From contig NZ_JAUOEO010000001.1 in NCBI RefSeq assembly GCF_030540825.1, positions 2,019,001 to 2,083,000 on the forward strand: a DNA stretch of 64,000 nucleotides, given 5' to 3'. Positions 1 to 64,000 of this stretch are shown here, piece by piece (positions within the stretch are counted from its first letter, which is position 1; every line of letters begins with the position of its first letter). Both the position numbers and the translations under genes were made by a program. Origin of the DNA: Flavivirga spongiicola. GTDB taxonomy: Bacteria > Bacteroidota > Bacteroidia > Flavobacteriales > Flavobacteriaceae. The notes under the pieces were generated by a model. The model saw nothing but the letters and a program-made list of their open reading frames with translations, had not been told where the DNA came from and ran no database searches.

Positions 1-480
1 GGCTTACAAAAATTCTGTTGAAAATACTACGGAGGACCCAGCCACAGATAAAAAGAACTCGCCTTATATCCTTTGTTTATTTTCTTACTTTTTTTGTTTA
101 CCATAAATATGGACTATTAATAATCTGACACCTAGCTCAAACAGCTTTTTATCTCTAAGCCTTTACACTGACTCCTTGATTTTCAACATAATTCTTGATA
201 GGCCACTGTGCCAGCCCAATGGTCATTCTTTTTTAGGGAGATCAAGTCTCTCTGCCAGTTTTTGAGAAAAGACCATTGGGCAACCCCTGACCTTTCGGAA
301 GAATAAAGAACAAAAGCTTTGAAGCGTAGGAGCATTGACGGTAGTTATTGTAGTGGGGTGACGCGAAGTTTTGGGCTTGGCTCTTCTCTAGCGATATCAT
401 GAGAAGAAATTCCTCTCGAAAAGGCGTCTTTTCTTTTGTTACTTTTCTTTGAACGAGCAAAGAAAAGTAAATAAAATTAT
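1..480. other. Intergenic stretch with inverted repeat, no convincing gene
   Basis: No open frame here looks like a protein. A minus-strand frame over 242-493 is open, but its translation has no domain or signal character and overlaps the end of the next gene. An 11-bp perfect inverted repeat (GCCCAATGGTC at 214-224, GACCATTGGGC at 271-281) can form a stem with a 46-nt loop, with T- and A-rich extensions just inside. The block resembles a dispersed intergenic repeat of flavobacterial genomes, but that is inference. A gene ending before about 105 cannot be excluded, since the window opens inside this stretch. Confidence 0.4.
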
Positions 481-1974
481 TTATTCTTCGCAAGAAAACC
501 TCTCAACTATTTTTCTGTCATTTGATAATCTTGGTAACTTATTCTGTCCTCCCAACTTTCCAATAGACTTCATATAATCCTGAAAACCGCCTTTTCTAAC
601 CTTTGTTATTTTTAGTGATTGCAACACTTTCCCGTCTATTAAATCGAAATAATATGAATTTTGTCTTTGAAGTGATTCATCAATTTTTCTAGCTAAACCT
701 AAAACATCTTCAGGTTCATTTTCAAATTCTATAAACCATTCATGGTATGGCAACCCTTTTTTTGGATTTATTTGAGGTGCCACCGTAAACTCCGACACAC
801 TTATACTTGAATTTAAAAGCGCTTCTTGCATCGCTTGTTCCACTTCTTTACCAATTACGTGTTCACCAAAAGCCGAAATAAAATGTTTAATGCGCCCGGA
901 AACAATAACTCTATACGGGACTGTTGAAGTAAACTGTACCGTATCTCCAATATTATAGGCCCAAAGACCTGCATTAGTGGAAATAATCATCACATAATTT
1001 ATACCAATTTCAACATCTTCAATGGTAATTCTTCTTGGGTTTTCATCAAAGAATTCTTCTGCTTTAACAAATTCATAAAAAATTCCAGAATTCAATTGCA
1101 GTAACATCCCTTTTTCCTTTTGGGTATCTTGAAATGCAAAAAAGCCTTCACTGGCTGGATATAATTCTATGCTATCGACACACCTTCCTATTAAGTTTTC
1201 AAATTTAGCCCTATAGGGTTCATAATTAACACCTCCAAAAATAAAAAGATTAAAATTTTTAAAAATATCACCTACTTTTTTACCTGTTTTTTGTTGAAGC
1301 TTTTCAAAATACATTTGCACCCAAGAAGGAATACCTGAAATTATAGTCATATCCTCAGGCAATGTTTCCTCAACGATAGCATCTACTTTTGTTTCCCAAT
1401 CTTCAATACAATTAGTTTCCCAGGAGGGAAGTCTGTTTTTTTGAAGATATTTAGGAACGTAATGTGCTACAATGCCAGAAAGCCTACCTAACTGAATCCC
1501 ATTTTGTTTATTTAAAATTGGGCTTCCTTGAAGAAAAATCATCTTTCCATCTACAAACTTACTGTTTCCAGTTTCATGTATATACATTAAAATAGCATTC
1601 CGGGCTGCCTCAACGTGAGCAGGCATGCTTTCTTTAGTGATAGGAATGTATTTAGATCCTGAAGTAGTTCCAGATGTTTTAGCAAAATAAATAGGCTTTC
1701 CTTGCCAAAGAATATTCTCTTCTCCCGCTACTGCTTTTTCTACATACGACTTAAGTGCTTCATAATCTCTAATTGGAACTCTTTTTACAAAATCTTCATA
1801 AGTATTTATACTTATAAAATCGTGATCTTTACCAAACTCAGTGCTAGTTGCTTTTGATATTAAATTCTGAAACACTTTTTCTTGGGTTTCAACAGGGCTA
1901 TAGGCCCATTTTTGAATGCTTTTATAAACACGCTTTGCAAATGGTTTTGCTAATGCAGATTTTAATGATAACAT
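481..1974 (-). CDS. GH3-superfamily acyl-acid-amido synthetase (auxin-responsive GH3 type)
   Basis: The 497-residue protein belongs to the GH3 branch of adenylate-forming enzymes, which activate carboxylic acids with ATP and join them to amino acids. The nucleotide motif TSGTTSGSK is at about residues 100-108, YPASEGFFAF lies mid-protein, and a YNIGDTVQF segment followed by SGRIKHFISAFGEHV carries the third ATP-binding region and hinge. Length matches bacterial homologues of about 500 residues. There is no signal peptide, so it should be cytosolic. The bacterial substrate is unknown; plant relatives conjugate hormones such as IAA or jasmonate. It is separated by about 115 nt from the M23 peptidase gene upstream on the same strand. 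Family call is firm, substrate is not. Confidence 0.9.
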   Translation of the reverse strand: MLSLKSALAKPFAKRVYKSIQKWAYSPVETQEKVFQNLISKATSTEFGKDHDFISINTYEDFVKRVPIRDYEALKSYVEKAVAGEENILWQGKPIYFAKTSGTTSGSKYIPITKESMPAHVEAARNAILMYIHETGNSKFVDGKMIFLQGSPILNKQNGIQLGRLSGIVAHYVPKYLQKNRLPSWETNCIEDWETKVDAIVEETLPEDMTIISGIPSWVQMYFEKLQQKTGKKVGDIFKNFNLFIFGGVNYEPYRAKFENLIGRCVDSIELYPASEGFFAFQDTQKEKGMLLQLNSGIFYEFVKAEEFFDENPRRITIEDVEIGINYVMIISTNAGLWAYNIGDTVQFTSTVPYRVIVSGRIKHFISAFGEHVIGKEVEQAMQEALLNSSISVSEFTVAPQINPKKGLPYHEWFIEFENEPEDVLGLARKIDESLQRQNSYYFDLIDGKVLQSLKITKVRKGGFQDYMKSIGKLGGQNKLPRLSNDRKIVERFSCEE

Positions 1975-2089
1975 GATCTTGTTTGTATTTTAGACAGGAG
2001 ACAGAAGACAAGAGATAAAACACGCTTTAGCAGATATGTAAAGTCGTTTTTGCGGACTGAATATTGCAACTGAATGCTGAAGACTTTTT

Positions 2090-2956
2090 TCATTTAAAAT
2101 CTATAAAATTTGTCGGATTAATAGGGTAACCGTCGTTCCAAAGCTCGAAATGTAAATGAGGACCAGTAGATAGCTCTCCTGTATTTCCTGCTGTCGCAAT
2201 AACTTCTCCTGCTTTAACCAAATCGCCTTGTATTTTTGTTAGAGCCGCATTGTGCTTATAAACAGAAATTAACCCATAGCTATGTTCTATAATAATAACA
2301 TATCCTGTACTAACTGTCCATTCTGCAAAAATCACAATACCATCTGCAGTCGCTTTTATAGGGGTGTCTTTCGCTAATACAATATCGACGGCGTAATGTT
2401 TTTCTTTTAAATTATATGGTTCACTTATCGTACCATTTGCTGGTGGAAATAACACAAAATTAGTTGAAGATGTAGCAGATTCAAACAAGTTATATTTGTC
2501 TTCTTTATCTACTTTCTCTCTTAAAATTGAATCTTCTAACGTAGGAGCAAAATCGACTTCACTTGCTTCTGTCCTAACGGCTTCTATAATAGAATCTTTA
2601 TTAAAATCACTTGCGCTTACATCTCCTTTTAATACTTTTTTTATAGAAGTATAATATAGTTCATTCATAGCAATAATCCGTTGCAATGAATCTGTTTTGT
2701 AATTTAATTCTGTGGCTTGCTTTTTTAAAGCCGTTGACGAATACCCAGGAATATATTCCCTAAGCGGCGTAAAGGCTATTAATATATATGTTAAAGCTAT
2801 TAAAAAGATAGCTACCAATGAGCCTAAAACAAAAACATTTAGTCGTGTTAACTTAAAAGATATGCGCTCTTCAAACGTATTCTCATTAAGTATGACCATG
2901 CGATACTTATCTAATAATTTTCGTTTTATCTTTTTAGGTTTCTTATTTTCTTCCAT
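2090..2956 (-). CDS. Membrane-anchored M23 (LytM-type) peptidase
   Basis: The 288-residue protein has a basic cytosolic N-terminus, one membrane segment at about residues 41-63, a short coiled region to about 110 and a C-terminal M23 metallopeptidase domain from about 165. The zinc ligands are visible and intact: H187 and D191 (HYAVD) and the HLH pair H267/H269 (GPHLHFE). That predicts an active periplasmic peptidoglycan endopeptidase, unlike the degenerate LytM factors that only activate amidases. It is divergent from tatA. In flavobacteria this gene type often lies beside housekeeping genes and is thought to act in cell-wall remodelling. Confidence 0.93.
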   Translation of the reverse strand: MEENKKPKKIKRKLLDKYRMVILNENTFEERISFKLTRLNVFVLGSLVAIFLIALTYILIAFTPLREYIPGYSSTALKKQATELNYKTDSLQRIIAMNELYYTSIKKVLKGDVSASDFNKDSIIEAVRTEASEVDFAPTLEDSILREKVDKEDKYNLFESATSSTNFVLFPPANGTISEPYNLKEKHYAVDIVLAKDTPIKATADGIVIFAEWTVSTGYVIIIEHSYGLISVYKHNAALTKIQGDLVKAGEVIATAGNTGELSTGPHLHFELWNDGYPINPTNFIDFK

Positions 2957-3258
2957 TGAAGTGATTTGAACTACTCAGTCAAGCTGAGCACATGTTTTTT
3001 TGATTGAAGCGAAAAATAGTGATTTTATTATCAAATGAAGGCTTTTTTGAACTGCATAGCATCGCTACGGAGTAATAAAAAGACAAAATGCCGGGGTGAA
3101 AGAACATTTTGCAGCCAATTATAAAAAGTTTAAACCATTTCATTAAAAACAAAATTAAATAAAATTATTACAAGACCTATTTTGTCTTATGCTAAAGTTA
3201 CTCTTAAAACGATATTATTAAACATTAATTATTAACTTTGCACTATAAAATTATTATT
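2957..3258. other. Divergent intergenic region between M23 peptidase and tatA
   Basis: About 300 bases with no credible ORF. It must carry the promoters for both divergent genes; the tatA -7 box is listed separately. Positions 3040-3125 form a slightly more GC-rich segment than the surroundings, but I cannot assign a function to it. Confidence 0.4.
3233..3240 (+). promoter_or_regulatory. Flavobacterial -7 promoter box (TAACTTTG) for tatA
   Basis: TAACTTTG matches the Bacteroidetes -7 consensus TAnnTTTG. A start about 7 nt downstream gives a leader of roughly 13 nt before the ATG at 3259. This rules out the upstream TTG at 3238 as the translation start. No clear TTG -33 element is visible. 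Confidence 0.6.
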
Positions 3259-3444
3259 ATGAGTTTATATATGTTACCGTTAGCGATTGGACCATGGCAA
3301 ATAGCATTAATAGTACTTGCTGTTTTGTTATTGTTTGGTGGGAAAAAAATTCCAGAATTAATGCGTGGATTAGGTAGTGGCATTAAAGAGTTTAAAGATG
3401 CCAGTAAAGAAGAAGAAGAAACAAAAGAAGATAAAAAAGAGTAA
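3259..3444 (+). CDS. tatA: Twin-arginine translocase subunit TatA
   Basis: The 61-residue protein has the TatA layout: a short N-terminus, one membrane helix (about residues 8-23, [17 protein letters not shown]), then the [21 protein letters not shown] amphipathic helix and a charged Lys/Glu tail. It forms the Tat channel that exports folded proteins. I start it at the ATG at 3259 because an in-frame TTG at 3238 overlaps the -7 promoter box. It stands alone, without tatC nearby, and ends just before a strong bidirectional hairpin terminator. Confidence 0.93.
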
Positions 3445-3451
3445 TCATTTT

Positions 3452-3489
3452 CAAATAAAAAAGACCTGTATACAGGTCTTTTTTATTTG
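3452..3489. terminator. Perfect 38-bp palindromic bidirectional terminator
   Basis: The whole segment is its own reverse complement, built around GACCTGTATACAGGTC with A-tract and T-tract arms. It lies between convergent tatA (ending 3444) and the DUF4837 gene (ending 3514), so it can terminate both transcripts. Confidence 0.9.
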
Positions 3490-3513
3490 AAAAGTTAAAA
3501 TCATCTGTTTTAT

Positions 3514-4485
3514 TTAATCAATTTTGACAGATTTAATAATGGCCTCTAACTCCAGCATATAGTTACGTTTCTCCACAGATGGTGCAAAGGCAAAACCTTC
3601 AACAACCACCCATCTTTTATTAATTTTATCTTCAATGGCATAATTAATAAATGGTCCTCCCATAAAAGCATTTTTTATATCCCAAATACCTTTTGTTTCT
3701 AAAGTGGGTTTGTTATCTAAAACTATTTCACCATGAAAAGGGGTGTAGGCATTTTCGGTAACCATATAAGAACCTTCCACGGGACCTTCAATATGAACTT
3801 TTCCAATAGAATCTCGAATTTTAATTATTTGGTTTACGACACTATCATTTCTTTTAATAGCATCAAGGGGCAGTTCATAAATCATTAAATTGGTAGTACC
3901 TGTTGTGATGTCTTTACGAATCCAAAAAAAATTGTCAGTTTCTTTTGCAATTCGATATACAGATTGAAACTTTATACTTAGGTCCAGTTTTTCTTGAATA
4001 GATTTAAATTTATGAGGAGATTTAGCCATTTGACGCTGTCTTTCGGCAATCTCTTCATTCTTAAAAGTTTCAATTAGCCTCACCTTATTTTGGGTAATCA
4101 AATCAATAACGTCTTGTTTTGTTTTACCAGAAATTGTTATAACTTTCTGGGGTTTAGCATACACATCTTTTAAAACCTCAATGCCTGCCTCCTTGTTCAT
4201 TTCTATCTTTAAAACGGTTCTGTTTTTAGTTACAAAGCCAGAAAAAACAGCTGGAGGTATTTGGCTAATTGTAAATGTAGGTTCGTCCTGTGGTAAACCA
4301 TAAATCGGTTTAGCAAGTACCATCCTTATCGTTTCTCCAATACTACCGTTCCATAATTCATTTTTAACAACAACAGAAACATTGTTTATACTACCAGAAG
4401 AGTCCAAAAGAAATTTCTCATTTGAAGACTTTTTATCTCCACAAGAAAAAAAGAATAATAATGCTAAAAAAAGAATATGCCTCAT
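3514..4485 (-). CDS. DUF4837 family lipoprotein
   Basis: This 323-residue protein begins with a short hydrophobic stretch and the lipobox FFFSCGDKK, so it should be a lipoprotein. The remainder matches the Bacteroidetes-specific DUF4837 pattern, including the WNGSIGETIR segment near residues 45-54 and a conserved end with GPFINYAI and VEGFAFAP. No enzymatic motif is visible and the function is unknown. It follows the lytic transglycosylase gene by 22 nt on the same strand, so the two are probably co-transcribed, which suggests a role at the cell envelope. Confidence 0.85.
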   Translation of the reverse strand: MRHILFLALLFFFSCGDKKSSNEKFLLDSSGSINNVSVVVKNELWNGSIGETIRMVLAKPIYGLPQDEPTFTISQIPPAVFSGFVTKNRTVLKIEMNKEAGIEVLKDVYAKPQKVITISGKTKQDVIDLITQNKVRLIETFKNEEIAERQRQMAKSPHKFKSIQEKLDLSIKFQSVYRIAKETDNFFWIRKDITTGTTNLMIYELPLDAIKRNDSVVNQIIKIRDSIGKVHIEGPVEGSYMVTENAYTPFHGEIVLDNKPTLETKGIWDIKNAFMGGPFINYAIEDKINKRWVVVEGFAFAPSVEKRNYMLELEAIIKSVKID

Positions 4486-4507
4486 AATAGTTTTCAGTTT
4501 ATGGAAT

Positions 4508-6061
4508 TTAACCTTTCGATATTTTAAGTTTCATTCCCGGTTTTAATTTATTACCACTAATACCATTCCAATCTTTAATATTTTGAACAGAAACCCCTGG
4601 AAATTTTTGTGAAATACTCCATAAAGAATCTCCATTTTCAACAACATAGGTAATTACATCTCCTGTAATAGGCTTAATTTTTGCCGGTTTTTTTACTGAA
4701 GTTGGTGGAGCAACATATGGTTTCCTCGGGTAAATAGTTAAGCGTTGTCCTATTCTTAAATTATTACTTCTTAAACCATTCCATTTTTTAATATCACTAA
4801 CCCTAACTCCATATCTTCTGGAAATTTTTCCTAAAAAATCTCCAGATCTTACTTTATACCGTACTCTATCGGTTGCATTAAAAAATTGAGGTAGTGGTTT
4901 TTCACGCCGATCAAATTCAGACTTAGCAAACGCATAAATTTCCTCTTCATTATTAACAAAATCTCCTATAACATCTATAGGCAATCTTAAAACATAATTT
5001 TCGTCTTTAATAATTGGAATAATATCTAATTTATATGATGGGTTTAAAAACTGAAGTTCTTCAATAGGTGTACCGGTAACTTCTGAAACCTGATCCAGGG
5101 TAATCATATGTTTTACTCTAATTGTATCTGTTTCGAAATAAGCCACTTTTGGTTTATATTGTTTAAAACCATGTTCTTTTGCATATTCAAAAATATACAT
5201 ATTAGCCAAAAATGCTGGCAAGTATCCAGCTGTTTCACGCGGTAAGTTATGTCTTATATTCCAATAATTTTGGTAACCACCCGAACGTCTAATGGCCTTT
5301 GTAACATTTCCTGGCCCTGAATTATATGCTGCTAAAGCTAAATCCCAGTCTCCAAAAATCTCATAAAGTTTCGATAAATATTTTGCTGCTGCTTCTGTAG
5401 ATTTAATAGGATCGCTACGTTCATCGACATAACTACTGACATCCAATCCATACATTTTGCCAGTGCTAAACATAAACTGCCACAACCCTGTAGCACCTAC
5501 TCTAGATTTAGCTCTGGGTTTTAGCGCAGATTCTACAATAGCCAAATATTTTATTTCTAAAGGAATATCATGATTATCAAGCTCACGTTCGAACATAGGA
5601 AAATAAAAACCACTTAACGTAATTAGCTTTTGAATAGATTTTCTTCTATGTTTTAAATATGATTTAATAACGCTTTCTAATGCAGGGTTATATTCCACAT
5701 TAAAAGGTGTTCTGGCATCTAATTCTTTTAAGCGTGCTTTTAGCGTATCGGTAGGAAGTTCAGGATAATCAACAGCTTCAAAAGTCAACTCCGTAACAGA
5801 TTTATATATGGTATCGAATAGAATATTACTATACATCTCTTCAAACCATTTTTCATCAAATTTTGCAGCAAGCTCATTATCTTCAAGGTTTTTTATTGAA
5901 GTACTATCTACTTGCGCTTTAATAGATTTAACTATATGAGATTTTCCATCAATTAAAGAATCTTTAACCGCTTCTTTTTGTGAAGAAGCAGTATGTTTAA
6001 CCTGTGAAAAACAAGTTCCAATATTTAGGAATAATATAATTGTAAGAAAACGAAAAGCCAT
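4508..6061 (-). CDS. MltD-like membrane-bound lytic murein transglycosylase with two LysM domains
   Basis: The 517-residue exported protein has a signal peptide (ending near CFSQ), a helical N-terminal region, an SLT goose-type lysozyme domain at about residues 160-300 and two C-terminal LysM repeats (about 395-445 and 470-517). The catalytic glutamate is E177 in AIVESAL, and the typical ATGLWQFM and LALAAYNSGPGNV motifs follow. It cleaves the MurNAc-GlcNAc bond of peptidoglycan to leave 1,6-anhydro ends, while LysM modules hold it on the wall. The DUF4837 lipoprotein gene follows after 22 nt. The fold and catalytic residue are clear; calling it MltD rather than another SLT enzyme rests on the domain order. 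Confidence 0.93.
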   Translation of the reverse strand: MAFRFLTIILFLNIGTCFSQVKHTASSQKEAVKDSLIDGKSHIVKSIKAQVDSTSIKNLEDNELAAKFDEKWFEEMYSNILFDTIYKSVTELTFEAVDYPELPTDTLKARLKELDARTPFNVEYNPALESVIKSYLKHRRKSIQKLITLSGFYFPMFERELDNHDIPLEIKYLAIVESALKPRAKSRVGATGLWQFMFSTGKMYGLDVSSYVDERSDPIKSTEAAAKYLSKLYEIFGDWDLALAAYNSGPGNVTKAIRRSGGYQNYWNIRHNLPRETAGYLPAFLANMYIFEYAKEHGFKQYKPKVAYFETDTIRVKHMITLDQVSEVTGTPIEELQFLNPSYKLDIIPIIKDENYVLRLPIDVIGDFVNNEEEIYAFAKSEFDRREKPLPQFFNATDRVRYKVRSGDFLGKISRRYGVRVSDIKKWNGLRSNNLRIGQRLTIYPRKPYVAPPTSVKKPAKIKPITGDVITYVVENGDSLWSISQKFPGVSVQNIKDWNGISGNKLKPGMKLKISKG

Positions 6062-6186
6062 AAAATCTATTCAGTTGATTATTGAACGATACTATGGCTA
6101 AAATCGTATTTTTTAAGCTAATTTGAAAGCTTAATAGTATTTTATACCAAATAAACTTTAAAATAACGCTAATAATCCATTTGGGA

Positions 6187-7374
6187 TTATTCTAAAATGG
6201 CGGCTATTCCAGGTAATGTTTTACCTTCTAGACTCTCAAGCATGGCTCCGCCTCCTGTACTTACGTAACTTACTTTATTTTCGAATCCAAATTGTTTCAC
6301 TGCTGCAACGGAATCACCGCCTCCAACTAATGAAAATGCACCATTTTTAGTAGCTTCAGCAATAGAATTTCCTAATTCTATAGTCCCACCGGCAAAACTT
6401 TCCATTTCGAAAACACCTAACGGACCATTCCAAAGTATGGTTTTAGACTGCATCACGATATCGTGAAATTGAGCTCTTGATTTTGGCCCGGCATCAACAC
6501 CTTCCCAACCATCTGGAATATCGTTTATATCTAAGATTTGTGTATTGGCATCATTACTAAAATCATCCGCTGCAATAACATCTACAGGGATATGTACTTG
6601 GACATTTTTCTCTTTTGCTTGTTTTAAGATATCTAAAGCCAATGGCATTTTATCATCTTCGCAAATAGAATTACCGATTTTCCCGCCTTGCGCCTTAACG
6701 AAGGTAAACGACATACCGCCACCAATAATTAAGTGATCTACTTTATCTAAAATGTTCTCTATTATTGTGATTTTAGATGACACTTTAGCTCCGCCAAGTA
6801 TTGCCAAAACCGGTTTTTCTCCTGTTTTCATAACTTTTTCAATACTTTCTATTTCTTGCGCTAATAGGCTTCCAAAACATTTATTTTCTGGAAAAAATTC
6901 CGCAACAATAGTTGTAGAAGCGTGCGCTCTATGTGCCGTCCCAAAAGCATCATTTACATAAACATCTCCTAATTTAGACAGTTGCTCTGCAAAACCTTTA
7001 TCACCAGCAGTTTCTTCTTTATAATAACGTAGGTTTTCTAATAGTAAAACCTGTCCTGGTTCTAAACTTGCTGCCGCTGCTTCAACCTCTGCACCTACAC
7101 AATCTTTTATAAACTTTACTTCAACCCCTAAAATATCCTCAACTTTTTCTGCAATATGGCCTAATGAAAACGCGTCTTGAAATCCTTTTGGTCTCCCTAA
7201 ATGCGACATTAAAATACAGCTTCCACCGTCTTCTAAAATTTTAATAATAGTTGGTTTTGCAGACACAATTCTTGTGGCATCTGTTACTTCAAAATTTTCA
7301 TTTAAAGGCACATTAAAGTCTACACGAATTAATGCTTTTTTATTTTCAAAATTAAAATCGTTAAGCGTTCTCAT
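6187..7374 (-). CDS. pgk: Phosphoglycerate kinase
   Basis: The 395-residue protein is a full-length phosphoglycerate kinase, which transfers phosphate between 1,3-bisphosphoglycerate and ADP in glycolysis. Recognisable motifs are RVDFNVPLN near the N-terminus, SHLGRPKG, the GGAKVSSK segment, [10 protein letters not shown] and the C-terminal nucleotide site [13 protein letters not shown]. It appears to be transcribed alone, from a TAnnTTTG promoter about 115 nt upstream. A small hairpin (AATAATCC with GGATTATT) overlaps its stop codon at 6171-6191. Confidence 0.98.
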
Positions 7375-7489
7375 TGGTTCGTTTTTATTATTTTTATTAT
7401 CAAATGTAATATTTATGTCAAGGCTATATAAATACTAAACATAAGTATTTCATTCCTATTTATTTTGTGTTTTTTAACTATTTGACACA

Positions 7490-7497
7490 CAAATGTA
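7490..7497 (-). promoter_or_regulatory. Candidate -7 box (TACATTTG) for pgk
   Basis: Read on the minus strand this is TACATTTG, a full match to TAnnTTTG. It would give an untranslated leader of about 110 nt for pgk. No convincing -33 element is seen, so the call is moderate. Confidence 0.45.
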
Positions 7498-7579
7498 ACT
7501 AATTAAAAACAGCTATAAAACCTGTTTTTTCACGAAAACGATATAGCTTGTGAAGATTATTAATAAATCGATTATTTAT

Positions 7580-8635
7580 TTACTTTTTTGTTGAAAATCC
7601 AGAGTTTATAAGCTGAACAAGTTTTTTAATGTTTTCTGAAATAATTTTCTTTATGTTCTTTTTTATGAGCCATTTCATAAGAATTCCGAAAGGTTTAAAG
7701 TCTGCAAAAACTTCAATACGAAGCTTTGTATAACCTTCTTTTGTTTCTTCCAAAATAAAATAGTTATTCATACGTTTAGTAAACGGTACATTGGTTGTAG
7801 ATTCCCCATATACTAATTGATTTTTGTTTACCGTTTTCTTAACCGTAGTTTGTTCTACTTCCTCATTTTTATTTACTAAACATTTATGTTTTTGTCCCGC
7901 ACGATTCACTTTATTTTTATCGTACTCTAATTTATTAACCCCCTTTGTCCAAAGTAGTCTATAATCAAAATTGCTAATTACTTCATAAAGTTCTAAAGCT
8001 GGGATTTTCACTAATTGAGTTTCATCGAATAATTTATGCTTGGGAACATCATTTGGAATGGGTTCAATTTCTGGAAGCTTCTCTTTTAAATGAGATAACG
8101 GATTATATGTAAAAGTGATATTTCCAAAATCATATTCTGCAATTAGTTTATTCCCTTCATCCACAACTCGAACACTTTCAGTGAAAATAGCATATTCTTT
8201 TAGGGGCACGTCATTCTTAAGCAGACGATGAATTTGTATGACATGACTTCCATACGGTTTTTTAGAGTCTTTAACTTCTATAAATTCAATTTCACCATAA
8301 TGGACAACAAACTTAATTTTTAAATTATAAGCAGAAGAACAGGCTCCACAATGACAAATCCGTTGATATTCATAGCGTTTAATATGCGTATGAAACGCTA
8401 AATACATGGCTTCAATTTGCTTCTCAAGAGCAAAAACATCAACCTTATCATCAAGCTTATACATAAATAAGGCATCCCCTTCAATTTCAGCTAACTCCAA
8501 GCCTATAGTATTTGTATCAATCAACAGTTCTAATAGCTCGGAAACTATATGTCTGCTATGGCTAATATCTGTATGATGCACAAATTCTGTAAACCCTGAG
8601 ATGTCAGGAATAAAAAGAATAGCGTTTTGAGTCAT
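7580..8635 (-). CDS. DUF2652 protein: class III cyclase-like domain plus SRPBCC-like domain
   Basis: The 351-residue cytosolic protein starts with FIPDISGFTEFV, the opening strand of class III nucleotidyl cyclase domains, and later has EIEGDALFMY, where cyclases carry their second metal aspartate. D11 and D54 occupy the two metal positions. A cysteine/histidine cluster CHCGACSS (about 113-120) is unusual for a cyclase and could bind metal. Residues from about 200 to the end resemble a polyketide-cyclase/START-like (SRPBCC) lipid-binding fold (ALELYEVISNFDYRLLWTKG). DUF2652 is the family name; product and ligand are unknown. It may make or sense a nucleotide under control of a hydrophobic ligand, which is inference. 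Confidence 0.75.
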   Translation of the reverse strand: MTQNAILFIPDISGFTEFVHHTDISHSRHIVSELLELLIDTNTIGLELAEIEGDALFMYKLDDKVDVFALEKQIEAMYLAFHTHIKRYEYQRICHCGACSSAYNLKIKFVVHYGEIEFIEVKDSKKPYGSHVIQIHRLLKNDVPLKEYAIFTESVRVVDEGNKLIAEYDFGNITFTYNPLSHLKEKLPEIEPIPNDVPKHKLFDETQLVKIPALELYEVISNFDYRLLWTKGVNKLEYDKNKVNRAGQKHKCLVNKNEEVEQTTVKKTVNKNQLVYGESTTNVPFTKRMNNYFILEETKEGYTKLRIEVFADFKPFGILMKWLIKKNIKKIISENIKKLVQLINSGFSTKK

Positions 8636-8830
8636 TTTAATTAATCTGAGTTTATTGAAGTGATTTAAACTTTTTTGAATATATAAAAATAAGTCGATTT
8701 ATTTTGTGTTTATTACAACATTATGTTAAAAACCAAAAAGTATTCTTGCAATAAAAATTCATTTGTAGAAATAGCAAAAATATTCACTTTACTTATCGTT
8801 TCTACGCTTTAGCATCTAATAAAAAATGTG

Positions 8831-8838
8831 TAGGTTTG
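8831..8838 (+). promoter_or_regulatory. Candidate -7 box (TAGGTTTG) just before holB
   Basis: TAGGTTTG matches TAnnTTTG but lies only 4 nt before the holB ATG at 8843. If used, the transcript would be leaderless or nearly so. There is no visible -33 element, so it may be coincidence. Confidence 0.3.
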
Positions 8839-8842
8839 TTTT

Positions 8843-9997
8843 ATGCTTTTTGAAGATGTTTTAGGTCAGGATCACATTAAAAATCATTTAACACAAAGTG
8901 TTGACAATGGCAGAATTCCGCATGCACAATTATTTGTTGGAAATGAAGGGTGTGGCACTTTACCCATGGCATTAGCTTATGCTCAATATATTCTATGCTC
9001 GAATACTGGTGGGAAAAACACAACTGGAAATGAAGCCTGCAACCTAAAATTTAAAAACATATCGCATCCCGATTTGCATTTTGCTTTTCCTGTAACAACA
9101 AGTGACAAAGCAAAAAGCCACCCTGTTTCTAGTTATTATCTTGAAGAGTGGCGTCAATTATTAAAAGAACAGCCTTACGGAAACCTTTTTGATTGGTATA
9201 AGTTGCTTGGCGTTGATAATAAACAAGGGCAAATAGGTGTAGATGAAGCGCATGATATTGTGAAATCTTTAACTTTAAAATCTTACGAAGGCGGTTATAA
9301 AGTTATGCTTATATGGATGGCAGAAAAGATGAATATTGCTTGCGCCAACAAACTTTTAAAACTTATTGAAGAGCCTCCAAATAAAACCATCTTTATTCTT
9401 ATTGCTGAAGATGAAGAACAAATAATTAATACCATTAGATCTCGTTGTCAAATTTTACATTTTCCGCCTTTGGCTGAAAATGTCATAAAAGATGCTTTAG
9501 TTAAAAATTATAGCTTAGATATGTCTATTGCAACTAAAATAGCACATCAATCTAATGGGAATTATAATAAAGCTTGTGACTTGGTCTATCAAGATTCTGA
9601 AGATTTACAATTTGAAGAATGGTTTATTTTTTGGATTCGAAGTGCTTTTAAAGCGAAAGGAAATAAGGCAGCCATACACGATCTTATTTCCTGGAGTGAA
9701 GATATAGCCAAAACAGGAAGAGAAACACAAAAGCAATTTTTACATTTCTGTTTAGATTTTTTTAGACAAGCCTTGTTGCTAAATTATAATGCTACAGATT
9801 TGGTTTATTTAGAGCCTAAAGCGCCAAAATTTAAATTAGAAAACTTTGCACCTTTTATACATGGAAACAATGTTTTAGAAATTAGTGATGAACTTCAAGA
9901 TGCTATTTATCATATTGAACGTAATGGCAATTCTAAAATTATTTTGACCGATCTGTCTATCAAGCTTACTCGTTTGCTTCATAAGAAACCTTCGTAA
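8843..9997 (+). CDS. holB: DNA polymerase III delta' subunit
   Basis: The 384-residue protein is the delta' subunit of the clamp loader, which opens the sliding clamp during replication. It has the AAA+ layout, starting LFEDVLGQDHIKNHL, then PHAQLFVGNEGCGT in place of a true Walker A. The P-loop lysine is missing, as expected for delta', which does not hydrolyse ATP. LLKLIEEPPNKTIFILIAE and the sensor-1-type TIRSRCQILHF are clear. The C-terminal collar domain fills the last 150 residues. It is convergent with the TonB receptor gene 47 nt downstream. Confidence 0.93.
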   Translation: MLFEDVLGQDHIKNHLTQSVDNGRIPHAQLFVGNEGCGTLPMALAYAQYILCSNTGGKNTTGNEACNLKFKNISHPDLHFAFPVTTSDKAKSHPVSSYYLEEWRQLLKEQPYGNLFDWYKLLGVDNKQGQIGVDEAHDIVKSLTLKSYEGGYKVMLIWMAEKMNIACANKLLKLIEEPPNKTIFILIAEDEEQIINTIRSRCQILHFPPLAENVIKDALVKNYSLDMSIATKIAHQSNGNYNKACDLVYQDSEDLQFEEWFIFWIRSAFKAKGNKAAIHDLISWSEDIAKTGRETQKQFLHFCLDFFRQALLLNYNATDLVYLEPKAPKFKLENFAPFIHGNNVLEISDELQDAIYHIERNGNSKIILTDLSIKLTRLLHKKPS

Positions 9998-10044
9998 TGA
10001 AACCTCGTTTCTAGAAGCGTTAACCATATATATTATTTTCTCAA

Positions 10045-12414
10045 CTAAAACTTCACTCTAAATGAGAGATTTGGAGTAATTCCTAATGAGAATCTATTAA
10101 TTTCTTGAAATACAGTATTTGTTAAGCCTTCTTCAACAAAATTAAATTCTTTATACGATCTTCTTAAAAGATTATGGTTATCAGTAATATTTAATATAGA
10201 CACCCCTATTTTAGCTTTCCATTTCTCTTTTACAGAGAGGTTAAATTTATAAGATGCAGACAAATCCAATCGATTATAACTGGGCAATCGATTGCTATTC
10301 GTTTTGGAGTAATTAACATTCAAACCGCCTTCATCCTGTAAAACATGCAAAGCCTTAGTGTAGGGGGTTCCCGTTCTTACATTCCAGCCTAAAGAAACAT
10401 TAAAATTATTCCACGAATATGAATGAGTCCATCTAAAATGATGTTTTATATCAAAATTCCCAGGAAATGGGTTCCCTTCATTAATTTGGTTAAAAGCAAA
10501 TTTATTATTTATACAGGAATAGCTTAACCAGGTTCTATAATCGTTAATCTTCTTTTTTATTAATATATCTAAACCTAAAACATCACTTTTCCCTCGAAAA
10601 AAATCTTCATTTTCTTTATTATCAAATCCTCTAGTTAATGATGTTAGACCATTTACTCTTTTTACATAACCATCTATATCTATATCCCACCCATCCTTAC
10701 TAAATGAAAATCCAGTAGTTAATTGAGAACTTTTTAATATCGGAATGTTTATACCATCTGCTAAAACCCAAATTTGATTTTCTAACCCAAAATCTTTTGT
10801 TTCAAACTCCACTATTTGGCTAACTTCTTGATGTAGTATTTCTGCAGAAGTTTTAAATTTTAAATGAGGTGCTATTTGAGCTTTTAAATGCAGCCTTGGC
10901 TCAAAAAAGAACTTATTGAAAGAAGACATATAATTAGCTCTCAACCCCGCATTAAGAATTAACTTATTACTGTTTTTATATTGATAATCTGTATAAAACG
11001 CATGGTTAGTATTCGAGTCTCTATCTTGAAAAGTTTCCATTTTAAACTCACCGTTTTTAATCTGATTCCCAAAATCTAATTGATATCGGATTTTATTTGA
11101 TGATAATTGGTAACCAATCGCTAACTCATTTGTTTTATTAATCTTCCAATTTGTATTAAAAAATATTCCAAAATCATAAACGATATTCTTTTTTGTCGTT
11201 TCATATATAGTCACTTCTTCATTTTCATCATAAGACGACCCGCTATAATCTAAATCAAAATTAGAATAATAAGCTTGAAAGGCATGTGAAAAAGTATGAT
11301 TGTAATTATGGTCCCATAAAACACTAAAGCCTTTATTATATATTTCTATATTATCAGTTATATATTGACTGAATATACCTGAAAATTCATTATTTAATTT
11401 ATTTCTTGTAAACAGGTTACTAAAAGTAATCTCATCATTATCATTTGGTTTTACAATGACTTTAGTTGTGTAGTCTAAAAAATAAAAAAACTCGTTTAGG
11501 ATATTAATATCATTTACATTATAAGCTTTCTTTCCGTCAGTAAATTTTGTGTTTTGAAAAACTCTTTTAGACATATTCTTAAATGTAATTGATTTAAAAA
11601 TATCTGAAAATGATCTTCTTGCAGATGCAATTATTGCTATTTTTTTACTTATAGGTGCTTTAACATAGAGATCTGCATGGGTCATATTAAAACCTAAACC
11701 ACCTTTAATTTTTTGTGGTATTTTATTAGATGATGAGATGTCTATAACACTAGAGACCCTACTTCCATACTTCGCTTTTGTGCCTCCTGTATAGAACTTA
11801 ACTTCTTCTGTTATATATGGATTAAAAGCCGAAATCATATCAAAAAAATGACCTGAATTATACATCTTTATGCCATCCCAAAGAATTAAGTTTTGATCGG
11901 GAGTCCCTCCTCTTACATAAAGTCCTGATGCTGTTTCTGATGGGCTTTGAATTCCGGGAAATAATTGTAAACTCTGTAATATATCTGGCTCGGTTAGCCC
12001 TGGAAGAATTCCCAGGTTTCTTGGTGATAATACTACAGAACCATCTCCTTTTTTACAAATTCCAGAAGTAAGATATTCATTAACAACAATCTCTTTAAGT
12101 TTTTGAGTAGCTGTTAAATCTATTGGATTTTGATGCTTTATAATATAATAACGCTCTGATATTCTAATAAACTTAATATTTGTTTGCTCTTCTATAATAT
12201 TTAACGCTGTTTCTAACAATGCGTCATCACTTTGAAAAGTTACGAATTGATTTTCAATTAATTCTGAATTAAAAGATAATTTAATATTAAACTCTTTTTC
12301 AAGTTCAATAATCACATCATTTAAAGCCGTATTATCATAAACAAATGAGGTTCTCTTTTGGGACATCATTTGTAACGAACATATAATAATAAAAACAGTT
12401 AATATTAATTTCAT
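10045..12414 (-). CDS. TonB-dependent outer membrane receptor with STN signalling domain
   Basis: The 789-residue protein has a signal peptide (about 1-18), an N-terminal STN (secretin/TonB short N-terminal) domain at about 25-95, a plug (about 115-230, with LYVRGGTPDQNLILWDGIKMY) and a 22-strand-type barrel to the C-terminus. The plug tail YGSRVSSVIDISSS is typical of Bacteroidetes receptors lacking a SusD partner. An STN domain means the receptor can signal through an anti-sigma factor, and the FecR-like gene lies directly upstream, 56 nt away. It therefore forms a FecI-FecR-FecA style cell-surface signalling set. The ligand is unknown; no siderophore or haem motif is evident. Confidence 0.92.
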   Translation of the reverse strand: MKLILTVFIIICSLQMMSQKRTSFVYDNTALNDVIIELEKEFNIKLSFNSELIENQFVTFQSDDALLETALNIIEEQTNIKFIRISERYYIIKHQNPIDLTATQKLKEIVVNEYLTSGICKKGDGSVVLSPRNLGILPGLTEPDILQSLQLFPGIQSPSETASGLYVRGGTPDQNLILWDGIKMYNSGHFFDMISAFNPYITEEVKFYTGGTKAKYGSRVSSVIDISSSNKIPQKIKGGLGFNMTHADLYVKAPISKKIAIIASARRSFSDIFKSITFKNMSKRVFQNTKFTDGKKAYNVNDINILNEFFYFLDYTTKVIVKPNDNDEITFSNLFTRNKLNNEFSGIFSQYITDNIEIYNKGFSVLWDHNYNHTFSHAFQAYYSNFDLDYSGSSYDENEEVTIYETTKKNIVYDFGIFFNTNWKINKTNELAIGYQLSSNKIRYQLDFGNQIKNGEFKMETFQDRDSNTNHAFYTDYQYKNSNKLILNAGLRANYMSSFNKFFFEPRLHLKAQIAPHLKFKTSAEILHQEVSQIVEFETKDFGLENQIWVLADGINIPILKSSQLTTGFSFSKDGWDIDIDGYVKRVNGLTSLTRGFDNKENEDFFRGKSDVLGLDILIKKKINDYRTWLSYSCINNKFAFNQINEGNPFPGNFDIKHHFRWTHSYSWNNFNVSLGWNVRTGTPYTKALHVLQDEGGLNVNYSKTNSNRLPSYNRLDLSASYKFNLSVKEKWKAKIGVSILNITDNHNLLRRSYKEFNFVEEGLTNTVFQEINRFSLGITPNLSFRVKF

Positions 12415-12470
12415 CTATCAACCAACTAACTAACACTATTATAAAATCAAGAATAGGTCCTTAATGCTTC

Positions 12471-13409
12471 TCAAATATTAATTTTCAGAGTCTTATTAAC
12501 GAGAATTATTTTGTTTTCGTCTTTAATGGTATATGAAATATTCATAGTCTCAAAAACTGTTTTTAGTGCTAACCTTAGGTTTTTATGAGTAAATCCACCG
12601 GTAAACTTTTGATTGGTGTCTATTTTTGAAGCATTAATAGTCACATTAAACTGGTTTTCAATGGTATTTATAACTTGAAATAATGGTGTATTTCTAAAAG
12701 TACTTTCCCCTTGCAGCCATGATGATTTTCTATCGGTAAAAGTCCATTTTTCTAAATCACCGTTTACAATTCTAAATGCCTTTCCTTCTTTAAGTATGGT
12801 CTCTTCCATGACATCAAGACTATTAACTTTTACACGACCTTCATAACATAGAATTTCAAAGAAATTTTGTCTTGCAATAATATTAAATTCTGTACCCAAA
12901 ACCTCAACAACTCCTAAATTTGTAAGCACTTTAAAGGTAGTACCCTTTTCTACATCAAAAAAAGCTTCGCCTACAAGTTTCACCTCTCTATTAGTTTCCC
13001 ATCCTTTTGAATTAAAATCTATTTGAGAATTTGCATTAAGTTGTACTTTAGAATCATCTGGAAGTATGACCGCTAATTGTTCACTAAAACCTGTTTGGTA
13101 ATGGGATTGTAAATTCAAGAAGTAGAATATTCCAAATGCAATTAGCAGTACTGCCGCAGCACTATACATCCAAATAGGAATACGTCTTTCAATCTTATTA
13201 TTATCTTTTTCGGACTCTAACTGCTGCTGTAGTTTACTAAAAGCTGTTTGCTTATTATATGCTGGTGTTTTTAGTTTTTGAGCAACTTCATTAATCTTAT
13301 TAAACTTATGGTAGTCACTAGATTTTTTAAACGCTTCTAACTCTTCGGTAGATAGATCACCCGAAACCCAACGTGCTAAAAAAGTATCGTCTAAGAAATT
13401 TTTTTCCAT
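12471..13409 (-). CDS. FecR-like anti-sigma factor
   Basis: The 312-residue protein has a cytosolic N-terminal sigma-binding region (about 1-78, including FLARWVSGDLSTEELEAF), one membrane helix at about 79-100, a periplasmic FecR domain (about 115-215) and a C-terminal DUF4974 domain (about 240-312, ending in an IILVNK strand). In this family the periplasmic part contacts the STN domain of a TonB receptor and relays ligand binding to the sigma factor. It is placed between the sigma factor gene (51 nt upstream) and the receptor gene (56 nt downstream), which supports this role. Confidence 0.93.
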   Translation of the reverse strand: MEKNFLDDTFLARWVSGDLSTEELEAFKKSSDYHKFNKINEVAQKLKTPAYNKQTAFSKLQQQLESEKDNNKIERRIPIWMYSAAAVLLIAFGIFYFLNLQSHYQTGFSEQLAVILPDDSKVQLNANSQIDFNSKGWETNREVKLVGEAFFDVEKGTTFKVLTNLGVVEVLGTEFNIIARQNFFEILCYEGRVKVNSLDVMEETILKEGKAFRIVNGDLEKWTFTDRKSSWLQGESTFRNTPLFQVINTIENQFNVTINASKIDTNQKFTGGFTHKNLRLALKTVFETMNISYTIKDENKIILVNKTLKINI

Positions 13410-13460
13410 CTTTTAAGCTTTTATTCTACTATTAAAACAATTATCTTTTTTTACCCTACT

Positions 13461-13976
13461 TTAAATATCTCCTATACGCGCTCTCAACGTGACTAAAGCC
13501 TGACTCATTCGTTTTTCTACAGCTTTCACAGAGATTCCAACAATATCTGATATTTCAGAATATTTCTTCTTATCTATTCTACTTAGTAAAAAAACTTCTC
13601 GTTGTTTTTCAGGCAAATCGGCAATTGCTTTTTCTAATTTTACCATAAACTCTCGTTCTTCAAACAAAAACTCGGGGGTTTCATTTGTACGATCTGATGC
13701 CAAATGTACTTGATGTTGTAATACTACTTTTTTATGTGCCACTTCATTTAAAAAAATATTTTTTGCTACTGTGTATAAATACGATTTTGCTTTCTCAAAA
13801 ATAACTTTTGCACAATTACGCCAAAGTTTTACAAACGATTCCTGAACAATATCTTCTGCCTGTTCTATATCTCCACATTTATAATATATAAAGTTTCGTA
13901 AAGTTTCAGAATGTTCATTAAAAATCGATTCGTATGCTTTTTCTTCACAAACAGATCTGGGCTTCTTATTCATCAA
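13461..13976 (-). CDS. ECF-family RNA polymerase sigma factor (FecI-like)
   Basis: The 171-residue protein has the two ECF sigma regions: sigma2 (about 20-85, with DIEQAEDIVQESFVKLWRN) for -10 recognition and core binding, and sigma4 (about 110-165, with LPEKQREVFLLSRIDKKKYSEI and a helix-turn-helix) for -35 recognition. It should direct expression of the neighbouring receptor and perhaps other genes, when released by the FecR-like protein encoded next. Translation could begin at either of two tandem Met codons. It is the first gene of the sigma/anti-sigma/receptor set. Confidence 0.95.
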   Translation of the reverse strand: MMNKKPRSVCEEKAYESIFNEHSETLRNFIYYKCGDIEQAEDIVQESFVKLWRNCAKVIFEKAKSYLYTVAKNIFLNEVAHKKVVLQHQVHLASDRTNETPEFLFEEREFMVKLEKAIADLPEKQREVFLLSRIDKKKYSEISDIVGISVKAVEKRMSQALVTLRARIGDI

Positions 13977-14323
13977 TATTTACATTTTTTTAATTCAAAA
14001 CTAAAGATAATTTGATGATAAAAAAGGAAAATTACTTTTTTAATTATTCTACTCTTAATAAATGTAAAGCTTAAAAATAGAACGACCACAGGTATGAAAT
14101 TTAAGAATGGTTTATTAATTGTTTACCGCTTTATTTTAGATAACATATTTACAAAGTATGCCATGAGAAATTGTGTTCTCCAAACTTTAAAAGTCAAAAC
14201 ACACTATAAATCAGTACATTAATAAGCGTTTTAGAGATTTCATTTAAATAAAAAGTAGGGTAAAAACCTAGCTTCCTGTTTTAAGAACAATAAAAATAAT
14301 TATTTAAATAAAAAATTTAAAAC
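13977..14323. other. Divergent promoter region between sigma factor and small lipoprotein
   Basis: About 350 AT-rich bases without a credible ORF. Promoters for the sigma factor (minus strand) and the lipoprotein (plus strand) must lie here. On the minus strand a TATCTTTA near 13998-14010 resembles the -7 box loosely. I see no repeat or RNA element I can defend. Confidence 0.35.
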
Positions 14324-14725
14324 ATGAAAAATTTATTGAAATTAGTACCCGTGCTCTTCTTATCTGCTTCTATATTGGTTGCATGTAATAAAGATGATGA
14401 CCCAATTATTAAGTCAGAAAAATTAACCTCAGTTAGCTATAAACCAAATAGTATGACAGGGAAAGTTAATGTTGCTTTTAAAAGTTCGGAAATTAAATTA
14501 AACCCTACTACGGCAAAAGCAACTTTCACCATTAAAAAAATAACGAAAGATGGTGCTAATTTTACGAATCCTTCAAAAGGATTTAAAATTGATTCTAAAG
14601 GAAAAGTCCATTCCGAAACGGGTCATAAATTATTAAAAGGCACTTATGTTGTAACTGTTTCTGCAAAGGATAAATCAGATAATAAAATAATCAAAACGGC
14701 TACAGTAAAAATTACTATTAGCTAG
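14324..14725 (+). CDS. Small lipoprotein of unknown function
   Basis: The 133-residue protein has a clear lipoprotein signal (LFLSASILVACNKDDD), then about 110 residues rich in Lys and Thr with beta-strand spacing. The last strands (LLKGTYVVTVSAKDKSDN) look like an Ig/cadherin-like fold. No known family is recognised. It lies next to the sigma/anti-sigma/receptor set but is divergent from it, so it could be one of the targets. Immediately downstream are a MITE-like element and a degenerate partial copy of this gene, so the locus has been duplicated and eroded. Confidence 0.75.
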   Translation: MKNLLKLVPVLFLSASILVACNKDDDPIIKSEKLTSVSYKPNSMTGKVNVAFKSSEIKLNPTTAKATFTIKKITKDGANFTNPSKGFKIDSKGKVHSETGHKLLKGTYVVTVSAKDKSDNKIIKTATVKITIS

Positions 14726-14736
14726 TAGTTAACTAT

Positions 14737-14896
14737 GAACTCATCTTGACTTTTTGTTTTTAACCGAAAATGAGATAAAATTTGTTCAGATAAGGCACTT
14801 TTTGCAAGTTATAGCAGGGCTACAAATAAAAAAAGTAACAAAATATGAGCAAATTTGAGCCATTTTTTAGGAAATAGAAAAAGTCAAGATGAGTTC
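14737..14896. mobile_element. MITE-like element, 160 bp, 19-bp perfect terminal inverted repeats
   Basis: The left end GAACTCATCTTGACTTTTT (14737-14755) and its exact reverse complement (14878-14896) bound 122 bases with no ORF. Flanks read TAT on both sides, a possible 3-bp target-site duplication. That size, non-coding content and perfect terminal repeats are the marks of a miniature inverted-repeat element, mobilised by a transposase encoded elsewhere. No transposase gene is in the window. An alternative is a long hairpin terminator for the lipoprotein gene, though 122 nt of loop argues against it. Confidence 0.65.
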
Positions 14897-14900
14897 TATA

Positions 14901-15140
14901 ATTAAAAAAATAACGAAAGATGGAAGTCTTTTTTAAATTAACCTCTGTAGTAAAAACAACTCACTCCATAAAAAAAAATAGCAAAAAATGATGCTGATAG
15001 TACAAATTTTTCAAATGGGGATTTAGAATTGATTTCGTGGGAAATGTTTTTACAAATGCGACTCATAAATTACTAACAGTCAATCACCTGACAACTGTTT
15101 AGGTAAAAGACAAATGGATAATAAAATAAAATTATTATTC
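14901..15140 (+). pseudogene. Decayed partial duplicate of the 14324 lipoprotein gene
   Basis: Bases 14901-14923 are identical to 14531-14553 inside the lipoprotein gene. From 14935 a second stretch resembles that gene from base 14420 onward: an identical AAATTAACCTC, then diverged matches to the regions encoding KKITKDGANFTNPSKGFKID, the THKLL segment and the end of the gene. In-frame stops and frameshifts prevent any product. The two stretches are out of order relative to the parent gene, suggesting more than one rearrangement, perhaps linked to the adjacent MITE-like element. Confidence 0.7.
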
Positions 15141-15168
15141 GCAACTAACGTTATTTATAATATCATTT

Positions 15169-15196
15169 GAAACTGTCTTTTTAGACAGTTTCTCTT
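15169..15196 (+). terminator. Hairpin terminator-like structure
   Basis: A 9-bp perfect stem (GAAACTGTC at 15169-15177, GACAGTTTC at 15184-15192) has a 6-nt loop and a weak T-rich tail. It probably ends transcription that crosses the duplicated lipoprotein region. Confidence 0.6.
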
Positions 15197-15605
15197 GTTT
15201 ATACAGGTTTGTAAATAATGGTAGCTAAATAACGATCGATCAGATCATAGTACATTATAAATTCTATAAAGACTTTGGCTACTTTAAATAAATGTTAATT
15301 TCAACAAAACAACTATTTAGCAAAATAGCCCAACGAATTAACATAACTTATAGAAATTATCTGTTATCTGTTTTTGTTCTCTATTTCTTAAAATTCTAAA
15401 GTCTGTTCTTTAATTTACTAAATATTCTGCTTTTTCTCTTTTATAAATTACACTCTCTTAGGTCGAGCTCAAGTTAATATTGTCGTTTTTATACAAGATA
15501 TTACCTTTTCTCATTTGCTAGTTTTGTCCAATAACAATTAAAAACATCGAAGTCTTTACGATTCTCAATCGTTTACATAGTAATTGAACCTGATAAAATA
15601 ATAAC

Positions 15606-15659
15606 ATGAAACAAAACCTTCTCTTAATTCCCTTTATCTACTTTTTAACCTCCTTTTAA
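15606..15659 (+). CDS. 17-codon signal-peptide-like ORF upstream of the propeller protein
   Basis: The frame encodes MKQNLLLIPFIYFLTSF and stops 5 nt before the ATG of the next gene, whose own signal peptide begins MKKNLFLIFLIPFF. The resemblance suggests either a truncated duplicate of the signal-peptide region or a short leader whose translation is coupled to the downstream gene. There is no experimental basis to choose. The rest of the interval 15197-15605 has no feature I can support. Confidence 0.35.
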   Translation: MKQNLLLIPFIYFLTSF

Positions 15660-15664
15660 ATATT

Positions 15665-17179
15665 ATGAAAAAAAATCTATTCCTAATCTTTCTTATTCCC
15701 TTTTTTAGTATTAGTCAAACAAAAATCGGTAACGATATTGATGGTAAAGCAGGTGGTGATGAATCAGGCTATAGTATATCACTTTCTTCTGATGGTTCTA
15801 TAATAGCCATTGGTTCTCCAAAAAACAATAATAGCGATGGTAATTATAATTCAGGTCTTGTACAGATTTACAAAAATGTATCTGGGACTTGGACACAGAT
15901 AGGTCGTGACATTGAAGGTGAAACGAACAATGATGAATCTGGCTATAGCGTATCACTTTCTGCTGATGGTTCTGTTGTAGCTATTGGAGCTCCTAACCAT
16001 AGGGGTGCCAATGGTTCTGACTCTGGTCATGTAAGCATTTATAAATATACATCTCCTGATCTCTGGGTACTAATGGGTAACAATATCGATGGTGAAATGG
16101 CTTACGATCAATCTGGTTATAGTGTATCACTTTCTTCCGACGATGGTTCTATTGTAGCTATTGGAGCCCCTAATCACAGGGGAGCTAATGGTTCTAATTC
16201 TGGTCATGTACGTGTTTATAAGTATGAATCATCATCAGACGCTTGGACACAAATAGGTAATAATATTGACGGTGAAGCATATGGCGATAAATCAGGATCC
16301 TGTGTCTCGCTTTCTGCTAATGGTTCTATTGTAGCTATTGGGGCTCCTAATCATAGGGGGGTCAATGGTCCTGATTCTGGTCATGTAATTGTTTATCAAA
16401 GTACACCATCTGGTTGGAAAAAGATGGGTAATGCTATTGATGGCAAAGCATATGGCGATAAATCAGGTTTTAGTATCTCGCTTTCTGCTGATGGTTCTGT
16501 TGTAGCTATTGGAGCTCCTAATCATAGGGGGATCAATGGTTCTAATTCTGGTCATGTTCGCATTTATAAGTATATATCGAATGATTGGACACAGATAGGC
16601 CTTGATATTGGTGGTGAAGCACATAGTGATGAATCAGGTTCCAGTGTCTCACTTTCTAATGATGGCTCTGTTGTAGCTATTGGAGCTATTTATAATAATG
16701 GCGACAATGGTCTTACGTCTAGGTCTGGACATGTGCGCATTTATAGGAATATATCGGGTAATTGGAAACTGCAAGGCAATGATATTGATGGTGAAGCATA
16801 TAATGATAAATCAGGTTCCAGTGTCTCACTTTCTAACGATGGTTCTGTGGTAGCTATCGGAGCTATTGGTAATAGAGGAGATAGTAGTCTTTCTAATTCC
16901 GGCCATACACGTGTTTACGATTTAAGCACCCTATTATCATCAGACACTTTCGTCTTATCCCAATTTCGTCTGTTTCCAAATCCGTCTAAAGGTCAAACAA
17001 CTATTAAATTAAATAAAGGACTGACCTTAGAGAAAATTTCTATCTATAATAACTTTGATCAGTTTATACAATCTACTCAAAAAGAAGTTATTGATACTTC
17101 TAGCTTATCCACAGGAGTTTATTACGTTCAAGTTGTAACTAATAAAGGTAAAGCAACAAAGAAGCTAGTGATTAAATAA
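15665..17179 (+). CDS. T9SS-secreted protein with seven-repeat beta-propeller
   Basis: The 504-residue protein has a signal peptide (about 1-18), seven tandem repeats of about 55-60 residues (about 20-420) and a T9SS type A sorting domain (about 432-504, starting RLFPNPSKGQTTIKL). Each repeat has the pattern IGxDIDGEAxxDxSGxSVSLSxDGSVVAIGAP, then SGHVRIYK and a W near the end. Seven four-stranded repeats strongly suggest a seven-bladed propeller of the FG-GAP/integrin-like class, probably a secreted or surface adhesin or ligand-binding protein. The neighbouring repeats are very similar at DNA level, so copy number may vary between strains. A terminator follows the gene. Confidence 0.85.
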   Translation: MKKNLFLIFLIPFFSISQTKIGNDIDGKAGGDESGYSISLSSDGSIIAIGSPKNNNSDGNYNSGLVQIYKNVSGTWTQIGRDIEGETNNDESGYSVSLSADGSVVAIGAPNHRGANGSDSGHVSIYKYTSPDLWVLMGNNIDGEMAYDQSGYSVSLSSDDGSIVAIGAPNHRGANGSNSGHVRVYKYESSSDAWTQIGNNIDGEAYGDKSGSCVSLSANGSIVAIGAPNHRGVNGPDSGHVIVYQSTPSGWKKMGNAIDGKAYGDKSGFSISLSADGSVVAIGAPNHRGINGSNSGHVRIYKYISNDWTQIGLDIGGEAHSDESGSSVSLSNDGSVVAIGAIYNNGDNGLTSRSGHVRIYRNISGNWKLQGNDIDGEAYNDKSGSSVSLSNDGSVVAIGAIGNRGDSSLSNSGHTRVYDLSTLLSSDTFVLSQFRLFPNPSKGQTTIKLNKGLTLEKISIYNNFDQFIQSTQKEVIDTSSLSTGVYYVQVVTNKGKATKKLVIK

Positions 17180-17198
17180 AATACACAAAAGAACATTT

Positions 17199-17236
17199 AA
17201 AAAGGGTTTCTGCGTACATAGAAACCCTTTTCTTTT
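17199..17236 (+). terminator. Intrinsic terminator after the propeller protein gene
   Basis: A stem of AAAAGGGTTTC (ending 17210) with GAAACCCTTTT (17221-17231), a 10-nt loop and a following T-rich run make a canonical rho-independent terminator. Confidence 0.88.
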
Positions 17237-17279
17237 TTATAGCTTAACATTAAAAAAATACGATTAAATATTTTAAGTG

Positions 17280-17287
17280 TAACTTTG
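17280..17287 (+). promoter_or_regulatory. -7 promoter box (TAACTTTG) upstream of rnr
   Basis: TAACTTTG fits TAnnTTTG and would leave a leader of about 150 nt before rnr. The same octamer and following GCAC occur in the tatA promoter at 3233. No clear -33 element is visible. Confidence 0.55.
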
Positions 17288-17346
17288 CACAAAACTTAAT
17301 TGAAAAAAGATCCCTTTATGTTTTATAAAGGACTCCATTTAAAAAA

Positions 17347-17372
17347 TGTCATTCTCGCAAAAGCGGGAAGTT
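17347..17372. repeat. Dispersed GTCATTC(C/T)CGCAAAAGC-type hairpin repeat, copy 1
   Basis: TGTCATTCTCGCAAAAGCGG and the following bases form a short imperfect hairpin. A close relative lies at 20306-20330. It is inside the presumed rnr leader, so it could affect that transcript. Confidence 0.55.
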
Positions 17373-17446
17373 CTTCGCTACTTATTAAGTTTAAAATAAC
17401 TATATTCCTAAATACCTTTAGGAAACTACTATGAATTAAATTATAA

Positions 17447-19642
17447 ATGACAAGAAAGAAAAAAAGGAAATCGAAAAAAGGAATTTCCAATTTAACAAAT
17501 ACCATTCTAAGTATTTTAAAAAAAGATAGAAACCAATCATTCAACTACAAACAAATTGCTGCAAAACTTGGTGTCAATGATGCCAGTAGCAGAAATCAAA
17601 TTATAAAAACCTTAGCAAAACTTGCTGCTAAACAAGAAATTATACAAGTAGATCGCGGAAAATTTAAAGCCGTTATTAATACTGAGTATCATACAGGTAT
17701 TTTAGATTTGTCTGCCAAAGGATCAGGTTATATTATCTGTGACGAATTTGATGACGATGTTTTTATAGCATCCAATAATATTAATAAAGCATTAAATGGC
17801 GATGAAGTAGAATTTTATGTATATAAACGTAGAAAAAGAGGAAAACTAGAAGGCGAAATAACGAACATTATAAAACGTGATAAAAGTGACTATGTTGGTA
17901 TTATTCAAATACATAGCAATTACGCTTTTGTAATTGCAGATAGTGCAAAAATGTATAAAGATATTTTTGTACCCATTAATAAAACCTTTAAAGCCGAAGA
18001 TGGTGATAAAGTATTGGTAAAACTTGAAGATTGGCCTGAAAATGCCGACTCTCCTTATGGGAAAGTAATTCAGGTACTTGGTAAGCCCGGGGATCATAAT
18101 ACAGAAATTCATTCCATTCTGGCAGAATACGGTTTACCACATGAATTTCCACACGAAGTAGAAGCTTTTGCCAATACATTAGATACTTCCATTACTACTG
18201 AAGAAATTTCTAAACGTAGGGATATGCGTAAAGATTTAACCTTTACAATAGACCCTAAAGATGCCAAAGATTTTGACGATGCGCTATCTTTCGAAGTCTT
18301 AGACAATGGATTATACGAGATAGGCATTCATATTGCTGATGTATCTCATTATTTACAAGAAGGTACCGTTTTAGATGATGAAGCTTACGAGCGTGCCACA
18401 TCTATTTACTTAGTAGATAGAGTTGTGCCTATGCTTCCTGAAGTATTATCAAATAAAGCATGTTCATTACGTCCGCATGAAGAAAAATACACTTTTTCTG
18501 CTGTATTTCAAATGAATGATAAATGCGAGATTAAAAACGAATGGTTTGGCCGTACAGTGACCTATAGTGATGCTCGGTATGCTTATGAAGAAGCACAGGC
18601 CATCATTGAATCGAAAACCAATGAAATCCCTAAAGAGGTATCACTTACAGGAAAGGCCTATAAAACAGATCAGAAATTAGCAGATGCTATTTTAAAAATG
18701 GATGAACTCGCTAAAATTATGCGTCAAAAACGTATGGGGTCCGGTGCTATTTCTTTTGATAAAGTAGAAGTGAAATTCAATTTAGATCAAGAAAATAATC
18801 CAGTAGGCGTATTTTTTAAAACCAGTCAAGATGCTAATAAACTTATTGAAGAGTTTATGCTATTAGCAAACCGAAAAGTATCAGAATTTATTGGTAAAAA
18901 AGATCCTAAAAAAACCTTTGTGTATCGTGTACACGATGAGCCGGATGATAGTAAATTAGCCAATTTACAAGGTATTGTATCAAAATTCGGTTACAAGCTT
19001 AATTTTAAAGACAGAAAAACAACATCGGCATCACTTAACAATTTACTCAAAGAAGTTAATGGTAAAAAGGAACAAAACCTTGTGGATACCTTAGCGATTA
19101 GAAGTATGAGTAAAGCCGAATATACGACGCACAATATTGGTCATTACGGCTTGGCATTTGATTATTATAGTCATTTTACATCGCCTATTCGTAGATATCC
19201 AGATGTCATGGCACACCGCTTATTGCAACATTATTTAGATGGAGGAAAATCGGCAAATGAAGAAGCTTACGAAGATAAATGTAATCATTCAAGTAGCATG
19301 GAGAATCTTGCCACTAAAGCAGAACGCGATTCTATAAAATACATGCAAATTAAATTTATGCAAGACCATAAAGATGACGAATTTGTAGGTGTTATTTCTG
19401 GTGTCACCGATTGGGGTCTTTATGTTGAAATTATTTCTAATAAATGCGAAGGTATGGTGAGTGTTCGAGATATGAAAGATGATCATTACGCATTCGATCA
19501 AGACCAATATGCTATGGTAGGCCGAAACACCAAAGCAATGTATCAACTTGGAGATGAGGTTGTTGTTAAAGTTAAAAACACAGATTTAGTAAAAAAACAT
19601 CTGGACTTTAATTTAGTTGGTAAAAAAGAAATCGAACAGTAA
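17447..19642 (+). CDS. rnr: Ribonuclease R
   Basis: The 731-residue protein is a processive 3'-5' exoribonuclease that degrades structured RNA. Domains are an N-terminal winged helix (about 15-75), two cold-shock OB domains (about 80-215), the RNB catalytic domain (about 255-590) and a C-terminal S1 domain (about 640-725). The catalytic signature DPKDAKDFDDAL is at about 269-280 with all metal-binding aspartates. The end of RNB shows HYGLAFDYYSHFTSPIRRYPD. It is transcribed alone in this interval. Confidence 0.97.
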   Translation: MTRKKKRKSKKGISNLTNTILSILKKDRNQSFNYKQIAAKLGVNDASSRNQIIKTLAKLAAKQEIIQVDRGKFKAVINTEYHTGILDLSAKGSGYIICDEFDDDVFIASNNINKALNGDEVEFYVYKRRKRGKLEGEITNIIKRDKSDYVGIIQIHSNYAFVIADSAKMYKDIFVPINKTFKAEDGDKVLVKLEDWPENADSPYGKVIQVLGKPGDHNTEIHSILAEYGLPHEFPHEVEAFANTLDTSITTEEISKRRDMRKDLTFTIDPKDAKDFDDALSFEVLDNGLYEIGIHIADVSHYLQEGTVLDDEAYERATSIYLVDRVVPMLPEVLSNKACSLRPHEEKYTFSAVFQMNDKCEIKNEWFGRTVTYSDARYAYEEAQAIIESKTNEIPKEVSLTGKAYKTDQKLADAILKMDELAKIMRQKRMGSGAISFDKVEVKFNLDQENNPVGVFFKTSQDANKLIEEFMLLANRKVSEFIGKKDPKKTFVYRVHDEPDDSKLANLQGIVSKFGYKLNFKDRKTTSASLNNLLKEVNGKKEQNLVDTLAIRSMSKAEYTTHNIGHYGLAFDYYSHFTSPIRRYPDVMAHRLLQHYLDGGKSANEEAYEDKCNHSSSMENLATKAERDSIKYMQIKFMQDHKDDEFVGVISGVTDWGLYVEIISNKCEGMVSVRDMKDDHYAFDQDQYAMVGRNTKAMYQLGDEVVVKVKNTDLVKKHLDFNLVGKKEIEQ

Positions 19643-19939
19643 TGTTAATTTCTTTGTAACAATTATTAAAACTATTAAACTAATAATAGAGTATCTCGGG
19701 ACTAGTTCACCAGATATTCAACAGAAAATATTTTTTTAAATTTATAAGTAAACTTCGGGGTATTAAATCAAAATCCCACTGGATATTGAGATACTGAAAC
19801 AAGTTCAAGACGAGCAAGTTTAGCACATGAAGCGCGATTAGTTCAATTACCAATTTTGAAGATATTGCTTAGCAACTTTTCAAAATTAAGTTTTCCAGTC
19901 AAGCAATAAGCGCGGACTAATAACTAATAAAAATAACTC
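19643..19939. other. Intergenic region with nothing recognised
   Basis: About 300 bases between rnr and the YbjQ-like gene. I see no ORF, tRNA, clear terminator or strong promoter box. Confidence 0.4.
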
Positions 19940-20239
19940 ATGGTTTTAACAACAACAAATTCAATAGAAGGACATACAATACAAGATTATTTAGGTATTG
20001 TTACCGGTGTAAATGCTAGCATGCCCAAAGCAACTTTTTCTTTTAATATGAATAAGTACTATCAATCTTATGAAAAAAAAGTTGATGAGTCTAAAGAAGA
20101 AGCCTTTCAAAAACTCAAGAAAAATGCTATTAACCTAAAAGCTAACGCTGTTGTTGGGATTAGTATTGATGTGGAAACAAATCCAACTTCAGGTATAATT
20201 ATAGTATCTATTACAGGAACAGCAGTAAAAATTATTTAA
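19940..20239 (+). CDS. YbjQ/UPF0145 family protein
   Basis: The 99-residue protein begins VLTTTNSIEGHTIQDYLGIVTG, the characteristic first strand-helix of the YbjQ (UPF0145) family, and ends with ANAVVGISIDVET and an IIIVSITGTAV strand. Members form pentameric beta-rich rings; some are annotated as heavy-metal-binding domains, but the biochemical role is not settled. It is slightly shorter than the usual 105 or so residues. It stands alone. Confidence 0.88.
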   Translation: MVLTTTNSIEGHTIQDYLGIVTGVNASMPKATFSFNMNKYYQSYEKKVDESKEEAFQKLKKNAINLKANAVVGISIDVETNPTSGIIIVSITGTAVKII

Positions 20240-20254
20240 TCGAAAAGAATTCTC

Positions 20255-20330
20255 CGAGGCTTGCCTCGAGGTTTCCGTTGAACCTGCCTGCCGACAGGCA
20301 GGATTGTCATTCCCGCAAAAGCTGGAATCT
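20255..20330. repeat. Cluster of short palindromic intergenic repeats
   Basis: Three hairpins lie in a row: CGAGGC/GCCTCG (20255-20268), the GC-rich CCTGCCTG-CCGA-CAGGCAGG (20283-20302) and a second copy of the GTCATTCCCGCAAAAGC element (20306-20330). The GC-rich palindrome is related to the CCAGCCGG-type inserts in the repeats near 50.1 and 53.6 kb. These look like dispersed REP-type sequences rather than a gene-specific terminator. The rest of the interval to 20480 holds nothing I recognise. Confidence 0.6.
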
Positions 20331-20481
20331 AAATAAGGAATTTTGATTTTTGACCCAAAAGATTAAAACTTTGTGCTCAACTTGATTGGGTATGAAACTA
20401 GCTGAATACCTTATATGCTTGCGTTGAGGGTTGTTGTTAGTTTAAATAAATTTTTTATTCAAAAAAAAGGAATAATTATTG

Positions 20482-20586
20482 ATAACTTTACGTTTAAATC
20501 AAAAGAACATAAAAAATTCACATATGAAGCTTCCATAACGAAAAGTCAATACCTAAGGGAATGATTATAATGGAAGCTACATGTGA
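20482..20586 (+). promoter_or_regulatory. Near-consensus promoter and 5'-leader hairpin before the head-GIN gene
   Basis: TAACTTTA at 20482-20489 is one base from the -7 consensus. Downstream, TTCACATATGAAGCTTCCAT (20517-20536) pairs with ATGGAAGCTACATGTGA (20570-20586), giving a long imperfect stem with a loop of about 33 nt. The hairpin would lie in the leader, ending 28 nt before the start codon at 20614. It could stabilise the mRNA or be a regulatory structure; nothing decides between them. Confidence 0.45.
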
Positions 20587-20613
20587 CCGATAAAAACAAA
20601 TAATTATAAACAC

Positions 20614-21288
20614 ATGAAACGTCTAGTAGTAGTATTAACAATCTTAGTTTCTACAATAGCTGTAGCACAAAAACCAATAGAAAAATCGATTGGAGAATTT
20701 ACGAACTTAAAAGTATACGATTTAATGGAAGTTGAGCTCATTAAATCTGATAATGATAGAATCGTTATTTCGGGAAAAAATAATAAGGATGTTCTTGTGA
20801 ACAATAAAAATGGAACACTAAAGATCAAAATGAAGCTTGAAGAGGCTTTTGATGGTAATAAAACAAAAATACAGTTATACTACACGGCAGTAGATGTTAT
20901 TGATGTTAACGAAGGAGCCAAAGTATTTTCAAAAGATACAATCAAGCAATTTGAAATAGATTTAAATGCCCAAGAAGGTGGGAAAATAGAAGTGAACCTA
21001 GATGTAAAATATGCTAATATCAGATCGGTTACAGGTTCTAACATTCAAACTTCGGGAATCGCTAAACATCAAGATATATCCATTTACACAGGTGGTGTTT
21101 ACCAAGGAGAAGATCTTAAAACTGAATTTACAGATGTTTCGGTGCGAATTGCTGGAGAAGCACATGTTCGTGCAAAAACCTTAGTGAATGCTAAAATAAG
21201 AGCCGGAGGCGATGTGTTTATTTATGGTAACCCAGAACGCGTAGACGAAAGTAAAGTGCTGGGAGGCAGAATAAAGCGAATGAAATAA
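20614..21288 (+). CDS. Head-GIN domain (DUF2807) exported protein
   Basis: The 224-residue protein has a signal peptide (about 1-19, ending VAQK) and a single DUF2807 head-GIN domain, a putative auto-transporter adhesin family forming a right-handed beta-helix-like stack. The typical opening EFTNLKVYDLMEVELIKSD and repeated beta strands with Gly/Ala turns are visible. Function is unknown; such proteins are common in Bacteroidetes. It ends just before a strong terminator and has its own promoter. Confidence 0.85.
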   Translation: MKRLVVVLTILVSTIAVAQKPIEKSIGEFTNLKVYDLMEVELIKSDNDRIVISGKNNKDVLVNNKNGTLKIKMKLEEAFDGNKTKIQLYYTAVDVIDVNEGAKVFSKDTIKQFEIDLNAQEGGKIEVNLDVKYANIRSVTGSNIQTSGIAKHQDISIYTGGVYQGEDLKTEFTDVSVRIAGEAHVRAKTLVNAKIRAGGDVFIYGNPERVDESKVLGGRIKRMK

Positions 21289-21313
21289 ACATTTTTCTTT
21301 TTGAAAACAAAAA

Positions 21314-21338
21314 ACCCGCTCCTGTAGCGGGTTTTTTT
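21314..21338 (+). terminator. Intrinsic terminator after the head-GIN gene
   Basis: ACCCGCT (21314-21320) pairs with AGCGGGT (21326-21332), followed by a run of T. It isolates the head-GIN gene from the regulator gene downstream. Confidence 0.92.
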
Positions 21339-21432
21339 GTTAAATAAAAGCTCACATTACCCATACAAAAACCATACAACATCTCTTACAAGTCTTATTT
21401 TTACTATCTTAGTAGTACAACAACTAGTATTT

Positions 21433-24240
21433 TTGAGACAACTCAGTTTTTTGTTTTTTAATATATTTTTTTGGGCCTGTGGTTTTTTACATGCTCAAGA
21501 ACACCCCCCTATTGAAATTTTTTCACCAAAAGATTATGGTGCCGAAACTCAAAATTGGTCCATTTCTCAATCTAAAGAAAATTATATTTATGTAGCAAAT
21601 AATAAGGGTTTACTTGAATTTAATGGTGCTAATTGGAAACTATACACCTCACCTAATGAAACTATTATTCGATCTGTTAAAGTTATAGACACCCTAATAT
21701 ATACTGGTAGTAATAGAGAGTTTGGATATTGGCAACGAAATGAATTTGGGTTACTATACTATACATCATTATCTAAAAAATTAAAAGTAGATTTTTTAGA
21801 AGACGAAGAATTCTGGAATATTATAAGTGTAGATGATTATATATTATTTCAATCTTTAAAGAGAATTTATATTTACAATAAAACAGATGCTTCTTATAGC
21901 ATCATCGATTCTGAAACTATTATTTACAAAATATTCAAAGTTGATGAAACCATATACTATCAAAAAACGAAAGACGGCATTTACAAGATTGAGAACGGCA
22001 AATCAAAACTTATTTCTAATCATATAATTCTTAAAGAAAATAGACTCGTTAATATTTTTAATAAAAACGGTCACCTTTTAATAGCAACTGAAAATAATGG
22101 CTTTTATATTTTAAATGATGAAAACCTTTCTAAATGGAACATTCCTGCCAACAAAAAACTATTAGAATTAAGTGTATTTCGTAGTATTCAACTAAAAGAC
22201 AAAAGTTTTATACTGGGAACCAGATCAAACGGTATATTACATTTAACTTCAGATGGCATTATAGATTATAGCATAGATACCTTTCATGGATTAAGTAATA
22301 ATACGGTTCATGGTGTTTTTGAAGATGCTGAAAATAATATATGGTTAGCTTTAGAGAATGGCATTAATTGTGTGAATATTAAATCGCCTTTTAGTATTTA
22401 TACAGATAAAGAAGGCAAAATAGGAACTATATACACGTCTTCCGTTTTTAATAATAATTTGTACATAGGTACTAATCATGGATTGTTTTATAAACCTCTG
22501 GGAGGGAAACAAGGTTTTAAACTTGTTGAAGGTATACAAGAAGCTGTTTGGTGTTTAACTATGATAGATAATACGTTGTTTTGTGGTCATGATACAGGAA
22601 CGTCTATTATAAATAATGATGTAGGAGAAAAAATTAAAGGTATACAACAAGGCACCTGGAATATAAAACCCATAGATGATAAAACAGATTTATTATTACA
22701 AGGAAATTATGATGGTCTGTACATTATTCAAAAAACTAATGGTACCTGGGTGTTTAGAAATAAACTAGAAGGGTTTGATCTCTCAAGTAAATTTTTTGAG
22801 ATTTATAATGATCAGGTTTTTGTTAGTCATGAATACAAAGGTGTTTTTAAAATTGATGTGGATAACGATTTTACAAAAGTTTTAGACATTAAAAAAGATC
22901 CGGATCTTGGTAAAGAATTAAACTCCAGTATTGCTAAATATAATAATGAACTATTATACACTTATAAAAAAGGAATCTTAAAGTACAATACAGAAGTTAA
23001 CAAATTTTTAAAAGATACCGTTTTAAGCACTTTATTCACGGAAGAAGACTATACATCAGGGAGAATTGAGTTCAATAAAGAGACCAATACCCTGTGGTGC
23101 TTTTCTAAAAGAGACTTAAATTATGTAGCTCCAGGTAAATTAAGTAATACGCTAAAAGTTAATAAAATTCCTTTTTCCAAGTCATTGCCCAGAGGGTTAA
23201 CAGGTTACGAAAACATATCTTATCTCGATAACCAAAGGTATTTAATAGGAACCTCAACAGGGTTTGTTGTCTTAGATTTAGATAAGATCCCTAATAAATC
23301 TTATGATATTTCAATTAATTCGATAACAAAGCATAGCATAGCTACAAGCCCAGAAATTGTAAATAAAAATAGTAATGGAAGCTTTATAAATAAAGACAAC
23401 AATATAGAATTCATATTTGGTGTTTCAGAATTTGACAAATATCTCGATACGGAATATCAATACCAATTAGAAGGCATGTATTCCAATTGGAGTAATTGGT
23501 CTTCAAAACCCAGTACACTATTCGAAAATTTGCCTTATGGTGATTATGTTTTTAATGTTAGAGCCAGAGTGGGCAATACCATGACTAAAAATATAGCAAC
23601 CTATAGTTTTAATATTGAAAGACCGTGGCATCTTTCAAACGCTATGATTACTTCATATGTATTTCTTGTGCTACTATTTTCATTCATTATGCACAATGTC
23701 TATAAACGTTATTACAAAAAACAGCGGGAAGCATTATTGCAAAAAACCCGAAGGGAACTAGAGTTAAAAGAACTTGAGAACAAACAACAGTTCATGCGTT
23801 TTAATAACGAAAAATTAAGACAAGATATTGACAATAAAAACCGGGAATTAGGCATTTCAACAATGAGTTTAATTAAAAAGAATGAGTTTTTGAATAGCTT
23901 AAAAAAGGAATTACAAAATGTTGATGACCTTAATAAAATAAAACATGTTATTAAGATCATTGACAGAAATATAAATAATACAGATGATTGGCATGTTTTT
24001 GAAGAAGCCTTTAATAATGCAGATAAAGATTTCCTTAAAAAGATAAAGCAAGAACATCCTTCGCTTACTTCAAATGATTTGAGATTATGCGCCTACCTCA
24101 GGCTCAATTTATCATCAAAAGAAATTGCTCCTCTACTTAACATCTCGGCTAGAAGTGTAGAAGTTAAACGTTATAGATTGCGCAAAAAAATGGATTTGCC
24201 GCATGAATCTAGCCTAACAGACTACATTTTAGAGATATAA
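21433..24240 (+). CDS. Membrane-spanning PUL regulator: Reg_prop/Y_Y_Y sensor fused to LuxR-type HTH
   Basis: The frame is open from 21337, but no in-frame ATG exists near the beginning. I choose the TTG at 21433 because it gives a good signal peptide (MRQLSFLFFNIFFWACGFLHA) and about 935 residues; the TTG at 21337 lies in the preceding terminator. The periplasmic part is a beta-propeller built of Reg_prop-like repeats followed by a Y_Y_Y domain (FENLPYGDYVFNVRAR). One membrane helix (SYVFLVLLFSFIM), a coiled coil and a C-terminal LuxR-type HTH (LRLNLSSKEIAPLLNISARSVEVKRYRLRKKM) follow. No kinase or receiver domain is seen, so it should be a one-component regulator sensing glycan and binding DNA directly. 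It lies just upstream of the SusC unit, which it probably controls. Confidence 0.9.
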   Translation: MRQLSFLFFNIFFWACGFLHAQEHPPIEIFSPKDYGAETQNWSISQSKENYIYVANNKGLLEFNGANWKLYTSPNETIIRSVKVIDTLIYTGSNREFGYWQRNEFGLLYYTSLSKKLKVDFLEDEEFWNIISVDDYILFQSLKRIYIYNKTDASYSIIDSETIIYKIFKVDETIYYQKTKDGIYKIENGKSKLISNHIILKENRLVNIFNKNGHLLIATENNGFYILNDENLSKWNIPANKKLLELSVFRSIQLKDKSFILGTRSNGILHLTSDGIIDYSIDTFHGLSNNTVHGVFEDAENNIWLALENGINCVNIKSPFSIYTDKEGKIGTIYTSSVFNNNLYIGTNHGLFYKPLGGKQGFKLVEGIQEAVWCLTMIDNTLFCGHDTGTSIINNDVGEKIKGIQQGTWNIKPIDDKTDLLLQGNYDGLYIIQKTNGTWVFRNKLEGFDLSSKFFEIYNDQVFVSHEYKGVFKIDVDNDFTKVLDIKKDPDLGKELNSSIAKYNNELLYTYKKGILKYNTEVNKFLKDTVLSTLFTEEDYTSGRIEFNKETNTLWCFSKRDLNYVAPGKLSNTLKVNKIPFSKSLPRGLTGYENISYLDNQRYLIGTSTGFVVLDLDKIPNKSYDISINSITKHSIATSPEIVNKNSNGSFINKDNNIEFIFGVSEFDKYLDTEYQYQLEGMYSNWSNWSSKPSTLFENLPYGDYVFNVRARVGNTMTKNIATYSFNIERPWHLSNAMITSYVFLVLLFSFIMHNVYKRYYKKQREALLQKTRRELELKELENKQQFMRFNNEKLRQDIDNKNRELGISTMSLIKKNEFLNSLKKELQNVDDLNKIKHVIKIIDRNINNTDDWHVFEEAFNNADKDFLKKIKQEHPSLTSNDLRLCAYLRLNLSSKEIAPLLNISARSVEVKRYRLRKKMDLPHESSLTDYILEI

Positions 24241-24245
24241 GCACT

Positions 24246-24407
24246 CGACATTTTGTTTTTTCGCCTATACAAGACCACGACATTGATGTATTTTCGTACT
24301 TTTAAGGGAGCGGCACCCAACAAAGAATTCATTAATAAAAGTCAATGATAATTAGGGGTTCCGTAACAAAGAACCTTTTTTCTTATCATGTATACTTTTT
24401 GTTGAGG
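24246..24407 (+). promoter_or_regulatory. PUL promoter 1: CRACATT direct repeat and downstream box
   Basis: CGACATT occurs at 24246-24252 and 24278-24284, 32 bp apart, and is followed by TATACTTTTTGTTGAGG at 24391-24407. The block around the second repeat (CCTATACAAGACCACGACAT) is nearly the same as at 32479-32502 upstream of the next unit, and the distance from the second repeat to the box is 113 nt in both. The repeats are a candidate binding site for the upstream regulator and the box a candidate promoter core. The susC-type gene starts 65 nt after the box. Confidence 0.65.
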
Positions 24408-24471
24408 TTTAAAATATGGATACAACAAGGACTATAATTAGCTTTACTAAAACTAAAAAACTAAACTAAAA

Positions 24472-27400
24472 ATGAGACAAACTCTCTTTAAAATTTTAAC
24501 CTTATTCTTTTTTACGTATTCTGGTGCGCAAAGTATAGACATAAGTGGAAATGTTCAAGACAATACCGGATTTCCTATACCAGGGGTTAATGTACTTGTT
24601 AAAAACACAGCAAAAGGAGCAGTAACAGATTTTGATGGTAACTTTATAATTACCAATATCGAAATAGGTACTACGCTATCATTTAGTTACATCGGTTATA
24701 TAACAAAAGAATTTGTTATTACTGATGATTCTAATTTAACGATCCAATTGGAAGAAGACCTTGCCCAACTAGACGAAATCGTCGTAATTGGTTATGGTAC
24801 ACAAACCAAAAAAGAAATTACAGGCGCCGTTTCTGTTTTAGGAGCAGAAACCATTGAAGCGCTTAAACCAACACGAGTTGAACAAGCGCTACAAGGGCAA
24901 GTAGCCGGGGTTAATATAACCTCTCAGTCTGGTTCGCCCGGTGGTGCAGCAACTATTAGTATTAGAGGTGTTTCTACAAACGGCGATAGCAGACCATTAA
25001 TTTTAGTTGATGGCAATGTTATTGAGGACTTAAGTGTTATAAACCCCAGCGATATTGAAAGTATGAACATCCTTAAAGATGCCACCGCAGGTATTTATGG
25101 TGTAAGAGCTGCCAATGGGGTTATTTTAATAACCACCAAAAAGGGACGTCAAAACATGCCTTTAACAGTAGAATATAACGCCTATGGAGGTTTTCAACAA
25201 ACAACACGTAAAATACCAGTCCTTAATGCTACAGAATACGCTGTAGTAATAAATGAAGCCTTTGCGTCTGGTGGTAGTCAACCTCCTTTTGGAGACTTAT
25301 CCATTTTGGGTCAAGGAACAGATTGGCAAGATGAAGTTTTTGAAAACGCACCTATACAAAACCATAGCATTTTGCTAAAAGGGGGTGGTGAAAAATCATC
25401 ATATTCTTATAGTGGTTCGTTCTTAACACAAGATGGTATTGTTGGCGGTAATAAATCAAACTTTACACGTTTTACAAATGCCGCTACATACAATTTGGAT
25501 TTTCTTGAGAACTTTAAACTCACTTCAGGTCTAACTTTAATGAGAACGAATAAAAGAAATCTTCTTGAAAATGACTTGGGTTCTATTTTATTTAATGCCT
25601 TAAATATGGATCCAACCAAAGGCATTAGAGATGCCACTGGAGCATTTACAATTGCAGAAGGTTTAGGTAATGAAGTCATAAACCCCATAGCACAAATGGC
25701 TAATACCTATAATAGAGGTAAAGTCATGAAGCTAAGTGGTAATGCAGGCCTTTCGTATAACTTCTTAGAACACTTTACGGTGCAATCTAATATTCAATTT
25801 AATTATTCAGAAGTTACATCAAAAATATTTAGCCCTATCGTTGATTATGGAAGCGGAAAAGTATTTAATAAAGATAGAAGTGAAATTTCTGAAAACCTAG
25901 ATTATTTCAAAGATTACACCTTTGATGCTTTTATTAAGTACGAAAATAAGTTTAACGACATTCATAATGTAAATGTTTTATTAGGAACATCTGTATTTCA
26001 AACTACAGGAGAATATACGGGACTTAAAGGCTTTGATATTATAGATAATAATGTTATAAACGCATCCATCGAACAAGCATCAGATGTTGAAAATATTAAT
26101 CAAGCGTTAGGAAGGAATCGAACGTTCGATTCAAGACTGTTGTCCTACTTCGCGAGAGTTCAATATGATTACAAAGGAAAATATTTAGTGTCAGCAGTCG
26201 TTAGACGTGATGGTTCAACCAAGTTTGCACCAAATAATAGATTTGGATTTTTCCCTTCTGGATCTATTGGTTGGGTAGTTTCAGATGAAGCGTTTCTTGC
26301 AGACAGTAAAGTTTTCGATTTACTTAAGTTTAGAGCCTCTTATGGTGTTTTAGGTAACGATAGAATTCCAGATTACAAATTTGTTTCACTAAATGACGGA
26401 GAAGCTACATATACATATAATGATATATTAGTCTTTGGGTCATCTATAGGAGGCCTAGCTAACCCAGAAATTAAATGGGAAAAGCAAAAAACATTAGATA
26501 TTGGATTAGATGCTCGGATTTTAAATAACAAAGTAGATATTACGGTAGATTATTTTAATAAGAGAACAGAAGACCTATTAGTACAACCTCAAGTATCAGG
26601 TATCTTAGGAGCATCAGCACCAGGGTCGTCAGCACCATTTGTTAATGCAGGAATTGTTGAGAATACAGGATTAGAGTTCGCCATTGGTTATTCTGATAAT
26701 TTTAGTGATAATTTTAAATTTAGTATCAAGTATAATGTGACTACTTTAGATAATGAAGTTATTTCAGTAAGTAGTGATGGTGGCTTTGTTGAAGGAGGTG
26801 ATTTTGGTGTTGGGCAAGAATTTCCGCCTTCAAGAATGGAGGCAGGATTCCCAATAGGTTTTTTCTACGGTTTACAAACAGATGGTATCATCCAAAATCA
26901 AGACGAATTTAATAATGCCATACCAACAGCAACAAATCCACCACAAATAGGTGATTTGAGATTTGTTGATCAAAATGGAGATGGTATAATAGATAGTGAT
27001 GATAGAGTAAATCTTGGAGACCCTATACCAGATGCCACTATGGGTCTAAATATATCTTTAGATTATAAAAACTTCGATTTTGCAGCCTATGCATTTGCCT
27101 CTATTGGTAATGACATCGTTCGTAATTATGAAAGAAATCAAAATTTAGTTAACAAACCAACATATTTCTTAGATCGTTGGAATGGCGAAGGCACAACAAA
27201 CACAACACCTAGAGTAACTACAGCAGCTACGTCAAACACTTTGTTTTCAGATTATTTTGTAGAAGACGGGTCTTTTGTTCGATTGCAAAATGTACAACTT
27301 GGTTATAGCTTCTCAGACAAAGCGCTTGAGAATTCTAAAATAAGCAAACTACGACTATATGTCTCTGCAAGTAATTTGGTGACTCTAACCGAATATAGAG

Positions 27401-27507
27401 GTTACGATCCAACAGCGTCTTCAGGCGATCCAATTGGTGGGGGTATAGATCAGGGCTTTTACCCTAGCGCAAGTACATTCTTATTAGGAATTAATTTAAA
27501 AATTTAA
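24472..27507 (+). CDS. SusC/RagA-family TonB-linked outer membrane transporter
   Basis: The 1011-residue protein has a signal peptide (about 1-19), a CarboxypepD_reg-like domain (about 23-100), a TonB box region DEIVVIGYGTQ, a plug (about 115-230, with ILVDGNVIEDLSVINPSDIE and TAGIYGVRAANGVILITTKKG) and a large barrel. SusC proteins import oligosaccharides together with the SusD lid, which is encoded 9 nt downstream. The surrounding GH16, GH17, GH30 and phosphorylase genes indicate a beta-1,3/1,6-glucan substrate. It is the first gene of unit 1, driven by the promoter at 24246-24407. Confidence 0.97.
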   Translation: MRQTLFKILTLFFFTYSGAQSIDISGNVQDNTGFPIPGVNVLVKNTAKGAVTDFDGNFIITNIEIGTTLSFSYIGYITKEFVITDDSNLTIQLEEDLAQLDEIVVIGYGTQTKKEITGAVSVLGAETIEALKPTRVEQALQGQVAGVNITSQSGSPGGAATISIRGVSTNGDSRPLILVDGNVIEDLSVINPSDIESMNILKDATAGIYGVRAANGVILITTKKGRQNMPLTVEYNAYGGFQQTTRKIPVLNATEYAVVINEAFASGGSQPPFGDLSILGQGTDWQDEVFENAPIQNHSILLKGGGEKSSYSYSGSFLTQDGIVGGNKSNFTRFTNAATYNLDFLENFKLTSGLTLMRTNKRNLLENDLGSILFNALNMDPTKGIRDATGAFTIAEGLGNEVINPIAQMANTYNRGKVMKLSGNAGLSYNFLEHFTVQSNIQFNYSEVTSKIFSPIVDYGSGKVFNKDRSEISENLDYFKDYTFDAFIKYENKFNDIHNVNVLLGTSVFQTTGEYTGLKGFDIIDNNVINASIEQASDVENINQALGRNRTFDSRLLSYFARVQYDYKGKYLVSAVVRRDGSTKFAPNNRFGFFPSGSIGWVVSDEAFLADSKVFDLLKFRASYGVLGNDRIPDYKFVSLNDGEATYTYNDILVFGSSIGGLANPEIKWEKQKTLDIGLDARILNNKVDITVDYFNKRTEDLLVQPQVSGILGASAPGSSAPFVNAGIVENTGLEFAIGYSDNFSDNFKFSIKYNVTTLDNEVISVSSDGGFVEGGDFGVGQEFPPSRMEAGFPIGFFYGLQTDGIIQNQDEFNNAIPTATNPPQIGDLRFVDQNGDGIIDSDDRVNLGDPIPDATMGLNISLDYKNFDFAAYAFASIGNDIVRNYERNQNLVNKPTYFLDRWNGEGTTNTTPRVTTAATSNTLFSDYFVEDGSFVRLQNVQLGYSFSDKALENSKISKLRLYVSASNLVTLTEYRGYDPTASSGDPIGGGIDQGFYPSASTFLLGINLKI

Positions 27508-27516
27508 ACTGGTATT

Positions 27517-28986
27517 ATGAAAAAATTTATAATAAAAAATATCTTAATCGTTCTCGTTTTGACAACTTCATGTAGCGACGATTTTGTAGATGTGGCATCT
27601 CCAGACGAAATATCTGATGAATTCTTTAATTCAGAACAAGATTACCAAGATGCATTAATTGGAGCTTACGATGCATTACAATCCACCTATTTAAACGTCA
27701 TGCTTGGTGAAATAGCTTCAGATAATACGCTGGCAGGAGGAGAAAGCGCAACAGATGTTCCTGGGATTCAGGAAATAGATGATATGATACATACACCTGT
27801 AAATGCTCAATTAAGAGATATTTGGACTTGGATGTATGGAGGCGTTAGCAGAACTAACTACATACTGGAGTTTCAAGACAAAACAGATTTTCCTAATAAA
27901 AATAACGTACTAGCTCAAACAAAGTTTTTAAGAGCTTATTATTATTTTGAATTAGTAAAGTGGTTTGGCGACATCCCCTTAATTATAGATAAAAGAGTAC
28001 AATTTGGTGAAGAATTAGGAATTGACAAATCACCTAAAGCAGATGTTTACGCTTTAATAGAGAACGATTTAACATTTGCAATATCAAATTTACCCAATAC
28101 TCAAGCCCAAAAAGGTAGAGTGACTAAGGCTGCGGCACAAGCATTATTAGGTAAGGTTTATTTGTATCAAGACAAATTTTCAGAATCCGCAACTGTTTTA
28201 GAGAACCTTATTGATAGTGCACCATCTATCCCTTTGGATTTACTTCCTACAGAAACAGCTAATACGATGTTTGAAAACGATAATGAAAATAACATAGAGT
28301 CTGTTTTCGAAGTACAATATACGGATGAAGAAGGAGGAAGTTTTGATTGTTTACAATGCAGCGAAGGTAATGTAGCTGTTGGATTTAATGGTATAAGAAA
28401 TTATGATGGTACGTTATTTGAATCTGGATTTAGTTTCAATGTACCAACACAAGAAGCAGTAGACGCATTTGAAGCGGATGATATTCGTTTAGAATATTCC
28501 ATATTAGATATCAATGCCTGGGCAGCAGAAACAGGAGCTAGTTTTAAAGAAGGCTTTGAGCATACAGGATATTATAACAGAAAATATATAGCGCGTCAAG
28601 GTGATTTAAATACGGGGGACGCGAATTTAACCAATCCAAACAATTATAGAGCTATTCGTTTTGCCGATGTGCTATTATTGGCTGCAGAGGCCTTAAATAG
28701 AGGTGGCATAAGTGATGATCGAGCAAGAACTTACCTTAATAGAGTAAGAAATAGAGCGACATTATCAGATGTTACCACATCTGGTACAAACTTAACGAAC
28801 GATATATATAAAGAACGCCGCGTAGAGTTAGTTGGTGAAGGTCACCGTTTCTTCGATTTAGTAAGAACAGGTAGAGCTGCAAACGAAATAGATGGGTTTG
28901 TTTCGGGAAAACATGAAGTGTTTCCAATACCGTCCATTGAAATTCAATTGGCTGGAAACAGATGGGAACAGAACCCTAATTACTAA
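27517..28986 (+). CDS. SusD/RagB-family surface glycan-binding lipoprotein
   Basis: The 489-residue protein has a lipoprotein signal (VLVLTTSCSDDF) and the SusD helical scaffold, with an N-terminal TPR region (NSEQDYQDALIGAYDAL) and the C-terminal signature FADVLLLAAEALNRGG and RRVELVGEGHRFFDLVR. It forms the lid of the SusC channel and binds oligosaccharide at the cell surface. It lies 9 nt after susC and 19 nt before the next lipoprotein gene, so it is in the same operon. Confidence 0.97.
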   Translation: MKKFIIKNILIVLVLTTSCSDDFVDVASPDEISDEFFNSEQDYQDALIGAYDALQSTYLNVMLGEIASDNTLAGGESATDVPGIQEIDDMIHTPVNAQLRDIWTWMYGGVSRTNYILEFQDKTDFPNKNNVLAQTKFLRAYYYFELVKWFGDIPLIIDKRVQFGEELGIDKSPKADVYALIENDLTFAISNLPNTQAQKGRVTKAAAQALLGKVYLYQDKFSESATVLENLIDSAPSIPLDLLPTETANTMFENDNENNIESVFEVQYTDEEGGSFDCLQCSEGNVAVGFNGIRNYDGTLFESGFSFNVPTQEAVDAFEADDIRLEYSILDINAWAAETGASFKEGFEHTGYYNRKYIARQGDLNTGDANLTNPNNYRAIRFADVLLLAAEALNRGGISDDRARTYLNRVRNRATLSDVTTSGTNLTNDIYKERRVELVGEGHRFFDLVRTGRAANEIDGFVSGKHEVFPIPSIEIQLAGNRWEQNPNY

Positions 28987-29005
28987 AAAATAAAAACTTA
29001 TAAAA

Positions 29006-31048
29006 ATGAAAACATTAAAATATTTATTTAGTATCGGTTTATTTTTACTGGTCTTTATTGGCTGTACAGAAGACGACCGTAGTTTAGATTATCTAAATGA
29101 AGTTATAGCTCCAGCAGACGTTTCGGCAACATTAAATATATCACAAGATAATTCTGGTTTAGTAACCATCACACCAAATGCGACAAATGCATCATCCTAT
29201 AATGTTAATTATGGAGATGGAACAGAAGAATTAGCAAACGTGAGCCAAGGAGAAAGTACAGAGCATACATATGCAGAAGGCACATATACTATAACTATTG
29301 AAGCTATTGGGCTTACTGGTTTAAAAACAGAAACAACACAAGAGTTGGTAGTGTCATTTAGAACTCCAGAAAATTTGATTGTTACGGCAGAAATAGACTC
29401 CTCTAATCCATTTAAATTAAATGTATCTGCTACTGCAGATTATGCAGCTTCTTTTGAAGTGTTTTTTGACACATCTATAATAGATGAAGAACCTACACTT
29501 CTTATGTTAGATGAAACGGTAAGTTTTGAATATCCTGCCGTTGGAGATTATACAATTAGAGTCGTGGCTTTAAGTGGTGGAGCAGAAACAACCGAAATCA
29601 CGCAAGTTATAACCATTGCGTCACCAACAGATTTTCCTATAGATTTTGAATTTATAGATACGGGCGCTTTAATAAGTTTTGATGGTGGCGTTATAACAGT
29701 TGAAGACAACCCTCAAGTGGATGCAAATAACAATTCCGCTACAGTGGCAAAAATTGTAAAAAATGCAGGGCAAGTTTGGGGTGGAAGCGCTATTAAAATG
29801 TCTGCGCCAATTGATTTTAGTGCAAAAAAATTAGTAACAATAGATGTTTGGTCTCCTAGACCTGACGGAAAACTGTTGTTTAAAGTTGAAGACCCCGCGG
29901 ATCCTCAAAATATTTTCTTCGAGAAAGAAGTAACATTGGTTGGAAATAGTGATTGGGAAAAAGTTACTTTCGATTTAAGTGATATTGACACCGCAGAAGC
30001 GTATCAAAATATCGTTTTAATCTTTGACCTCGGAATAGAAGGCGCAGGCGGTCCAGATTGGACATTCTATGTCGATAATATTAAACAGGCAGCACCTGTT
30101 TCAGGAGAAAGTGCTACACCTATAACTTTCGAAACACCATACGCGCTACGATCTTTTGACGGGGGTGATATTTCTATAGTCGCTAATCCAGATCAGGACC
30201 CAAATAACGGCAATACTTCTAGCACAACAGCAAAGTTAATTAAGAATGCTGGAGAAACATGGGGAGGTTCAGTAATTGGGGTAACACAACCGTTCTCATT
30301 TTTAAACTCAACAACAGTGACCGCGAAAGTATGGTCGCCAAGGGCGGGAATGACTTTAACCATGAAATTTGAAGATGATACGCCATGGCCAAATACGGTT
30401 GCATCAGCTGAAGTAGTGGCAACGAGTACTGTCGCAACTCAATGGGAAGAGTTGACATTTGACTTTTCTGGAATAGACACGAATATAGATTTTACAAATA
30501 TTGTGTTGATTATGGATAACGGAACAGCAGGAGATGGAACCGATAATTTCACTATTTATGTTGATGATATTTCGACAAGATCATTTTTAAATTTTGAGCC
30601 ACAACAGTCATTAAGAAGTTTTGATGGTGGCGATATTTCCATTATAACGAATCCAGATCAAAACCCTAATAACGGAAACACTTCTAGTATGGTATCACAA
30701 CTTGTTAAAAATGCTGGAGAAACATGGGGAGGTTCGGTAATTGGGGTAACACAACCGTTTTCTTTTGTTAATTCAACAACAGTTACTGCGAAAGTATGGT
30801 CTCCTAGGACAGGACTAACGTTAACATTGAAATTTGAAGATGATACGCCATGGCCAAATACAGTTGCCTCAGCGGAAGTAGTGGCAACGAGTACTGTTGC
30901 AAATCAATGGGAAGAATTAACTTTTGATTTTTCTGGTATTGATACAAATATAGAATTTACAAATCTTGTATTAATAATGGATAATGGCACCGCAGGCGAT
31001 GGTTCGAGCAATTACACCATATACGTAGACGATATTGACATAAATTAA
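29006..31048 (+). CDS. SusE-position lipoprotein with PKD-like domain and three tandem binding modules
   Basis: The 680-residue lipoprotein (lipobox VFIGCTEDD) starts with PKD/Ig-like domains (about 30-205), followed by three modules of about 155 residues (about 213-365, 370-520, 525-680). Each has the order F..GG..S/T...NP, KNAGxxWGGS, a VWSPR strand and an end like TFYVDDI, the fingerprint of a beta-sandwich carbohydrate-binding module. Modules 2 and 3 are almost the same, so they arose by recent duplication. It should be a surface glycan-binding protein that captures the glucan for SusCD. Related modules occur in the proteins at 38291 and 54174. I do not recognise a classified CBM family. 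Confidence 0.8.
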   Translation: MKTLKYLFSIGLFLLVFIGCTEDDRSLDYLNEVIAPADVSATLNISQDNSGLVTITPNATNASSYNVNYGDGTEELANVSQGESTEHTYAEGTYTITIEAIGLTGLKTETTQELVVSFRTPENLIVTAEIDSSNPFKLNVSATADYAASFEVFFDTSIIDEEPTLLMLDETVSFEYPAVGDYTIRVVALSGGAETTEITQVITIASPTDFPIDFEFIDTGALISFDGGVITVEDNPQVDANNNSATVAKIVKNAGQVWGGSAIKMSAPIDFSAKKLVTIDVWSPRPDGKLLFKVEDPADPQNIFFEKEVTLVGNSDWEKVTFDLSDIDTAEAYQNIVLIFDLGIEGAGGPDWTFYVDNIKQAAPVSGESATPITFETPYALRSFDGGDISIVANPDQDPNNGNTSSTTAKLIKNAGETWGGSVIGVTQPFSFLNSTTVTAKVWSPRAGMTLTMKFEDDTPWPNTVASAEVVATSTVATQWEELTFDFSGIDTNIDFTNIVLIMDNGTAGDGTDNFTIYVDDISTRSFLNFEPQQSLRSFDGGDISIITNPDQNPNNGNTSSMVSQLVKNAGETWGGSVIGVTQPFSFVNSTTVTAKVWSPRTGLTLTLKFEDDTPWPNTVASAEVVATSTVANQWEELTFDFSGIDTNIEFTNLVLIMDNGTAGDGSSNYTIYVDDIDIN

Positions 31049-31075
31049 AGTCACATAAATTTTAAAACTAGAATT

Positions 31076-32014
31076 ATGAAAAATATAAAATTTTTAATTA
31101 TAATGTTCTGTTTGGTTGGAGCTCTTTTTGGATGTCAAGAAGATGATTACCAAGTAGGAGAGATTATAGCGCCATCTAATATTCAAATCACATCCCAAAT
31201 TATAGGGGCAGACGCAAGTAATCCTAACGGTGACGGAAGCGGTATGGTGGATTTCATAGCGACAGCAGATAACGCAATCTCGTACCAATACCTAATCAAC
31301 GGAGAAAGAATGGCTGCACCTGAAGGAAAGCAAAGCTTTGTTTTTGCAGAGCTTGGACTTAATACCTATACCGTAACAGCCATTGCCTTTGGTATTGGTG
31401 GTATTTCCTCAACGAAGTCTATTAATATAGACGTAGTAAGTAACTTTGAGGATCAAGAAGCCAAAGACCTATTAAGCGGCGGTGTAGGATTAAACAAAAC
31501 ATGGTACTGGGCAGCTGATAAGATTGGTAATATAGGTTTAGGTCCAAATGAAACTCAGCCTGGTGGCGAACACACCTATTCGCAATGGTTTACATCTACG
31601 GCTTGGCATGCAGATAAATTATGTATGTATGATGCAGAATTTGTGTTTACACAGCCTACAGAAGGAGATTTGTTATATGAGCAGACGGTAGGTTCAGCCT
31701 ATACACCAGGAGATTTTGCTGCCTCCATTGGAGTTGATGGTGACACTTGCCATGGCGAAGATGTAGCACCATCTTTATTTGGTGTTAAAAGTGTCACTAT
31801 GATACCGTCTTCATCTAATGCAACGGTTGCTGGAGGTTATAGAGGTACTACGATGAGTATTTCTGACAATGGCTTTATGAGTTGGTATGTGGGTGTTAGT
31901 AAACTTGAAATTATTAAAGTAACAGCAACAACATTATTTGTTAGAATGACAGACAGTGCTATTCCAGGTAATGCATGGTATTGTAAGTATCAAACGGAAA
32001 AACCAGTACAATAA
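31076..32014 (+). CDS. Glycan-binding-type lipoprotein of the PUL
   Basis: The 312-residue lipoprotein (lipobox GALFGCQED) has an N-terminal PKD/Ig-like domain (about 25-125) and a C-terminal beta-rich domain (about 130-312) with many aromatic residues (GLNKTWYWAADKIGNIGLGP, FTSTAWHADKLCMYDAEF, GFMSWYVG) and paired cysteines. Such a layout is usual for surface glycan-binding proteins next to SusCD. It is the last gene of unit 1, 27 nt after the preceding gene, and a strong terminator follows. Confidence 0.7.
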   Translation: MKNIKFLIIMFCLVGALFGCQEDDYQVGEIIAPSNIQITSQIIGADASNPNGDGSGMVDFIATADNAISYQYLINGERMAAPEGKQSFVFAELGLNTYTVTAIAFGIGGISSTKSINIDVVSNFEDQEAKDLLSGGVGLNKTWYWAADKIGNIGLGPNETQPGGEHTYSQWFTSTAWHADKLCMYDAEFVFTQPTEGDLLYEQTVGSAYTPGDFAASIGVDGDTCHGEDVAPSLFGVKSVTMIPSSSNATVAGGYRGTTMSISDNGFMSWYVGVSKLEIIKVTATTLFVRMTDSAIPGNAWYCKYQTEKPVQ

Positions 32015-32042
32015 AAGATTATAACATATACATAATATAAGA

Positions 32043-32076
32043 AAGAAGGTGCAAATAACTTTGCACCTTCTTTTTG
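32043..32076 (+). terminator. Intrinsic terminator ending unit 1 of the PUL
   Basis: AAGAAGGTGCAAA (32043-32055) pairs with TTTGCACCTTCTT (32060-32072), with a 4-nt loop and a T run. It separates the SusCD operon from the next unit. Confidence 0.93.
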
Positions 32077-32160
32077 TGCTTACTTAATATTTGAAACTAT
32101 CAAGTGACTTAAAATAGTTTGCCATACCGCATATTAAATCTATACTAAAAACAAACCACC

Positions 32161-32360
32161 CATGGACAGGAAGTTCATAGGTACTCTTTGGCAGACTGAA
32201 AGTCTGCTTCGTGACATACCGAAATGTAAAATAATAAACATGGTAAAACTAGATTAGTGAGAATTCGTGAAATTCGTGTCAAAAGTTTTAGAAGCCGAAA
32301 GCAAAATACACTAAAGCACATCCTTTTAACTGCATTTGAGACCAATAAAACCACTACTGG
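32161..32360 (+). repeat. Dispersed intergenic repeat, copy A
   Basis: About 200 bases match copy C (53448-53666) along most of their length and copy B (49996-50117) in part. Shared blocks include the stem-loop GGCAGACTGAAAGTCTGC, TAAAATAATAAACAT, GAATTCGTGAAA, TTCGTGTCAAAAGTTTT and TTTAACTGCATTTGA. All three copies have the same orientation and lie between transcription units of this locus. Copy A lacks the GC-rich palindrome found in B and C. Confidence 0.75.
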
Positions 32361-32463
32361 CATCTTTACAACAAATGAACAGGACTAACATCAAAGGTTG
32401 GTAAAAATCAAAACATTTCAATGTTTATGGTACTTTATGGTTCTAATCCTAAAATTAGACCTA

Positions 32464-32625
32464 CAACATTTGTTTTTTTCACCTATACAACACCACAACA
32501 TTACGTATAAAAACGAAATTTTACTGCCCTTCATACAGTTGGAGATTTATCAATTAAACCCTATGAATATTGCTATTCTCGCAATAAATGATATAAATAT
32601 TAACGATGTATGTTTTTTGTTGAGG
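32464..32625 (+). promoter_or_regulatory. PUL promoter 2: CRACATT direct repeat and downstream box
   Basis: CAACATT occurs at 32464-32470 and 32496-32502, again 32 bp apart. TATGTTTTTTGTTGAGG follows at 32609-32625, 113 nt from the second repeat, exactly as at promoter 1. Of 30 bases ending at the second repeat, 26 match promoter 1. The first gene of unit 2 starts 130 nt after the box. Confidence 0.65.
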
Positions 32626-32754
32626 TCTTTTTTATCAATTCAACAACCAAACATGCTAAATTTATAATTCTCTAAAATGTCTTGGTTAAAATAATGCCTA
32701 CTCTTTAATCTCTTAGCATTTTTTATAGAAAACTAACGTAAAAATAAAAATACT

Positions 32755-35700
32755 ATGAAAAACACTTTTCTAAGATTAGCACTTTTTTTATTTACAATTA
32801 CTATATGGTCTCAAGCCAGTAAAGTATCTGTTGTAAGTAATGAAGAGGGCATGAAATTAGTTGTCAATGGAGAAGACTTCATGATTAATGGTATGAACTG
32901 GGATTATATTCCTATTGGAACCAATACCGTGAATGCTAATTTCTGGAAAAAGTCCGATGATATAATCAAAGCAGGACTTGATACAGAAATGTCACTTTTA
33001 AAGAACATGAATGTTAATGTGATTCGTCAATATACAGGTGTTCCTGCAAGATGGATAAAATATATCTACGAAAACTATGGTATCTATACGATGCTGAACC
33101 ATTCGTTTGGACGTTACGGACTAACTCTAAACGGTGTTTGGACTCCAGTTACCATTTATAATGACCCTAAAACAGCAGAACATCTTATGTCTGAAGTTGA
33201 GAATCTAGTTAAGGAATATAAAAATACACCGGGTCTTCTACTTTATTTGTTAGGTAACGAAAACAACTATGGTCTCTTTTGGGCAGGAGCGGAAACCGAA
33301 GATTTTCCCGATGAAGAAGAAAAAAAGCAAGCCGTTGGAGAAAATCGTGGTCGTCCAATGTATAAACTTATGAACGAAGCTGCTAAAAGGATGAAAGCGA
33401 TGGATTCATCACATCCCGTTGCAATATGTAACGGAGATGTATTATTTATAGACATCGTAGCAGAAGAATGTAAAGACGTAGACATATACGGCGTAAATTC
33501 TTATCGGGGAGCTTCTTTTACAGATATGTTTAAAGTCGTTAAAGAAAAACTTAATAAACCTATCCTATTTACGGAGTTTGGAGCAGATGCCTTCAATGCC
33601 ATAGAAAATAAAGAAGACCAGAAAGCCCAAGCCTATTATATGGTAGAGAATTGGAGAGAAATTTATCAAAATGCAGCTGGCTTAGGAAAAGCAAATAACT
33701 CCTTAGGAGGATTTACTTTTCAGTTTAGTGATGGTTGGTGGAAATACGGTTTTGATAAAAGAGAAAATGCCGATCAACATGACAATAATGCCTCATGGGC
33801 AAACGGAGGGTACTCCATTGATTTAGCTCCGGGAGAGAATAACATGAACGAAGAATGGTTTGGTATCTGTGCCAAAGGACCAACAAGCTCTAGAGGGCTT
33901 TACGATTTATATCCCCGTGCAGCATACTATGCGTTAAAAGAAGCACACCAATTAAACCCTTATGGCGAAGGTGTAGATGCAACGTTTGTTGAAAACCATT
34001 TTAATGGCATAGAGCTTATGGATGCCGTTTTAAGAGCTCGCGGCGATAAGGCGGCTCTGGATGCTCAAGATGGAGGAAAAATTAAGTTGAGTAGACTTAG
34101 AGCAGAATTCACAACTTTCAATACAGGAGGTTCTTTGATAACAACGCCCAGAAACGAAGATCCAAATGCTAATTCTTTCCCGAACCAATTAGGTTTCGAT
34201 CATATGGAATCCTACTATGTTGGAATTGAAGGAAAACCAACATCGAACATGCGAGCCGAAGTTAACTTCAATATTCTTGGTAATGTAGCAGAGAATCCTA
34301 TCAATGAAATATTTTATGAAAATGTTGGAAGACCAGTGACAATTCAAGGTGTCGAAGGTGGAAATGATTTGGATGTTGAAATCAATGATTTTAACCGGGT
34401 TCGAGTTTACAACGCAGAATTTGAGTGGGATACAAAACATGCTGATGTTAGAGGATTTTATAGAACAGGGCATTACCATTGGGGTTATGAAGGAGACTTT
34501 TTTGGTTTATACCCTGAAGCGAATTATGGTCCTAACCTAGACCTTTACAATGGTGAGATTTTAGGCGTAGAGATAGATGGAAAGAGAGGTTTTAAAGGCT
34601 TAAAAGCTGCTTTTGGTCCACAGCTTTGGTGGGGTGCAAATCCAACAGCACTCTTAAAGTATAGAACGCGTTTTAAACATTGGGATATTACAGGTATTTA
34701 TCATAGAGATTTAGACACTAGTTTAGAATTTGACCAGAATGGTAGACGAATTCTTGACGCCAATCAAGTTCGAAGTGGTGTCATTTCACCTTGGCCTACA
34801 GAACGTGCCACGGTTGTATTAGAACGCGAATTTGGAAAATTTGGTCTTTCCCTAGGCGGTATTTGGGGAGGTAGACCGTTAAACGGTAGTACATTTCAAG
34901 ACGTAAGAGGAGCATCTGGAAACTACGTGGTATATCAAGATAAAATAAACTCCGATGATAATTGGGGAGGTAAAGCTAAGTTCACTTATGAAGGAGGCGC
35001 GTTTAATTTCTATGCCCAAGCGGCTTACATGGGTTTAGTGGCAAATGGAGGCGCCGATGCTACTAGAACATTTACCGGATGGAAACTAAAAGATACCGGA
35101 AGCGGAAATCAAACCAATATACTTTCAGGTTTCACAATTCTTGCAGGAAACTGGCAGATCGCTCCGAACTTTCTCTGGCAGAAACCTCTTATAGACCCTA
35201 TGCCTAATGATGTGACTGCCCCCGGAAGATTAAGGAACTTTATAGACGATCCATTTGCTGTAAGAGGTAATAGAGAAACTACAGCGGGAGAGTTACTTTT
35301 AACTTTTGATCCAACACCTGGTTCTTGGTTTTATGAATGGGACAACGATCGTTCAGAAGATGCAAAAATAGCCTTCAACCTAGGCTTTGTATATAAGCAC
35401 CACCCAACGGCGCAAGATGCACATATTGGTTTTTTAGCAAATCGTACTTTTTTCGCTTTTCCACAAGCTGCACCTGCACAAGACCTTTGGGAAATAAGTT
35501 CTCGTGTTGTTTCTAAAATAAGTCCAGACTTGGGCATCATCGGAAATTTTTATGGAGGTAATGCTCAGGCAAATGGAGACAGTGACAGAACGATAGAGCG
35601 TTTTGGAGGGGATATCAAGATGATTTATAAAAAATGGAAATTGGAATATGCCTTCAAAATTAATGATTGGGGGCCTTTCGATTATCATCGAGATTTTAAC

Positions 35701-35952
35701 CTGACATTCCCGGTTCAAAACATGGTTGATATTTCTACATCATTAGGAAAACCGGATTGGTTCATACTTCCTGATACTAAGATCGGTATCCGTGGTATTT
35801 GGCGTTCCTTAAACGAAAATTCACCGAGATATTCGCCCAATGCAGTTCCACCGAATACTTTTCCGGCTATACCAACCGTAAGCCCAGTTGGGTTTGACAA
35901 CGGAAGCGAATGGGAGATTAGAACCTATATACACATCAACATTGGTAAATAA
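32755..35952 (+). CDS. Putative clan-A glycoside hydrolase fused to a C-terminal outer-membrane-barrel-like domain
   Basis: The 1065-residue protein has a signal peptide (about 1-20), a TIM-barrel hydrolase-like domain (about 25-420) and about 620 residues of alternating beta strands. The hydrolase part opens with VNGEDFMINGMNWDYIPIG and carries the two expected clan-A glutamates: E169 in LLGNENN (acid/base position) and E274 in ILFTEFGAD (nucleophile position). It resembles GH2/GH5-type barrels but I cannot name a family; GH158 or an unclassified family is possible. The C-terminal half, with Trp/Tyr/Gly-rich strands to the end (EIRTYIHINIGK), looks like an outer membrane beta-barrel. That would display the hydrolase on the surface or pair cleavage with transport. 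It leads unit 2 and precedes the GH16 gene. Confidence 0.6.
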   Translation: MKNTFLRLALFLFTITIWSQASKVSVVSNEEGMKLVVNGEDFMINGMNWDYIPIGTNTVNANFWKKSDDIIKAGLDTEMSLLKNMNVNVIRQYTGVPARWIKYIYENYGIYTMLNHSFGRYGLTLNGVWTPVTIYNDPKTAEHLMSEVENLVKEYKNTPGLLLYLLGNENNYGLFWAGAETEDFPDEEEKKQAVGENRGRPMYKLMNEAAKRMKAMDSSHPVAICNGDVLFIDIVAEECKDVDIYGVNSYRGASFTDMFKVVKEKLNKPILFTEFGADAFNAIENKEDQKAQAYYMVENWREIYQNAAGLGKANNSLGGFTFQFSDGWWKYGFDKRENADQHDNNASWANGGYSIDLAPGENNMNEEWFGICAKGPTSSRGLYDLYPRAAYYALKEAHQLNPYGEGVDATFVENHFNGIELMDAVLRARGDKAALDAQDGGKIKLSRLRAEFTTFNTGGSLITTPRNEDPNANSFPNQLGFDHMESYYVGIEGKPTSNMRAEVNFNILGNVAENPINEIFYENVGRPVTIQGVEGGNDLDVEINDFNRVRVYNAEFEWDTKHADVRGFYRTGHYHWGYEGDFFGLYPEANYGPNLDLYNGEILGVEIDGKRGFKGLKAAFGPQLWWGANPTALLKYRTRFKHWDITGIYHRDLDTSLEFDQNGRRILDANQVRSGVISPWPTERATVVLEREFGKFGLSLGGIWGGRPLNGSTFQDVRGASGNYVVYQDKINSDDNWGGKAKFTYEGGAFNFYAQAAYMGLVANGGADATRTFTGWKLKDTGSGNQTNILSGFTILAGNWQIAPNFLWQKPLIDPMPNDVTAPGRLRNFIDDPFAVRGNRETTAGELLLTFDPTPGSWFYEWDNDRSEDAKIAFNLGFVYKHHPTAQDAHIGFLANRTFFAFPQAAPAQDLWEISSRVVSKISPDLGIIGNFYGGNAQANGDSDRTIERFGGDIKMIYKKWKLEYAFKINDWGPFDYHRDFNLTFPVQNMVDISTSLGKPDWFILPDTKIGIRGIWRSLNENSPRYSPNAVPPNTFPAIPTVSPVGFDNGSEWEIRTYIHINIGK

Positions 35953-35965
35953 AATAAGATTTAAG

Positions 35966-37393
35966 ATGAAAAATATAAAATTCACATATAGAAAAATGAT
36001 ATTCCTCTTAGGATGCATTTTTACAATTGTAGTTAGTTGTGAAAGAGAACTTTCAGATGAAGCAGTTTTTGCAACATTTCCAGCAACAGCAGAGATATTT
36101 ATAGATGCTCCTGTTGGCTTGGGAACTAATTTTTATTTTCCTTACAATGGGTCAAAAGCTACAGCTTGGTCTGTTGATGACGAAGTAAGTTATGATGGTA
36201 CAGCATCCATGCGGTTCGACGTACCAAACGCAAACGACCCAGATGGAAATTATGCAGGTGCTATTTTTAGAATTGATGGAGAAGGTTCTGGTAGAGATTT
36301 ATCAGGTTTTGATGCCTTAACTTTTTGGGCTAAAGCATCTCAAGCAGTAACCATAGGTGAAATTGGCTTTGGTGAAGACTTTGGGGAGAATAAATATGTT
36401 ACGACCCGAACCAATATCGATTTAACCACAAATTGGGTGAAGTATGTAGTGCCGATTCCAGATCCATCTAAACTTATTCAGGAACGTGGTATGTTAAGAT
36501 ATTCCGCAGGAGGAATAGGTCCAGTTGGTAGTGAAGTAGGATATACCTTTTGGATTGATGAAGTTAAGTTTGAAAAACTTGGAACCGTAGCACAGCCGCA
36601 ACCTGTTATTTTAAACGGTCAGGATGTTATACAACAAACATTTAATGGAAGCATAATAAATTTAGCCGCTAGTGGTCTTACACAAACATTTAATGTAAGT
36701 GGCAGCAATGTAACAGTAAACACGACACCGGCATATTTCTTATTTGCATCATCAGACCCTAGTGTTGCCGGGGTAGATGAAAACGGATTGGTGACTATAC
36801 TCAAAAAAGGTACGGCAAATGTAACGGGTGAATTGGCAGGTGTTATGGCAGAAGGTTCTTTAGAAGTAACTTCCAGTGGTAATTTACCAGCATCGCCGGT
36901 ACCCATGGATCCGGCAGCCAATGTTAAGTCCATATACAGTGATGCCTATACAGCAGTAACAGGTGCTAATTTTAATCCTGGTTTTGGAGGTTCTACGACA
37001 CAAACTTCTGAAGCAGATTTAAATGGTAATAAAGTTCAAATCTATACTAATAACAATTTCACAGGAATCATTTTTAACAGTACTGTGGATGCATCAACAC
37101 TGAGTCATCTTCATATTGATATTTACACACAGCAAGCTAGTACCAGTGTTGAAATACAAATACGAGATGTAGGCGCAAACGGAGAAATAGAAACAAATGT
37201 TTTTACAGGTTTTCCTGATGGAGATGATAAAGACTTCAGGTTCACAGCTTCAGGTTTAACATCTGGAACGTGGACATCTGTGGAGATTCCTTTAGACGGT
37301 GACCTTTCCTCTCAAAAGAACAATTTAGGTGCTCTTATATTGGCAGGTGGTCCTGATTTTATATTGGATAATATATACTTCTATACAGAATAA
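35966..37393 (+). CDS. Glycan-binding lipoprotein with Ig-like and terminal beta-sandwich modules
   Basis: I start the gene at the ATG at 35966, 13 nt after the previous stop. An earlier in-frame start at 35888 lies inside that gene. The 475-residue product has the lipobox IVVSCERE, a jelly-roll-type module (about 25-195, ending YTFWIDEVKFEKL), a BIG2-like Ig domain (about 210-300) and a C-terminal module (about 310-475, from VKSIYSDAYT to FILDNIYFYTE). The C-terminal module is related to the second module of the secreted protein at 54174. It likely binds glucan at the surface, as part of unit 2. Confidence 0.75.
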   Translation: MKNIKFTYRKMIFLLGCIFTIVVSCERELSDEAVFATFPATAEIFIDAPVGLGTNFYFPYNGSKATAWSVDDEVSYDGTASMRFDVPNANDPDGNYAGAIFRIDGEGSGRDLSGFDALTFWAKASQAVTIGEIGFGEDFGENKYVTTRTNIDLTTNWVKYVVPIPDPSKLIQERGMLRYSAGGIGPVGSEVGYTFWIDEVKFEKLGTVAQPQPVILNGQDVIQQTFNGSIINLAASGLTQTFNVSGSNVTVNTTPAYFLFASSDPSVAGVDENGLVTILKKGTANVTGELAGVMAEGSLEVTSSGNLPASPVPMDPAANVKSIYSDAYTAVTGANFNPGFGGSTTQTSEADLNGNKVQIYTNNNFTGIIFNSTVDASTLSHLHIDIYTQQASTSVEIQIRDVGANGEIETNVFTGFPDGDDKDFRFTASGLTSGTWTSVEIPLDGDLSSQKNNLGALILAGGPDFILDNIYFYTE

Positions 37394-37425
37394 GCTAGAT
37401 AACATAAATTTTAAAAAGAAATAAT

Positions 37426-38280
37426 ATGATTAAAAAGCATAAATATAAATGGAGAACAAAAGAAGCATTAATGATGGTGCTCTCAATAGTTTCCTTTTTT
37501 GTGATATCTGGTTGTGAAACTGATGATACACAAACAGTTGCAACCTTTACAGAGCTTGTCATGGCAGATGAGTTTAACGTAGATGGTGCTCCAGATTCTT
37601 CAATTTGGGGATATAATATTGGAACGGGCGAAAACGGTTGGGGTAATAATGAATTGCAGTATTACACGGATCGTTCAGATAATGTTACCGTCCAAAATGG
37701 TGTATTGATTATTACGGCAAAACAAGAAGCGTTTGACGGTTCTTCATACACTTCTGCGAGACTGCTCACTAAAGGTAAGTTTGAACAAACTTATGGTCGA
37801 TTTGAAGCCCGTATTAGAGTGCCTTATGGTAAAGGGCTTTGGCCAGCATTTTGGTTGTTGGGAGATGACTCTAACGGAGCTGAGGTTTGGCCACAAATAG
37901 GCGAAATAGATATTATGGAATATGTGGGCGATAAACCGTCTAGAATGTTTGGTACCGTTCACGGACCTGGTTATTCAGGCGGAGAGTCCATAAGTAAGTC
38001 ATATGAGTTAGAGAATGATAGATTTGATACCGGATTTCACGTTTTCGGAATAGAATGGGGTCCCGATTATATCAATTATTATGTGGACAATGTATTATAC
38101 AACCAAATAACACCGGAAGATGTTCCGGGCGAATGGGTGTTTAATCGTGGTCCTTTCTATATCATATTGAACGTAGCAGTAGGTGGAGCTTTACCAGGTA
38201 ACCCTAACTCAGAAACCGTTTTCCCTCAAACCATGCTTGTAGATTATGTAAGAGTATATAAGAATAGTAACAACCAATAA
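37426..38280 (+). CDS. GH16 laminarinase lipoprotein (endo-beta-1,3-glucanase)
   Basis: The 284-residue protein has a lipoprotein signal (FFVISGCETDD, Cys30) and a single GH16 domain. The catalytic motif is EIDIMEYVG, with E160 as nucleophile, D162 and E165 as acid/base. Flanking landmarks are GWGNNELQYYTDR, ARLLTKGKFEQTYGRFEAR and the LWPAFWLLG strand. The sequence belongs to the laminarinase branch, cleaving internal beta-1,3 bonds with retention. As a lipoprotein it probably sits on the outer surface and produces oligomers for SusCD. There is no extra binding module in this protein; those are on its neighbours. Confidence 0.95.
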   Translation: MIKKHKYKWRTKEALMMVLSIVSFFVISGCETDDTQTVATFTELVMADEFNVDGAPDSSIWGYNIGTGENGWGNNELQYYTDRSDNVTVQNGVLIITAKQEAFDGSSYTSARLLTKGKFEQTYGRFEARIRVPYGKGLWPAFWLLGDDSNGAEVWPQIGEIDIMEYVGDKPSRMFGTVHGPGYSGGESISKSYELENDRFDTGFHVFGIEWGPDYINYYVDNVLYNQITPEDVPGEWVFNRGPFYIILNVAVGGALPGNPNSETVFPQTMLVDYVRVYKNSNNQ

Positions 38281-38290
38281 AAAAAAGACA

Positions 38291-40999
38291 ATGAAAAAAT
38301 TATTAGGAACACTTAAACAAATAGCAGTACTTATTCTGGCGATAGCTTTTATAGGTTGTGAAGACGATGATGTGGTTTTGCCAAAAGTTGTTGCTGGCTT
38401 TACTTATACAGTTAATATAGATACAGGAACCGTTACGTTCATAAATATTTCTGAAAACGCCAATACCTATACGTGGGATTTTGGCGATAATTCTACATCA
38501 ACTTTAAATAATCCAATAAAAACTTATGAGAATGGTACGTATACCGTAGTATTGAATGCTAATAATGTAGCCGGAGCTTCAGATGTTTTTCAAGATGACA
38601 TTACCATTTTAATTCCTGAAATCGCTACTATACCAATTTCATTCGATGGTGCAAATACTAACTATGATGCCGAGTTATTCGGAGGCGCTTCTTTTGCTAT
38701 AGTTGACAATCCAGATCCGTCTGGAGCCAATCCAAATGCGTCTAAGGTTGGTGAAATAACAAATAGCGGCGCACAATGGGAAGGGCTCTATTTTGACTTA
38801 GGAGCACCTTTAAGCTTAGAGACTCAAAAGACTATTAAAATGCTTTTTTGGTCTAATACGCCAATTGATGTTTTAGTAAAATTAGAAGAAGGAACAGGTG
38901 CAGATGTTGAAGCTACGGCCAGTCATGGTGGTACAGGTTGGGAAGAAATGTATTTTACCTTTGATTCGGCAGCAAGCTATTCAAGATTTACCATGTTTGT
39001 TGATGGAGCCGGTACAACGGACGGGAAGTTTTATTTTGATGATATTTCTCAAATTGATACTGCCGATATTCCATGTCAGCAAACCATGCTTGAGTTACCA
39101 ATAGATTTTGATTGTAATGGTATTGCATATACAGATAAAATTGTAGGGAATGTTTCTTTTGACGTTGTTGATAACCCAGAACTTTCAGGCATTAATAGTG
39201 AAGCTTCTAAAGTTGGGAAAATTACAAATGTTGGAGCCAATTGGGAAAATGCATTCTTTAATTTAGATACACCAATAGATTTTACAACAGACAAAGGTGT
39301 TAAATTAAAATTGTTTTCAGATCAAGCTTTGCCATTAAAATTAAAGTTCGAAGATGGTACAGAAGATCCCGTTGAAGCGGATGTAAATCACACAGGTTCT
39401 GGATGGGAAGAATTAACCTTTACTTTGACATCTACAGCGTCATATAACGATATGATACTTTTTGTTGATGGTCCGGGTACAGCTGTAGGCACTTTTTATA
39501 TTGATGATATAGAACAGGTAGCTGGAACACCTCCACCGCCAGCATGTACTGAAACTATGCTAGTTTTACCAACAGATTTCGATTGTAATGGTATTGACTA
39601 TGTATCTAAAGATTCCGGAGATGTAGCTTTTGAAGTTATAGATAATCCTGAATTATCGGGAATAAATGCAACACCTTCAAAAGTTGCGAAATTGGTATTT
39701 GATTCAAATCAACCATGGGAGAATATGAATTTAACTTATGATACTCCTATAAGTTTTGCAACAGATAAAGTTATTAAGTTTAAAATGTTCTCATCTTCAG
39801 CAAGAGCTGTAAAGTTAAAGTTTGAAGGTGGTGGCCCTGCTACAGAAACGGATGTAAACCATACAGGTTCTGGTTGGGAAGAGTTGGAATTTACAATGAA
39901 TTCTTCTGATTCATTTACGAATTTAATTGTATTTGTTGATGGAGGTTCTAATACCGTGGGGACATTCTATATAGATGATATTGAACAAGTATCTTCTGGC
40001 GGCGGCGGTACATGTACTGAAACCATGTTGTCATTACCAATAGACTTCGATTGTGAAGGCATAGACTATGTATCTAAAGATACTGGAGATGTTGCTTTCG
40101 AAGTAGTTGATAACCCTGAGTTATCAGGCATTAATGCAACACCTTCTATGGTTGGAAAAATGGTTTTTGATTCAAATCAGCCATGGGAAAACATGAATTT
40201 AAATTTAGACACCCCTATAAGTTTTGCAACGGATAAAAGTATTAAACTTAAGCTATTCTCTAACACTGCAAGAGTAATAAAATTAAAGGTTGAAACAGGA
40301 GGAACCCCAGATGAGAATGATCAAAATCATACCGGATCTGGATGGGAAGAGTTAACGTTTACGCTAACAACTAGCGAGTCATTTTCTAACCTCATCGTAT
40401 TTGTTGATGGAGGTTCTAACACCGCTGGAACATTTTATATAGATGATATTGAACAGGTTAGTTCTGGCGGCGGCGGCGGTTCTTGCCCAGCACCTCCAGC
40501 AGGTGAGTTTATAGCAGATGGTGATTTTGAAGCCAATGCTGGATGTTGGGAGCTCATAGATAATGGCGGTACAGTAACAATTTCTACAACCATTAATAAT
40601 GGTGGGAGTAATTCGGGTCAAATAAAAACAGCACCAACAAGAAACCCAGCTTTAAAGCAAACAAGGTTTGGTGTAGGAGTCATTCAGCCAAATACAACTT
40701 ATGAGGTTAAGTTCGATATTCAGGCAAATGCTAGCGATATGCCAGCAGACGGTGCCGTTTTCCAAGCGTTTACATTTTCTGAGCCAGCAGAAGGTTCAAC
40801 AGATCCTGCTGCACAGCATATTTTGGTAGCAGGAGATGCCAGTTTTCCAACAACCTGGGAAACCAGAACATACACTTTTACTACCGCTGGTAATGTAGAT
40901 GGTGGATTATCCTTATTGCTAGAATTGGTTTGTGGTGGAGCAGGCACATGTACAGGAACTGTTAATATTGATAACGTTTCTGTTAAAGTTGCACCTTAA
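38291..40999 (+). CDS. PKD-domain lipoprotein with tandem binding modules
   Basis: The 902-residue lipoprotein (lipobox IAFIGCEDDD) has one PKD domain (about 30-105, with YTWDFGDNSTSTLNNPIKTY), four modules of about 145-155 residues (about 115-265, 268-415, 420-570, 575-725), and a C-terminal CBM4/9-like module (about 735-902). The four modules share F.......F.V.DNPELSG.N....KVG, W...., HTGSGWEELTFT and TFYIDDIEQV. They are related to those of the proteins at 29006 and 54174. Proline- or glycine-rich linkers (GTPPPPACTETM, SSGGGGTCTETM) precede modules 3 and 4, and another glycine-rich linker precedes the C-terminal module. It is probably a multivalent surface glucan-binding protein working with the GH16 enzyme, 10 nt upstream. 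Confidence 0.75.
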   Translation: MKKLLGTLKQIAVLILAIAFIGCEDDDVVLPKVVAGFTYTVNIDTGTVTFINISENANTYTWDFGDNSTSTLNNPIKTYENGTYTVVLNANNVAGASDVFQDDITILIPEIATIPISFDGANTNYDAELFGGASFAIVDNPDPSGANPNASKVGEITNSGAQWEGLYFDLGAPLSLETQKTIKMLFWSNTPIDVLVKLEEGTGADVEATASHGGTGWEEMYFTFDSAASYSRFTMFVDGAGTTDGKFYFDDISQIDTADIPCQQTMLELPIDFDCNGIAYTDKIVGNVSFDVVDNPELSGINSEASKVGKITNVGANWENAFFNLDTPIDFTTDKGVKLKLFSDQALPLKLKFEDGTEDPVEADVNHTGSGWEELTFTLTSTASYNDMILFVDGPGTAVGTFYIDDIEQVAGTPPPPACTETMLVLPTDFDCNGIDYVSKDSGDVAFEVIDNPELSGINATPSKVAKLVFDSNQPWENMNLTYDTPISFATDKVIKFKMFSSSARAVKLKFEGGGPATETDVNHTGSGWEELEFTMNSSDSFTNLIVFVDGGSNTVGTFYIDDIEQVSSGGGGTCTETMLSLPIDFDCEGIDYVSKDTGDVAFEVVDNPELSGINATPSMVGKMVFDSNQPWENMNLNLDTPISFATDKSIKLKLFSNTARVIKLKVETGGTPDENDQNHTGSGWEELTFTLTTSESFSNLIVFVDGGSNTAGTFYIDDIEQVSSGGGGGSCPAPPAGEFIADGDFEANAGCWELIDNGGTVTISTTINNGGSNSGQIKTAPTRNPALKQTRFGVGVIQPNTTYEVKFDIQANASDMPADGAVFQAFTFSEPAEGSTDPAAQHILVAGDASFPTTWETRTYTFTTAGNVDGGLSLLLELVCGGAGTCTGTVNIDNVSVKVAP

Positions 41000-41040
41000 C
41001 CCAACTAGATAAGAAATTTAGAATAATTAATATAAAAGTA

Positions 41041-41086
41041 ATAAAAAAGGCCGGCACTAAGCTATGTTATAACTGGTCTTTTTTAT
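41041..41086 (+). terminator. Intrinsic terminator ending unit 2
   Basis: ATAAAAAAGGCCGG (41041-41054) pairs with CTGGTCTTTTTTAT (41073-41086) using two G-U pairs, with a loop of 18 nt and a T run inside the distal arm. It may only partly stop transcription into the phosphorylase gene 56 nt downstream, as no other strong promoter is seen in this gap. Confidence 0.7.
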
Positions 41087-41141
41087 TTCAAAATTGCAAA
41101 TGAAGGGTGTAAAAACCTAATAAACATAGGGAGATAAAATA

Positions 41142-44100
41142 ATGAATCAAACCATTTATAATAGAGAAGATACGGCTACAAAACCATCAAATAAAATAAC
41201 TGGAAAACTAGTTAGCTTTGATAATGAAACGTATTACAAGATCTCAAATAGCGATGCGATGCGTCCATTTTTCATGAGTATTGTAAGCGATTCAAACCAT
41301 TGGATGTTTATATCCAGTAATGGCGGTTTATCTGCGGGAAGAAAAAATTCTGAATCTTCATTGTTTCCGTATTATACAGACGATAAAATAACAGAATCGG
41401 CGGATATTACAGGAAGTAAAACCATATTCCAGATTCATTTAGGTAGAGAAACTTATATATGGGAGCCTTTTTCAATACGTCAAATGGGGGTTTATGAAAC
41501 ATCAAGAAATTTATATAAAAACAGTTTTGGAAACAAAATCATTTTTGAAGAAATAAACCTTGATTTGGGATTAACTTTCAGATACCAATGGAGCTCTAGT
41601 AATCAATTTGGTTTTGTAAAAAAGTCAACATTGATAAACAATTCTGATTCTAAAATTCGAATTACTCTATTAGACGGATTACAAAACATCTTACCTGCAG
41701 GCGTTACTTCCGATTTACAAAACAGTAGAAGTAATTTAGTTGATGCTTACAAGAAAAGTGAATTATTACCCGACGTTGGTTTAGGCATTTTTACATTGAG
41801 TGCTGTAATAGTTGACAAAGCAGAACCTAGTGAAGCATTAAAGTCTAACACCGTTTGGTCTGTTGGCCTTGAAAACCCCATTCATTTAATGTCGTCATTG
41901 CAGCTTGATAGCTTTAGAGAAAAGAATGCTTTAATACAAGAAGTTGATGTAAAAGCTGAAAAAGGGGCTTATTTTATTTCTTCCAGTATAGACTTAGCAT
42001 CAAATTCAGAAAAAAACTGGCTATTTGTTGCTAACGTAAACCAATCTATTTCAGGTATTAATCAAATCTCAAAAATCATTAAAAATGAAAAAGACATATC
42101 TAGTCTTATTCAAAAAGATATTGATGCTGGAACCGAAAATTTAATTCAATTAACAGCAGCGGCAGATGGGTTACAACTAACAGCAGATCCTTTAATAAAC
42201 ACAAGACATTTTTCAAACACACTATTCAATATTATGCGTGGAGGTGTTTTTGATGATAATTACAATATTGAAAAAACAGATTTTGTAAAATATATAGCAA
42301 ATGCGAACAAAGAATTTTTCAATAAAAAAGAAAATCAGTTAAAGAATTTACCAGCACTATTCACGCTTAACTATTTAAAAAATCTGGCAGAACAAGATGT
42401 AGATGACACTTTTAAGCGCCTTAGTTTTGAATACTTACCCTTAAAGTTTAGCAGAAGACATGGAGACCCTAGTCGACCTTGGAATAAGTTCTCAATAAAT
42501 ACCCATAGTGAAACTGATGGCTCTAAGATCTTAGATTATGAAGGAAACTGGCGAGATATTTTTCAAAATTGGGAAGCCTTAGCACATTCATATCCAGAGT
42601 TTATAGAGAGTATGATCCATAAGTTTTTAAACGCCACAACATTTGAAGGCTACAATCCGTATCGTGTTACAAAAGATGGTTTCGATTGGGAAATCATAGA
42701 AGAAAACGATCCGTGGTCCTATATTGGATATTGGGGAGATCATCAAATTATTTACCTATTAAAATTTCTGGAGTTTATAGAAGACCATTACCCTAACAAA
42801 CTTGAAGAACGTTTTAATCAGAACATTTTTGTTTACGCCAATGTCCCTTATAAAATAAAGAGTTATCAAGAAACGCTTATTAATCCTAAAGACACTATTG
42901 ATTTTGATTATGAGCTAGATGCAAAAATTAATGAAACAAAACAAAAATTAGGAGCAGATGGTACGCTATTAAGAGATAAAAATGATGCTATCTATAAAGT
43001 TAATTTAATTGAAAAATTAATAGCAACTGTATTAGCCAAAGTATCAAACTTTATTCCAGAAGGTGGTATTTGGTTAAACACGCAAAGACCAGAATGGAAT
43101 GACGCCAACAATGCGCTAGTAGGTAATGGCGTATCTATGGTAACGCTATATTATTTAAATCGTTTTTTAAACTTCTTTGAAAAGATTCTCGACAAATCAA
43201 AAACAAGCCAAGTTGATATTTCTATAGAACTAAAAACATGCTTTGATGCCGTTGTTTCAACACTTGAAACGAATAAACACATCCTTTCAGGAAAAGTATC
43301 CGATAAAAACAGAAAAACAGTTTTAGACGGCCTGGGATTAGCAGGAAGTAAGTACAGAACAACTGTTTACAATAATGGTTTTACAGGTAACAAATTTGTT
43401 ATAACAAAAACGGCGCTTCTAAGCTTTATAAAAACTACAAAAACCTATCTACAACATACCATTGATGCTAATAAGCGTTCGGACCATATGTTTCACGCCT
43501 ATAACTTGATGACCGTTGAAAATGACAAGGAGGTATCTATATCCTATTTACCAGAAATGCTGGAAGGGCAAGTAGCCGCTTTAAGCTCAGGTTATCTATC
43601 GCCAAAAGAAGCTTTAACACTGTTAGATGGTTTAAAAAAGAGTGCGCTCTTTAGAAGTGATCAGTATAGCTATATTTTATATCCAGATAAAGAATTACCT
43701 CGATTTGACAAGAAAAATAATATTCCTTCAAAAAAAGTAGAGCAGTCCAATTTACTAAAACAATTAGTAAAAGATGGAAACACATCTATTATAGAAAAGG
43801 ATGATTTAGGAGGCTATCATTTTAACAGTAATTTCAACAACGCAAGAAGTTTAAAAGATGCTCTGGCAGGCTTACCTAAAGACACTTATCAATTTTTGAT
43901 AAAAAAAGACACCGAACTATTACTAGACATCTTTGAAGACATTTTCGATCATAAATCATTCACAGGACGTTCAGGAACATTTTTTGGTTACGAAGGTCTC
44001 GGGTCTATTTATTGGCATATGGTTTCCAAATTATTACTAGCAGTTCAAGAAAATTGTTTGTTAGCCATAAACAACAATCAAAGCGAAAAGCTTATAGGGA

Positions 44101-44600
44101 AACTATTAGACCATTATTACGAAATAAATGCAGGCATCGGTGTACATAAATCACCCAAATTATACGGTGCTTTTCCAACAGATCCATATTCACATACACC
44201 AGCTACCAAAGGCGCTCAACAACCAGGAATGACCGGTCAGGTTAAAGAAGATATTTTAAGCAGATTTGGTGAACTAGGTGTTTTTGTAAACAATGGTCGC
44301 ATCACTTTTAACCCACATTTATTACGTAAAGAAGAATTTTTAAAAATCCCAAAAATTTTCACCTATACAGATGTTAAAAAGATGGAATGGGAAATGCTAT
44401 TAGAAGCAAATACACTTTGCTTTACCTACTGCCAAGTACCTATAAAATATCAGCTTTCAAATAAAGATAGCTTACAAGTCTTTTTTAATAATAATAGACA
44501 ATTGAATTTTGATGATCTAAGTCTTATCTCAGAAATATCAAAATCAATTTTTCAAAGAAAGGGCGAAGTAACTCAAATAAATGTATTGCTAAAAAGATAA
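41142..44600 (+). CDS. GH149-like beta-1,3-oligoglucan phosphorylase
   Basis: The 1152-residue protein has no signal peptide, so it acts in the cytoplasm. The size, the N-terminal opening with MRPFFMSIVSDSNHWMF and SSNGGLSAGRKN, and the central WLNTQRPEWNDANNALVGNG match GH149, a phosphorylase family related to GH94. D654 in EWNDANN aligns with the catalytic aspartate of GH94 phosphorylases. GH149 enzymes convert beta-1,3-glucan oligomers plus phosphate into glucose-1-phosphate, saving ATP. Position next to GH17 and GH30 genes supports a laminarin-oligomer substrate. GH161 is another large phosphorylase family to consider, but less likely. Confidence 0.8.
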   Translation: MNQTIYNREDTATKPSNKITGKLVSFDNETYYKISNSDAMRPFFMSIVSDSNHWMFISSNGGLSAGRKNSESSLFPYYTDDKITESADITGSKTIFQIHLGRETYIWEPFSIRQMGVYETSRNLYKNSFGNKIIFEEINLDLGLTFRYQWSSSNQFGFVKKSTLINNSDSKIRITLLDGLQNILPAGVTSDLQNSRSNLVDAYKKSELLPDVGLGIFTLSAVIVDKAEPSEALKSNTVWSVGLENPIHLMSSLQLDSFREKNALIQEVDVKAEKGAYFISSSIDLASNSEKNWLFVANVNQSISGINQISKIIKNEKDISSLIQKDIDAGTENLIQLTAAADGLQLTADPLINTRHFSNTLFNIMRGGVFDDNYNIEKTDFVKYIANANKEFFNKKENQLKNLPALFTLNYLKNLAEQDVDDTFKRLSFEYLPLKFSRRHGDPSRPWNKFSINTHSETDGSKILDYEGNWRDIFQNWEALAHSYPEFIESMIHKFLNATTFEGYNPYRVTKDGFDWEIIEENDPWSYIGYWGDHQIIYLLKFLEFIEDHYPNKLEERFNQNIFVYANVPYKIKSYQETLINPKDTIDFDYELDAKINETKQKLGADGTLLRDKNDAIYKVNLIEKLIATVLAKVSNFIPEGGIWLNTQRPEWNDANNALVGNGVSMVTLYYLNRFLNFFEKILDKSKTSQVDISIELKTCFDAVVSTLETNKHILSGKVSDKNRKTVLDGLGLAGSKYRTTVYNNGFTGNKFVITKTALLSFIKTTKTYLQHTIDANKRSDHMFHAYNLMTVENDKEVSISYLPEMLEGQVAALSSGYLSPKEALTLLDGLKKSALFRSDQYSYILYPDKELPRFDKKNNIPSKKVEQSNLLKQLVKDGNTSIIEKDDLGGYHFNSNFNNARSLKDALAGLPKDTYQFLIKKDTELLLDIFEDIFDHKSFTGRSGTFFGYEGLGSIYWHMVSKLLLAVQENCLLAINNNQSEKLIGKLLDHYYEINAGIGVHKSPKLYGAFPTDPYSHTPATKGAQQPGMTGQVKEDILSRFGELGVFVNNGRITFNPHLLRKEEFLKIPKIFTYTDVKKMEWEMLLEANTLCFTYCQVPIKYQLSNKDSLQVFFNNNRQLNFDDLSLISEISKSIFQRKGEVTQINVLLKR

Positions 44601-44610
44601 GAGCAAACGA

Positions 44611-45900
44611 ATGAAAACTAACTTAAAAATATCCCTATTACTAACCATTTTCATGGCAATAATGGGATGTACAAATAAGTCTAAAAAAGTAACAGAAAAA
44701 GTGATTAAAAAGAAACATATAACTGCAGCAGACATTTTAGGTAATCCAGAATACCTCGCTATTTCCTATGGGGGTTACAGACAAAAAACACGTGATGTGC
44801 AACCTACTATAGAACAGCTAAAAGAAGATATGAAAATTTTGGCCGCTATGGGTATTAAAATATTACGAACCTACAATGTACAACTGCAGCAAGCTCCCAA
44901 TATATTAAAAGCCATAAGAGCATTAAAAAGCGAAGACTCTAATTTTGAAATGTATATGATGTTAGGCGCTTGGATAGATTGTCAAAACGCATGGACAGAT
45001 AAAGCACCAGATCATGAAGTAGAGAGTGAGGCCAACGCAGCGGAAATTGATAGAGCCGTCGCTTTAGCAAAAGCATACCCAGATATAGTTAAAATTATAG
45101 CTGTTGGAAATGAAGCCATGGTAAATTGGGCAACAAGTTATTTTGTGCGTCCAAATGTGATATTAAAGTGGGTGACTCACTTACAAGAATTAAAAACATC
45201 TGGCGAGCTTCCAGAAACATTATGGATAACCAGTTCAGATGATTTTTCTTCTTGGGGTGGTGGCGATTCTAGTTACCATACAGAAGATTTAGAAAAACTA
45301 ATCCATGCAGTCGATTATGTTTCTATGCACACCTATCCTATGCATAACTCTCACTATAACCCTGCCTTTTGGTTTGTTCCAGAAAACGAAAACAACCTTT
45401 CTGAACAAGAAAAAATCGAGTCTGCGATGCAGCGTGCTCTAAATTTTTCAAAAACACAATACGATAGTGTTTCAAACTATATGAAAAGTTTAGGTATAAA
45501 AAAACCCATACACATAGGAGAAACAGGTTGGTCTACCGTGTCTAATGGTCACTATGGCTCAAAAGGGTCGAGAGCAACAGACGAATATAAATCTGGCCGT
45601 TACCATGAATTGATGAGAGATTGGACTAACAAAGCGAATATTTCTTGCTTTTATTTCGAGGCTTTTGACGAGAAATGGAAAGATGCTGCTAACAAATTAG
45701 GATCGGAAAATCATTTTGGTTTAATCAATTTAAAAGGACAAGCAAAATATGCGCTTTGGGATTTGGTTGATCAGGGTGTATTCGATGGATTAACAAGAGA
45801 TGGAAATCCAATAACGAAAACCTACAATGGAGACAAAGCAGCTTTAATGCAAGATGTTTTAGTGCCTCCAACTTCTGTAGAGTTTAGTATGGCACATTAA
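44611..45900 (+). CDS. GH17 glycoside hydrolase, lipoprotein
   Basis: The 429-residue protein has the lipobox FMAIMGCTNKS (Cys20) and a GH17 TIM barrel. The acid/base is E168 in AVGNEAMVNW, and the nucleophile is E304 in HIGETGWST, both at the standard strand ends. GH17 enzymes act on beta-1,3-glucan; bacterial members of laminarin loci release oligomers from it. The lipid anchor places it in the periplasm or on the outer membrane. It is 10 nt after the phosphorylase gene and 12 nt before the GH30 gene, thus in unit 3. Confidence 0.9.
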   Translation: MKTNLKISLLLTIFMAIMGCTNKSKKVTEKVIKKKHITAADILGNPEYLAISYGGYRQKTRDVQPTIEQLKEDMKILAAMGIKILRTYNVQLQQAPNILKAIRALKSEDSNFEMYMMLGAWIDCQNAWTDKAPDHEVESEANAAEIDRAVALAKAYPDIVKIIAVGNEAMVNWATSYFVRPNVILKWVTHLQELKTSGELPETLWITSSDDFSSWGGGDSSYHTEDLEKLIHAVDYVSMHTYPMHNSHYNPAFWFVPENENNLSEQEKIESAMQRALNFSKTQYDSVSNYMKSLGIKKPIHIGETGWSTVSNGHYGSKGSRATDEYKSGRYHELMRDWTNKANISCFYFEAFDEKWKDAANKLGSENHFGLINLKGQAKYALWDLVDQGVFDGLTRDGNPITKTYNGDKAALMQDVLVPPTSVEFSMAH

Positions 45901-45912
45901 AATTTATAATAA

Positions 45913-47412
45913 ATGACTATGAGACCTTTAACATATTATTTCTACTGTCTATTATTTACAATAATGAGTTGCGATAAAACAGATAACAAATTACAAGTAG
46001 ACATTTTTGAAACCTCAGCAAAAGGAAATCAACTGACCAAGATCACTGAGTTTCCTGCTGCAAATACAAAAGTGACTATAAAGCTAATTCCTGAACAAAC
46101 CTTTCAAACTATTTCAGGTTTTGGAGGGGCTTTTACAGAATCTTCGGCTTACTTACTAAACAAATTAAGTAAAGCAAATAGAGATACCATTTTACGTGCC
46201 TATTTTGCCAAAGATGGTGCTAGATATTCTTTAACCAGAACACACATGAATTCATGTGACTTCTCACTAACCAACTATTCATATTCCCCAGTAGAAGGTG
46301 ATAAAACTTTAGAGCATTTCACTATCGAAGAAGATATGGATGACCTCATCCCAATGATAAAAGAGGCATTGACTATATCTCAAGATGGGTTTAAAATATT
46401 TGCATCACCCTGGACCGCAGCACCGTGGATGAAAGACAATAACAAATGGGTTGGAGGCAAGCTACTTCCAGAATATTATGACACCTGGGCTTTATTCTTT
46501 TCAAAATATGTGGACGCTTATAAAGCAGAAGGTATAGATATTTGGGGCTTTACGGTTGAGAACGAACCTCATGGGAATGGAAACAACTGGGAAAGTATGC
46601 ATTTTACACCAAAGGAAATGACAGATTTTGTCCAACATCATTTAGGTCCAAAACTTGAAGCTGATGGAAAAGGCGATAAAATAATTTTAGGATACGACCA
46701 GAATAGAGCAGGCTTAAAAGAATGGGTTGATGAAATGTACAGAGACGAAGCCTCCTCTAAATACTTTCATGGTACTGCTATACATTGGTATGAAAGCACC
46801 TATGATTTTTTTCCTGAAGCCTTGCAATATGCACATAATAAAGCACCTGATAAATACTTAATAGAAACCGAAGGCTGTGTAGATTCTGAAGTTCCTAAAT
46901 GGAAAGATGATGCTTGGTACTGGAGTAAAGAAGCTACCGATTGGGGCTGGGATTGGGCATCGGAAGAAGAAAAATATCTGCATCCTAAGTATTCGCCAGT
47001 AAACCGATACGCTAGAGATATTATTGGGTGTCTTAACAATTGGGTTGATGGATGGGTAGACTGGAATATGGTTTTAGATAGACAAGGTGGCCCCAATTGG
47101 TTTGAGAATTGGTGTGTAGCGCCTGTAATTGTTGACCCTGATGCCGACGAAGTTTATTTCACACCCATTTATTATGTCATGGCACACTTCAGCAAATACA
47201 TAAGACCAGATGCTAAAGTTATTGGACTAGAAAACTCTGATGATAAGCTCATGGTAACTGCCGCTACAAATCCCGATGGAAGCATTGCAATTGTATTGTT
47301 TAATGAAACTGAAACCCAAAAAACAATTAACCTATCAATACATGAAAAAAATGTTGAATTCTCAATAGATGCTCGGGCTATTCAAACTATTGTGATTCCA
47401 AAAAATAATTAA
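45913..47412 (+). CDS. GH30 glycoside hydrolase, lipoprotein (likely beta-1,6-glucanase)
   Basis: The 499-residue protein has the lipobox LFTIMSCDKTD and a GH30 barrel with attached beta-sandwich. The acid/base is E218 in TVENEPHGNG, and the nucleophile is about E320 in LIETEGC. GH30 members of laminarin loci remove beta-1,6-linked glucose side chains; beta-glucosidase activity is an alternative for this subfamily. It complements GH16 and GH17 by clearing branches. Translation may start at either of two nearby ATGs (45913 or 45919). A sandwich strand set (IVLFNETETQKTINLSI) closes the protein. Confidence 0.93.
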   Translation: MTMRPLTYYFYCLLFTIMSCDKTDNKLQVDIFETSAKGNQLTKITEFPAANTKVTIKLIPEQTFQTISGFGGAFTESSAYLLNKLSKANRDTILRAYFAKDGARYSLTRTHMNSCDFSLTNYSYSPVEGDKTLEHFTIEEDMDDLIPMIKEALTISQDGFKIFASPWTAAPWMKDNNKWVGGKLLPEYYDTWALFFSKYVDAYKAEGIDIWGFTVENEPHGNGNNWESMHFTPKEMTDFVQHHLGPKLEADGKGDKIILGYDQNRAGLKEWVDEMYRDEASSKYFHGTAIHWYESTYDFFPEALQYAHNKAPDKYLIETEGCVDSEVPKWKDDAWYWSKEATDWGWDWASEEEKYLHPKYSPVNRYARDIIGCLNNWVDGWVDWNMVLDRQGGPNWFENWCVAPVIVDPDADEVYFTPIYYVMAHFSKYIRPDAKVIGLENSDDKLMVTAATNPDGSIAIVLFNETETQKTINLSIHEKNVEFSIDARAIQTIVIPKNN

Positions 47413-47433
47413 TACTAACTAAACCAATAAGAT

Positions 47434-49074
47434 ATGTCAAATATAAAAACAGCAGCGAAAGACAAAGTACCCTTTTTACAAAAAACAGCTTTCGGTTCAG
47501 GACATTTAGTACTTAATTTATTACCAGGAGCTTTAGCGGTTTTTATGTTCTTTTTAGTAACTGCTTTTGGAATGGATCCATGGTTAGCAGGTTTATTAGG
47601 CGGCTTACCTAGAATATTTGATGCTATCACTGATCCCATAATGGGTTTTATTTCTGATAATACCAAGTCAAGATGGGGACGACGACGACCTTATATTTTT
47701 ATTGGAGCTATTTTAAGTGGGATACTGTTTGCGTTTTTATTCCAAATGAGTGAAGATAATTCGGTCATGTTCAACTTTTGGTATTTTCTTCTTATGTCTT
47801 TATTGTTTCTCATTGGAAATACCATGTATGCTACACCATTAGTAGGTTTAGGATACGAAATGACTTCTGATTATAATGAGCGTACACGCTTAATGGCATT
47901 TGCAAATATTATTGGTCAAATTGCTTGGATGCTAGTGCCTTGGTTTTGGGTCGTTATTGCTGACCCTACCGTCTTTCCTTTAAGTGAAGAAACAATAAGA
48001 ATTATTGGAGAAATGGGACTTACAGGAGATGAATTACAAAAAATAACAGATGAAAAATTACAAGCAACAGGGGTTCGTAAATTATCATTAATAGTTGGGT
48101 TAGCATGTGCTGTACTTGGGATTTTACCGGCCTTATTCTGCAAAGGGATTGATTCTGGAAAAATGGAAAACAGAAAAGAAATAAGCCTTAACACACTATC
48201 ATCTAGTTTTAAAGAATTATTTCAAGGTATTAAGGAAGTATCCAAAAATAAACCCTTCATGAAGTTATGTGGAGCTACATTCCTTGTGTTTAATGGATTC
48301 CAAATGGTCGCTTCATTCAGTTTTTTTATAATTGTCTTTTATATTTATAATGGTAACTATGGTGACGCTGGTACTTGGCCAGCTTGGTTCGCTTCACTCA
48401 CAGCAGTAGTAACCGCCTTTATGGTTATTCCTATCATTTCAAAAATAGCTAACAAATGGGGAAAGCGAAAAGCTTTTATTATTTCTACAGTCATTTCGAT
48501 TATTGGTTACATACTTAAGTGGTGGGGCTTTGATAATTCATTAAACGATAAATTCAATAAGACAAGTTTTGGTGAAGGATTAAACAGTTTTGTAGGTTCA
48601 ATATTTGATGCCATCAATCCTTTTCTGGACAGCATAGGTATGTCTTGGTTTAGCATGGATACGAGCCAAGGTGGTCCCTGGCTAATGTTCTTACCTATTC
48701 CATTTATGGCTTTTGGTTTAGGGGGTTTATTTACATTAATGATGAGTATGACGGCAGATGTATGTGATTTAGATGAACTAGAAAATGGCATGCCAAGAAA
48801 AGAAGGAACTTTTGGAGCGATTTACTGGTGGATGGTAAAGCTGGGGCAGGCCATTGCTTTAGTACTTGGTGGAGCCATTTTAACCTTAGTTGGTTTCGAC
48901 GAAGGTGCTGTATCTCAAACAGCTGAAACAATGACAAAGCTACGAATAGCAGATATTGTTATACCAGCTGTCACTGCAGCTATAGCTATTTGGATTATGT
49001 ATAAATATAGTTTGAATGAAACAAGAGCAAGAGAAATAAAAGTAGAATTAGTAAAACGTAGAGGAGAACTTTAG
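47434..49074 (+). CDS. GPH-family (MFS-type) sugar:cation symporter
   Basis: The 546-residue inner-membrane protein has about 12 helices and the glycoside-pentoside-hexuronide signature FDAITDPIMGFISDN followed by TKSRWGRRRPYI in the first half. A long cytosolic loop (about 200-265) and an insertion (about 350-420) are larger than in MelB. It probably imports glucose or short beta-glucan oligomers from the periplasm with a cation, feeding the cytoplasmic phosphorylase encoded in the same unit. It is 21 nt after the GH30 gene and 20 nt before the leaderless GH17 gene. Confidence 0.92.
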   Translation: MSNIKTAAKDKVPFLQKTAFGSGHLVLNLLPGALAVFMFFLVTAFGMDPWLAGLLGGLPRIFDAITDPIMGFISDNTKSRWGRRRPYIFIGAILSGILFAFLFQMSEDNSVMFNFWYFLLMSLLFLIGNTMYATPLVGLGYEMTSDYNERTRLMAFANIIGQIAWMLVPWFWVVIADPTVFPLSEETIRIIGEMGLTGDELQKITDEKLQATGVRKLSLIVGLACAVLGILPALFCKGIDSGKMENRKEISLNTLSSSFKELFQGIKEVSKNKPFMKLCGATFLVFNGFQMVASFSFFIIVFYIYNGNYGDAGTWPAWFASLTAVVTAFMVIPIISKIANKWGKRKAFIISTVISIIGYILKWWGFDNSLNDKFNKTSFGEGLNSFVGSIFDAINPFLDSIGMSWFSMDTSQGGPWLMFLPIPFMAFGLGGLFTLMMSMTADVCDLDELENGMPRKEGTFGAIYWWMVKLGQAIALVLGGAILTLVGFDEGAVSQTAETMTKLRIADIVIPAVTAAIAIWIMYKYSLNETRAREIKVELVKRRGEL

Positions 49075-49094
49075 AAAATTAATAGAATAAAATT

Positions 49095-49979
49095 ATGTCG
49101 TATAGAGCTGGTAAAATAAGATCGTTAGCAGGGTTAAATCTTGATGATAAGACCCCGAAAGGTATACATAACCTATTTAAAAGAGTATTAAAAAATGGGA
49201 TGCATGGACTCTGTTTTAGCCCTTATGAAGAAGGCCAAGAACCAGGTGATCAAATGACCGAAAAGCAAATTAGGCGTCGTATGAAAATCATAAAACCATA
49301 TACAAAATGGATTCGTTCTTTTTCTTGTACAGATGGTAATGAGGCTATTCCGCGTATTGCGAAAGAATATGGTATTAAAACCTTAGTGGGCGCTTGGTTA
49401 GGTGATGATGCAGAGATCAATAAAAAAGAGATTGCGGGACTTATAGAACTAGCAAAAGGAGGGTTTGTAGATATCGCTGCTGTTGGTAACGAAGTTATGT
49501 ATAGAGGTGATTTAACCGAAGATGAGCTTTTAGTTTTTATGCATGATGTTAAAAATGCTATCCCAGATGTACCAATGGGGTATGTAGACGCCTATTATGA
49601 GTTTAGTCACAGACCAAGAATTACAGAAGCCTGCGATGTGATTTTAGCTAATTGTTATCCTTATTGGGAAGGCTGTAGTCAAGAATATGCTTTGGTTTAT
49701 ATGAGAGACATGTATAATCAAGCTAAAAGTGCTGGAAACGGAAAAAAAGTGATTATAACAGAAACAGGATGGCCTTCTTTTGGTGAAGGATTGCAAGGCG
49801 CTATTCCATCACAAGAAAATGCTGTGAAGTATTTTATAAACTCACAAATATGGTCTAATGATGATGATATTGAGATGTTCTATTTTTCATCTTTTGATGA
49901 ATCATGGAAAGTGGGGGCTGAAGGTGATGTAGGAGCGTATTGGGGACTCTGGGATAAAGACGAAAAATTAAAGTTTTAG
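49095..49979 (+). CDS. Leaderless GH17 glycoside hydrolase
   Basis: The 294-residue protein begins MSYRAGKIRSLAGLN with no signal peptide or lipobox, so it should be cytosolic. It is a minimal GH17 barrel with both catalytic residues: E133 in AAVGNEVMYRG and E223 in VIITETGWPSFG. It resembles the lipoprotein GH17 at 44611 but is shorter and diverged. Next to a transporter and a phosphorylase, it probably trims imported beta-1,3-oligomers, or acts as a transglycosylase as some GH17 enzymes do. It is the last gene of unit 3. Confidence 0.88.
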   Translation: MSYRAGKIRSLAGLNLDDKTPKGIHNLFKRVLKNGMHGLCFSPYEEGQEPGDQMTEKQIRRRMKIIKPYTKWIRSFSCTDGNEAIPRIAKEYGIKTLVGAWLGDDAEINKKEIAGLIELAKGGFVDIAAVGNEVMYRGDLTEDELLVFMHDVKNAIPDVPMGYVDAYYEFSHRPRITEACDVILANCYPYWEGCSQEYALVYMRDMYNQAKSAGNGKKVIITETGWPSFGEGLQGAIPSQENAVKYFINSQIWSNDDDIEMFYFSSFDESWKVGAEGDVGAYWGLWDKDEKLKF

Positions 49980-49995
49980 GCAAATGGTTAAATAA

Positions 49996-50117
49996 ACCAC
50001 TAAGCTTTGGCAGGCTAAAAGTCTGCTTTATGAAATACCAAAATATAAACATTGTAAAACTGAATTAGTGTGAATTCGTGAAGCCAGCCGGCTGGCTGGT
50101 TCGTATCAAAAGTTTTG
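49996..50117 (+). repeat. Dispersed intergenic repeat, copy B (shortened)
   Basis: It shares with copy C the blocks CTTTGGCAG..TAAAAGTCTGC, TGAAATACCAAAATATAAA, AACATTGTAAAACTGAATT, GTGTGAATTCGTGAA and TTCGTATCAAAAGTTTT. The GC-rich palindrome CCAGCCGGCTGGCTGG is inserted at about 50084-50099. It begins 17 nt after the GH17 stop and ends 33 nt before the start of the next gene. Confidence 0.75.
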
Positions 50118-50149
50118 TTACATTAAGTAAATTTATAATTAAGAAGGTA

Positions 50150-53100
50150 ATGATCAGAATTAAACCCAATTATGTCACAATATTGATATTGATTATAATC
50201 ATGTCTTGCCAAAAATCAAAACGCCCGCTATGCGCAGAGACATTAGTTGGAGGGTTTCAATTACTTTCTTCAGATAAAACAGGCATTGATTTTAATAACT
50301 CCATTAAAGAAACCGAAAATTTTAATCACTTTTATTATTCCCAAATATATAATGGTGCAGGAGTCGCTATAGGCGATATAAATAATGATGGTCTATCAGA
50401 TATATTCTTTTGTGGCAACCAAGTGAGTGATAGACTTTACTTAAACAAAGGCCATTTTCAATTTGAAAATATTACTAAGAAATCAAGAGCAGCCAGAGTT
50501 TCAGGATGGTCTTGGGGCGTAACCATGGTCGATGTAAATTCGGATGGCTATCTCGATATTTATGTTAGCAGAAATGGAGAATTCATGAATCCTGAGCAAC
50601 GTAAAAATCTACTTTACATAAATAATAAAGATCTTACATTTACAGAATCTGCGATGGCTTATGGGCTTGCAGATGCCGGATATTCTACCCAAGCAGTCTT
50701 TTTTGATATGGATAATGATGGTGATTTGGATATGTATCAAGTCAACCAACCAGCAGACCAAAAGCTGTTTATTCGTCACACGATCACGGAAGACAGTTAT
50801 AAATTCTTTACACATAAATTATATATAAATGATAAAGGGAGATATCGTGATGTCTCAGAATACGCAGGTATCTCAAGGGTTTTTGCATATGGGTTAAGTG
50901 TTAATGCTGCCGATTTCAACAATGATGGATGGACCGACCTATATGTTGCTAATGACTATGATGAACCAGACTTTATGTATTATAATAATGGAGATGGAAC
51001 GTTTCGAAATGTGATTAATGAAAATTTAAAACATATTTCCAGGTTCAGTATGGGATCAGACGTAGGTGATATAAACAACGATGGGTTGATAGATATTATC
51101 ACGTTAGAAATGGCTGCAGAGGATCATTTTCGATCAAAAACCAACATGGGTTCTATGTCAACCGAAAATTTCAATCAACTAGTTAGTTTAGGAAAGCATT
51201 GTCAATACATGTCAAATACACTACAAGTTAATACAGGTGTCGGCAGTTTTTCTGACGTTGCTAATATGGCTGGCGTTGCTAAAACCGATTGGAGTTGGGG
51301 CGGGTTGTTTGTAGATTTAGATAATGATGGTTTAAAGGATATAATAATATCCAATGGCGTTAAAAAAGATGTTAGAAATAATGATTATATGGCTATTGTA
51401 ACCAATCTAGATCCAAATATATCGACGCAAGAATTTTTCAATATAAGTAAAAACACACCTTCCCAACCTATTTCTAATTATGTTTATAATAACAAAGGCA
51501 ATCTTCAGTTTAAAAAGGTCACAAAAGATTGGGGTTTTGAAACACCAAGTTTCTCAAGCGGAATAGCTTATGGAGATCTGGATAATGATGGCGATTTAGA
51601 CGTTGTTACAAATAATATGGACGCTTTAGCATTCGTCTATGAAAACAAAGCGACCGGCAATTTCTTAAAGATTGATCTAGAAGGTTCCGATACAAACACA
51701 TTTGGTTATGGGGCTAAAGCAACTATTCATCATAACGGTAACATGCAGGTTTTAGAAAATTCAGTGACCAGAGGCTATTTATCTTCGGTAGAACCAGGCT
51801 TATTTTTTGGATTGGGTAAAGAGATTGAAGTTGAGAAAGTGGAAGTCAAGTGGCCAGATGGCAAAATAAATGTGTTTGAAAATATAAAGGCAAATACAAC
51901 ACTTACTGTTAAATATTCAAAAGCAAAAACCCCAACAAAACGAGTTGAAAAAAAACAACCCTTATTAGCTCAAATAGAACCTAACGATATTGGTATTTCT
52001 TATAGTCATAAAGAAAATGAGTTTGATGATTTTGAAGTTGAAATTTTACTACCCCATAAACTATCTCAAAACGGCCCTTTCTCTACTGTCGGGGATGTTA
52101 ACGGAGACGGATTGGAAGATTTATTTATTGGTGGAGCAGCAGGACAAGGCGGCATACTCTATCTTCAAAACACCAATGGACAATTCCGTAAAAGCACATC
52201 GCAGCCTTGGGAAAATGATAAAGACTCAGAAGATTTAGGAGCCCTATTTTTAGATGTAGACGGAGATAATGATCAGGACTTATTTGTTGCTAGTGGCGGT
52301 AATGAATTTAAACAAGGAAATACTTTATTAAAAGACAGACTATATATAAATAATGGGCAGGGCGTATTTGCTAAAAGTGATCATGGGCTACCGCCTATTT
52401 TTGAAAGCTCTCACTGCGTGAAGGCATCTGATATTGATGCAGATGGCGATCTAGATATATTTGTTGGTACACGACTTATTTCTAGACAATATCCTTTTCC
52501 AGCAAGTAGTTATTTGCTTATTAACGATAATGGCGTGTTTAAAAAAGCACCCAGTAAAACCGCTCCAGATCTTGAAAATATGGGATTAGTTACTGATGCT
52601 GTTTTTACAGATATTGATGGTGATAATGACGCAGATTTGATGTTAGTTGGAGAGTGGATGCAAATTATAATTTTAGAAAACAAAGAAGGGGTCTTTATAA
52701 ATAGTTCGGAAAAATATGGACTTAAAGACACCCGAGGTTTATGGTGGTCTATAACGGCTAGTGACCTAGATAACGATGGCGATGATGATTATATAGTTGG
52801 AAACTTAGGCATTAATAATAAATTTAAGGCAACCAAAGAACACCCTTTTAAGGTATACGCCAACGACTTTGATAACAATGGAACAAACGATATTGTATTG
52901 GCAAAATTTTATAAAAACGATTACGTGCCCGTAAGAGGAAGAGAATGTACAAGTCAACAAATGCCATATGTTGCAGATAAATTCAAAGATTTTAATAGTT
53001 TCGCGGCTTCCAAATTATTAGACATTCTACCAGAAGATAAAGTAGGCGATGCGGTTAAATATGAGATTCATAATTTTGAAAGCATTATTTTAATAAATGA

Positions 53101-53443
53101 AGGTGGTAAGTTACTAAGACAATTACTTCCGATACAAGCTCAAATGTCCCCTATTAAATCGTCGCTGGTATTAGACGTTGATAATGATGGCAATAAAGAC
53201 ATTATTACTGTTGGCAATCATTATGGCGTAGAAGTTGAGACCACTCGCTATGATGCTAGTATTGGTGCCGTGCTTTTAGGAGATGGTAAAAACAATTTTC
53301 ATTTCATGCCGCCTTCACAGAGCGGGCTTAATATTCCCTATGATAGTAGAGATATTAATTACATCAAACAGGAAAATAACCAAAACACCATAATCGTTAC
53401 AAATAATAATTCTTCCCTCTCAGTTTATAATTACAAAAACTAA
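50150..53443 (+). CDS. FG-GAP/VCBS repeat lipoprotein with UnbV/ASPIC domain
   Basis: I start at the ATG at 50150, which gives a lipoprotein signal (ILILIIIMSCQKSK). The frame is open upstream to a GTG at 50078, but that lies in repeat copy B. The product of about 1097 residues has many FG-GAP/VCBS calcium-type repeats (for example DINNDGLSDIFF, DVNSDGYLDIYV, DMDNDGDLDMY), a UnbV/ASPIC domain at about 500-590 (GYGAKATIHHNG, VEVKWPDGKINVFENI), and another set of FG-GAP repeats to the end. CRTAC1-type proteins like this often accompany PULs as surface lipoproteins; their role in glycan use is unproven. Confidence 0.85.
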   Translation: MIRIKPNYVTILILIIIMSCQKSKRPLCAETLVGGFQLLSSDKTGIDFNNSIKETENFNHFYYSQIYNGAGVAIGDINNDGLSDIFFCGNQVSDRLYLNKGHFQFENITKKSRAARVSGWSWGVTMVDVNSDGYLDIYVSRNGEFMNPEQRKNLLYINNKDLTFTESAMAYGLADAGYSTQAVFFDMDNDGDLDMYQVNQPADQKLFIRHTITEDSYKFFTHKLYINDKGRYRDVSEYAGISRVFAYGLSVNAADFNNDGWTDLYVANDYDEPDFMYYNNGDGTFRNVINENLKHISRFSMGSDVGDINNDGLIDIITLEMAAEDHFRSKTNMGSMSTENFNQLVSLGKHCQYMSNTLQVNTGVGSFSDVANMAGVAKTDWSWGGLFVDLDNDGLKDIIISNGVKKDVRNNDYMAIVTNLDPNISTQEFFNISKNTPSQPISNYVYNNKGNLQFKKVTKDWGFETPSFSSGIAYGDLDNDGDLDVVTNNMDALAFVYENKATGNFLKIDLEGSDTNTFGYGAKATIHHNGNMQVLENSVTRGYLSSVEPGLFFGLGKEIEVEKVEVKWPDGKINVFENIKANTTLTVKYSKAKTPTKRVEKKQPLLAQIEPNDIGISYSHKENEFDDFEVEILLPHKLSQNGPFSTVGDVNGDGLEDLFIGGAAGQGGILYLQNTNGQFRKSTSQPWENDKDSEDLGALFLDVDGDNDQDLFVASGGNEFKQGNTLLKDRLYINNGQGVFAKSDHGLPPIFESSHCVKASDIDADGDLDIFVGTRLISRQYPFPASSYLLINDNGVFKKAPSKTAPDLENMGLVTDAVFTDIDGDNDADLMLVGEWMQIIILENKEGVFINSSEKYGLKDTRGLWWSITASDLDNDGDDDYIVGNLGINNKFKATKEHPFKVYANDFDNNGTNDIVLAKFYKNDYVPVRGRECTSQQMPYVADKFKDFNSFAASKLLDILPEDKVGDAVKYEIHNFESIILINEGGKLLRQLLPIQAQMSPIKSSLVLDVDNDGNKDIITVGNHYGVEVETTRYDASIGAVLLGDGKNNFHFMPPSQSGLNIPYDSRDINYIKQENNQNTIIVTNNNSSLSVYNYKN

Positions 53444-53447
53444 ACTA

Positions 53448-53666
53448 CTATGGACTGGAAGTCCATAGATTCGCTTTGGCAGACTGAAAGTCTGTTTCGT
53501 GAAATACCAAAATATAAAATAATAAACATTGTAAAACTGAATTCGTGTGAATTCGTGAAACCAGCCAGCCGGCAGGCTGGTTCGTGTCAAAAGTTTTTAG
53601 AAGCTGAAAGCGAAATGCACTAAAAGTACATAGCTTTAACTGCATTTGAAATCAGTAAAGTGCTGC
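53448..53666 (+). repeat. Dispersed intergenic repeat, copy C
   Basis: About 220 bases start 5 nt after the preceding stop codon. Visible stem-loops are TATGGACTGGAAGTCCATAG and GGCAGACTGAAAGTCTG, and the GC-rich palindrome CCAGCCAGCCGGCAGGCTGG is inserted near 53561-53580. The remainder follows copy A closely up to GCTTTAACTGCATTTGA. Copies B and C bracket the FG-GAP gene as direct repeats. Confidence 0.75.
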
Positions 53667-53853
53667 TTTAAAAAAACCATACGATATTAAAAAAATCTAG
53701 TAGTAAAAAGTTTCAGACCAATGGGTCATATTGTTCTATTAAGTACTGAGAATCAGGCTCGGTATTTATTAGTATTTCTACAAACTTGATGCTTTTAGTA
53801 ACAATAAATGTATACAAGGATAAAAAGTATGACAGCAATTAATAAAATCACCA

Positions 53854-54037
53854 CAACATTGCCACAACATTGCTTCTTAATTGCTTTATTTACAGTTAAT
53901 TAATACTAAAATGATTCTAAAAAGAAGTAGCCTAAATATCCCGTTTATCCCCATTAACAAAGACTTACTACCCTATCGTCATTGTGAATAATGCAAAAAC
54001 AAACTGCTTTTATTGTCTTGTATGCTTTTTGTAGCGG
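53854..54037 (+). promoter_or_regulatory. PUL promoter 3: CRACATT direct repeats and downstream box
   Basis: CCACAACATT occurs twice, at 53851-53860 and 53862-53871, so the core CAACATT repeats are 11 bp apart. TATGCTTTTTGTAGCGG at 54021-54037 matches the boxes of promoters 1 and 2. The distance from the second repeat to the box is 156 nt, longer than at the other promoters. The T9SS protein gene starts 137 nt after the box. No other feature is seen between 53667 and 54173. Confidence 0.55.
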
Positions 54038-54173
54038 TATCGTCTACTAATTTATTAACAATCAACACATACATTTACGAATATCTAAATACCACCTTTG
54101 TTAGGTTCTCCATTATAGTTTGCAAGGCGTGAATTTTAGTTTAAAAACAAACAACTAATTCTAAAAACAAATT

Positions 54174-55628
54174 ATGATGAAAAAAATTACATTATTACTA
54201 ATCCTATTAACAGTATCTTTTGGATACGCACAGTCGTCTCCAATAAATTTTGAGAGCGACGTTACTACTGGTGGTAACTGGGTAGATGCTGGTGTCGATG
54301 TAGCAATTGAAGATGATCCAACCCCAACAGCACCAGCTAATGGAAAAGTTGGAAGATTGCTTACTAAAGCAGGTGGTAACCCTTGGCAGGAAGCCCATCT
54401 TACAATGACTACATCTGCTATTGATTTAACGACTGCTACAGGTGGTACTAAAATTGTTTCTGTTGAGGTTTATTCTACTACGGGTAATGATTTTTTACTT
54501 AAAGTAATAGACGGAATAAATGGCGCTGGTAATTCAGAAGTTCCAGCTGCTCATAATGGAACTGGTTGGGAAACACTAGAATTTAATTTTAATAATGCCA
54601 CTGTTGGAGGTGTTCCGGATGGAGAATATGAAACATTTGCATTTTTCCCACTTTACGATATCTCTGGAGGTTTACCAGGAGGTTTTATTGGTACGGCAGG
54701 TAATTCTCCTGTTACAACAACCTTTATTGATAATGTAACTTTTGTTGAAGGTTCTTCATTACCTATTGAATCTTGTAATGATGGAATTGAGAATCAGGAT
54801 GAAACTGGTATAGATTGTGGAGGCGTTTGTACTGCATGTCCAGAACCAGCAGTACCACCAACAACCGCACCAGCAGTACCACCAGCAAGATTAGCAGCAG
54901 ATGTTATTTCTATCTATGGAGATGCTTACGGTACCCCTATAGGTGTAGCTAATGTGCCATGGGATGATTCGGATTTTACAGTAGAAAATATTGCTTCAAA
55001 TGATGTTCTAAAAATTGACTTTGGTAACTTTTTAGGGCTTTCTTTAGGTGCTTCAGTTAACGCTTCTGCAATGACACATTTCCATATGGATTTTTGGATC
55101 TCCGATGGTTTTGTAGCAGGACAAGTATTTAACCCTAAATGGTCAAACCATGCAGGCGGTGGTGCTGAAACTGATGCTTTTGAATTAACAGTAGCGATCG
55201 GACCAACCGATGTGCAAACATGGGTTTCAATAGATGTTCCATTAACAAATTTTGCCAATGTGAGAGGTTCAGGTGTGGATGCCAGAGCTGAGTTATTAGA
55301 ATTTTTGTTAACGGTTTCAGGAACATTAGATGTTGGTTATTTAGATAATATTTATCTCCACAAAAACACCACTTTAGGTACAGAAGAAAATGAAGTAGCA
55401 AGTTATAAAACGTATCCCAATCCAACAGAAGATAGTTGGACGGTTAAAACTAAAAGCGAAAGCATCTCATCAATTAGAGTATTCGATATTTTAGGGAAAA
55501 GTGCACTATCATTAGCACCTAATGGAAGCGAAGCAATCATAGATGGGGCTAACTTAAGATCTGGGCTATATTTTGCCCGAATAAAAACTGCAAGTGGGAT
55601 TAGCAGTTTAAAACTAGTTAAGAAGTAG
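54174..55628 (+). CDS. T9SS-secreted protein with two glycan-binding-like modules
   Basis: The 484-residue protein has a signal peptide (about 1-20, ending FGYAQSS), a first module (about 22-200, SPINFESDVTTGGNW to TTFIDNVTFVEG) related to modules of the 29006 and 38291 proteins, a short Cys-rich linker (CNDGIENQDETGIDCGGVC) and a second module (about 235-405, VISIYGDAYG to VGYLDNIYLHKN) related to the C-terminal module of the 35966 protein. A T9SS sorting domain (about 413-484, KTYPNPTEDSWTV) ends it. No catalytic domain is visible. It is probably a secreted or surface glucan-binding protein of this PUL, controlled by the shared promoter motif. Confidence 0.8.
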   Translation: MMKKITLLLILLTVSFGYAQSSPINFESDVTTGGNWVDAGVDVAIEDDPTPTAPANGKVGRLLTKAGGNPWQEAHLTMTTSAIDLTTATGGTKIVSVEVYSTTGNDFLLKVIDGINGAGNSEVPAAHNGTGWETLEFNFNNATVGGVPDGEYETFAFFPLYDISGGLPGGFIGTAGNSPVTTTFIDNVTFVEGSSLPIESCNDGIENQDETGIDCGGVCTACPEPAVPPTTAPAVPPARLAADVISIYGDAYGTPIGVANVPWDDSDFTVENIASNDVLKIDFGNFLGLSLGASVNASAMTHFHMDFWISDGFVAGQVFNPKWSNHAGGGAETDAFELTVAIGPTDVQTWVSIDVPLTNFANVRGSGVDARAELLEFLLTVSGTLDVGYLDNIYLHKNTTLGTEENEVASYKTYPNPTEDSWTVKTKSESISSIRVFDILGKSALSLAPNGSEAIIDGANLRSGLYFARIKTASGISSLKLVKK

Positions 55629-55657
55629 TTAGAGAAGTATTAACTTAGTTTGCTTTA

Positions 55658-55692
55658 AAGCGTGTGATTTAATTATCACACGCTTTTATTAT
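55658..55692 (+). terminator. Intrinsic terminator after the T9SS protein gene
   Basis: AGCGTGTGAT (55660-55669) pairs with ATCACACGCT (55676-55685), followed by T-rich sequence. It marks the downstream end of the PUL. Confidence 0.92.
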
Positions 55693-55758
55693 TTGTGGCT
55701 GGCAAGCCTACTTTAGTTATAAAATATTTCTTTACTTTGTGTAAACCTTAGCTTAGTT

Positions 55759-56454
55759 ATGCTTGATGATATCTTAACCGCCATTCCCTTTGGAATAATA
55801 CTGGCCTTTACAATTGGTCCCGTATTTTTTGTGCTTTTAGAAACAAGTGCTACAAAAGGTTTTAGAAGTGCTTTAATATTCGATTTGGGTGTTATATTTG
55901 CCGATATCATTTTTATTGTTATTGCTTTTTATAGTACCAATAATCTAAGAGGAAAAGTTAGTAACGACCCTAGTTTCTTAATTTTTGGAGGTGTCTTATT
56001 AATTGTTTATGGCATTATTTCCTTCATAAAAACATCAAAATCTTTTAGAGCTATTGTTAAAGAATATCACAAAGTTGAAATTCAAAAAGACTACGGCAAG
56101 CTTTTTATAAAAGGCTTCTTACTTAATTTTATAAATATTGGTGTTTTGATTGGTTGGTTAGGTTTTATGGTATTAGGAGATACATTAACGACATCAAAAA
56201 ATGGTGATATTGTTTTTATAGTTACCATGATCGTATCTTATTTTGTTACAGATATCATTAAAATCCTAGTCGCCAAAAGATTAAAAGCAAAATTAACACC
56301 TCGACTTATTTTTAAAACCAAAAAAGTAATCGCTATGGTTATCCTAGGCTTTGGAATTTTATTATTTGTACAAGGTCTGTTTCCTGAAACTTACGAAAAA
56401 AATAAAGAGAAGTTAGAAAAAATAAGCCCTATAAAAGAAAAGCTTCCTGAATAA
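55759..56454 (+). CDS. LysE-family translocator
   Basis: The 231-residue inner-membrane protein has about six hydrophobic helices and the LysE/RhtB opening (AIPFGIILAFTIGPVFFVLLETSATKGFRSAL, abridged: GPVFFVLLETS at about 21-31). The family exports amino acids or related small metabolites. The C-terminal tail is charged and cytosolic. It appears to be a single-gene unit, outside the PUL. The substrate cannot be predicted. Confidence 0.88.
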   Translation: MLDDILTAIPFGIILAFTIGPVFFVLLETSATKGFRSALIFDLGVIFADIIFIVIAFYSTNNLRGKVSNDPSFLIFGGVLLIVYGIISFIKTSKSFRAIVKEYHKVEIQKDYGKLFIKGFLLNFINIGVLIGWLGFMVLGDTLTTSKNGDIVFIVTMIVSYFVTDIIKILVAKRLKAKLTPRLIFKTKKVIAMVILGFGILLFVQGLFPETYEKNKEKLEKISPIKEKLPE

Positions 56455-56475
56455 TCTTTAAGCTTATTTTTGGAA

Positions 56476-56493
56476 GCGTCGAGCGGATTCGAA
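56476..56493. repeat. 18-bp duplicate of the tRNA-Cys 3' end
   Basis: GCGTCGAGCGGATTCGAA here is identical to 56594-56611, the T-arm and acceptor 3' part of tRNA-Cys. It is 118 bp away, in the same orientation, on the 3' side of the tRNA. Such a copy is what tyrosine-recombinase integration leaves behind (an att-site remnant), though no integrase or element is present between the two copies. Confidence 0.7.
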
Positions 56494-56553
56494 AAGCAAA
56501 CCCAAAGGGAAAATTTTGCTTCTCTTTAATTAATTTTTTCTAAAAATTTATCA

Positions 56554-56586
56554 TAAAAAAAACCTCCAAGAAATACTTGAAGGTTT
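56554..56586 (-). terminator. Terminator for tRNA-Cys (minus strand)
   Basis: AACCTCCAAG (56561-56570) pairs imperfectly with CTTGAAGGTT (56576-56585). On the minus strand the stem is followed by a run of eight or so T residues, as expected for the tRNA transcript. Confidence 0.7.
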
Positions 56587-56591
56587 GTTTG

Positions 56592-56662
56592 AGGCGTCGA
56601 GCGGATTCGAACCGCTGTAGAAGGTTTTGCAGACCTCTGCCTAGCCACTCGGCCACGACGCC
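56592..56662 (-). tRNA. tRNA-Cys (anticodon GCA)
   Basis: Read on the minus strand, the 71-nt sequence folds as a full cloverleaf: acceptor GGCGTCG with CGACGCC, D-arm GCCGAGTGGCTAGGC, anticodon loop containing CTGCAAA (GCA), and T-arm with GGTTCGAATCC. The discriminator base is T, as is usual for tRNA-Cys. The CCA is not encoded. Confidence 0.97.
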
Positions 56663-56710
56663 AATTTGAAAAAATCCATCAAAAATATATTTTGATAAAC
56701 CTTTTAAAAT

Positions 56711-56736
56711 TGTCATTCCCGAGACATCGAGAATGA
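56711..56736. repeat. Short hairpin repeat upstream of tRNA-Cys
   Basis: TGTCATTCCCGA and TCGAGAATGA form a short hairpin. The left arm begins like the dispersed GTCATTCCCG elements at 17347 and 20306, so it is a probable relative of them. Confidence 0.4.
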
Positions 56737-56789
56737 GGATACAAATGTAAAAAAAAATATAACTTTTCCTTACTTTAAATTACTTTAAA

Positions 56790-57152
56790 TTATTTTTTAC
56801 GCCTATCGGTCATTTTTATGGTAACCCTTTCAACGTCTCCACCAATAGGCGGGTTTAGTTTGCTTACCCAAACCGTTGCTTTTTTTACTAATTTATCTTC
56901 ATTAAAGATTCTGTTGAGTATGCGCCTTGCCACCGTTTCCAACAAGTGAGACGGTATTTCCATCTCTTCTTTAATAATCCTGTTTAAAAACACATAATCA
57001 ACCGTATTAGATAACTTATCTGTCTTTGCCGAATTTTGTAAATCAGCTTTAACCTCCAGATCAACACGATAATCACTACCTATTTTAGTCTCTTCTTCAA
57101 GACAACCATGATAGGCAAATATCCTAATATTTTCAACTTTTATAATTCCCAT
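56790..57152 (-). CDS. folB: Dihydroneopterin aldolase
   Basis: The 120-residue protein is a FolB-type enzyme, which cleaves 7,8-dihydroneopterin to 6-hydroxymethyl-dihydropterin in folate synthesis. The opening KVENIRIFAYHGCLEEETKIGSDYRVDLEV, with the catalytic-site glutamate pair region, and the later SHLLETVARRILNRIF and LNPPIGGDVERVTIKM match the family. I choose the ATG at 57152 because a -7 box lies across the alternative ATG at 57173. It is divergent from the AraC-type regulator gene. Confidence 0.92.
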   Translation of the reverse strand: MGIIKVENIRIFAYHGCLEEETKIGSDYRVDLEVKADLQNSAKTDKLSNTVDYVFLNRIIKEEMEIPSHLLETVARRILNRIFNEDKLVKKATVWVSKLNPPIGGDVERVTIKMTDRRKK

Positions 57153-57170
57153 TATAAATAAATTTATGCG

Positions 57171-57178
57171 CAAAGGTA
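57171..57178 (-). promoter_or_regulatory. -7 promoter box (TACCTTTG) for folB
   Basis: On the minus strand this is TACCTTTG, a full match to TAnnTTTG, with a TTTTG about 25 nt upstream as a weak -33 candidate. It overlaps the upstream in-frame ATG at 57173, so translation should start at 57152. Confidence 0.6.
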
Positions 57179-57214
57179 TTTAAAAAAAAATGTACTTTTA
57201 TCAAAATATTTGTA

Positions 57215-58318
57215 ATGCTATTTGAAGATTACTTGCTATTATTTCTAGAGCTATTATCTGGCTTTTCTGCTATTATGATTGGGCTTTTGTTTTTAACAGT
57301 GAAATCAAAAAACCAAATTGCCAATATATTTTTAGTGCTCTTTATGTGGAGTTTAGCTTGGATCATTTTATACGGAATGTATATAGATTCTGAAGAGGAC
57401 AGCAATATGACTTTTTATGAGAATATTATTTTTGATTCAGAATTATTAATTATTCCTTCTCTGTTTCTTTATATAATAATTACTATAAACAAATCTTTTA
57501 ATGTCTGGTATTTATTATTGTTCTTACCAGGGATTTTATTTAATATCCTTCATATTGAAGAAGATAGTGTTCTAGAAATCATATCTATATTGTTGTTTCC
57601 TGTCATTAATTTACCTCTAATGATAATTGCCTATAGGTTTTTAAATAAGCATAAAAAGAAAGTAGCTAACTATTATTCTGAATTAGAATATAAAACTCTG
57701 TCTTGGATCAAGAGTATCATTATTACGGTTTTAATACTTCATTTCTTTTTACTTTTTGGAGAGATAGCAGAAATTTTAAATGAAAGATTAGGAGATTTAT
57801 TCTTGTTTTTAGAAATTTTAACCACATTGTTTATTGTGTACTGGGTAGGCTATAATGGTTTTTTTCAAGCTCAGCTCTTTAGTGACATTCCGTCTATAAA
57901 AACTAATTATCAAGATTTAAATCAGGGAGCTACTGATACCCCAAAAAATAAGATTGATAATAATGAAGACTTTTTAGAAAAGTTTAAAGAAATAGAAACC
58001 GAAATACAAACGAATAAGTTATTTAATAATCCAAACCTTAATTTGAGAATGTTAGCAGCATCATTGGATATTAAGGAAAAAGAATTGTCAAAATTGATAA
58101 ATCAGTATTCTGAAACTAATTTTTATCATTTTATTAATAGATTTAGGGTTAACGAATTCAAAAGCTTATTACAATCTCCAAAGGCAGAACAATTATCCAT
58201 TTTAGGCCTGGCTCAAGAGGCGGGTTTTTCTTCAAAATCAACATTTTATACAGCTTTTAAAACGATAGAGGGCATGACACCAAAACAATACGAGTTGTCT
58301 CTTAATAAGTACGAATAG
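57215..58318 (+). CDS. Membrane-bound AraC-family transcriptional regulator
   Basis: The 367-residue protein has an N-terminal half with about six or seven hydrophobic helices (to about 225), a short linker and a C-terminal AraC-type double helix-turn-helix domain (about 265-365). The latter shows LNLRMLAASLDIKEKELSKLIN and the second helix signature GFSSKSTFYTAFKTIEGMTPKQY. In Bacteroidetes such membrane sensors commonly control adjacent transport genes. It precedes a TonB receptor gene by 74 nt on the same strand, so it may regulate that receptor and the DUF4249 protein. The signal is unknown. Confidence 0.9.
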   Translation: MLFEDYLLLFLELLSGFSAIMIGLLFLTVKSKNQIANIFLVLFMWSLAWIILYGMYIDSEEDSNMTFYENIIFDSELLIIPSLFLYIIITINKSFNVWYLLLFLPGILFNILHIEEDSVLEIISILLFPVINLPLMIIAYRFLNKHKKKVANYYSELEYKTLSWIKSIIITVLILHFFLLFGEIAEILNERLGDLFLFLEILTTLFIVYWVGYNGFFQAQLFSDIPSIKTNYQDLNQGATDTPKNKIDNNEDFLEKFKEIETEIQTNKLFNNPNLNLRMLAASLDIKEKELSKLINQYSETNFYHFINRFRVNEFKSLLQSPKAEQLSILGLAQEAGFSSKSTFYTAFKTIEGMTPKQYELSLNKYE

Positions 58319-58392
58319 AAGCAGTCGGACAAAGTTTCATCAATTTTTATACATAACCAGCGTTCTTTTGCAAACAATTAAAATGAACGCAA

Positions 58393-60810
58393 ATGAAACA
58401 CCTATTTTTATCACTTTTCTTTTTTTCAACATCATATATTGTCTTTGCTCAAGATTCACAAATTAGTGGCACTATTGAAGACTCTGAAACAGGCGAGACA
58501 CTTCTTGGAGCAACTATTTATTCTAAAGAATCAGAGAAAGGAACTGTAACCAATGAGTACGGTTTTTTTTCATTAACGATTCCAAAAGGCAAACAAACCT
58601 TAGTAGTTTCATATTTAGGATATCAAGATTTTATTCAGGAGATTAATCTCTCCAGCCCTCAAAAGCTTAAGATCCAATTGAAGGTGGATAATAGTCTGTT
58701 AGAAGAAGTTGTTATCACTACCACTACAAACACAAAAAGTCAAACAAGGAGTGTTATAGCGGGGTCTGTTAATCTTAAGCCTAAAGATATTAAACAAATA
58801 CCTGCCTTATTGGGAGAGCCGGATATTACTAGATCTGTATTAACTCAGCCTGGTGTATCGTCAGTAGGAGAAGGAACATCTGGTTTTAATGTTCGCGGAG
58901 GAAATATAGACCAAAATTTGATTCTTTTAGATGAAGCACCGATATATAATTCTTCACATGTTTGGGGCTTTTTCTCCATATTTAATGCAGATGCTGTTAA
59001 AGATATGCAATTGTATAAGGGAGGTATTCCCGCACGATATGGGGGTAGAGCATCTTCAGTTTTAGATATACGCCAAAGAGAAGGAAGTAATAAACAATTT
59101 AAAGGTGAAGGTGGCCTAGGTTTGCTGTTTTCTAGATTAACGCTTGAGGGACCTATAAAAAAAGACAAACTTAGTTTTTTAGCCTCTGGACGTCGTTCTT
59201 ACTTTGATTTATTTTTTCCTTTAATCAAGAGTATCAAAGGAAATAAAGTGTATTTCTATGATTTAAATGCAAAATTATCTTGGAATATAAACGAGAACAA
59301 TAAGTTGTTTGCTTCTGGATATTTTGGAGCCGATGTCATGAAACTGAAGTTTACAGAAGAGAATGACGGAGATACACAAAACACAAATTCAAGTAACACA
59401 AATGAGACCATTGATTTTCAGTGGAAAAATGCAACAGCCACATTGAGGTGGAATCATATTTTTTCAAGTAAATTGTTTATGAATATTTCTGGAATTTATA
59501 GCCGGTACAATTATGCACTATCTTCTGAAAATAGTGGAGGAGGCCCAACTGGAACAACAGCTAGTAATTTTACTTGGAAATCTGCAGTAGAAAATTGGAT
59601 TATTAAACCAGATTTTACGCTTTATCAAAATGCAGATACTAAAATAAGATTTGGAGTAAACAGTACACTTTATAGATTTACTCCGGCCAAGGTAACAGGA
59701 AATGAAGCAGGTATTAATACCATAAATTTTGGTACCGAAAAGGGTTTGGAAATAGCACCTTATGTTTCTTATGATAGAAAGTGGAAGGCGTTTTCTATGA
59801 ATGCCGGATTACGATATTCTTGGTTTGGAAATATAGGGCCTTATAAAGTTTCTTTTTACGACCCAAGTTTACCACAAACCGTTAGTACCATTACGGGCTC
59901 TAAAACATATAAAAGTAATAAGGTTATAAAATCATATAAAGGCTTTGAACCTCGTCTGGCATTAAAGTATGATTTATCGGATAGAAAAGCTATAAAGCTA
60001 GGGTACAATAGAATGTTTCAGTATATACATTTAATATCCAATACAAACGCAGCCTTGCCTTTTGATATATGGAAACCGGCCGGTTTCCATATTAAACCAT
60101 TGGAAGTGAATCAAATATCTGCTGGATATGCCTATGACACAGAAGATAGCCAGTATAATTTTTCAATTGACGGATACTATAAAAACTTTAAAAATCAAGT
60201 AGAGTACAAAAATGGAGCAGATCTGTTTTTAAATGAAAATTTAGAAACACAATTGTTAACCTCAAATGGATATTCCTATGGAGTTGAACTAGGAGCATAT
60301 AAAACTAAAGGCAAGTTAACTGGGAATGCTAATTATACTTATTCTGTAACGAAAAGAAAAACAACAAGTTCATTTGCTTCAGAGAACCTTAATAATGGTA
60401 ATTATTATCCATCAAATTACGACAGACCTCATATTTTTAATTTGACAACTAATTATAAACTGAATAAAAAATGGAGTGCAGGCGCGTTTTTCACTTACCA
60501 GACAGGTAGGCCTACTACATATGCTACGGGTAAGTTTGAAATAGACGGAAATCAATATTTTACATACTCTGATCGCAATGCGTATAGACTTAAGGATACC
60601 CATAGACTGGACTTATCATTTACATATACACCTGAAAGGAATAAAGGCAGGAAATGGCAGGGCAGTTGGGTTTTTGGTGTTTATAACGCCTATGCTAGAA
60701 AGAATGCATTCTCGGTATATTCTAGCCTAAGAAACAACCAATTAAAAACCTTTCAATATTCGGTAATCGGTGCACCAATTCCTTTTATTACCTATAACTT
60801 TAAATTTTAA
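58393..60810 (+). CDS. TonB-dependent receptor with CarboxypepD_reg-like domain
   Basis: The 805-residue outer membrane protein has a signal peptide (about 1-19, ending VFAQ), a CarboxypepD_reg-like beta-sandwich (about 23-105), a plug (about 125-225; FNVRGGNIDQNLILLDEAPI and YGGRASSVLDIRQREG) and a barrel to the C-terminal NFKF. It has no SusD partner. Instead a DUF4249 lipoprotein follows 5 nt downstream, a pairing typical of Bacteroidetes. The imported compound is unknown. The AraC-type regulator upstream may control it. Confidence 0.93.
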   Translation: MKHLFLSLFFFSTSYIVFAQDSQISGTIEDSETGETLLGATIYSKESEKGTVTNEYGFFSLTIPKGKQTLVVSYLGYQDFIQEINLSSPQKLKIQLKVDNSLLEEVVITTTTNTKSQTRSVIAGSVNLKPKDIKQIPALLGEPDITRSVLTQPGVSSVGEGTSGFNVRGGNIDQNLILLDEAPIYNSSHVWGFFSIFNADAVKDMQLYKGGIPARYGGRASSVLDIRQREGSNKQFKGEGGLGLLFSRLTLEGPIKKDKLSFLASGRRSYFDLFFPLIKSIKGNKVYFYDLNAKLSWNINENNKLFASGYFGADVMKLKFTEENDGDTQNTNSSNTNETIDFQWKNATATLRWNHIFSSKLFMNISGIYSRYNYALSSENSGGGPTGTTASNFTWKSAVENWIIKPDFTLYQNADTKIRFGVNSTLYRFTPAKVTGNEAGINTINFGTEKGLEIAPYVSYDRKWKAFSMNAGLRYSWFGNIGPYKVSFYDPSLPQTVSTITGSKTYKSNKVIKSYKGFEPRLALKYDLSDRKAIKLGYNRMFQYIHLISNTNAALPFDIWKPAGFHIKPLEVNQISAGYAYDTEDSQYNFSIDGYYKNFKNQVEYKNGADLFLNENLETQLLTSNGYSYGVELGAYKTKGKLTGNANYTYSVTKRKTTSSFASENLNNGNYYPSNYDRPHIFNLTTNYKLNKKWSAGAFFTYQTGRPTTYATGKFEIDGNQYFTYSDRNAYRLKDTHRLDLSFTYTPERNKGRKWQGSWVFGVYNAYARKNAFSVYSSLRNNQLKTFQYSVIGAPIPFITYNFKF

Positions 60811-60815
60811 GACCC

Positions 60816-61688
60816 ATGAAATCATCACATATAAAAACACTATTATTTGCATTAATAACTATTTTGTATTCTTCGTGTACTAAAGAGATAAGTGTTGATG
60901 TTTCTCATGACATACAAACAGTTATTTTTGGAGAGCTGACTAATTTGAATCAGCCAGTATCAATTAGTATTCAACAGACCCTACCGTTAAATTCGACATC
61001 TAGTTTTCAAGCCGTAAATGATGCTACTATTTCTCTATTCACAAAAAACAGTAATGGAGCTGTAAGTTTAATAACTACTGATTTTTCAATTGACAAAGGC
61101 GTTTATACATCATTACAACCCATATCAACCACTATTGATAATACATATTGGATTGAGGTTGTTCTCAACGATGGTACACAATTTAAATCTAAGGAAGAAT
61201 TTATGAAACCAGTAGTGTCTATAACTGAAATAGAAATAGATGAACAATTCAACGATATTTTAAATATTGAGTTCAGTGACCCTGTTGGTATTACAAATTT
61301 TTATAAAGTAAAAGTAGAACTGTTTAACCAAGGGCAGTTAGTGTCTTCAAATTTTTCGGAATCTAACGATGTCGTTTTTGATGGTAATGCAGATGCTTCT
61401 CTCGGTGTTGATCTATTTAGGGATCTTGATGATGATCAACCCTTACCATTATATGATGCCATTAAAGCTTCGTTAGGGAATATAAATTTCAGTTCATATC
61501 AATTTTTACTTAATCAGCGATCGCAAATAGAGGCTAATGAGGATTCTGGTGAAGATTCCGGTGGAGACCCAAGTCAGTTATTTTCCACACCTCCAGTGAG
61601 TCTTTTAGGAAATATCACAAACATATCTAATAATAAAACCACATTAGGAAACTTTACAGTGATTTCGTTAAGTGTTGATAATAAATAG
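60816..61688 (+). CDS. DUF4249 family lipoprotein
   Basis: The 290-residue protein has a lipoprotein signal (ILYSSCTKE) and the DUF4249 pattern: an N-terminal beta-sandwich with VIFGELTNLNQPVSISIQQT and ATISLFTKNSNG, then a C-terminal part ending in GNFTVISLSVDNK. DUF4249 proteins are nearly always encoded beside a TonB receptor, and this one starts 5 nt after the receptor stop. It probably acts as an extracellular lid or accessory for the receptor. A terminator follows directly. Confidence 0.88.
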   Translation: MKSSHIKTLLFALITILYSSCTKEISVDVSHDIQTVIFGELTNLNQPVSISIQQTLPLNSTSSFQAVNDATISLFTKNSNGAVSLITTDFSIDKGVYTSLQPISTTIDNTYWIEVVLNDGTQFKSKEEFMKPVVSITEIEIDEQFNDILNIEFSDPVGITNFYKVKVELFNQGQLVSSNFSESNDVVFDGNADASLGVDLFRDLDDDQPLPLYDAIKASLGNINFSSYQFLLNQRSQIEANEDSGEDSGGDPSQLFSTPPVSLLGNITNISNNKTTLGNFTVISLSVDNK

Positions 61689-61702
61689 ATTATGTGTTAT
61701 AT

Positions 61703-61732
61703 AAGTCCGAATGCTTCTATTCGGACTTGTTT
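61703..61732 (+). terminator. Intrinsic terminator after the DUF4249 gene
   Basis: AAGTCCGAA (61703-61711) pairs with TTCGGACTT (61720-61728), with an 8-nt loop and a following GTTT. It ends the TonB receptor/DUF4249 transcript. Confidence 0.88.
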
Positions 61733-61803
61733 GATGAAATAAGAGTGTTATAAAGCACGCTATTTGATTGTAAATAAGCATAATAACATAAAAAACTTAA
61801 ATA

Positions 61804-62286
61804 ATGAGAAAAGTATTTTTAACTAGCATTATAGCTATAGGAATTATTTTGAGCGTATCTGCTCAAAGTGAAGAGGACACTAACGCTCAAAGGTATGAGG
61901 TAAAAGTGATTACAAGTGTAGAATCTATTGTTTCAAGTGGTTTGGGTAGGTCAAGAATCATATCTACAGAAGAGGAGCGCGATCATAAAAAATTCACATC
62001 ATCTAGAACAGAAGATGATGATGAACGTAATAAGTCTTCAAGAAAAGAAATTCGTGTCAAAAATTTTGAAGAAACCAAACTTCTAAATTTTTTCAATATA
62101 GGAGGCATTCGTTTTCAGAATATAGCAGCCAACGATGCTGTAATATCTTCAAAGATTAATACAATGCTTAGTCAAGGTTGGGATCTGGCATTTGTCAATT
62201 CGGCTGTAGAGAGTGATGCAGGAGAAGGTGATAACAATGGTATTTTTATAACCAGGTACATCTTCAAAAGGTTGAAAAATAACTAA
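61804..62286 (+). CDS. Exported protein with DUF4177-like C-terminus
   Basis: The 160-residue protein has a signal peptide (about 1-21, ending SVSAQSE). Mature residues open with YEVKVITSVESI and close with INTMLSQGWDLAFVNSAVES and GIFITRYIFKRL. This order (initial YEVKV strand, then a LNxxGxxGWxL-like segment and a terminal FKR strand) resembles DUF4177. The middle holds a highly charged insert (STEEERDHKKFTSSRTEDDD). Function is unknown. It is the first gene of a group of small exported proteins reaching the end of the window. Confidence 0.6.
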   Translation: MRKVFLTSIIAIGIILSVSAQSEEDTNAQRYEVKVITSVESIVSSGLGRSRIISTEEERDHKKFTSSRTEDDDERNKSSRKEIRVKNFEETKLLNFFNIGGIRFQNIAANDAVISSKINTMLSQGWDLAFVNSAVESDAGEGDNNGIFITRYIFKRLKNN

Positions 62287-62332
62287 TAAAGAACCTGTTA
62301 GACCTAATAAATCAGTTAAATAATTAGATATC

Positions 62333-62941
62333 ATGAAATTACATAAATATATAGTAGTATTTTTTACTATGGTAGTCGTATTGCCTTCTTGCTCAAAAGA
62401 TGACAATACCTCTACCATTTCTAGAAACCAAGGCATTTTTACTGTATTGGCTGGAGACACCACAATAGAAATGAATGGTGTTATTGGTAGTACATCGCTA
62501 AATGATTTTAATGCTGTATACGCAGCATTTCCTAATATAAAAAGAATAGAGATAAAACAATGTGATGGTTCAATGGATGACGAAACCAATCTTAAGTTGT
62601 CTGCCCGTGTACACCAGTTGGGCATCCATACTCATTTAAACACCAATGGTGGTATTGCCTCAGGAGGCGTAGATTTTTTCTTAGCTGGAATACAGAGAAC
62701 CAGAGGCACCAATGTAACAGTTGGAGTGCATTCCTGGGCAACAGGGAACAATCAAACAGCTACCGATTTCCCAGTTGGTCACGCCAACCACTTACCCTAT
62801 ATAAATTATTATGTTTCTATAGGTTTTACACAAAAACAGGCTGAGGACTTTTATTATTTTACCATTAATGCAGCTCCAGCAAATAGTATACACAATATGA
62901 CAGAAGCAGAATTAAGTACCTATAATATTTTTACTCAATAA
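62333..62941 (+). CDS. ClpP/crotonase-like lipoprotein (COG3904-type)
   Basis: The 202-residue protein has a lipoprotein signal (VVVLPSCSKDD, Cys20). Its core follows the ClpP/crotonase fold pattern: a TTIEMNGVIG strand, IKRIEIKQCDGSMDD, then GIHTHLNTNGGIASGGVDFFLAGIQRTRG and TVGVHSWATG. S110 and H133 are at the positions of the ClpP serine and histidine, as in COG3904 periplasmic proteins. It may be a serine peptidase, or a binding protein that retains the fold. It lies 46 nt after the DUF4177-like gene and 26 nt before the EF-hand lipoprotein gene. Confidence 0.6.
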   Translation: MKLHKYIVVFFTMVVVLPSCSKDDNTSTISRNQGIFTVLAGDTTIEMNGVIGSTSLNDFNAVYAAFPNIKRIEIKQCDGSMDDETNLKLSARVHQLGIHTHLNTNGGIASGGVDFFLAGIQRTRGTNVTVGVHSWATGNNQTATDFPVGHANHLPYINYYVSIGFTQKQAEDFYYFTINAAPANSIHNMTEAELSTYNIFTQ

Positions 62942-62967
62942 TAGCAAAAACGTAAAACAATAAAATC

Positions 62968-63834
62968 ATGAAAAAGACACCTTTAATACTTATAGTAATT
63001 ATAGTTTTAACTACATTGAGCACAGCTTCTTGTTCTAACGATGATAACTCTTTAACCAATGAAATAACAGCAATTGACCCAGGTAATGACCCTAATTTTA
63101 CCATAGTTGCAAATAATGATCCTGGGTTAACCAATTTTAATCGTAAAGTTGTTGTTTTTGGTATCGATATCTATGCTGCCTCAAAAGTAGAAGACGCCAA
63201 ATTATTGCATGCAGCAAACATTATGGCACAATATCTCGACAATAACGAGGATGGGACTATTGATAATCAATTAGTTGTTGATAAGATGATAGAAAATAAA
63301 GCTTTTCTTTTTATGTGGAAAACAGAGAGTGATCAACCTTCTAGCCCTCCGACTGGTAGAGAGGGACAAGATTTAGGAGCGGATGAAACCGTTCCTGCTT
63401 GGCACACTAATGGACATACAGGTCAATTCGATGCTTCATTAGAAGAAATATGGCACATCATTAACCTTGCTGGGCATGCAAAAGTTTATCCTACCGTATT
63501 TGGCTTAAAACACGGAACAGATCTTGCCAATGCCATGGATATAGCCAGAGGGGGTTATTTTGAAACGATACCTACCACTTACCCTACAACCGCATGGTAC
63601 ACATACGATGACACGACCTGTGGCTATGAAGACTGTATGACGATTGAATATTGGTATTGGTCTATGTCTTCAATATTAGGAGCTCAAGAAAATAGATTAG
63701 ATGAAATACAACAAGAATGGAAACTAAATACCAAAACAAAAGTTGAAAACAATGATTCGGCAATTTATACGTTATTAACTAATCCGCAATATAAGTTTCC
63801 AACTGTTTTACCGGATGGTAGTTATAGACAATAA
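62968..63834 (+). CDS. EF-hand-containing lipoprotein of unknown function
   Basis: The 288-residue protein has a lipoprotein signal (LSTASCSNDD, Cys22) and an EF-hand-like calcium loop DNNEDGTIDNQLV at about 91-103. Further on, SLEEIWHIINLAGHA (about 157-171) has acidic and histidine residues in an arrangement suggestive of a metal site, but is not the classic HExxH. Paired cysteines occur in TTCGYEDCMTIEYWYW. I do not recognise the family. It follows the ClpP-like gene closely and is probably co-transcribed with it. Confidence 0.6.
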   Translation: MKKTPLILIVIIVLTTLSTASCSNDDNSLTNEITAIDPGNDPNFTIVANNDPGLTNFNRKVVVFGIDIYAASKVEDAKLLHAANIMAQYLDNNEDGTIDNQLVVDKMIENKAFLFMWKTESDQPSSPPTGREGQDLGADETVPAWHTNGHTGQFDASLEEIWHIINLAGHAKVYPTVFGLKHGTDLANAMDIARGGYFETIPTTYPTTAWYTYDDTTCGYEDCMTIEYWYWSMSSILGAQENRLDEIQQEWKLNTKTKVENNDSAIYTLLTNPQYKFPTVLPDGSYRQ

Positions 63835-63909
63835 TGTTTGAGTGTTACAGATCGTCAACTTTTTTAAATAGGTCAATTAGTGATCTGACACCTACAAAAA
63901 TTTAATATT

Positions 63910-64000
63910 ATGGACAGAAAAAAATTTCTAAAGAATGGTTTAATAGGTATGGGGTCTATTGTTGCAATACCAACAGTATTATCATCATGCAGTAATGATG
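63910..64000 (+). CDS. Lipoprotein gene, cut by the window end
   Basis: Only the first 30 codons are present. They encode MDRKKFLKNGLIGMGSIVAI, then a hydrophobic stretch ending in LSSCSND, a lipoprotein signal. The DRKxFLKxGLxGxGSIVAIP style is common at the start of flavobacterial exported enzymes, including intradiol-dioxygenase-like lipoproteins, but the product cannot be named. It lies 75 nt after the EF-hand lipoprotein gene and may belong to the same operon. Confidence 0.6.
   Translation, partial: MDRKKFLKNGLIGMGSIVAIPTVLSSCSND

What the first reader, a model, noticed from the sequence alone, without database searches (positions are those of the whole stretch)
24246..54037. Shared operator/promoter architecture at three PUL promoters
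Seen: pairs of CRACATT direct repeats at 24246/24278 (32 bp apart), 32464/32496 (32 bp apart) and 53854/53865 (11 bp apart), so close to three, three and one helical turns. Each is followed by a TATRYTTTTTGTNGMGG box (24391, 32609, 54021). At the first two promoters the distance from second repeat to box is identical, 113 nt, although the DNA between is not conserved. Inference: this is the binding site and promoter core of the locus regulator, probably the membrane LuxR-type protein at 21433-24240, and it groups the SusCD operon, the GH16 unit and the distant T9SS protein gene into one regulon.
Basis: partly seen in the sequence, partly recalled or inferred. Interest (0 to 1): 0.75.

Follow-up and report, generated by a model that had tools for sequence, protein, structure and literature searches.

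The report
Paired, opposed switches at sugar-locus promoters
Three promoters of a marine bacterium's beta-1,3-glucan (laminarin-type) locus carry two copies of one likely regulator site that face each other about a dozen DNA turns apart, an arrangement kept across dozens of related genera, which suggests that the neighbouring membrane regulator holds the promoter DNA in a fixed geometry to turn on sugar-eating genes.

Summary
In detail: repeats and boxes lie where stated, and the exact box occurs only three times in the 5.9-Mb genome, all here. The regulon idea is supported: in the capped list examined, box plus repeats were found in 97 of 397 family genomes, all 97 with a relative of the locus regulator, and three promoter classes (SusCD, GH2/GH16 unit, T9SS-tail gene) recur in other genera. 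The "promoter core" reading is not supported. The repeats belong to a tandem 11-bp direct repeat (ACCWMWACAWN x2, plus a half-site 21 bp upstream). The box reads as the same site on the opposite strand. The likely promoter, TAnnTTTA, lies 50-51 nt beyond its start. Repeat-to-box distances cluster about 11 bp apart (114, 125, 136, 148) with empty gaps, so helical phase appears selected while the DNA between is not. A paralogous regulator in this genome and 27 relatives show the same layout with a different half-site. Best reading: a SusR-like membrane one-component activator binds two opposed, phased operators, as a loop or both facing the membrane. The nearest published prediction, for Bacteroides SusR, has only long-spaced direct repeats. 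All evidence is comparative; binding and transcription starts are untested.

The parts
21337..24240 (+). Regulator: N-terminal hydrophobic segment, Reg_prop / Y_Y_Y sensor, membrane segment near residue 766-789, C-terminal LuxR/GerE HTH; probable start near 21433
   Evidence: Pfam Y_Y_Y 1.4e-06, Reg_prop 6.7e-06, GerE 23.6 bits vs cut-off 23.5; hydropathy; many invariant C-terminal residues in 9 orthologues; sensor resembles PDB 4a2l
24242..24250 (+). Promoter 1, upstream third half-site CACTCGACA
   Evidence: 21 bp upstream of core, position conserved over 135 promoters
24263..24284 (+). Promoter 1, distal operator: tandem 11-bp half-sites GCCTATACAAG / ACCACGACATT
24389..24408 (-).
24439..24446 (+). 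Promoter 1, candidate -7 element TAGCTTTA; predicted start about 24451, 21 nt before the SusC ATG at 24472
   Evidence: +50 from box start; -12 to -5 placement from PMC9723704
32460..32468 (+). Promoter 2, upstream third half-site CCTACAACA
32481..32502 (+). Promoter 2, distal operator ACCTATACAAC / ACCACAACATT
32607..32626 (-). Promoter 2, proximal inverted operator: reverse complement ACCTCAACAAAAAACATACA, 126 bp from distal start
32657..32664 (+). Promoter 2, candidate -7 element TAAATTTA (+50); gene starts 32755 (GH2-like 1065 aa, then GH16 unit)
53850..53871 (+). Promoter 3, distal operator ACCACAACATT / GCCACAACATT; the third half-site position 21 bp upstream (ATGACAGCA) is poorly matched
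54019..54038 (-). Promoter 3, proximal inverted operator: reverse complement ACCGCTACAAAAAGCATACA, 169 bp from distal start
   Evidence: same layout and distance in same-genus locus L148
54070..54077 (+). Promoter 3, candidate -7 element TACATTTA (+51); gene starts 54174 (484-aa protein with T9SS sorting tail)

Best explanation
Each of the three promoters is an activator-dependent promoter with two copies of one operator in opposite orientation. The distal copy is a tandem direct repeat of an 11-bp half-site (ACC-W-M-W-ACA), with a third half-site two turns upstream (weak at promoter 3). The likely binder is the adjacent SusR-like membrane one-component LuxR regulator. Signalled by beta-1,3-glucan oligosaccharide in the periplasm, it occupies both copies on one face of the helix, closing a loop of about 11-12 turns (one turn fewer or one or more extra elsewhere), and the proximal-bound protein contacts RNA polymerase. 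Shown by sequence comparison: both copies, their orientation, the spacing comb, the near-fixed -7 distance, the recurring three-promoter regulon and regulator co-occurrence. Inferred: that this protein binds, the ligand, the start sites, activation, and loop or membrane geometry.
For: Core upstream of 135 of 153 non-redundant boxes, 20 column-shuffled controls 0-4 of 153; among box-selected loci alone 100 of 118. Spacing clusters at 114/125/136/148 with no sites at 117-120, 129-132 and 140-141; R=0.65 against 5000 smoothed nulls with maximum 0.26; one promoter per genus, 61 genera, mean R=0.67, null maximum 0.39; period 11.4 (bootstrap 11.1-11.7). Distal-derived matrix: best minus-strand tandem at 113-150 bp in 51 of 54 promoters (single half-site 47 of 54; plus strand 1 of 54). 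TA plus two or three of TTT at exactly +50 in 115 of 135 with core, 5 of 18 without; ten other shifts 0-17 of 153. Regulator in 97 of 97 genomes. Paralogue family: tandem in 28 of 28, inverted proximal copy in 27 of 28, TA at +49 to +52 in those 27.
Against: A whole-box column-shuffle test of box against core is weak (p=0.08); the second box half-site is degenerate (AAACATACA, not ACCWMWACA). 18 of 153 boxes have no core; of 7 genomes with only such boxes, 2 have the regulator. Six distances lie outside the five clusters (93, 104, 142, 169, 174, 194), one of them this window's promoter 3 distance, and L311 has 164. 6 of 60 regulator-first promoters lacked a recognisable core, and in several of the 51 (L253, L256, L270, L277) the match was not at a position also scored as a box. 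No binding, expression or start-site data exist here; the 97-of-97 association is inflated by shared descent.
Confidence: 0.8

Rival explanations
1. One reading: the box is the promoter core and the heptad pair alone is the operator.
For: The box is T-rich, starts TATRY, is well conserved and at fixed distance from the repeats at promoters 1 and 2.
Against: The distal-derived matrix matches it on the other strand (promoter 1 box also at 2 mismatches, where noise is high). In L261 and L266 the element at box position is ACCTATACATAGACTCTACA and ACCTATACAAGAGCACTACA on the minus strand, near-complete operators that no longer look like the box. A TAnnTTT element lies at +50.
Confidence: 0.07
2. 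Both copies are regulator sites but no DNA loop forms: each binds a separate regulator dimer, and phasing arises because the protein is anchored in the membrane and reaches only the membrane-facing side of the helix.
For: The regulator has a membrane segment; the comb needs only same-face placement. Its period of 11.4 does not separate the models.
Against: Opposite orientation of the copies is conserved, which independent binding would not obviously require.
Confidence: 0.3
3. The box is the site of a second factor (an ECF sigma factor or another regulator) that works with the repeat-binding regulator.
For: The whole-box similarity test is weak (p=0.08); SusCD loci are often ECF-controlled (recalled).
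Against: In the paralogous system the half-site changed to CTACGTCA or CTACATCA and the proximal element changed with it to TGACGTA or TGATGTA, as expected if one protein reads both.
Confidence: 0.08
4. Chance, low complexity or recent duplication explains the shared motifs.
For: CRACATT alone occurs 24 times in the window; box at 2 mismatches is at chance.
Against: Exact box 3 in genome, control 0; core in 51 of 199 and box in 125 of 397 family genomes against 7 and 13 for reversed patterns (my counts); non-conserved DNA between.
Confidence: 0.01

Closest known systems
Predicted SusR, SusR2, SusR3, SusR4 motifs of Bacteroides (Ravcheev et al. 2013, PMC3878776; passages and section 7 read)
   Same: Membrane regulator with periplasmic sensor and C-terminal HTH beside susC/susD; operators with helically spaced direct repeats; the closer paralogue group here has a direct half-site at +66 from its tandem in 16 of 19 (65 and 68 in two more), close to their 67 bp.
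   Different: They describe two direct sites 67 or 77 bp apart. In the parts read no 11-bp tandem and no inverted proximal copy is mentioned; their motif file was not readable here, so the letters were not compared.
Flavobacterial sigma-A promoters, TAnnTTTG at -12 to -5 (PMC9723704, passages read)
   Same: TA plus TTT at exactly +50 from the box start in 115 of 135 instances with core.
   Different: Last base is usually A (96 of 153) rather than G; no clear -33 TTG was seen among the conserved columns, as might be expected of an activator-dependent promoter.
DNA-looping regulators such as LacI, GalR and AraC (recalled; titles and abstract starts only)
   Same: Two operators at helically phased distance.
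   Different: Here the protein is membrane-anchored, the sites are convergent tandem direct repeats, and phasing is read from natural variation across genera; looping is not shown.
Hybrid two-component systems (HTCS) of Bacteroides PULs (PMC3878776, passages)
   Same: Related Reg_prop / Y_Y_Y sensor (PDB 4a2l, 3v9f).
   Different: No kinase, receiver or AraC domain found in this regulator.

Membership tests
SusR-like one-component PUL regulator | Periplasmic sensor, membrane segment, C-terminal HTH in one protein | tested here: met
   Pfam Reg_prop, Y_Y_Y, GerE; hydrophobic segment near 766-789; no kinase domain found. That the sensor is periplasmic is inferred
SusR-like one-component PUL regulator | Gene beside the susC/susD operon that it controls | tested here: met
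   SusC and SusD at 24472 and 27517; regulator then SusC at 66 of 135 promoters with core. Control itself is inferred
SusR-like one-component PUL regulator | Sequence homology to B. thetaiotaomicron SusR (BT3705) | not tested
   The SusR sequence was not fetched
SusR-like one-component PUL regulator | Operator of direct repeats 67 or 77 bp apart | tested here: not met
   Repeats are 11 and 21 bp apart with an inverted copy at 93-194 bp; only the closer paralogue group has a site near +66. Hence described as SusR-like in architecture, not filed under the published SusR motif
HTCS | Histidine kinase, receiver and AraC HTH in the same chain | tested here: not met
   No such domains found
Bacteroidetes sigma-A promoter | TAnnTTTG-like -7 box at fixed place | tested here: met
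   T 135, A 128, TTT 134/142/123 of 153 at +50 to +56; jointly 115 of 135 with core; TAGCTTTA, TAAATTTA, TACATTTA here
DNA-looping regulation | Helical-phase dependence of operator spacing | tested here: met
   Comparative comb, (natural variation, not a mutational test)
DNA-looping regulation | One protein assembly bridges both operators | not testable with these tools
   Needs footprinting, microscopy or a reporter assay

The most novel reading that the evidence does not exclude
A general operator grammar of flavobacterial membrane one-component PUL regulators: an 11-bp tandem direct repeat (often just after the regulator gene), an inverted copy about 9-15 turns downstream and 50 nt before the -7 element, phased by the helix. 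The half-site letters change with the regulator while the geometry stays, so that a membrane-anchored activator folds the promoter into a loop at the inner membrane.
Probability: 0.45. Interest if true: 0.72.

Novelty: new variant of a known kind. Interest (0 to 1): 0.62.

Why it matters
SusR-type membrane regulators sit beside glycan loci across the Bacteroidetes, yet the 2013 paper read here says that SusR binding sites remained uncharacterised and offers only predicted long-spaced direct repeats. The layout found here predicts where the protein binds, where transcription starts and which spacing changes should matter. It gives a simple sequence rule for finding operators of this regulator class in marine Flavobacteriaceae, and it raises a testable question: how does a protein fixed in the membrane activate transcription from two distant opposed sites?

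Tried and rejected
Heptad-only motif: CRACATT occurs 24 times in the window, so the pair alone is poor evidence. Box with 2 mismatches: chance level in this genome (66 against 78 in the reversed control), so no further regulon members are claimed from it; three 1-mismatch boxes elsewhere (C1:3404806, C1:3722707, C2:504241) were not followed. Tandem half-site with 2 mismatches: also near chance (29 hits against 19 control); only the two hits with 0-1 mismatch (promoters 2 and 3) stand alone, while promoter 1 and its inverted box appear at 2 mismatches.

Whole-box PWM shuffle: p=0.08, not decisive; the regulator-first scan was used instead. Rows: of 22 orthologue loci (L024-L045), L030 (contig ends early) and L042 (no box after its regulator) were left out; 40 regulator loci for which one search listed no box at that place were added, giving 60, of which 6 had no core and 54 were counted. 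In one search, 189 raw hits became 163 distinct and 153 below 75% ungapped identity. These 153 are of mixed origin: 115 from box-selected loci, 20 from regulator-selected, 17 from core-selected, 1 from the window; redone on box-selected loci alone, 100 of 118 have a core and the comb remains (R=0.62). The match list was capped, so not every box was seen. The window's promoter 1 box has 2 mismatches to the pattern used and is not in these sets.

A crude grammar finder on 5 regulator loci outside the family found nothing in 4; in the fifth (L348) it scored 15.5, reached by 1 of 40 shuffles. In an order-wide draw the exact tandem pattern hit 18 of 296 genomes; of 4 hits outside the family only L317 also had box and regulator. 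Periodicity could not be judged in the paralogue group (one cluster at 99-104, two at 114); in that call L334's proximal site was probably mis-picked. Plasmid similarity search: no match.

Paper searches: no listed title or abstract start described an opposed operator pair; one search listed 12 of 185. Passages of PMC7157763 and PMC12125979 were not relevant to this operator. Subscription papers and supplements were out of reach.
Full report
Check of the observation. The exact box TATRYTTTTTGTNGMGG has three matches in the 5.9-Mb genome, all in this locus, with none for the pattern read backwards. The 113-nt spacing at promoters 1 and 2 is right, and the DNA between is not conserved. What was missed is that the stretch from the first to the second heptad is conserved as a whole at promoters 1 and 2.

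The locus. The window lies at C1:2019001-2083000 of genome G000; the best-matching named relatives of the regulator are in Flavivirga. The regulator (about 21337/21433-24240) has Reg_prop, Y_Y_Y and a LuxR/GerE HTH, and its sensor resembles HTCS sensors of known structure. It is followed by SusC, SusD, a PKD protein, a GH2-like protein, GH16, a PKD/CBM protein, a GH149 beta-1,3-glucan phosphorylase, GH17, GH30, an MFS transporter, a second GH17, an ASPIC/FG-GAP protein and a T9SS-tail protein, with some proteins of unknown type between. This content fits beta-1,3-glucan (laminarin) use; the substrate is inferred.

Conservation. The core CCTATACAANACCACRACATT (up to 2 mismatches) occurs in 51 of 199 family genomes; the reversed pattern in 7 (my count). 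The box (up to 1 mismatch) occurs in 125 of 397 family genomes; the reversed pattern in 13 (my count). Of 22 orthologue loci (L024-L045), 19 have a strict box within 170 bp of the regulator stop, and the 20 tested by matrix all have core and box.

Anatomy. In 153 non-redundant box instances a core was found upstream in 135, with 20 column-shuffled controls at 0-4 of 153. The 153 are of mixed origin; on box-selected loci alone it is 100 of 118. The core resolves into two half-sites 11 bp apart, ACCWMWACAWN twice, with a third half-site 21 bp upstream. At the box, the minus strand reads ACCNCWACAAA-AAACATACA: the first half matches the half-site well (similarity 14.3, next best offset at or below 0), the second is degenerate. 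The whole-box shuffle test gave only p=0.08, so another test was made. In 60 promoters taken from regulator orthologues, 40 of them without a listed box, the half-site matrix from the distal copies was run over the downstream DNA. Of 54 with a distal core, the best minus-strand tandem lay at 113-150 bp in 51. In four of these (L253, L256, L270, L277) it did not coincide with a position also scored as a box. It lay at box position in L261 and L266, where the element no longer looks like the box. The best plus-strand half-site fell in that range once.

The likely -7. Aligned on the box, TAnnTTTR stands at +50 to +57: T 135, A 128, T 134, T 142, T 123 of 153 column by column. Jointly, TA with at least two of TTT at exactly +50 occurs in 115 of 135 with core and 5 of 18 without; ten other shifts give 0-17 of 153. 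In the window these are TAGCTTTA 24439, TAAATTTA 32657 and TACATTTA 54070 (the last at +51). A flavobacterial start-site map places TAnnTTTG at -12 to -5 (PMC9723704, passages), which would put the starts near 24451, 32669 and 54082 and the box at about -62 to -43.

Spacing comb. Core-to-box distances cluster at 114 (n=10), 125 (68), 136 (34), 148 (15) and 159 (2), with none at 117-120, 129-132, 140-141 or 152-158. The vector strength near 11.4 bp is 0.65 against a smoothed null with maximum 0.26 in 5000. With one promoter per genus (61 genera) it averages 0.67 against a null maximum of 0.39; on box-selected loci alone it is 0.62. Within genomes, differences between promoters are 0, 1, 2, 2, 8, 10, 10, 11, 11, 12, 12, 12, 13, 19, 23 and 29. 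The window values are 126, 126 and 169. Six distances lie outside these clusters: 93, 104, 142, 169, 174, 194, and L311 has 164.

Regulon and regulator. Of the 135 promoters with core, 66 lie between regulator and SusC and 26 between regulator and GH2; 8, 3 and 1 lie before GH2 after h312, GH16 or T9SS-type genes; and 17 lie after GH17, MFS or ASPIC genes, 15 of them before a recognised T9SS-tail, Big or PKD-type protein (my grouping; the rest are single or unrecognised cases). So the third promoter, which looked distant in the window, belongs to a recurring class. Among box-selected promoters the regulator is the nearest recognised upstream gene in 66 of 100 with core and 0 of 18 without. All 97 family genomes found with box plus core have a regulator relative at E up to 1e-120, against 133 of the other 300; of 7 genomes with only coreless boxes, 2 have it (the handle list was transcribed by hand, and shared descent inflates the association).

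Generality. A paralogue in this genome (C1:3551773-3554568, 32% identical) and 27 relatives, found in 28 of 199 genomes including this one, show the same plan with other letters. A tandem TACGTCA or TACATCA (up to 2 of 14 letters off) 11 bp apart occurs in 28 of 28, an inverted copy 99-114 bp downstream in 27 of 28, and TA at +49 to +52 from that copy in those 27. In 16 of the 19 closer members a further direct half-site stands at +66 (profile), close to the 67 bp that Ravcheev et al. predicted for Bacteroides SusR (PMC3878776, section 7). Proximal and distal letters change together, which argues that one protein reads both.

Mechanism. Shown by comparison: two opposed copies, their phase, the near-fixed -7 distance, and association with the regulator. 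Inferred: binding, ligand, activation, and whether the phase reflects a loop or simply the membrane-facing side of the helix. Direct-repeat operators are unusual for dimeric HTH regulators (PMC9723621, abstract start in the listing).

Novelty. The SusR-type regulator and long direct repeats are known as predictions; the opposed proximal copy and the phased comb were not seen in the listings and passages of the paper searches made. This is filed as a new variant of a known kind.

Noticed in passing
G000:C1:3551773-3554568 (L294, L320; outside the window): Second regulator of the same type, followed by a SusC-like gene, with its own operator set using half-site CTACGTCA and a middle half-site at +66 bp.
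   Followed up: yes
L339-L347: More distant relatives of that regulator use the half-site CTACATCA in the same layout, suggesting that letters evolve while geometry is kept.
   Followed up: partly
25351-25371: A core-like match (CCTATACAAAACCATAGCATT, 2 mismatches) inside the SusC gene, with similar matches at a similar place in L068 and L070; probably coding conservation.
   Followed up: partly
41142-44600: 1152-aa protein without a Pfam match at E 0.001 is a GH149 beta-1,3-glucan phosphorylase by NCBIfam (1791.8 bits).
   Followed up: no
50078-53443: An ASPIC/FG-GAP gene sits between GH17 and the third promoter here and in the same-genus locus L148; in other loci that promoter mostly follows GH17 directly.
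   Followed up: partly
about 20-37 bp upstream of the box in many promoters: A weaker conserved stretch resembling TTGAGGTTTT-ATAAA, possibly another inverted half-site; not explained.
   Followed up: no
G097, G299, G320, G351: Regulator relatives lie in open frames of about 1465-1524 aa instead of about 940, possibly fusions.
   Followed up: no
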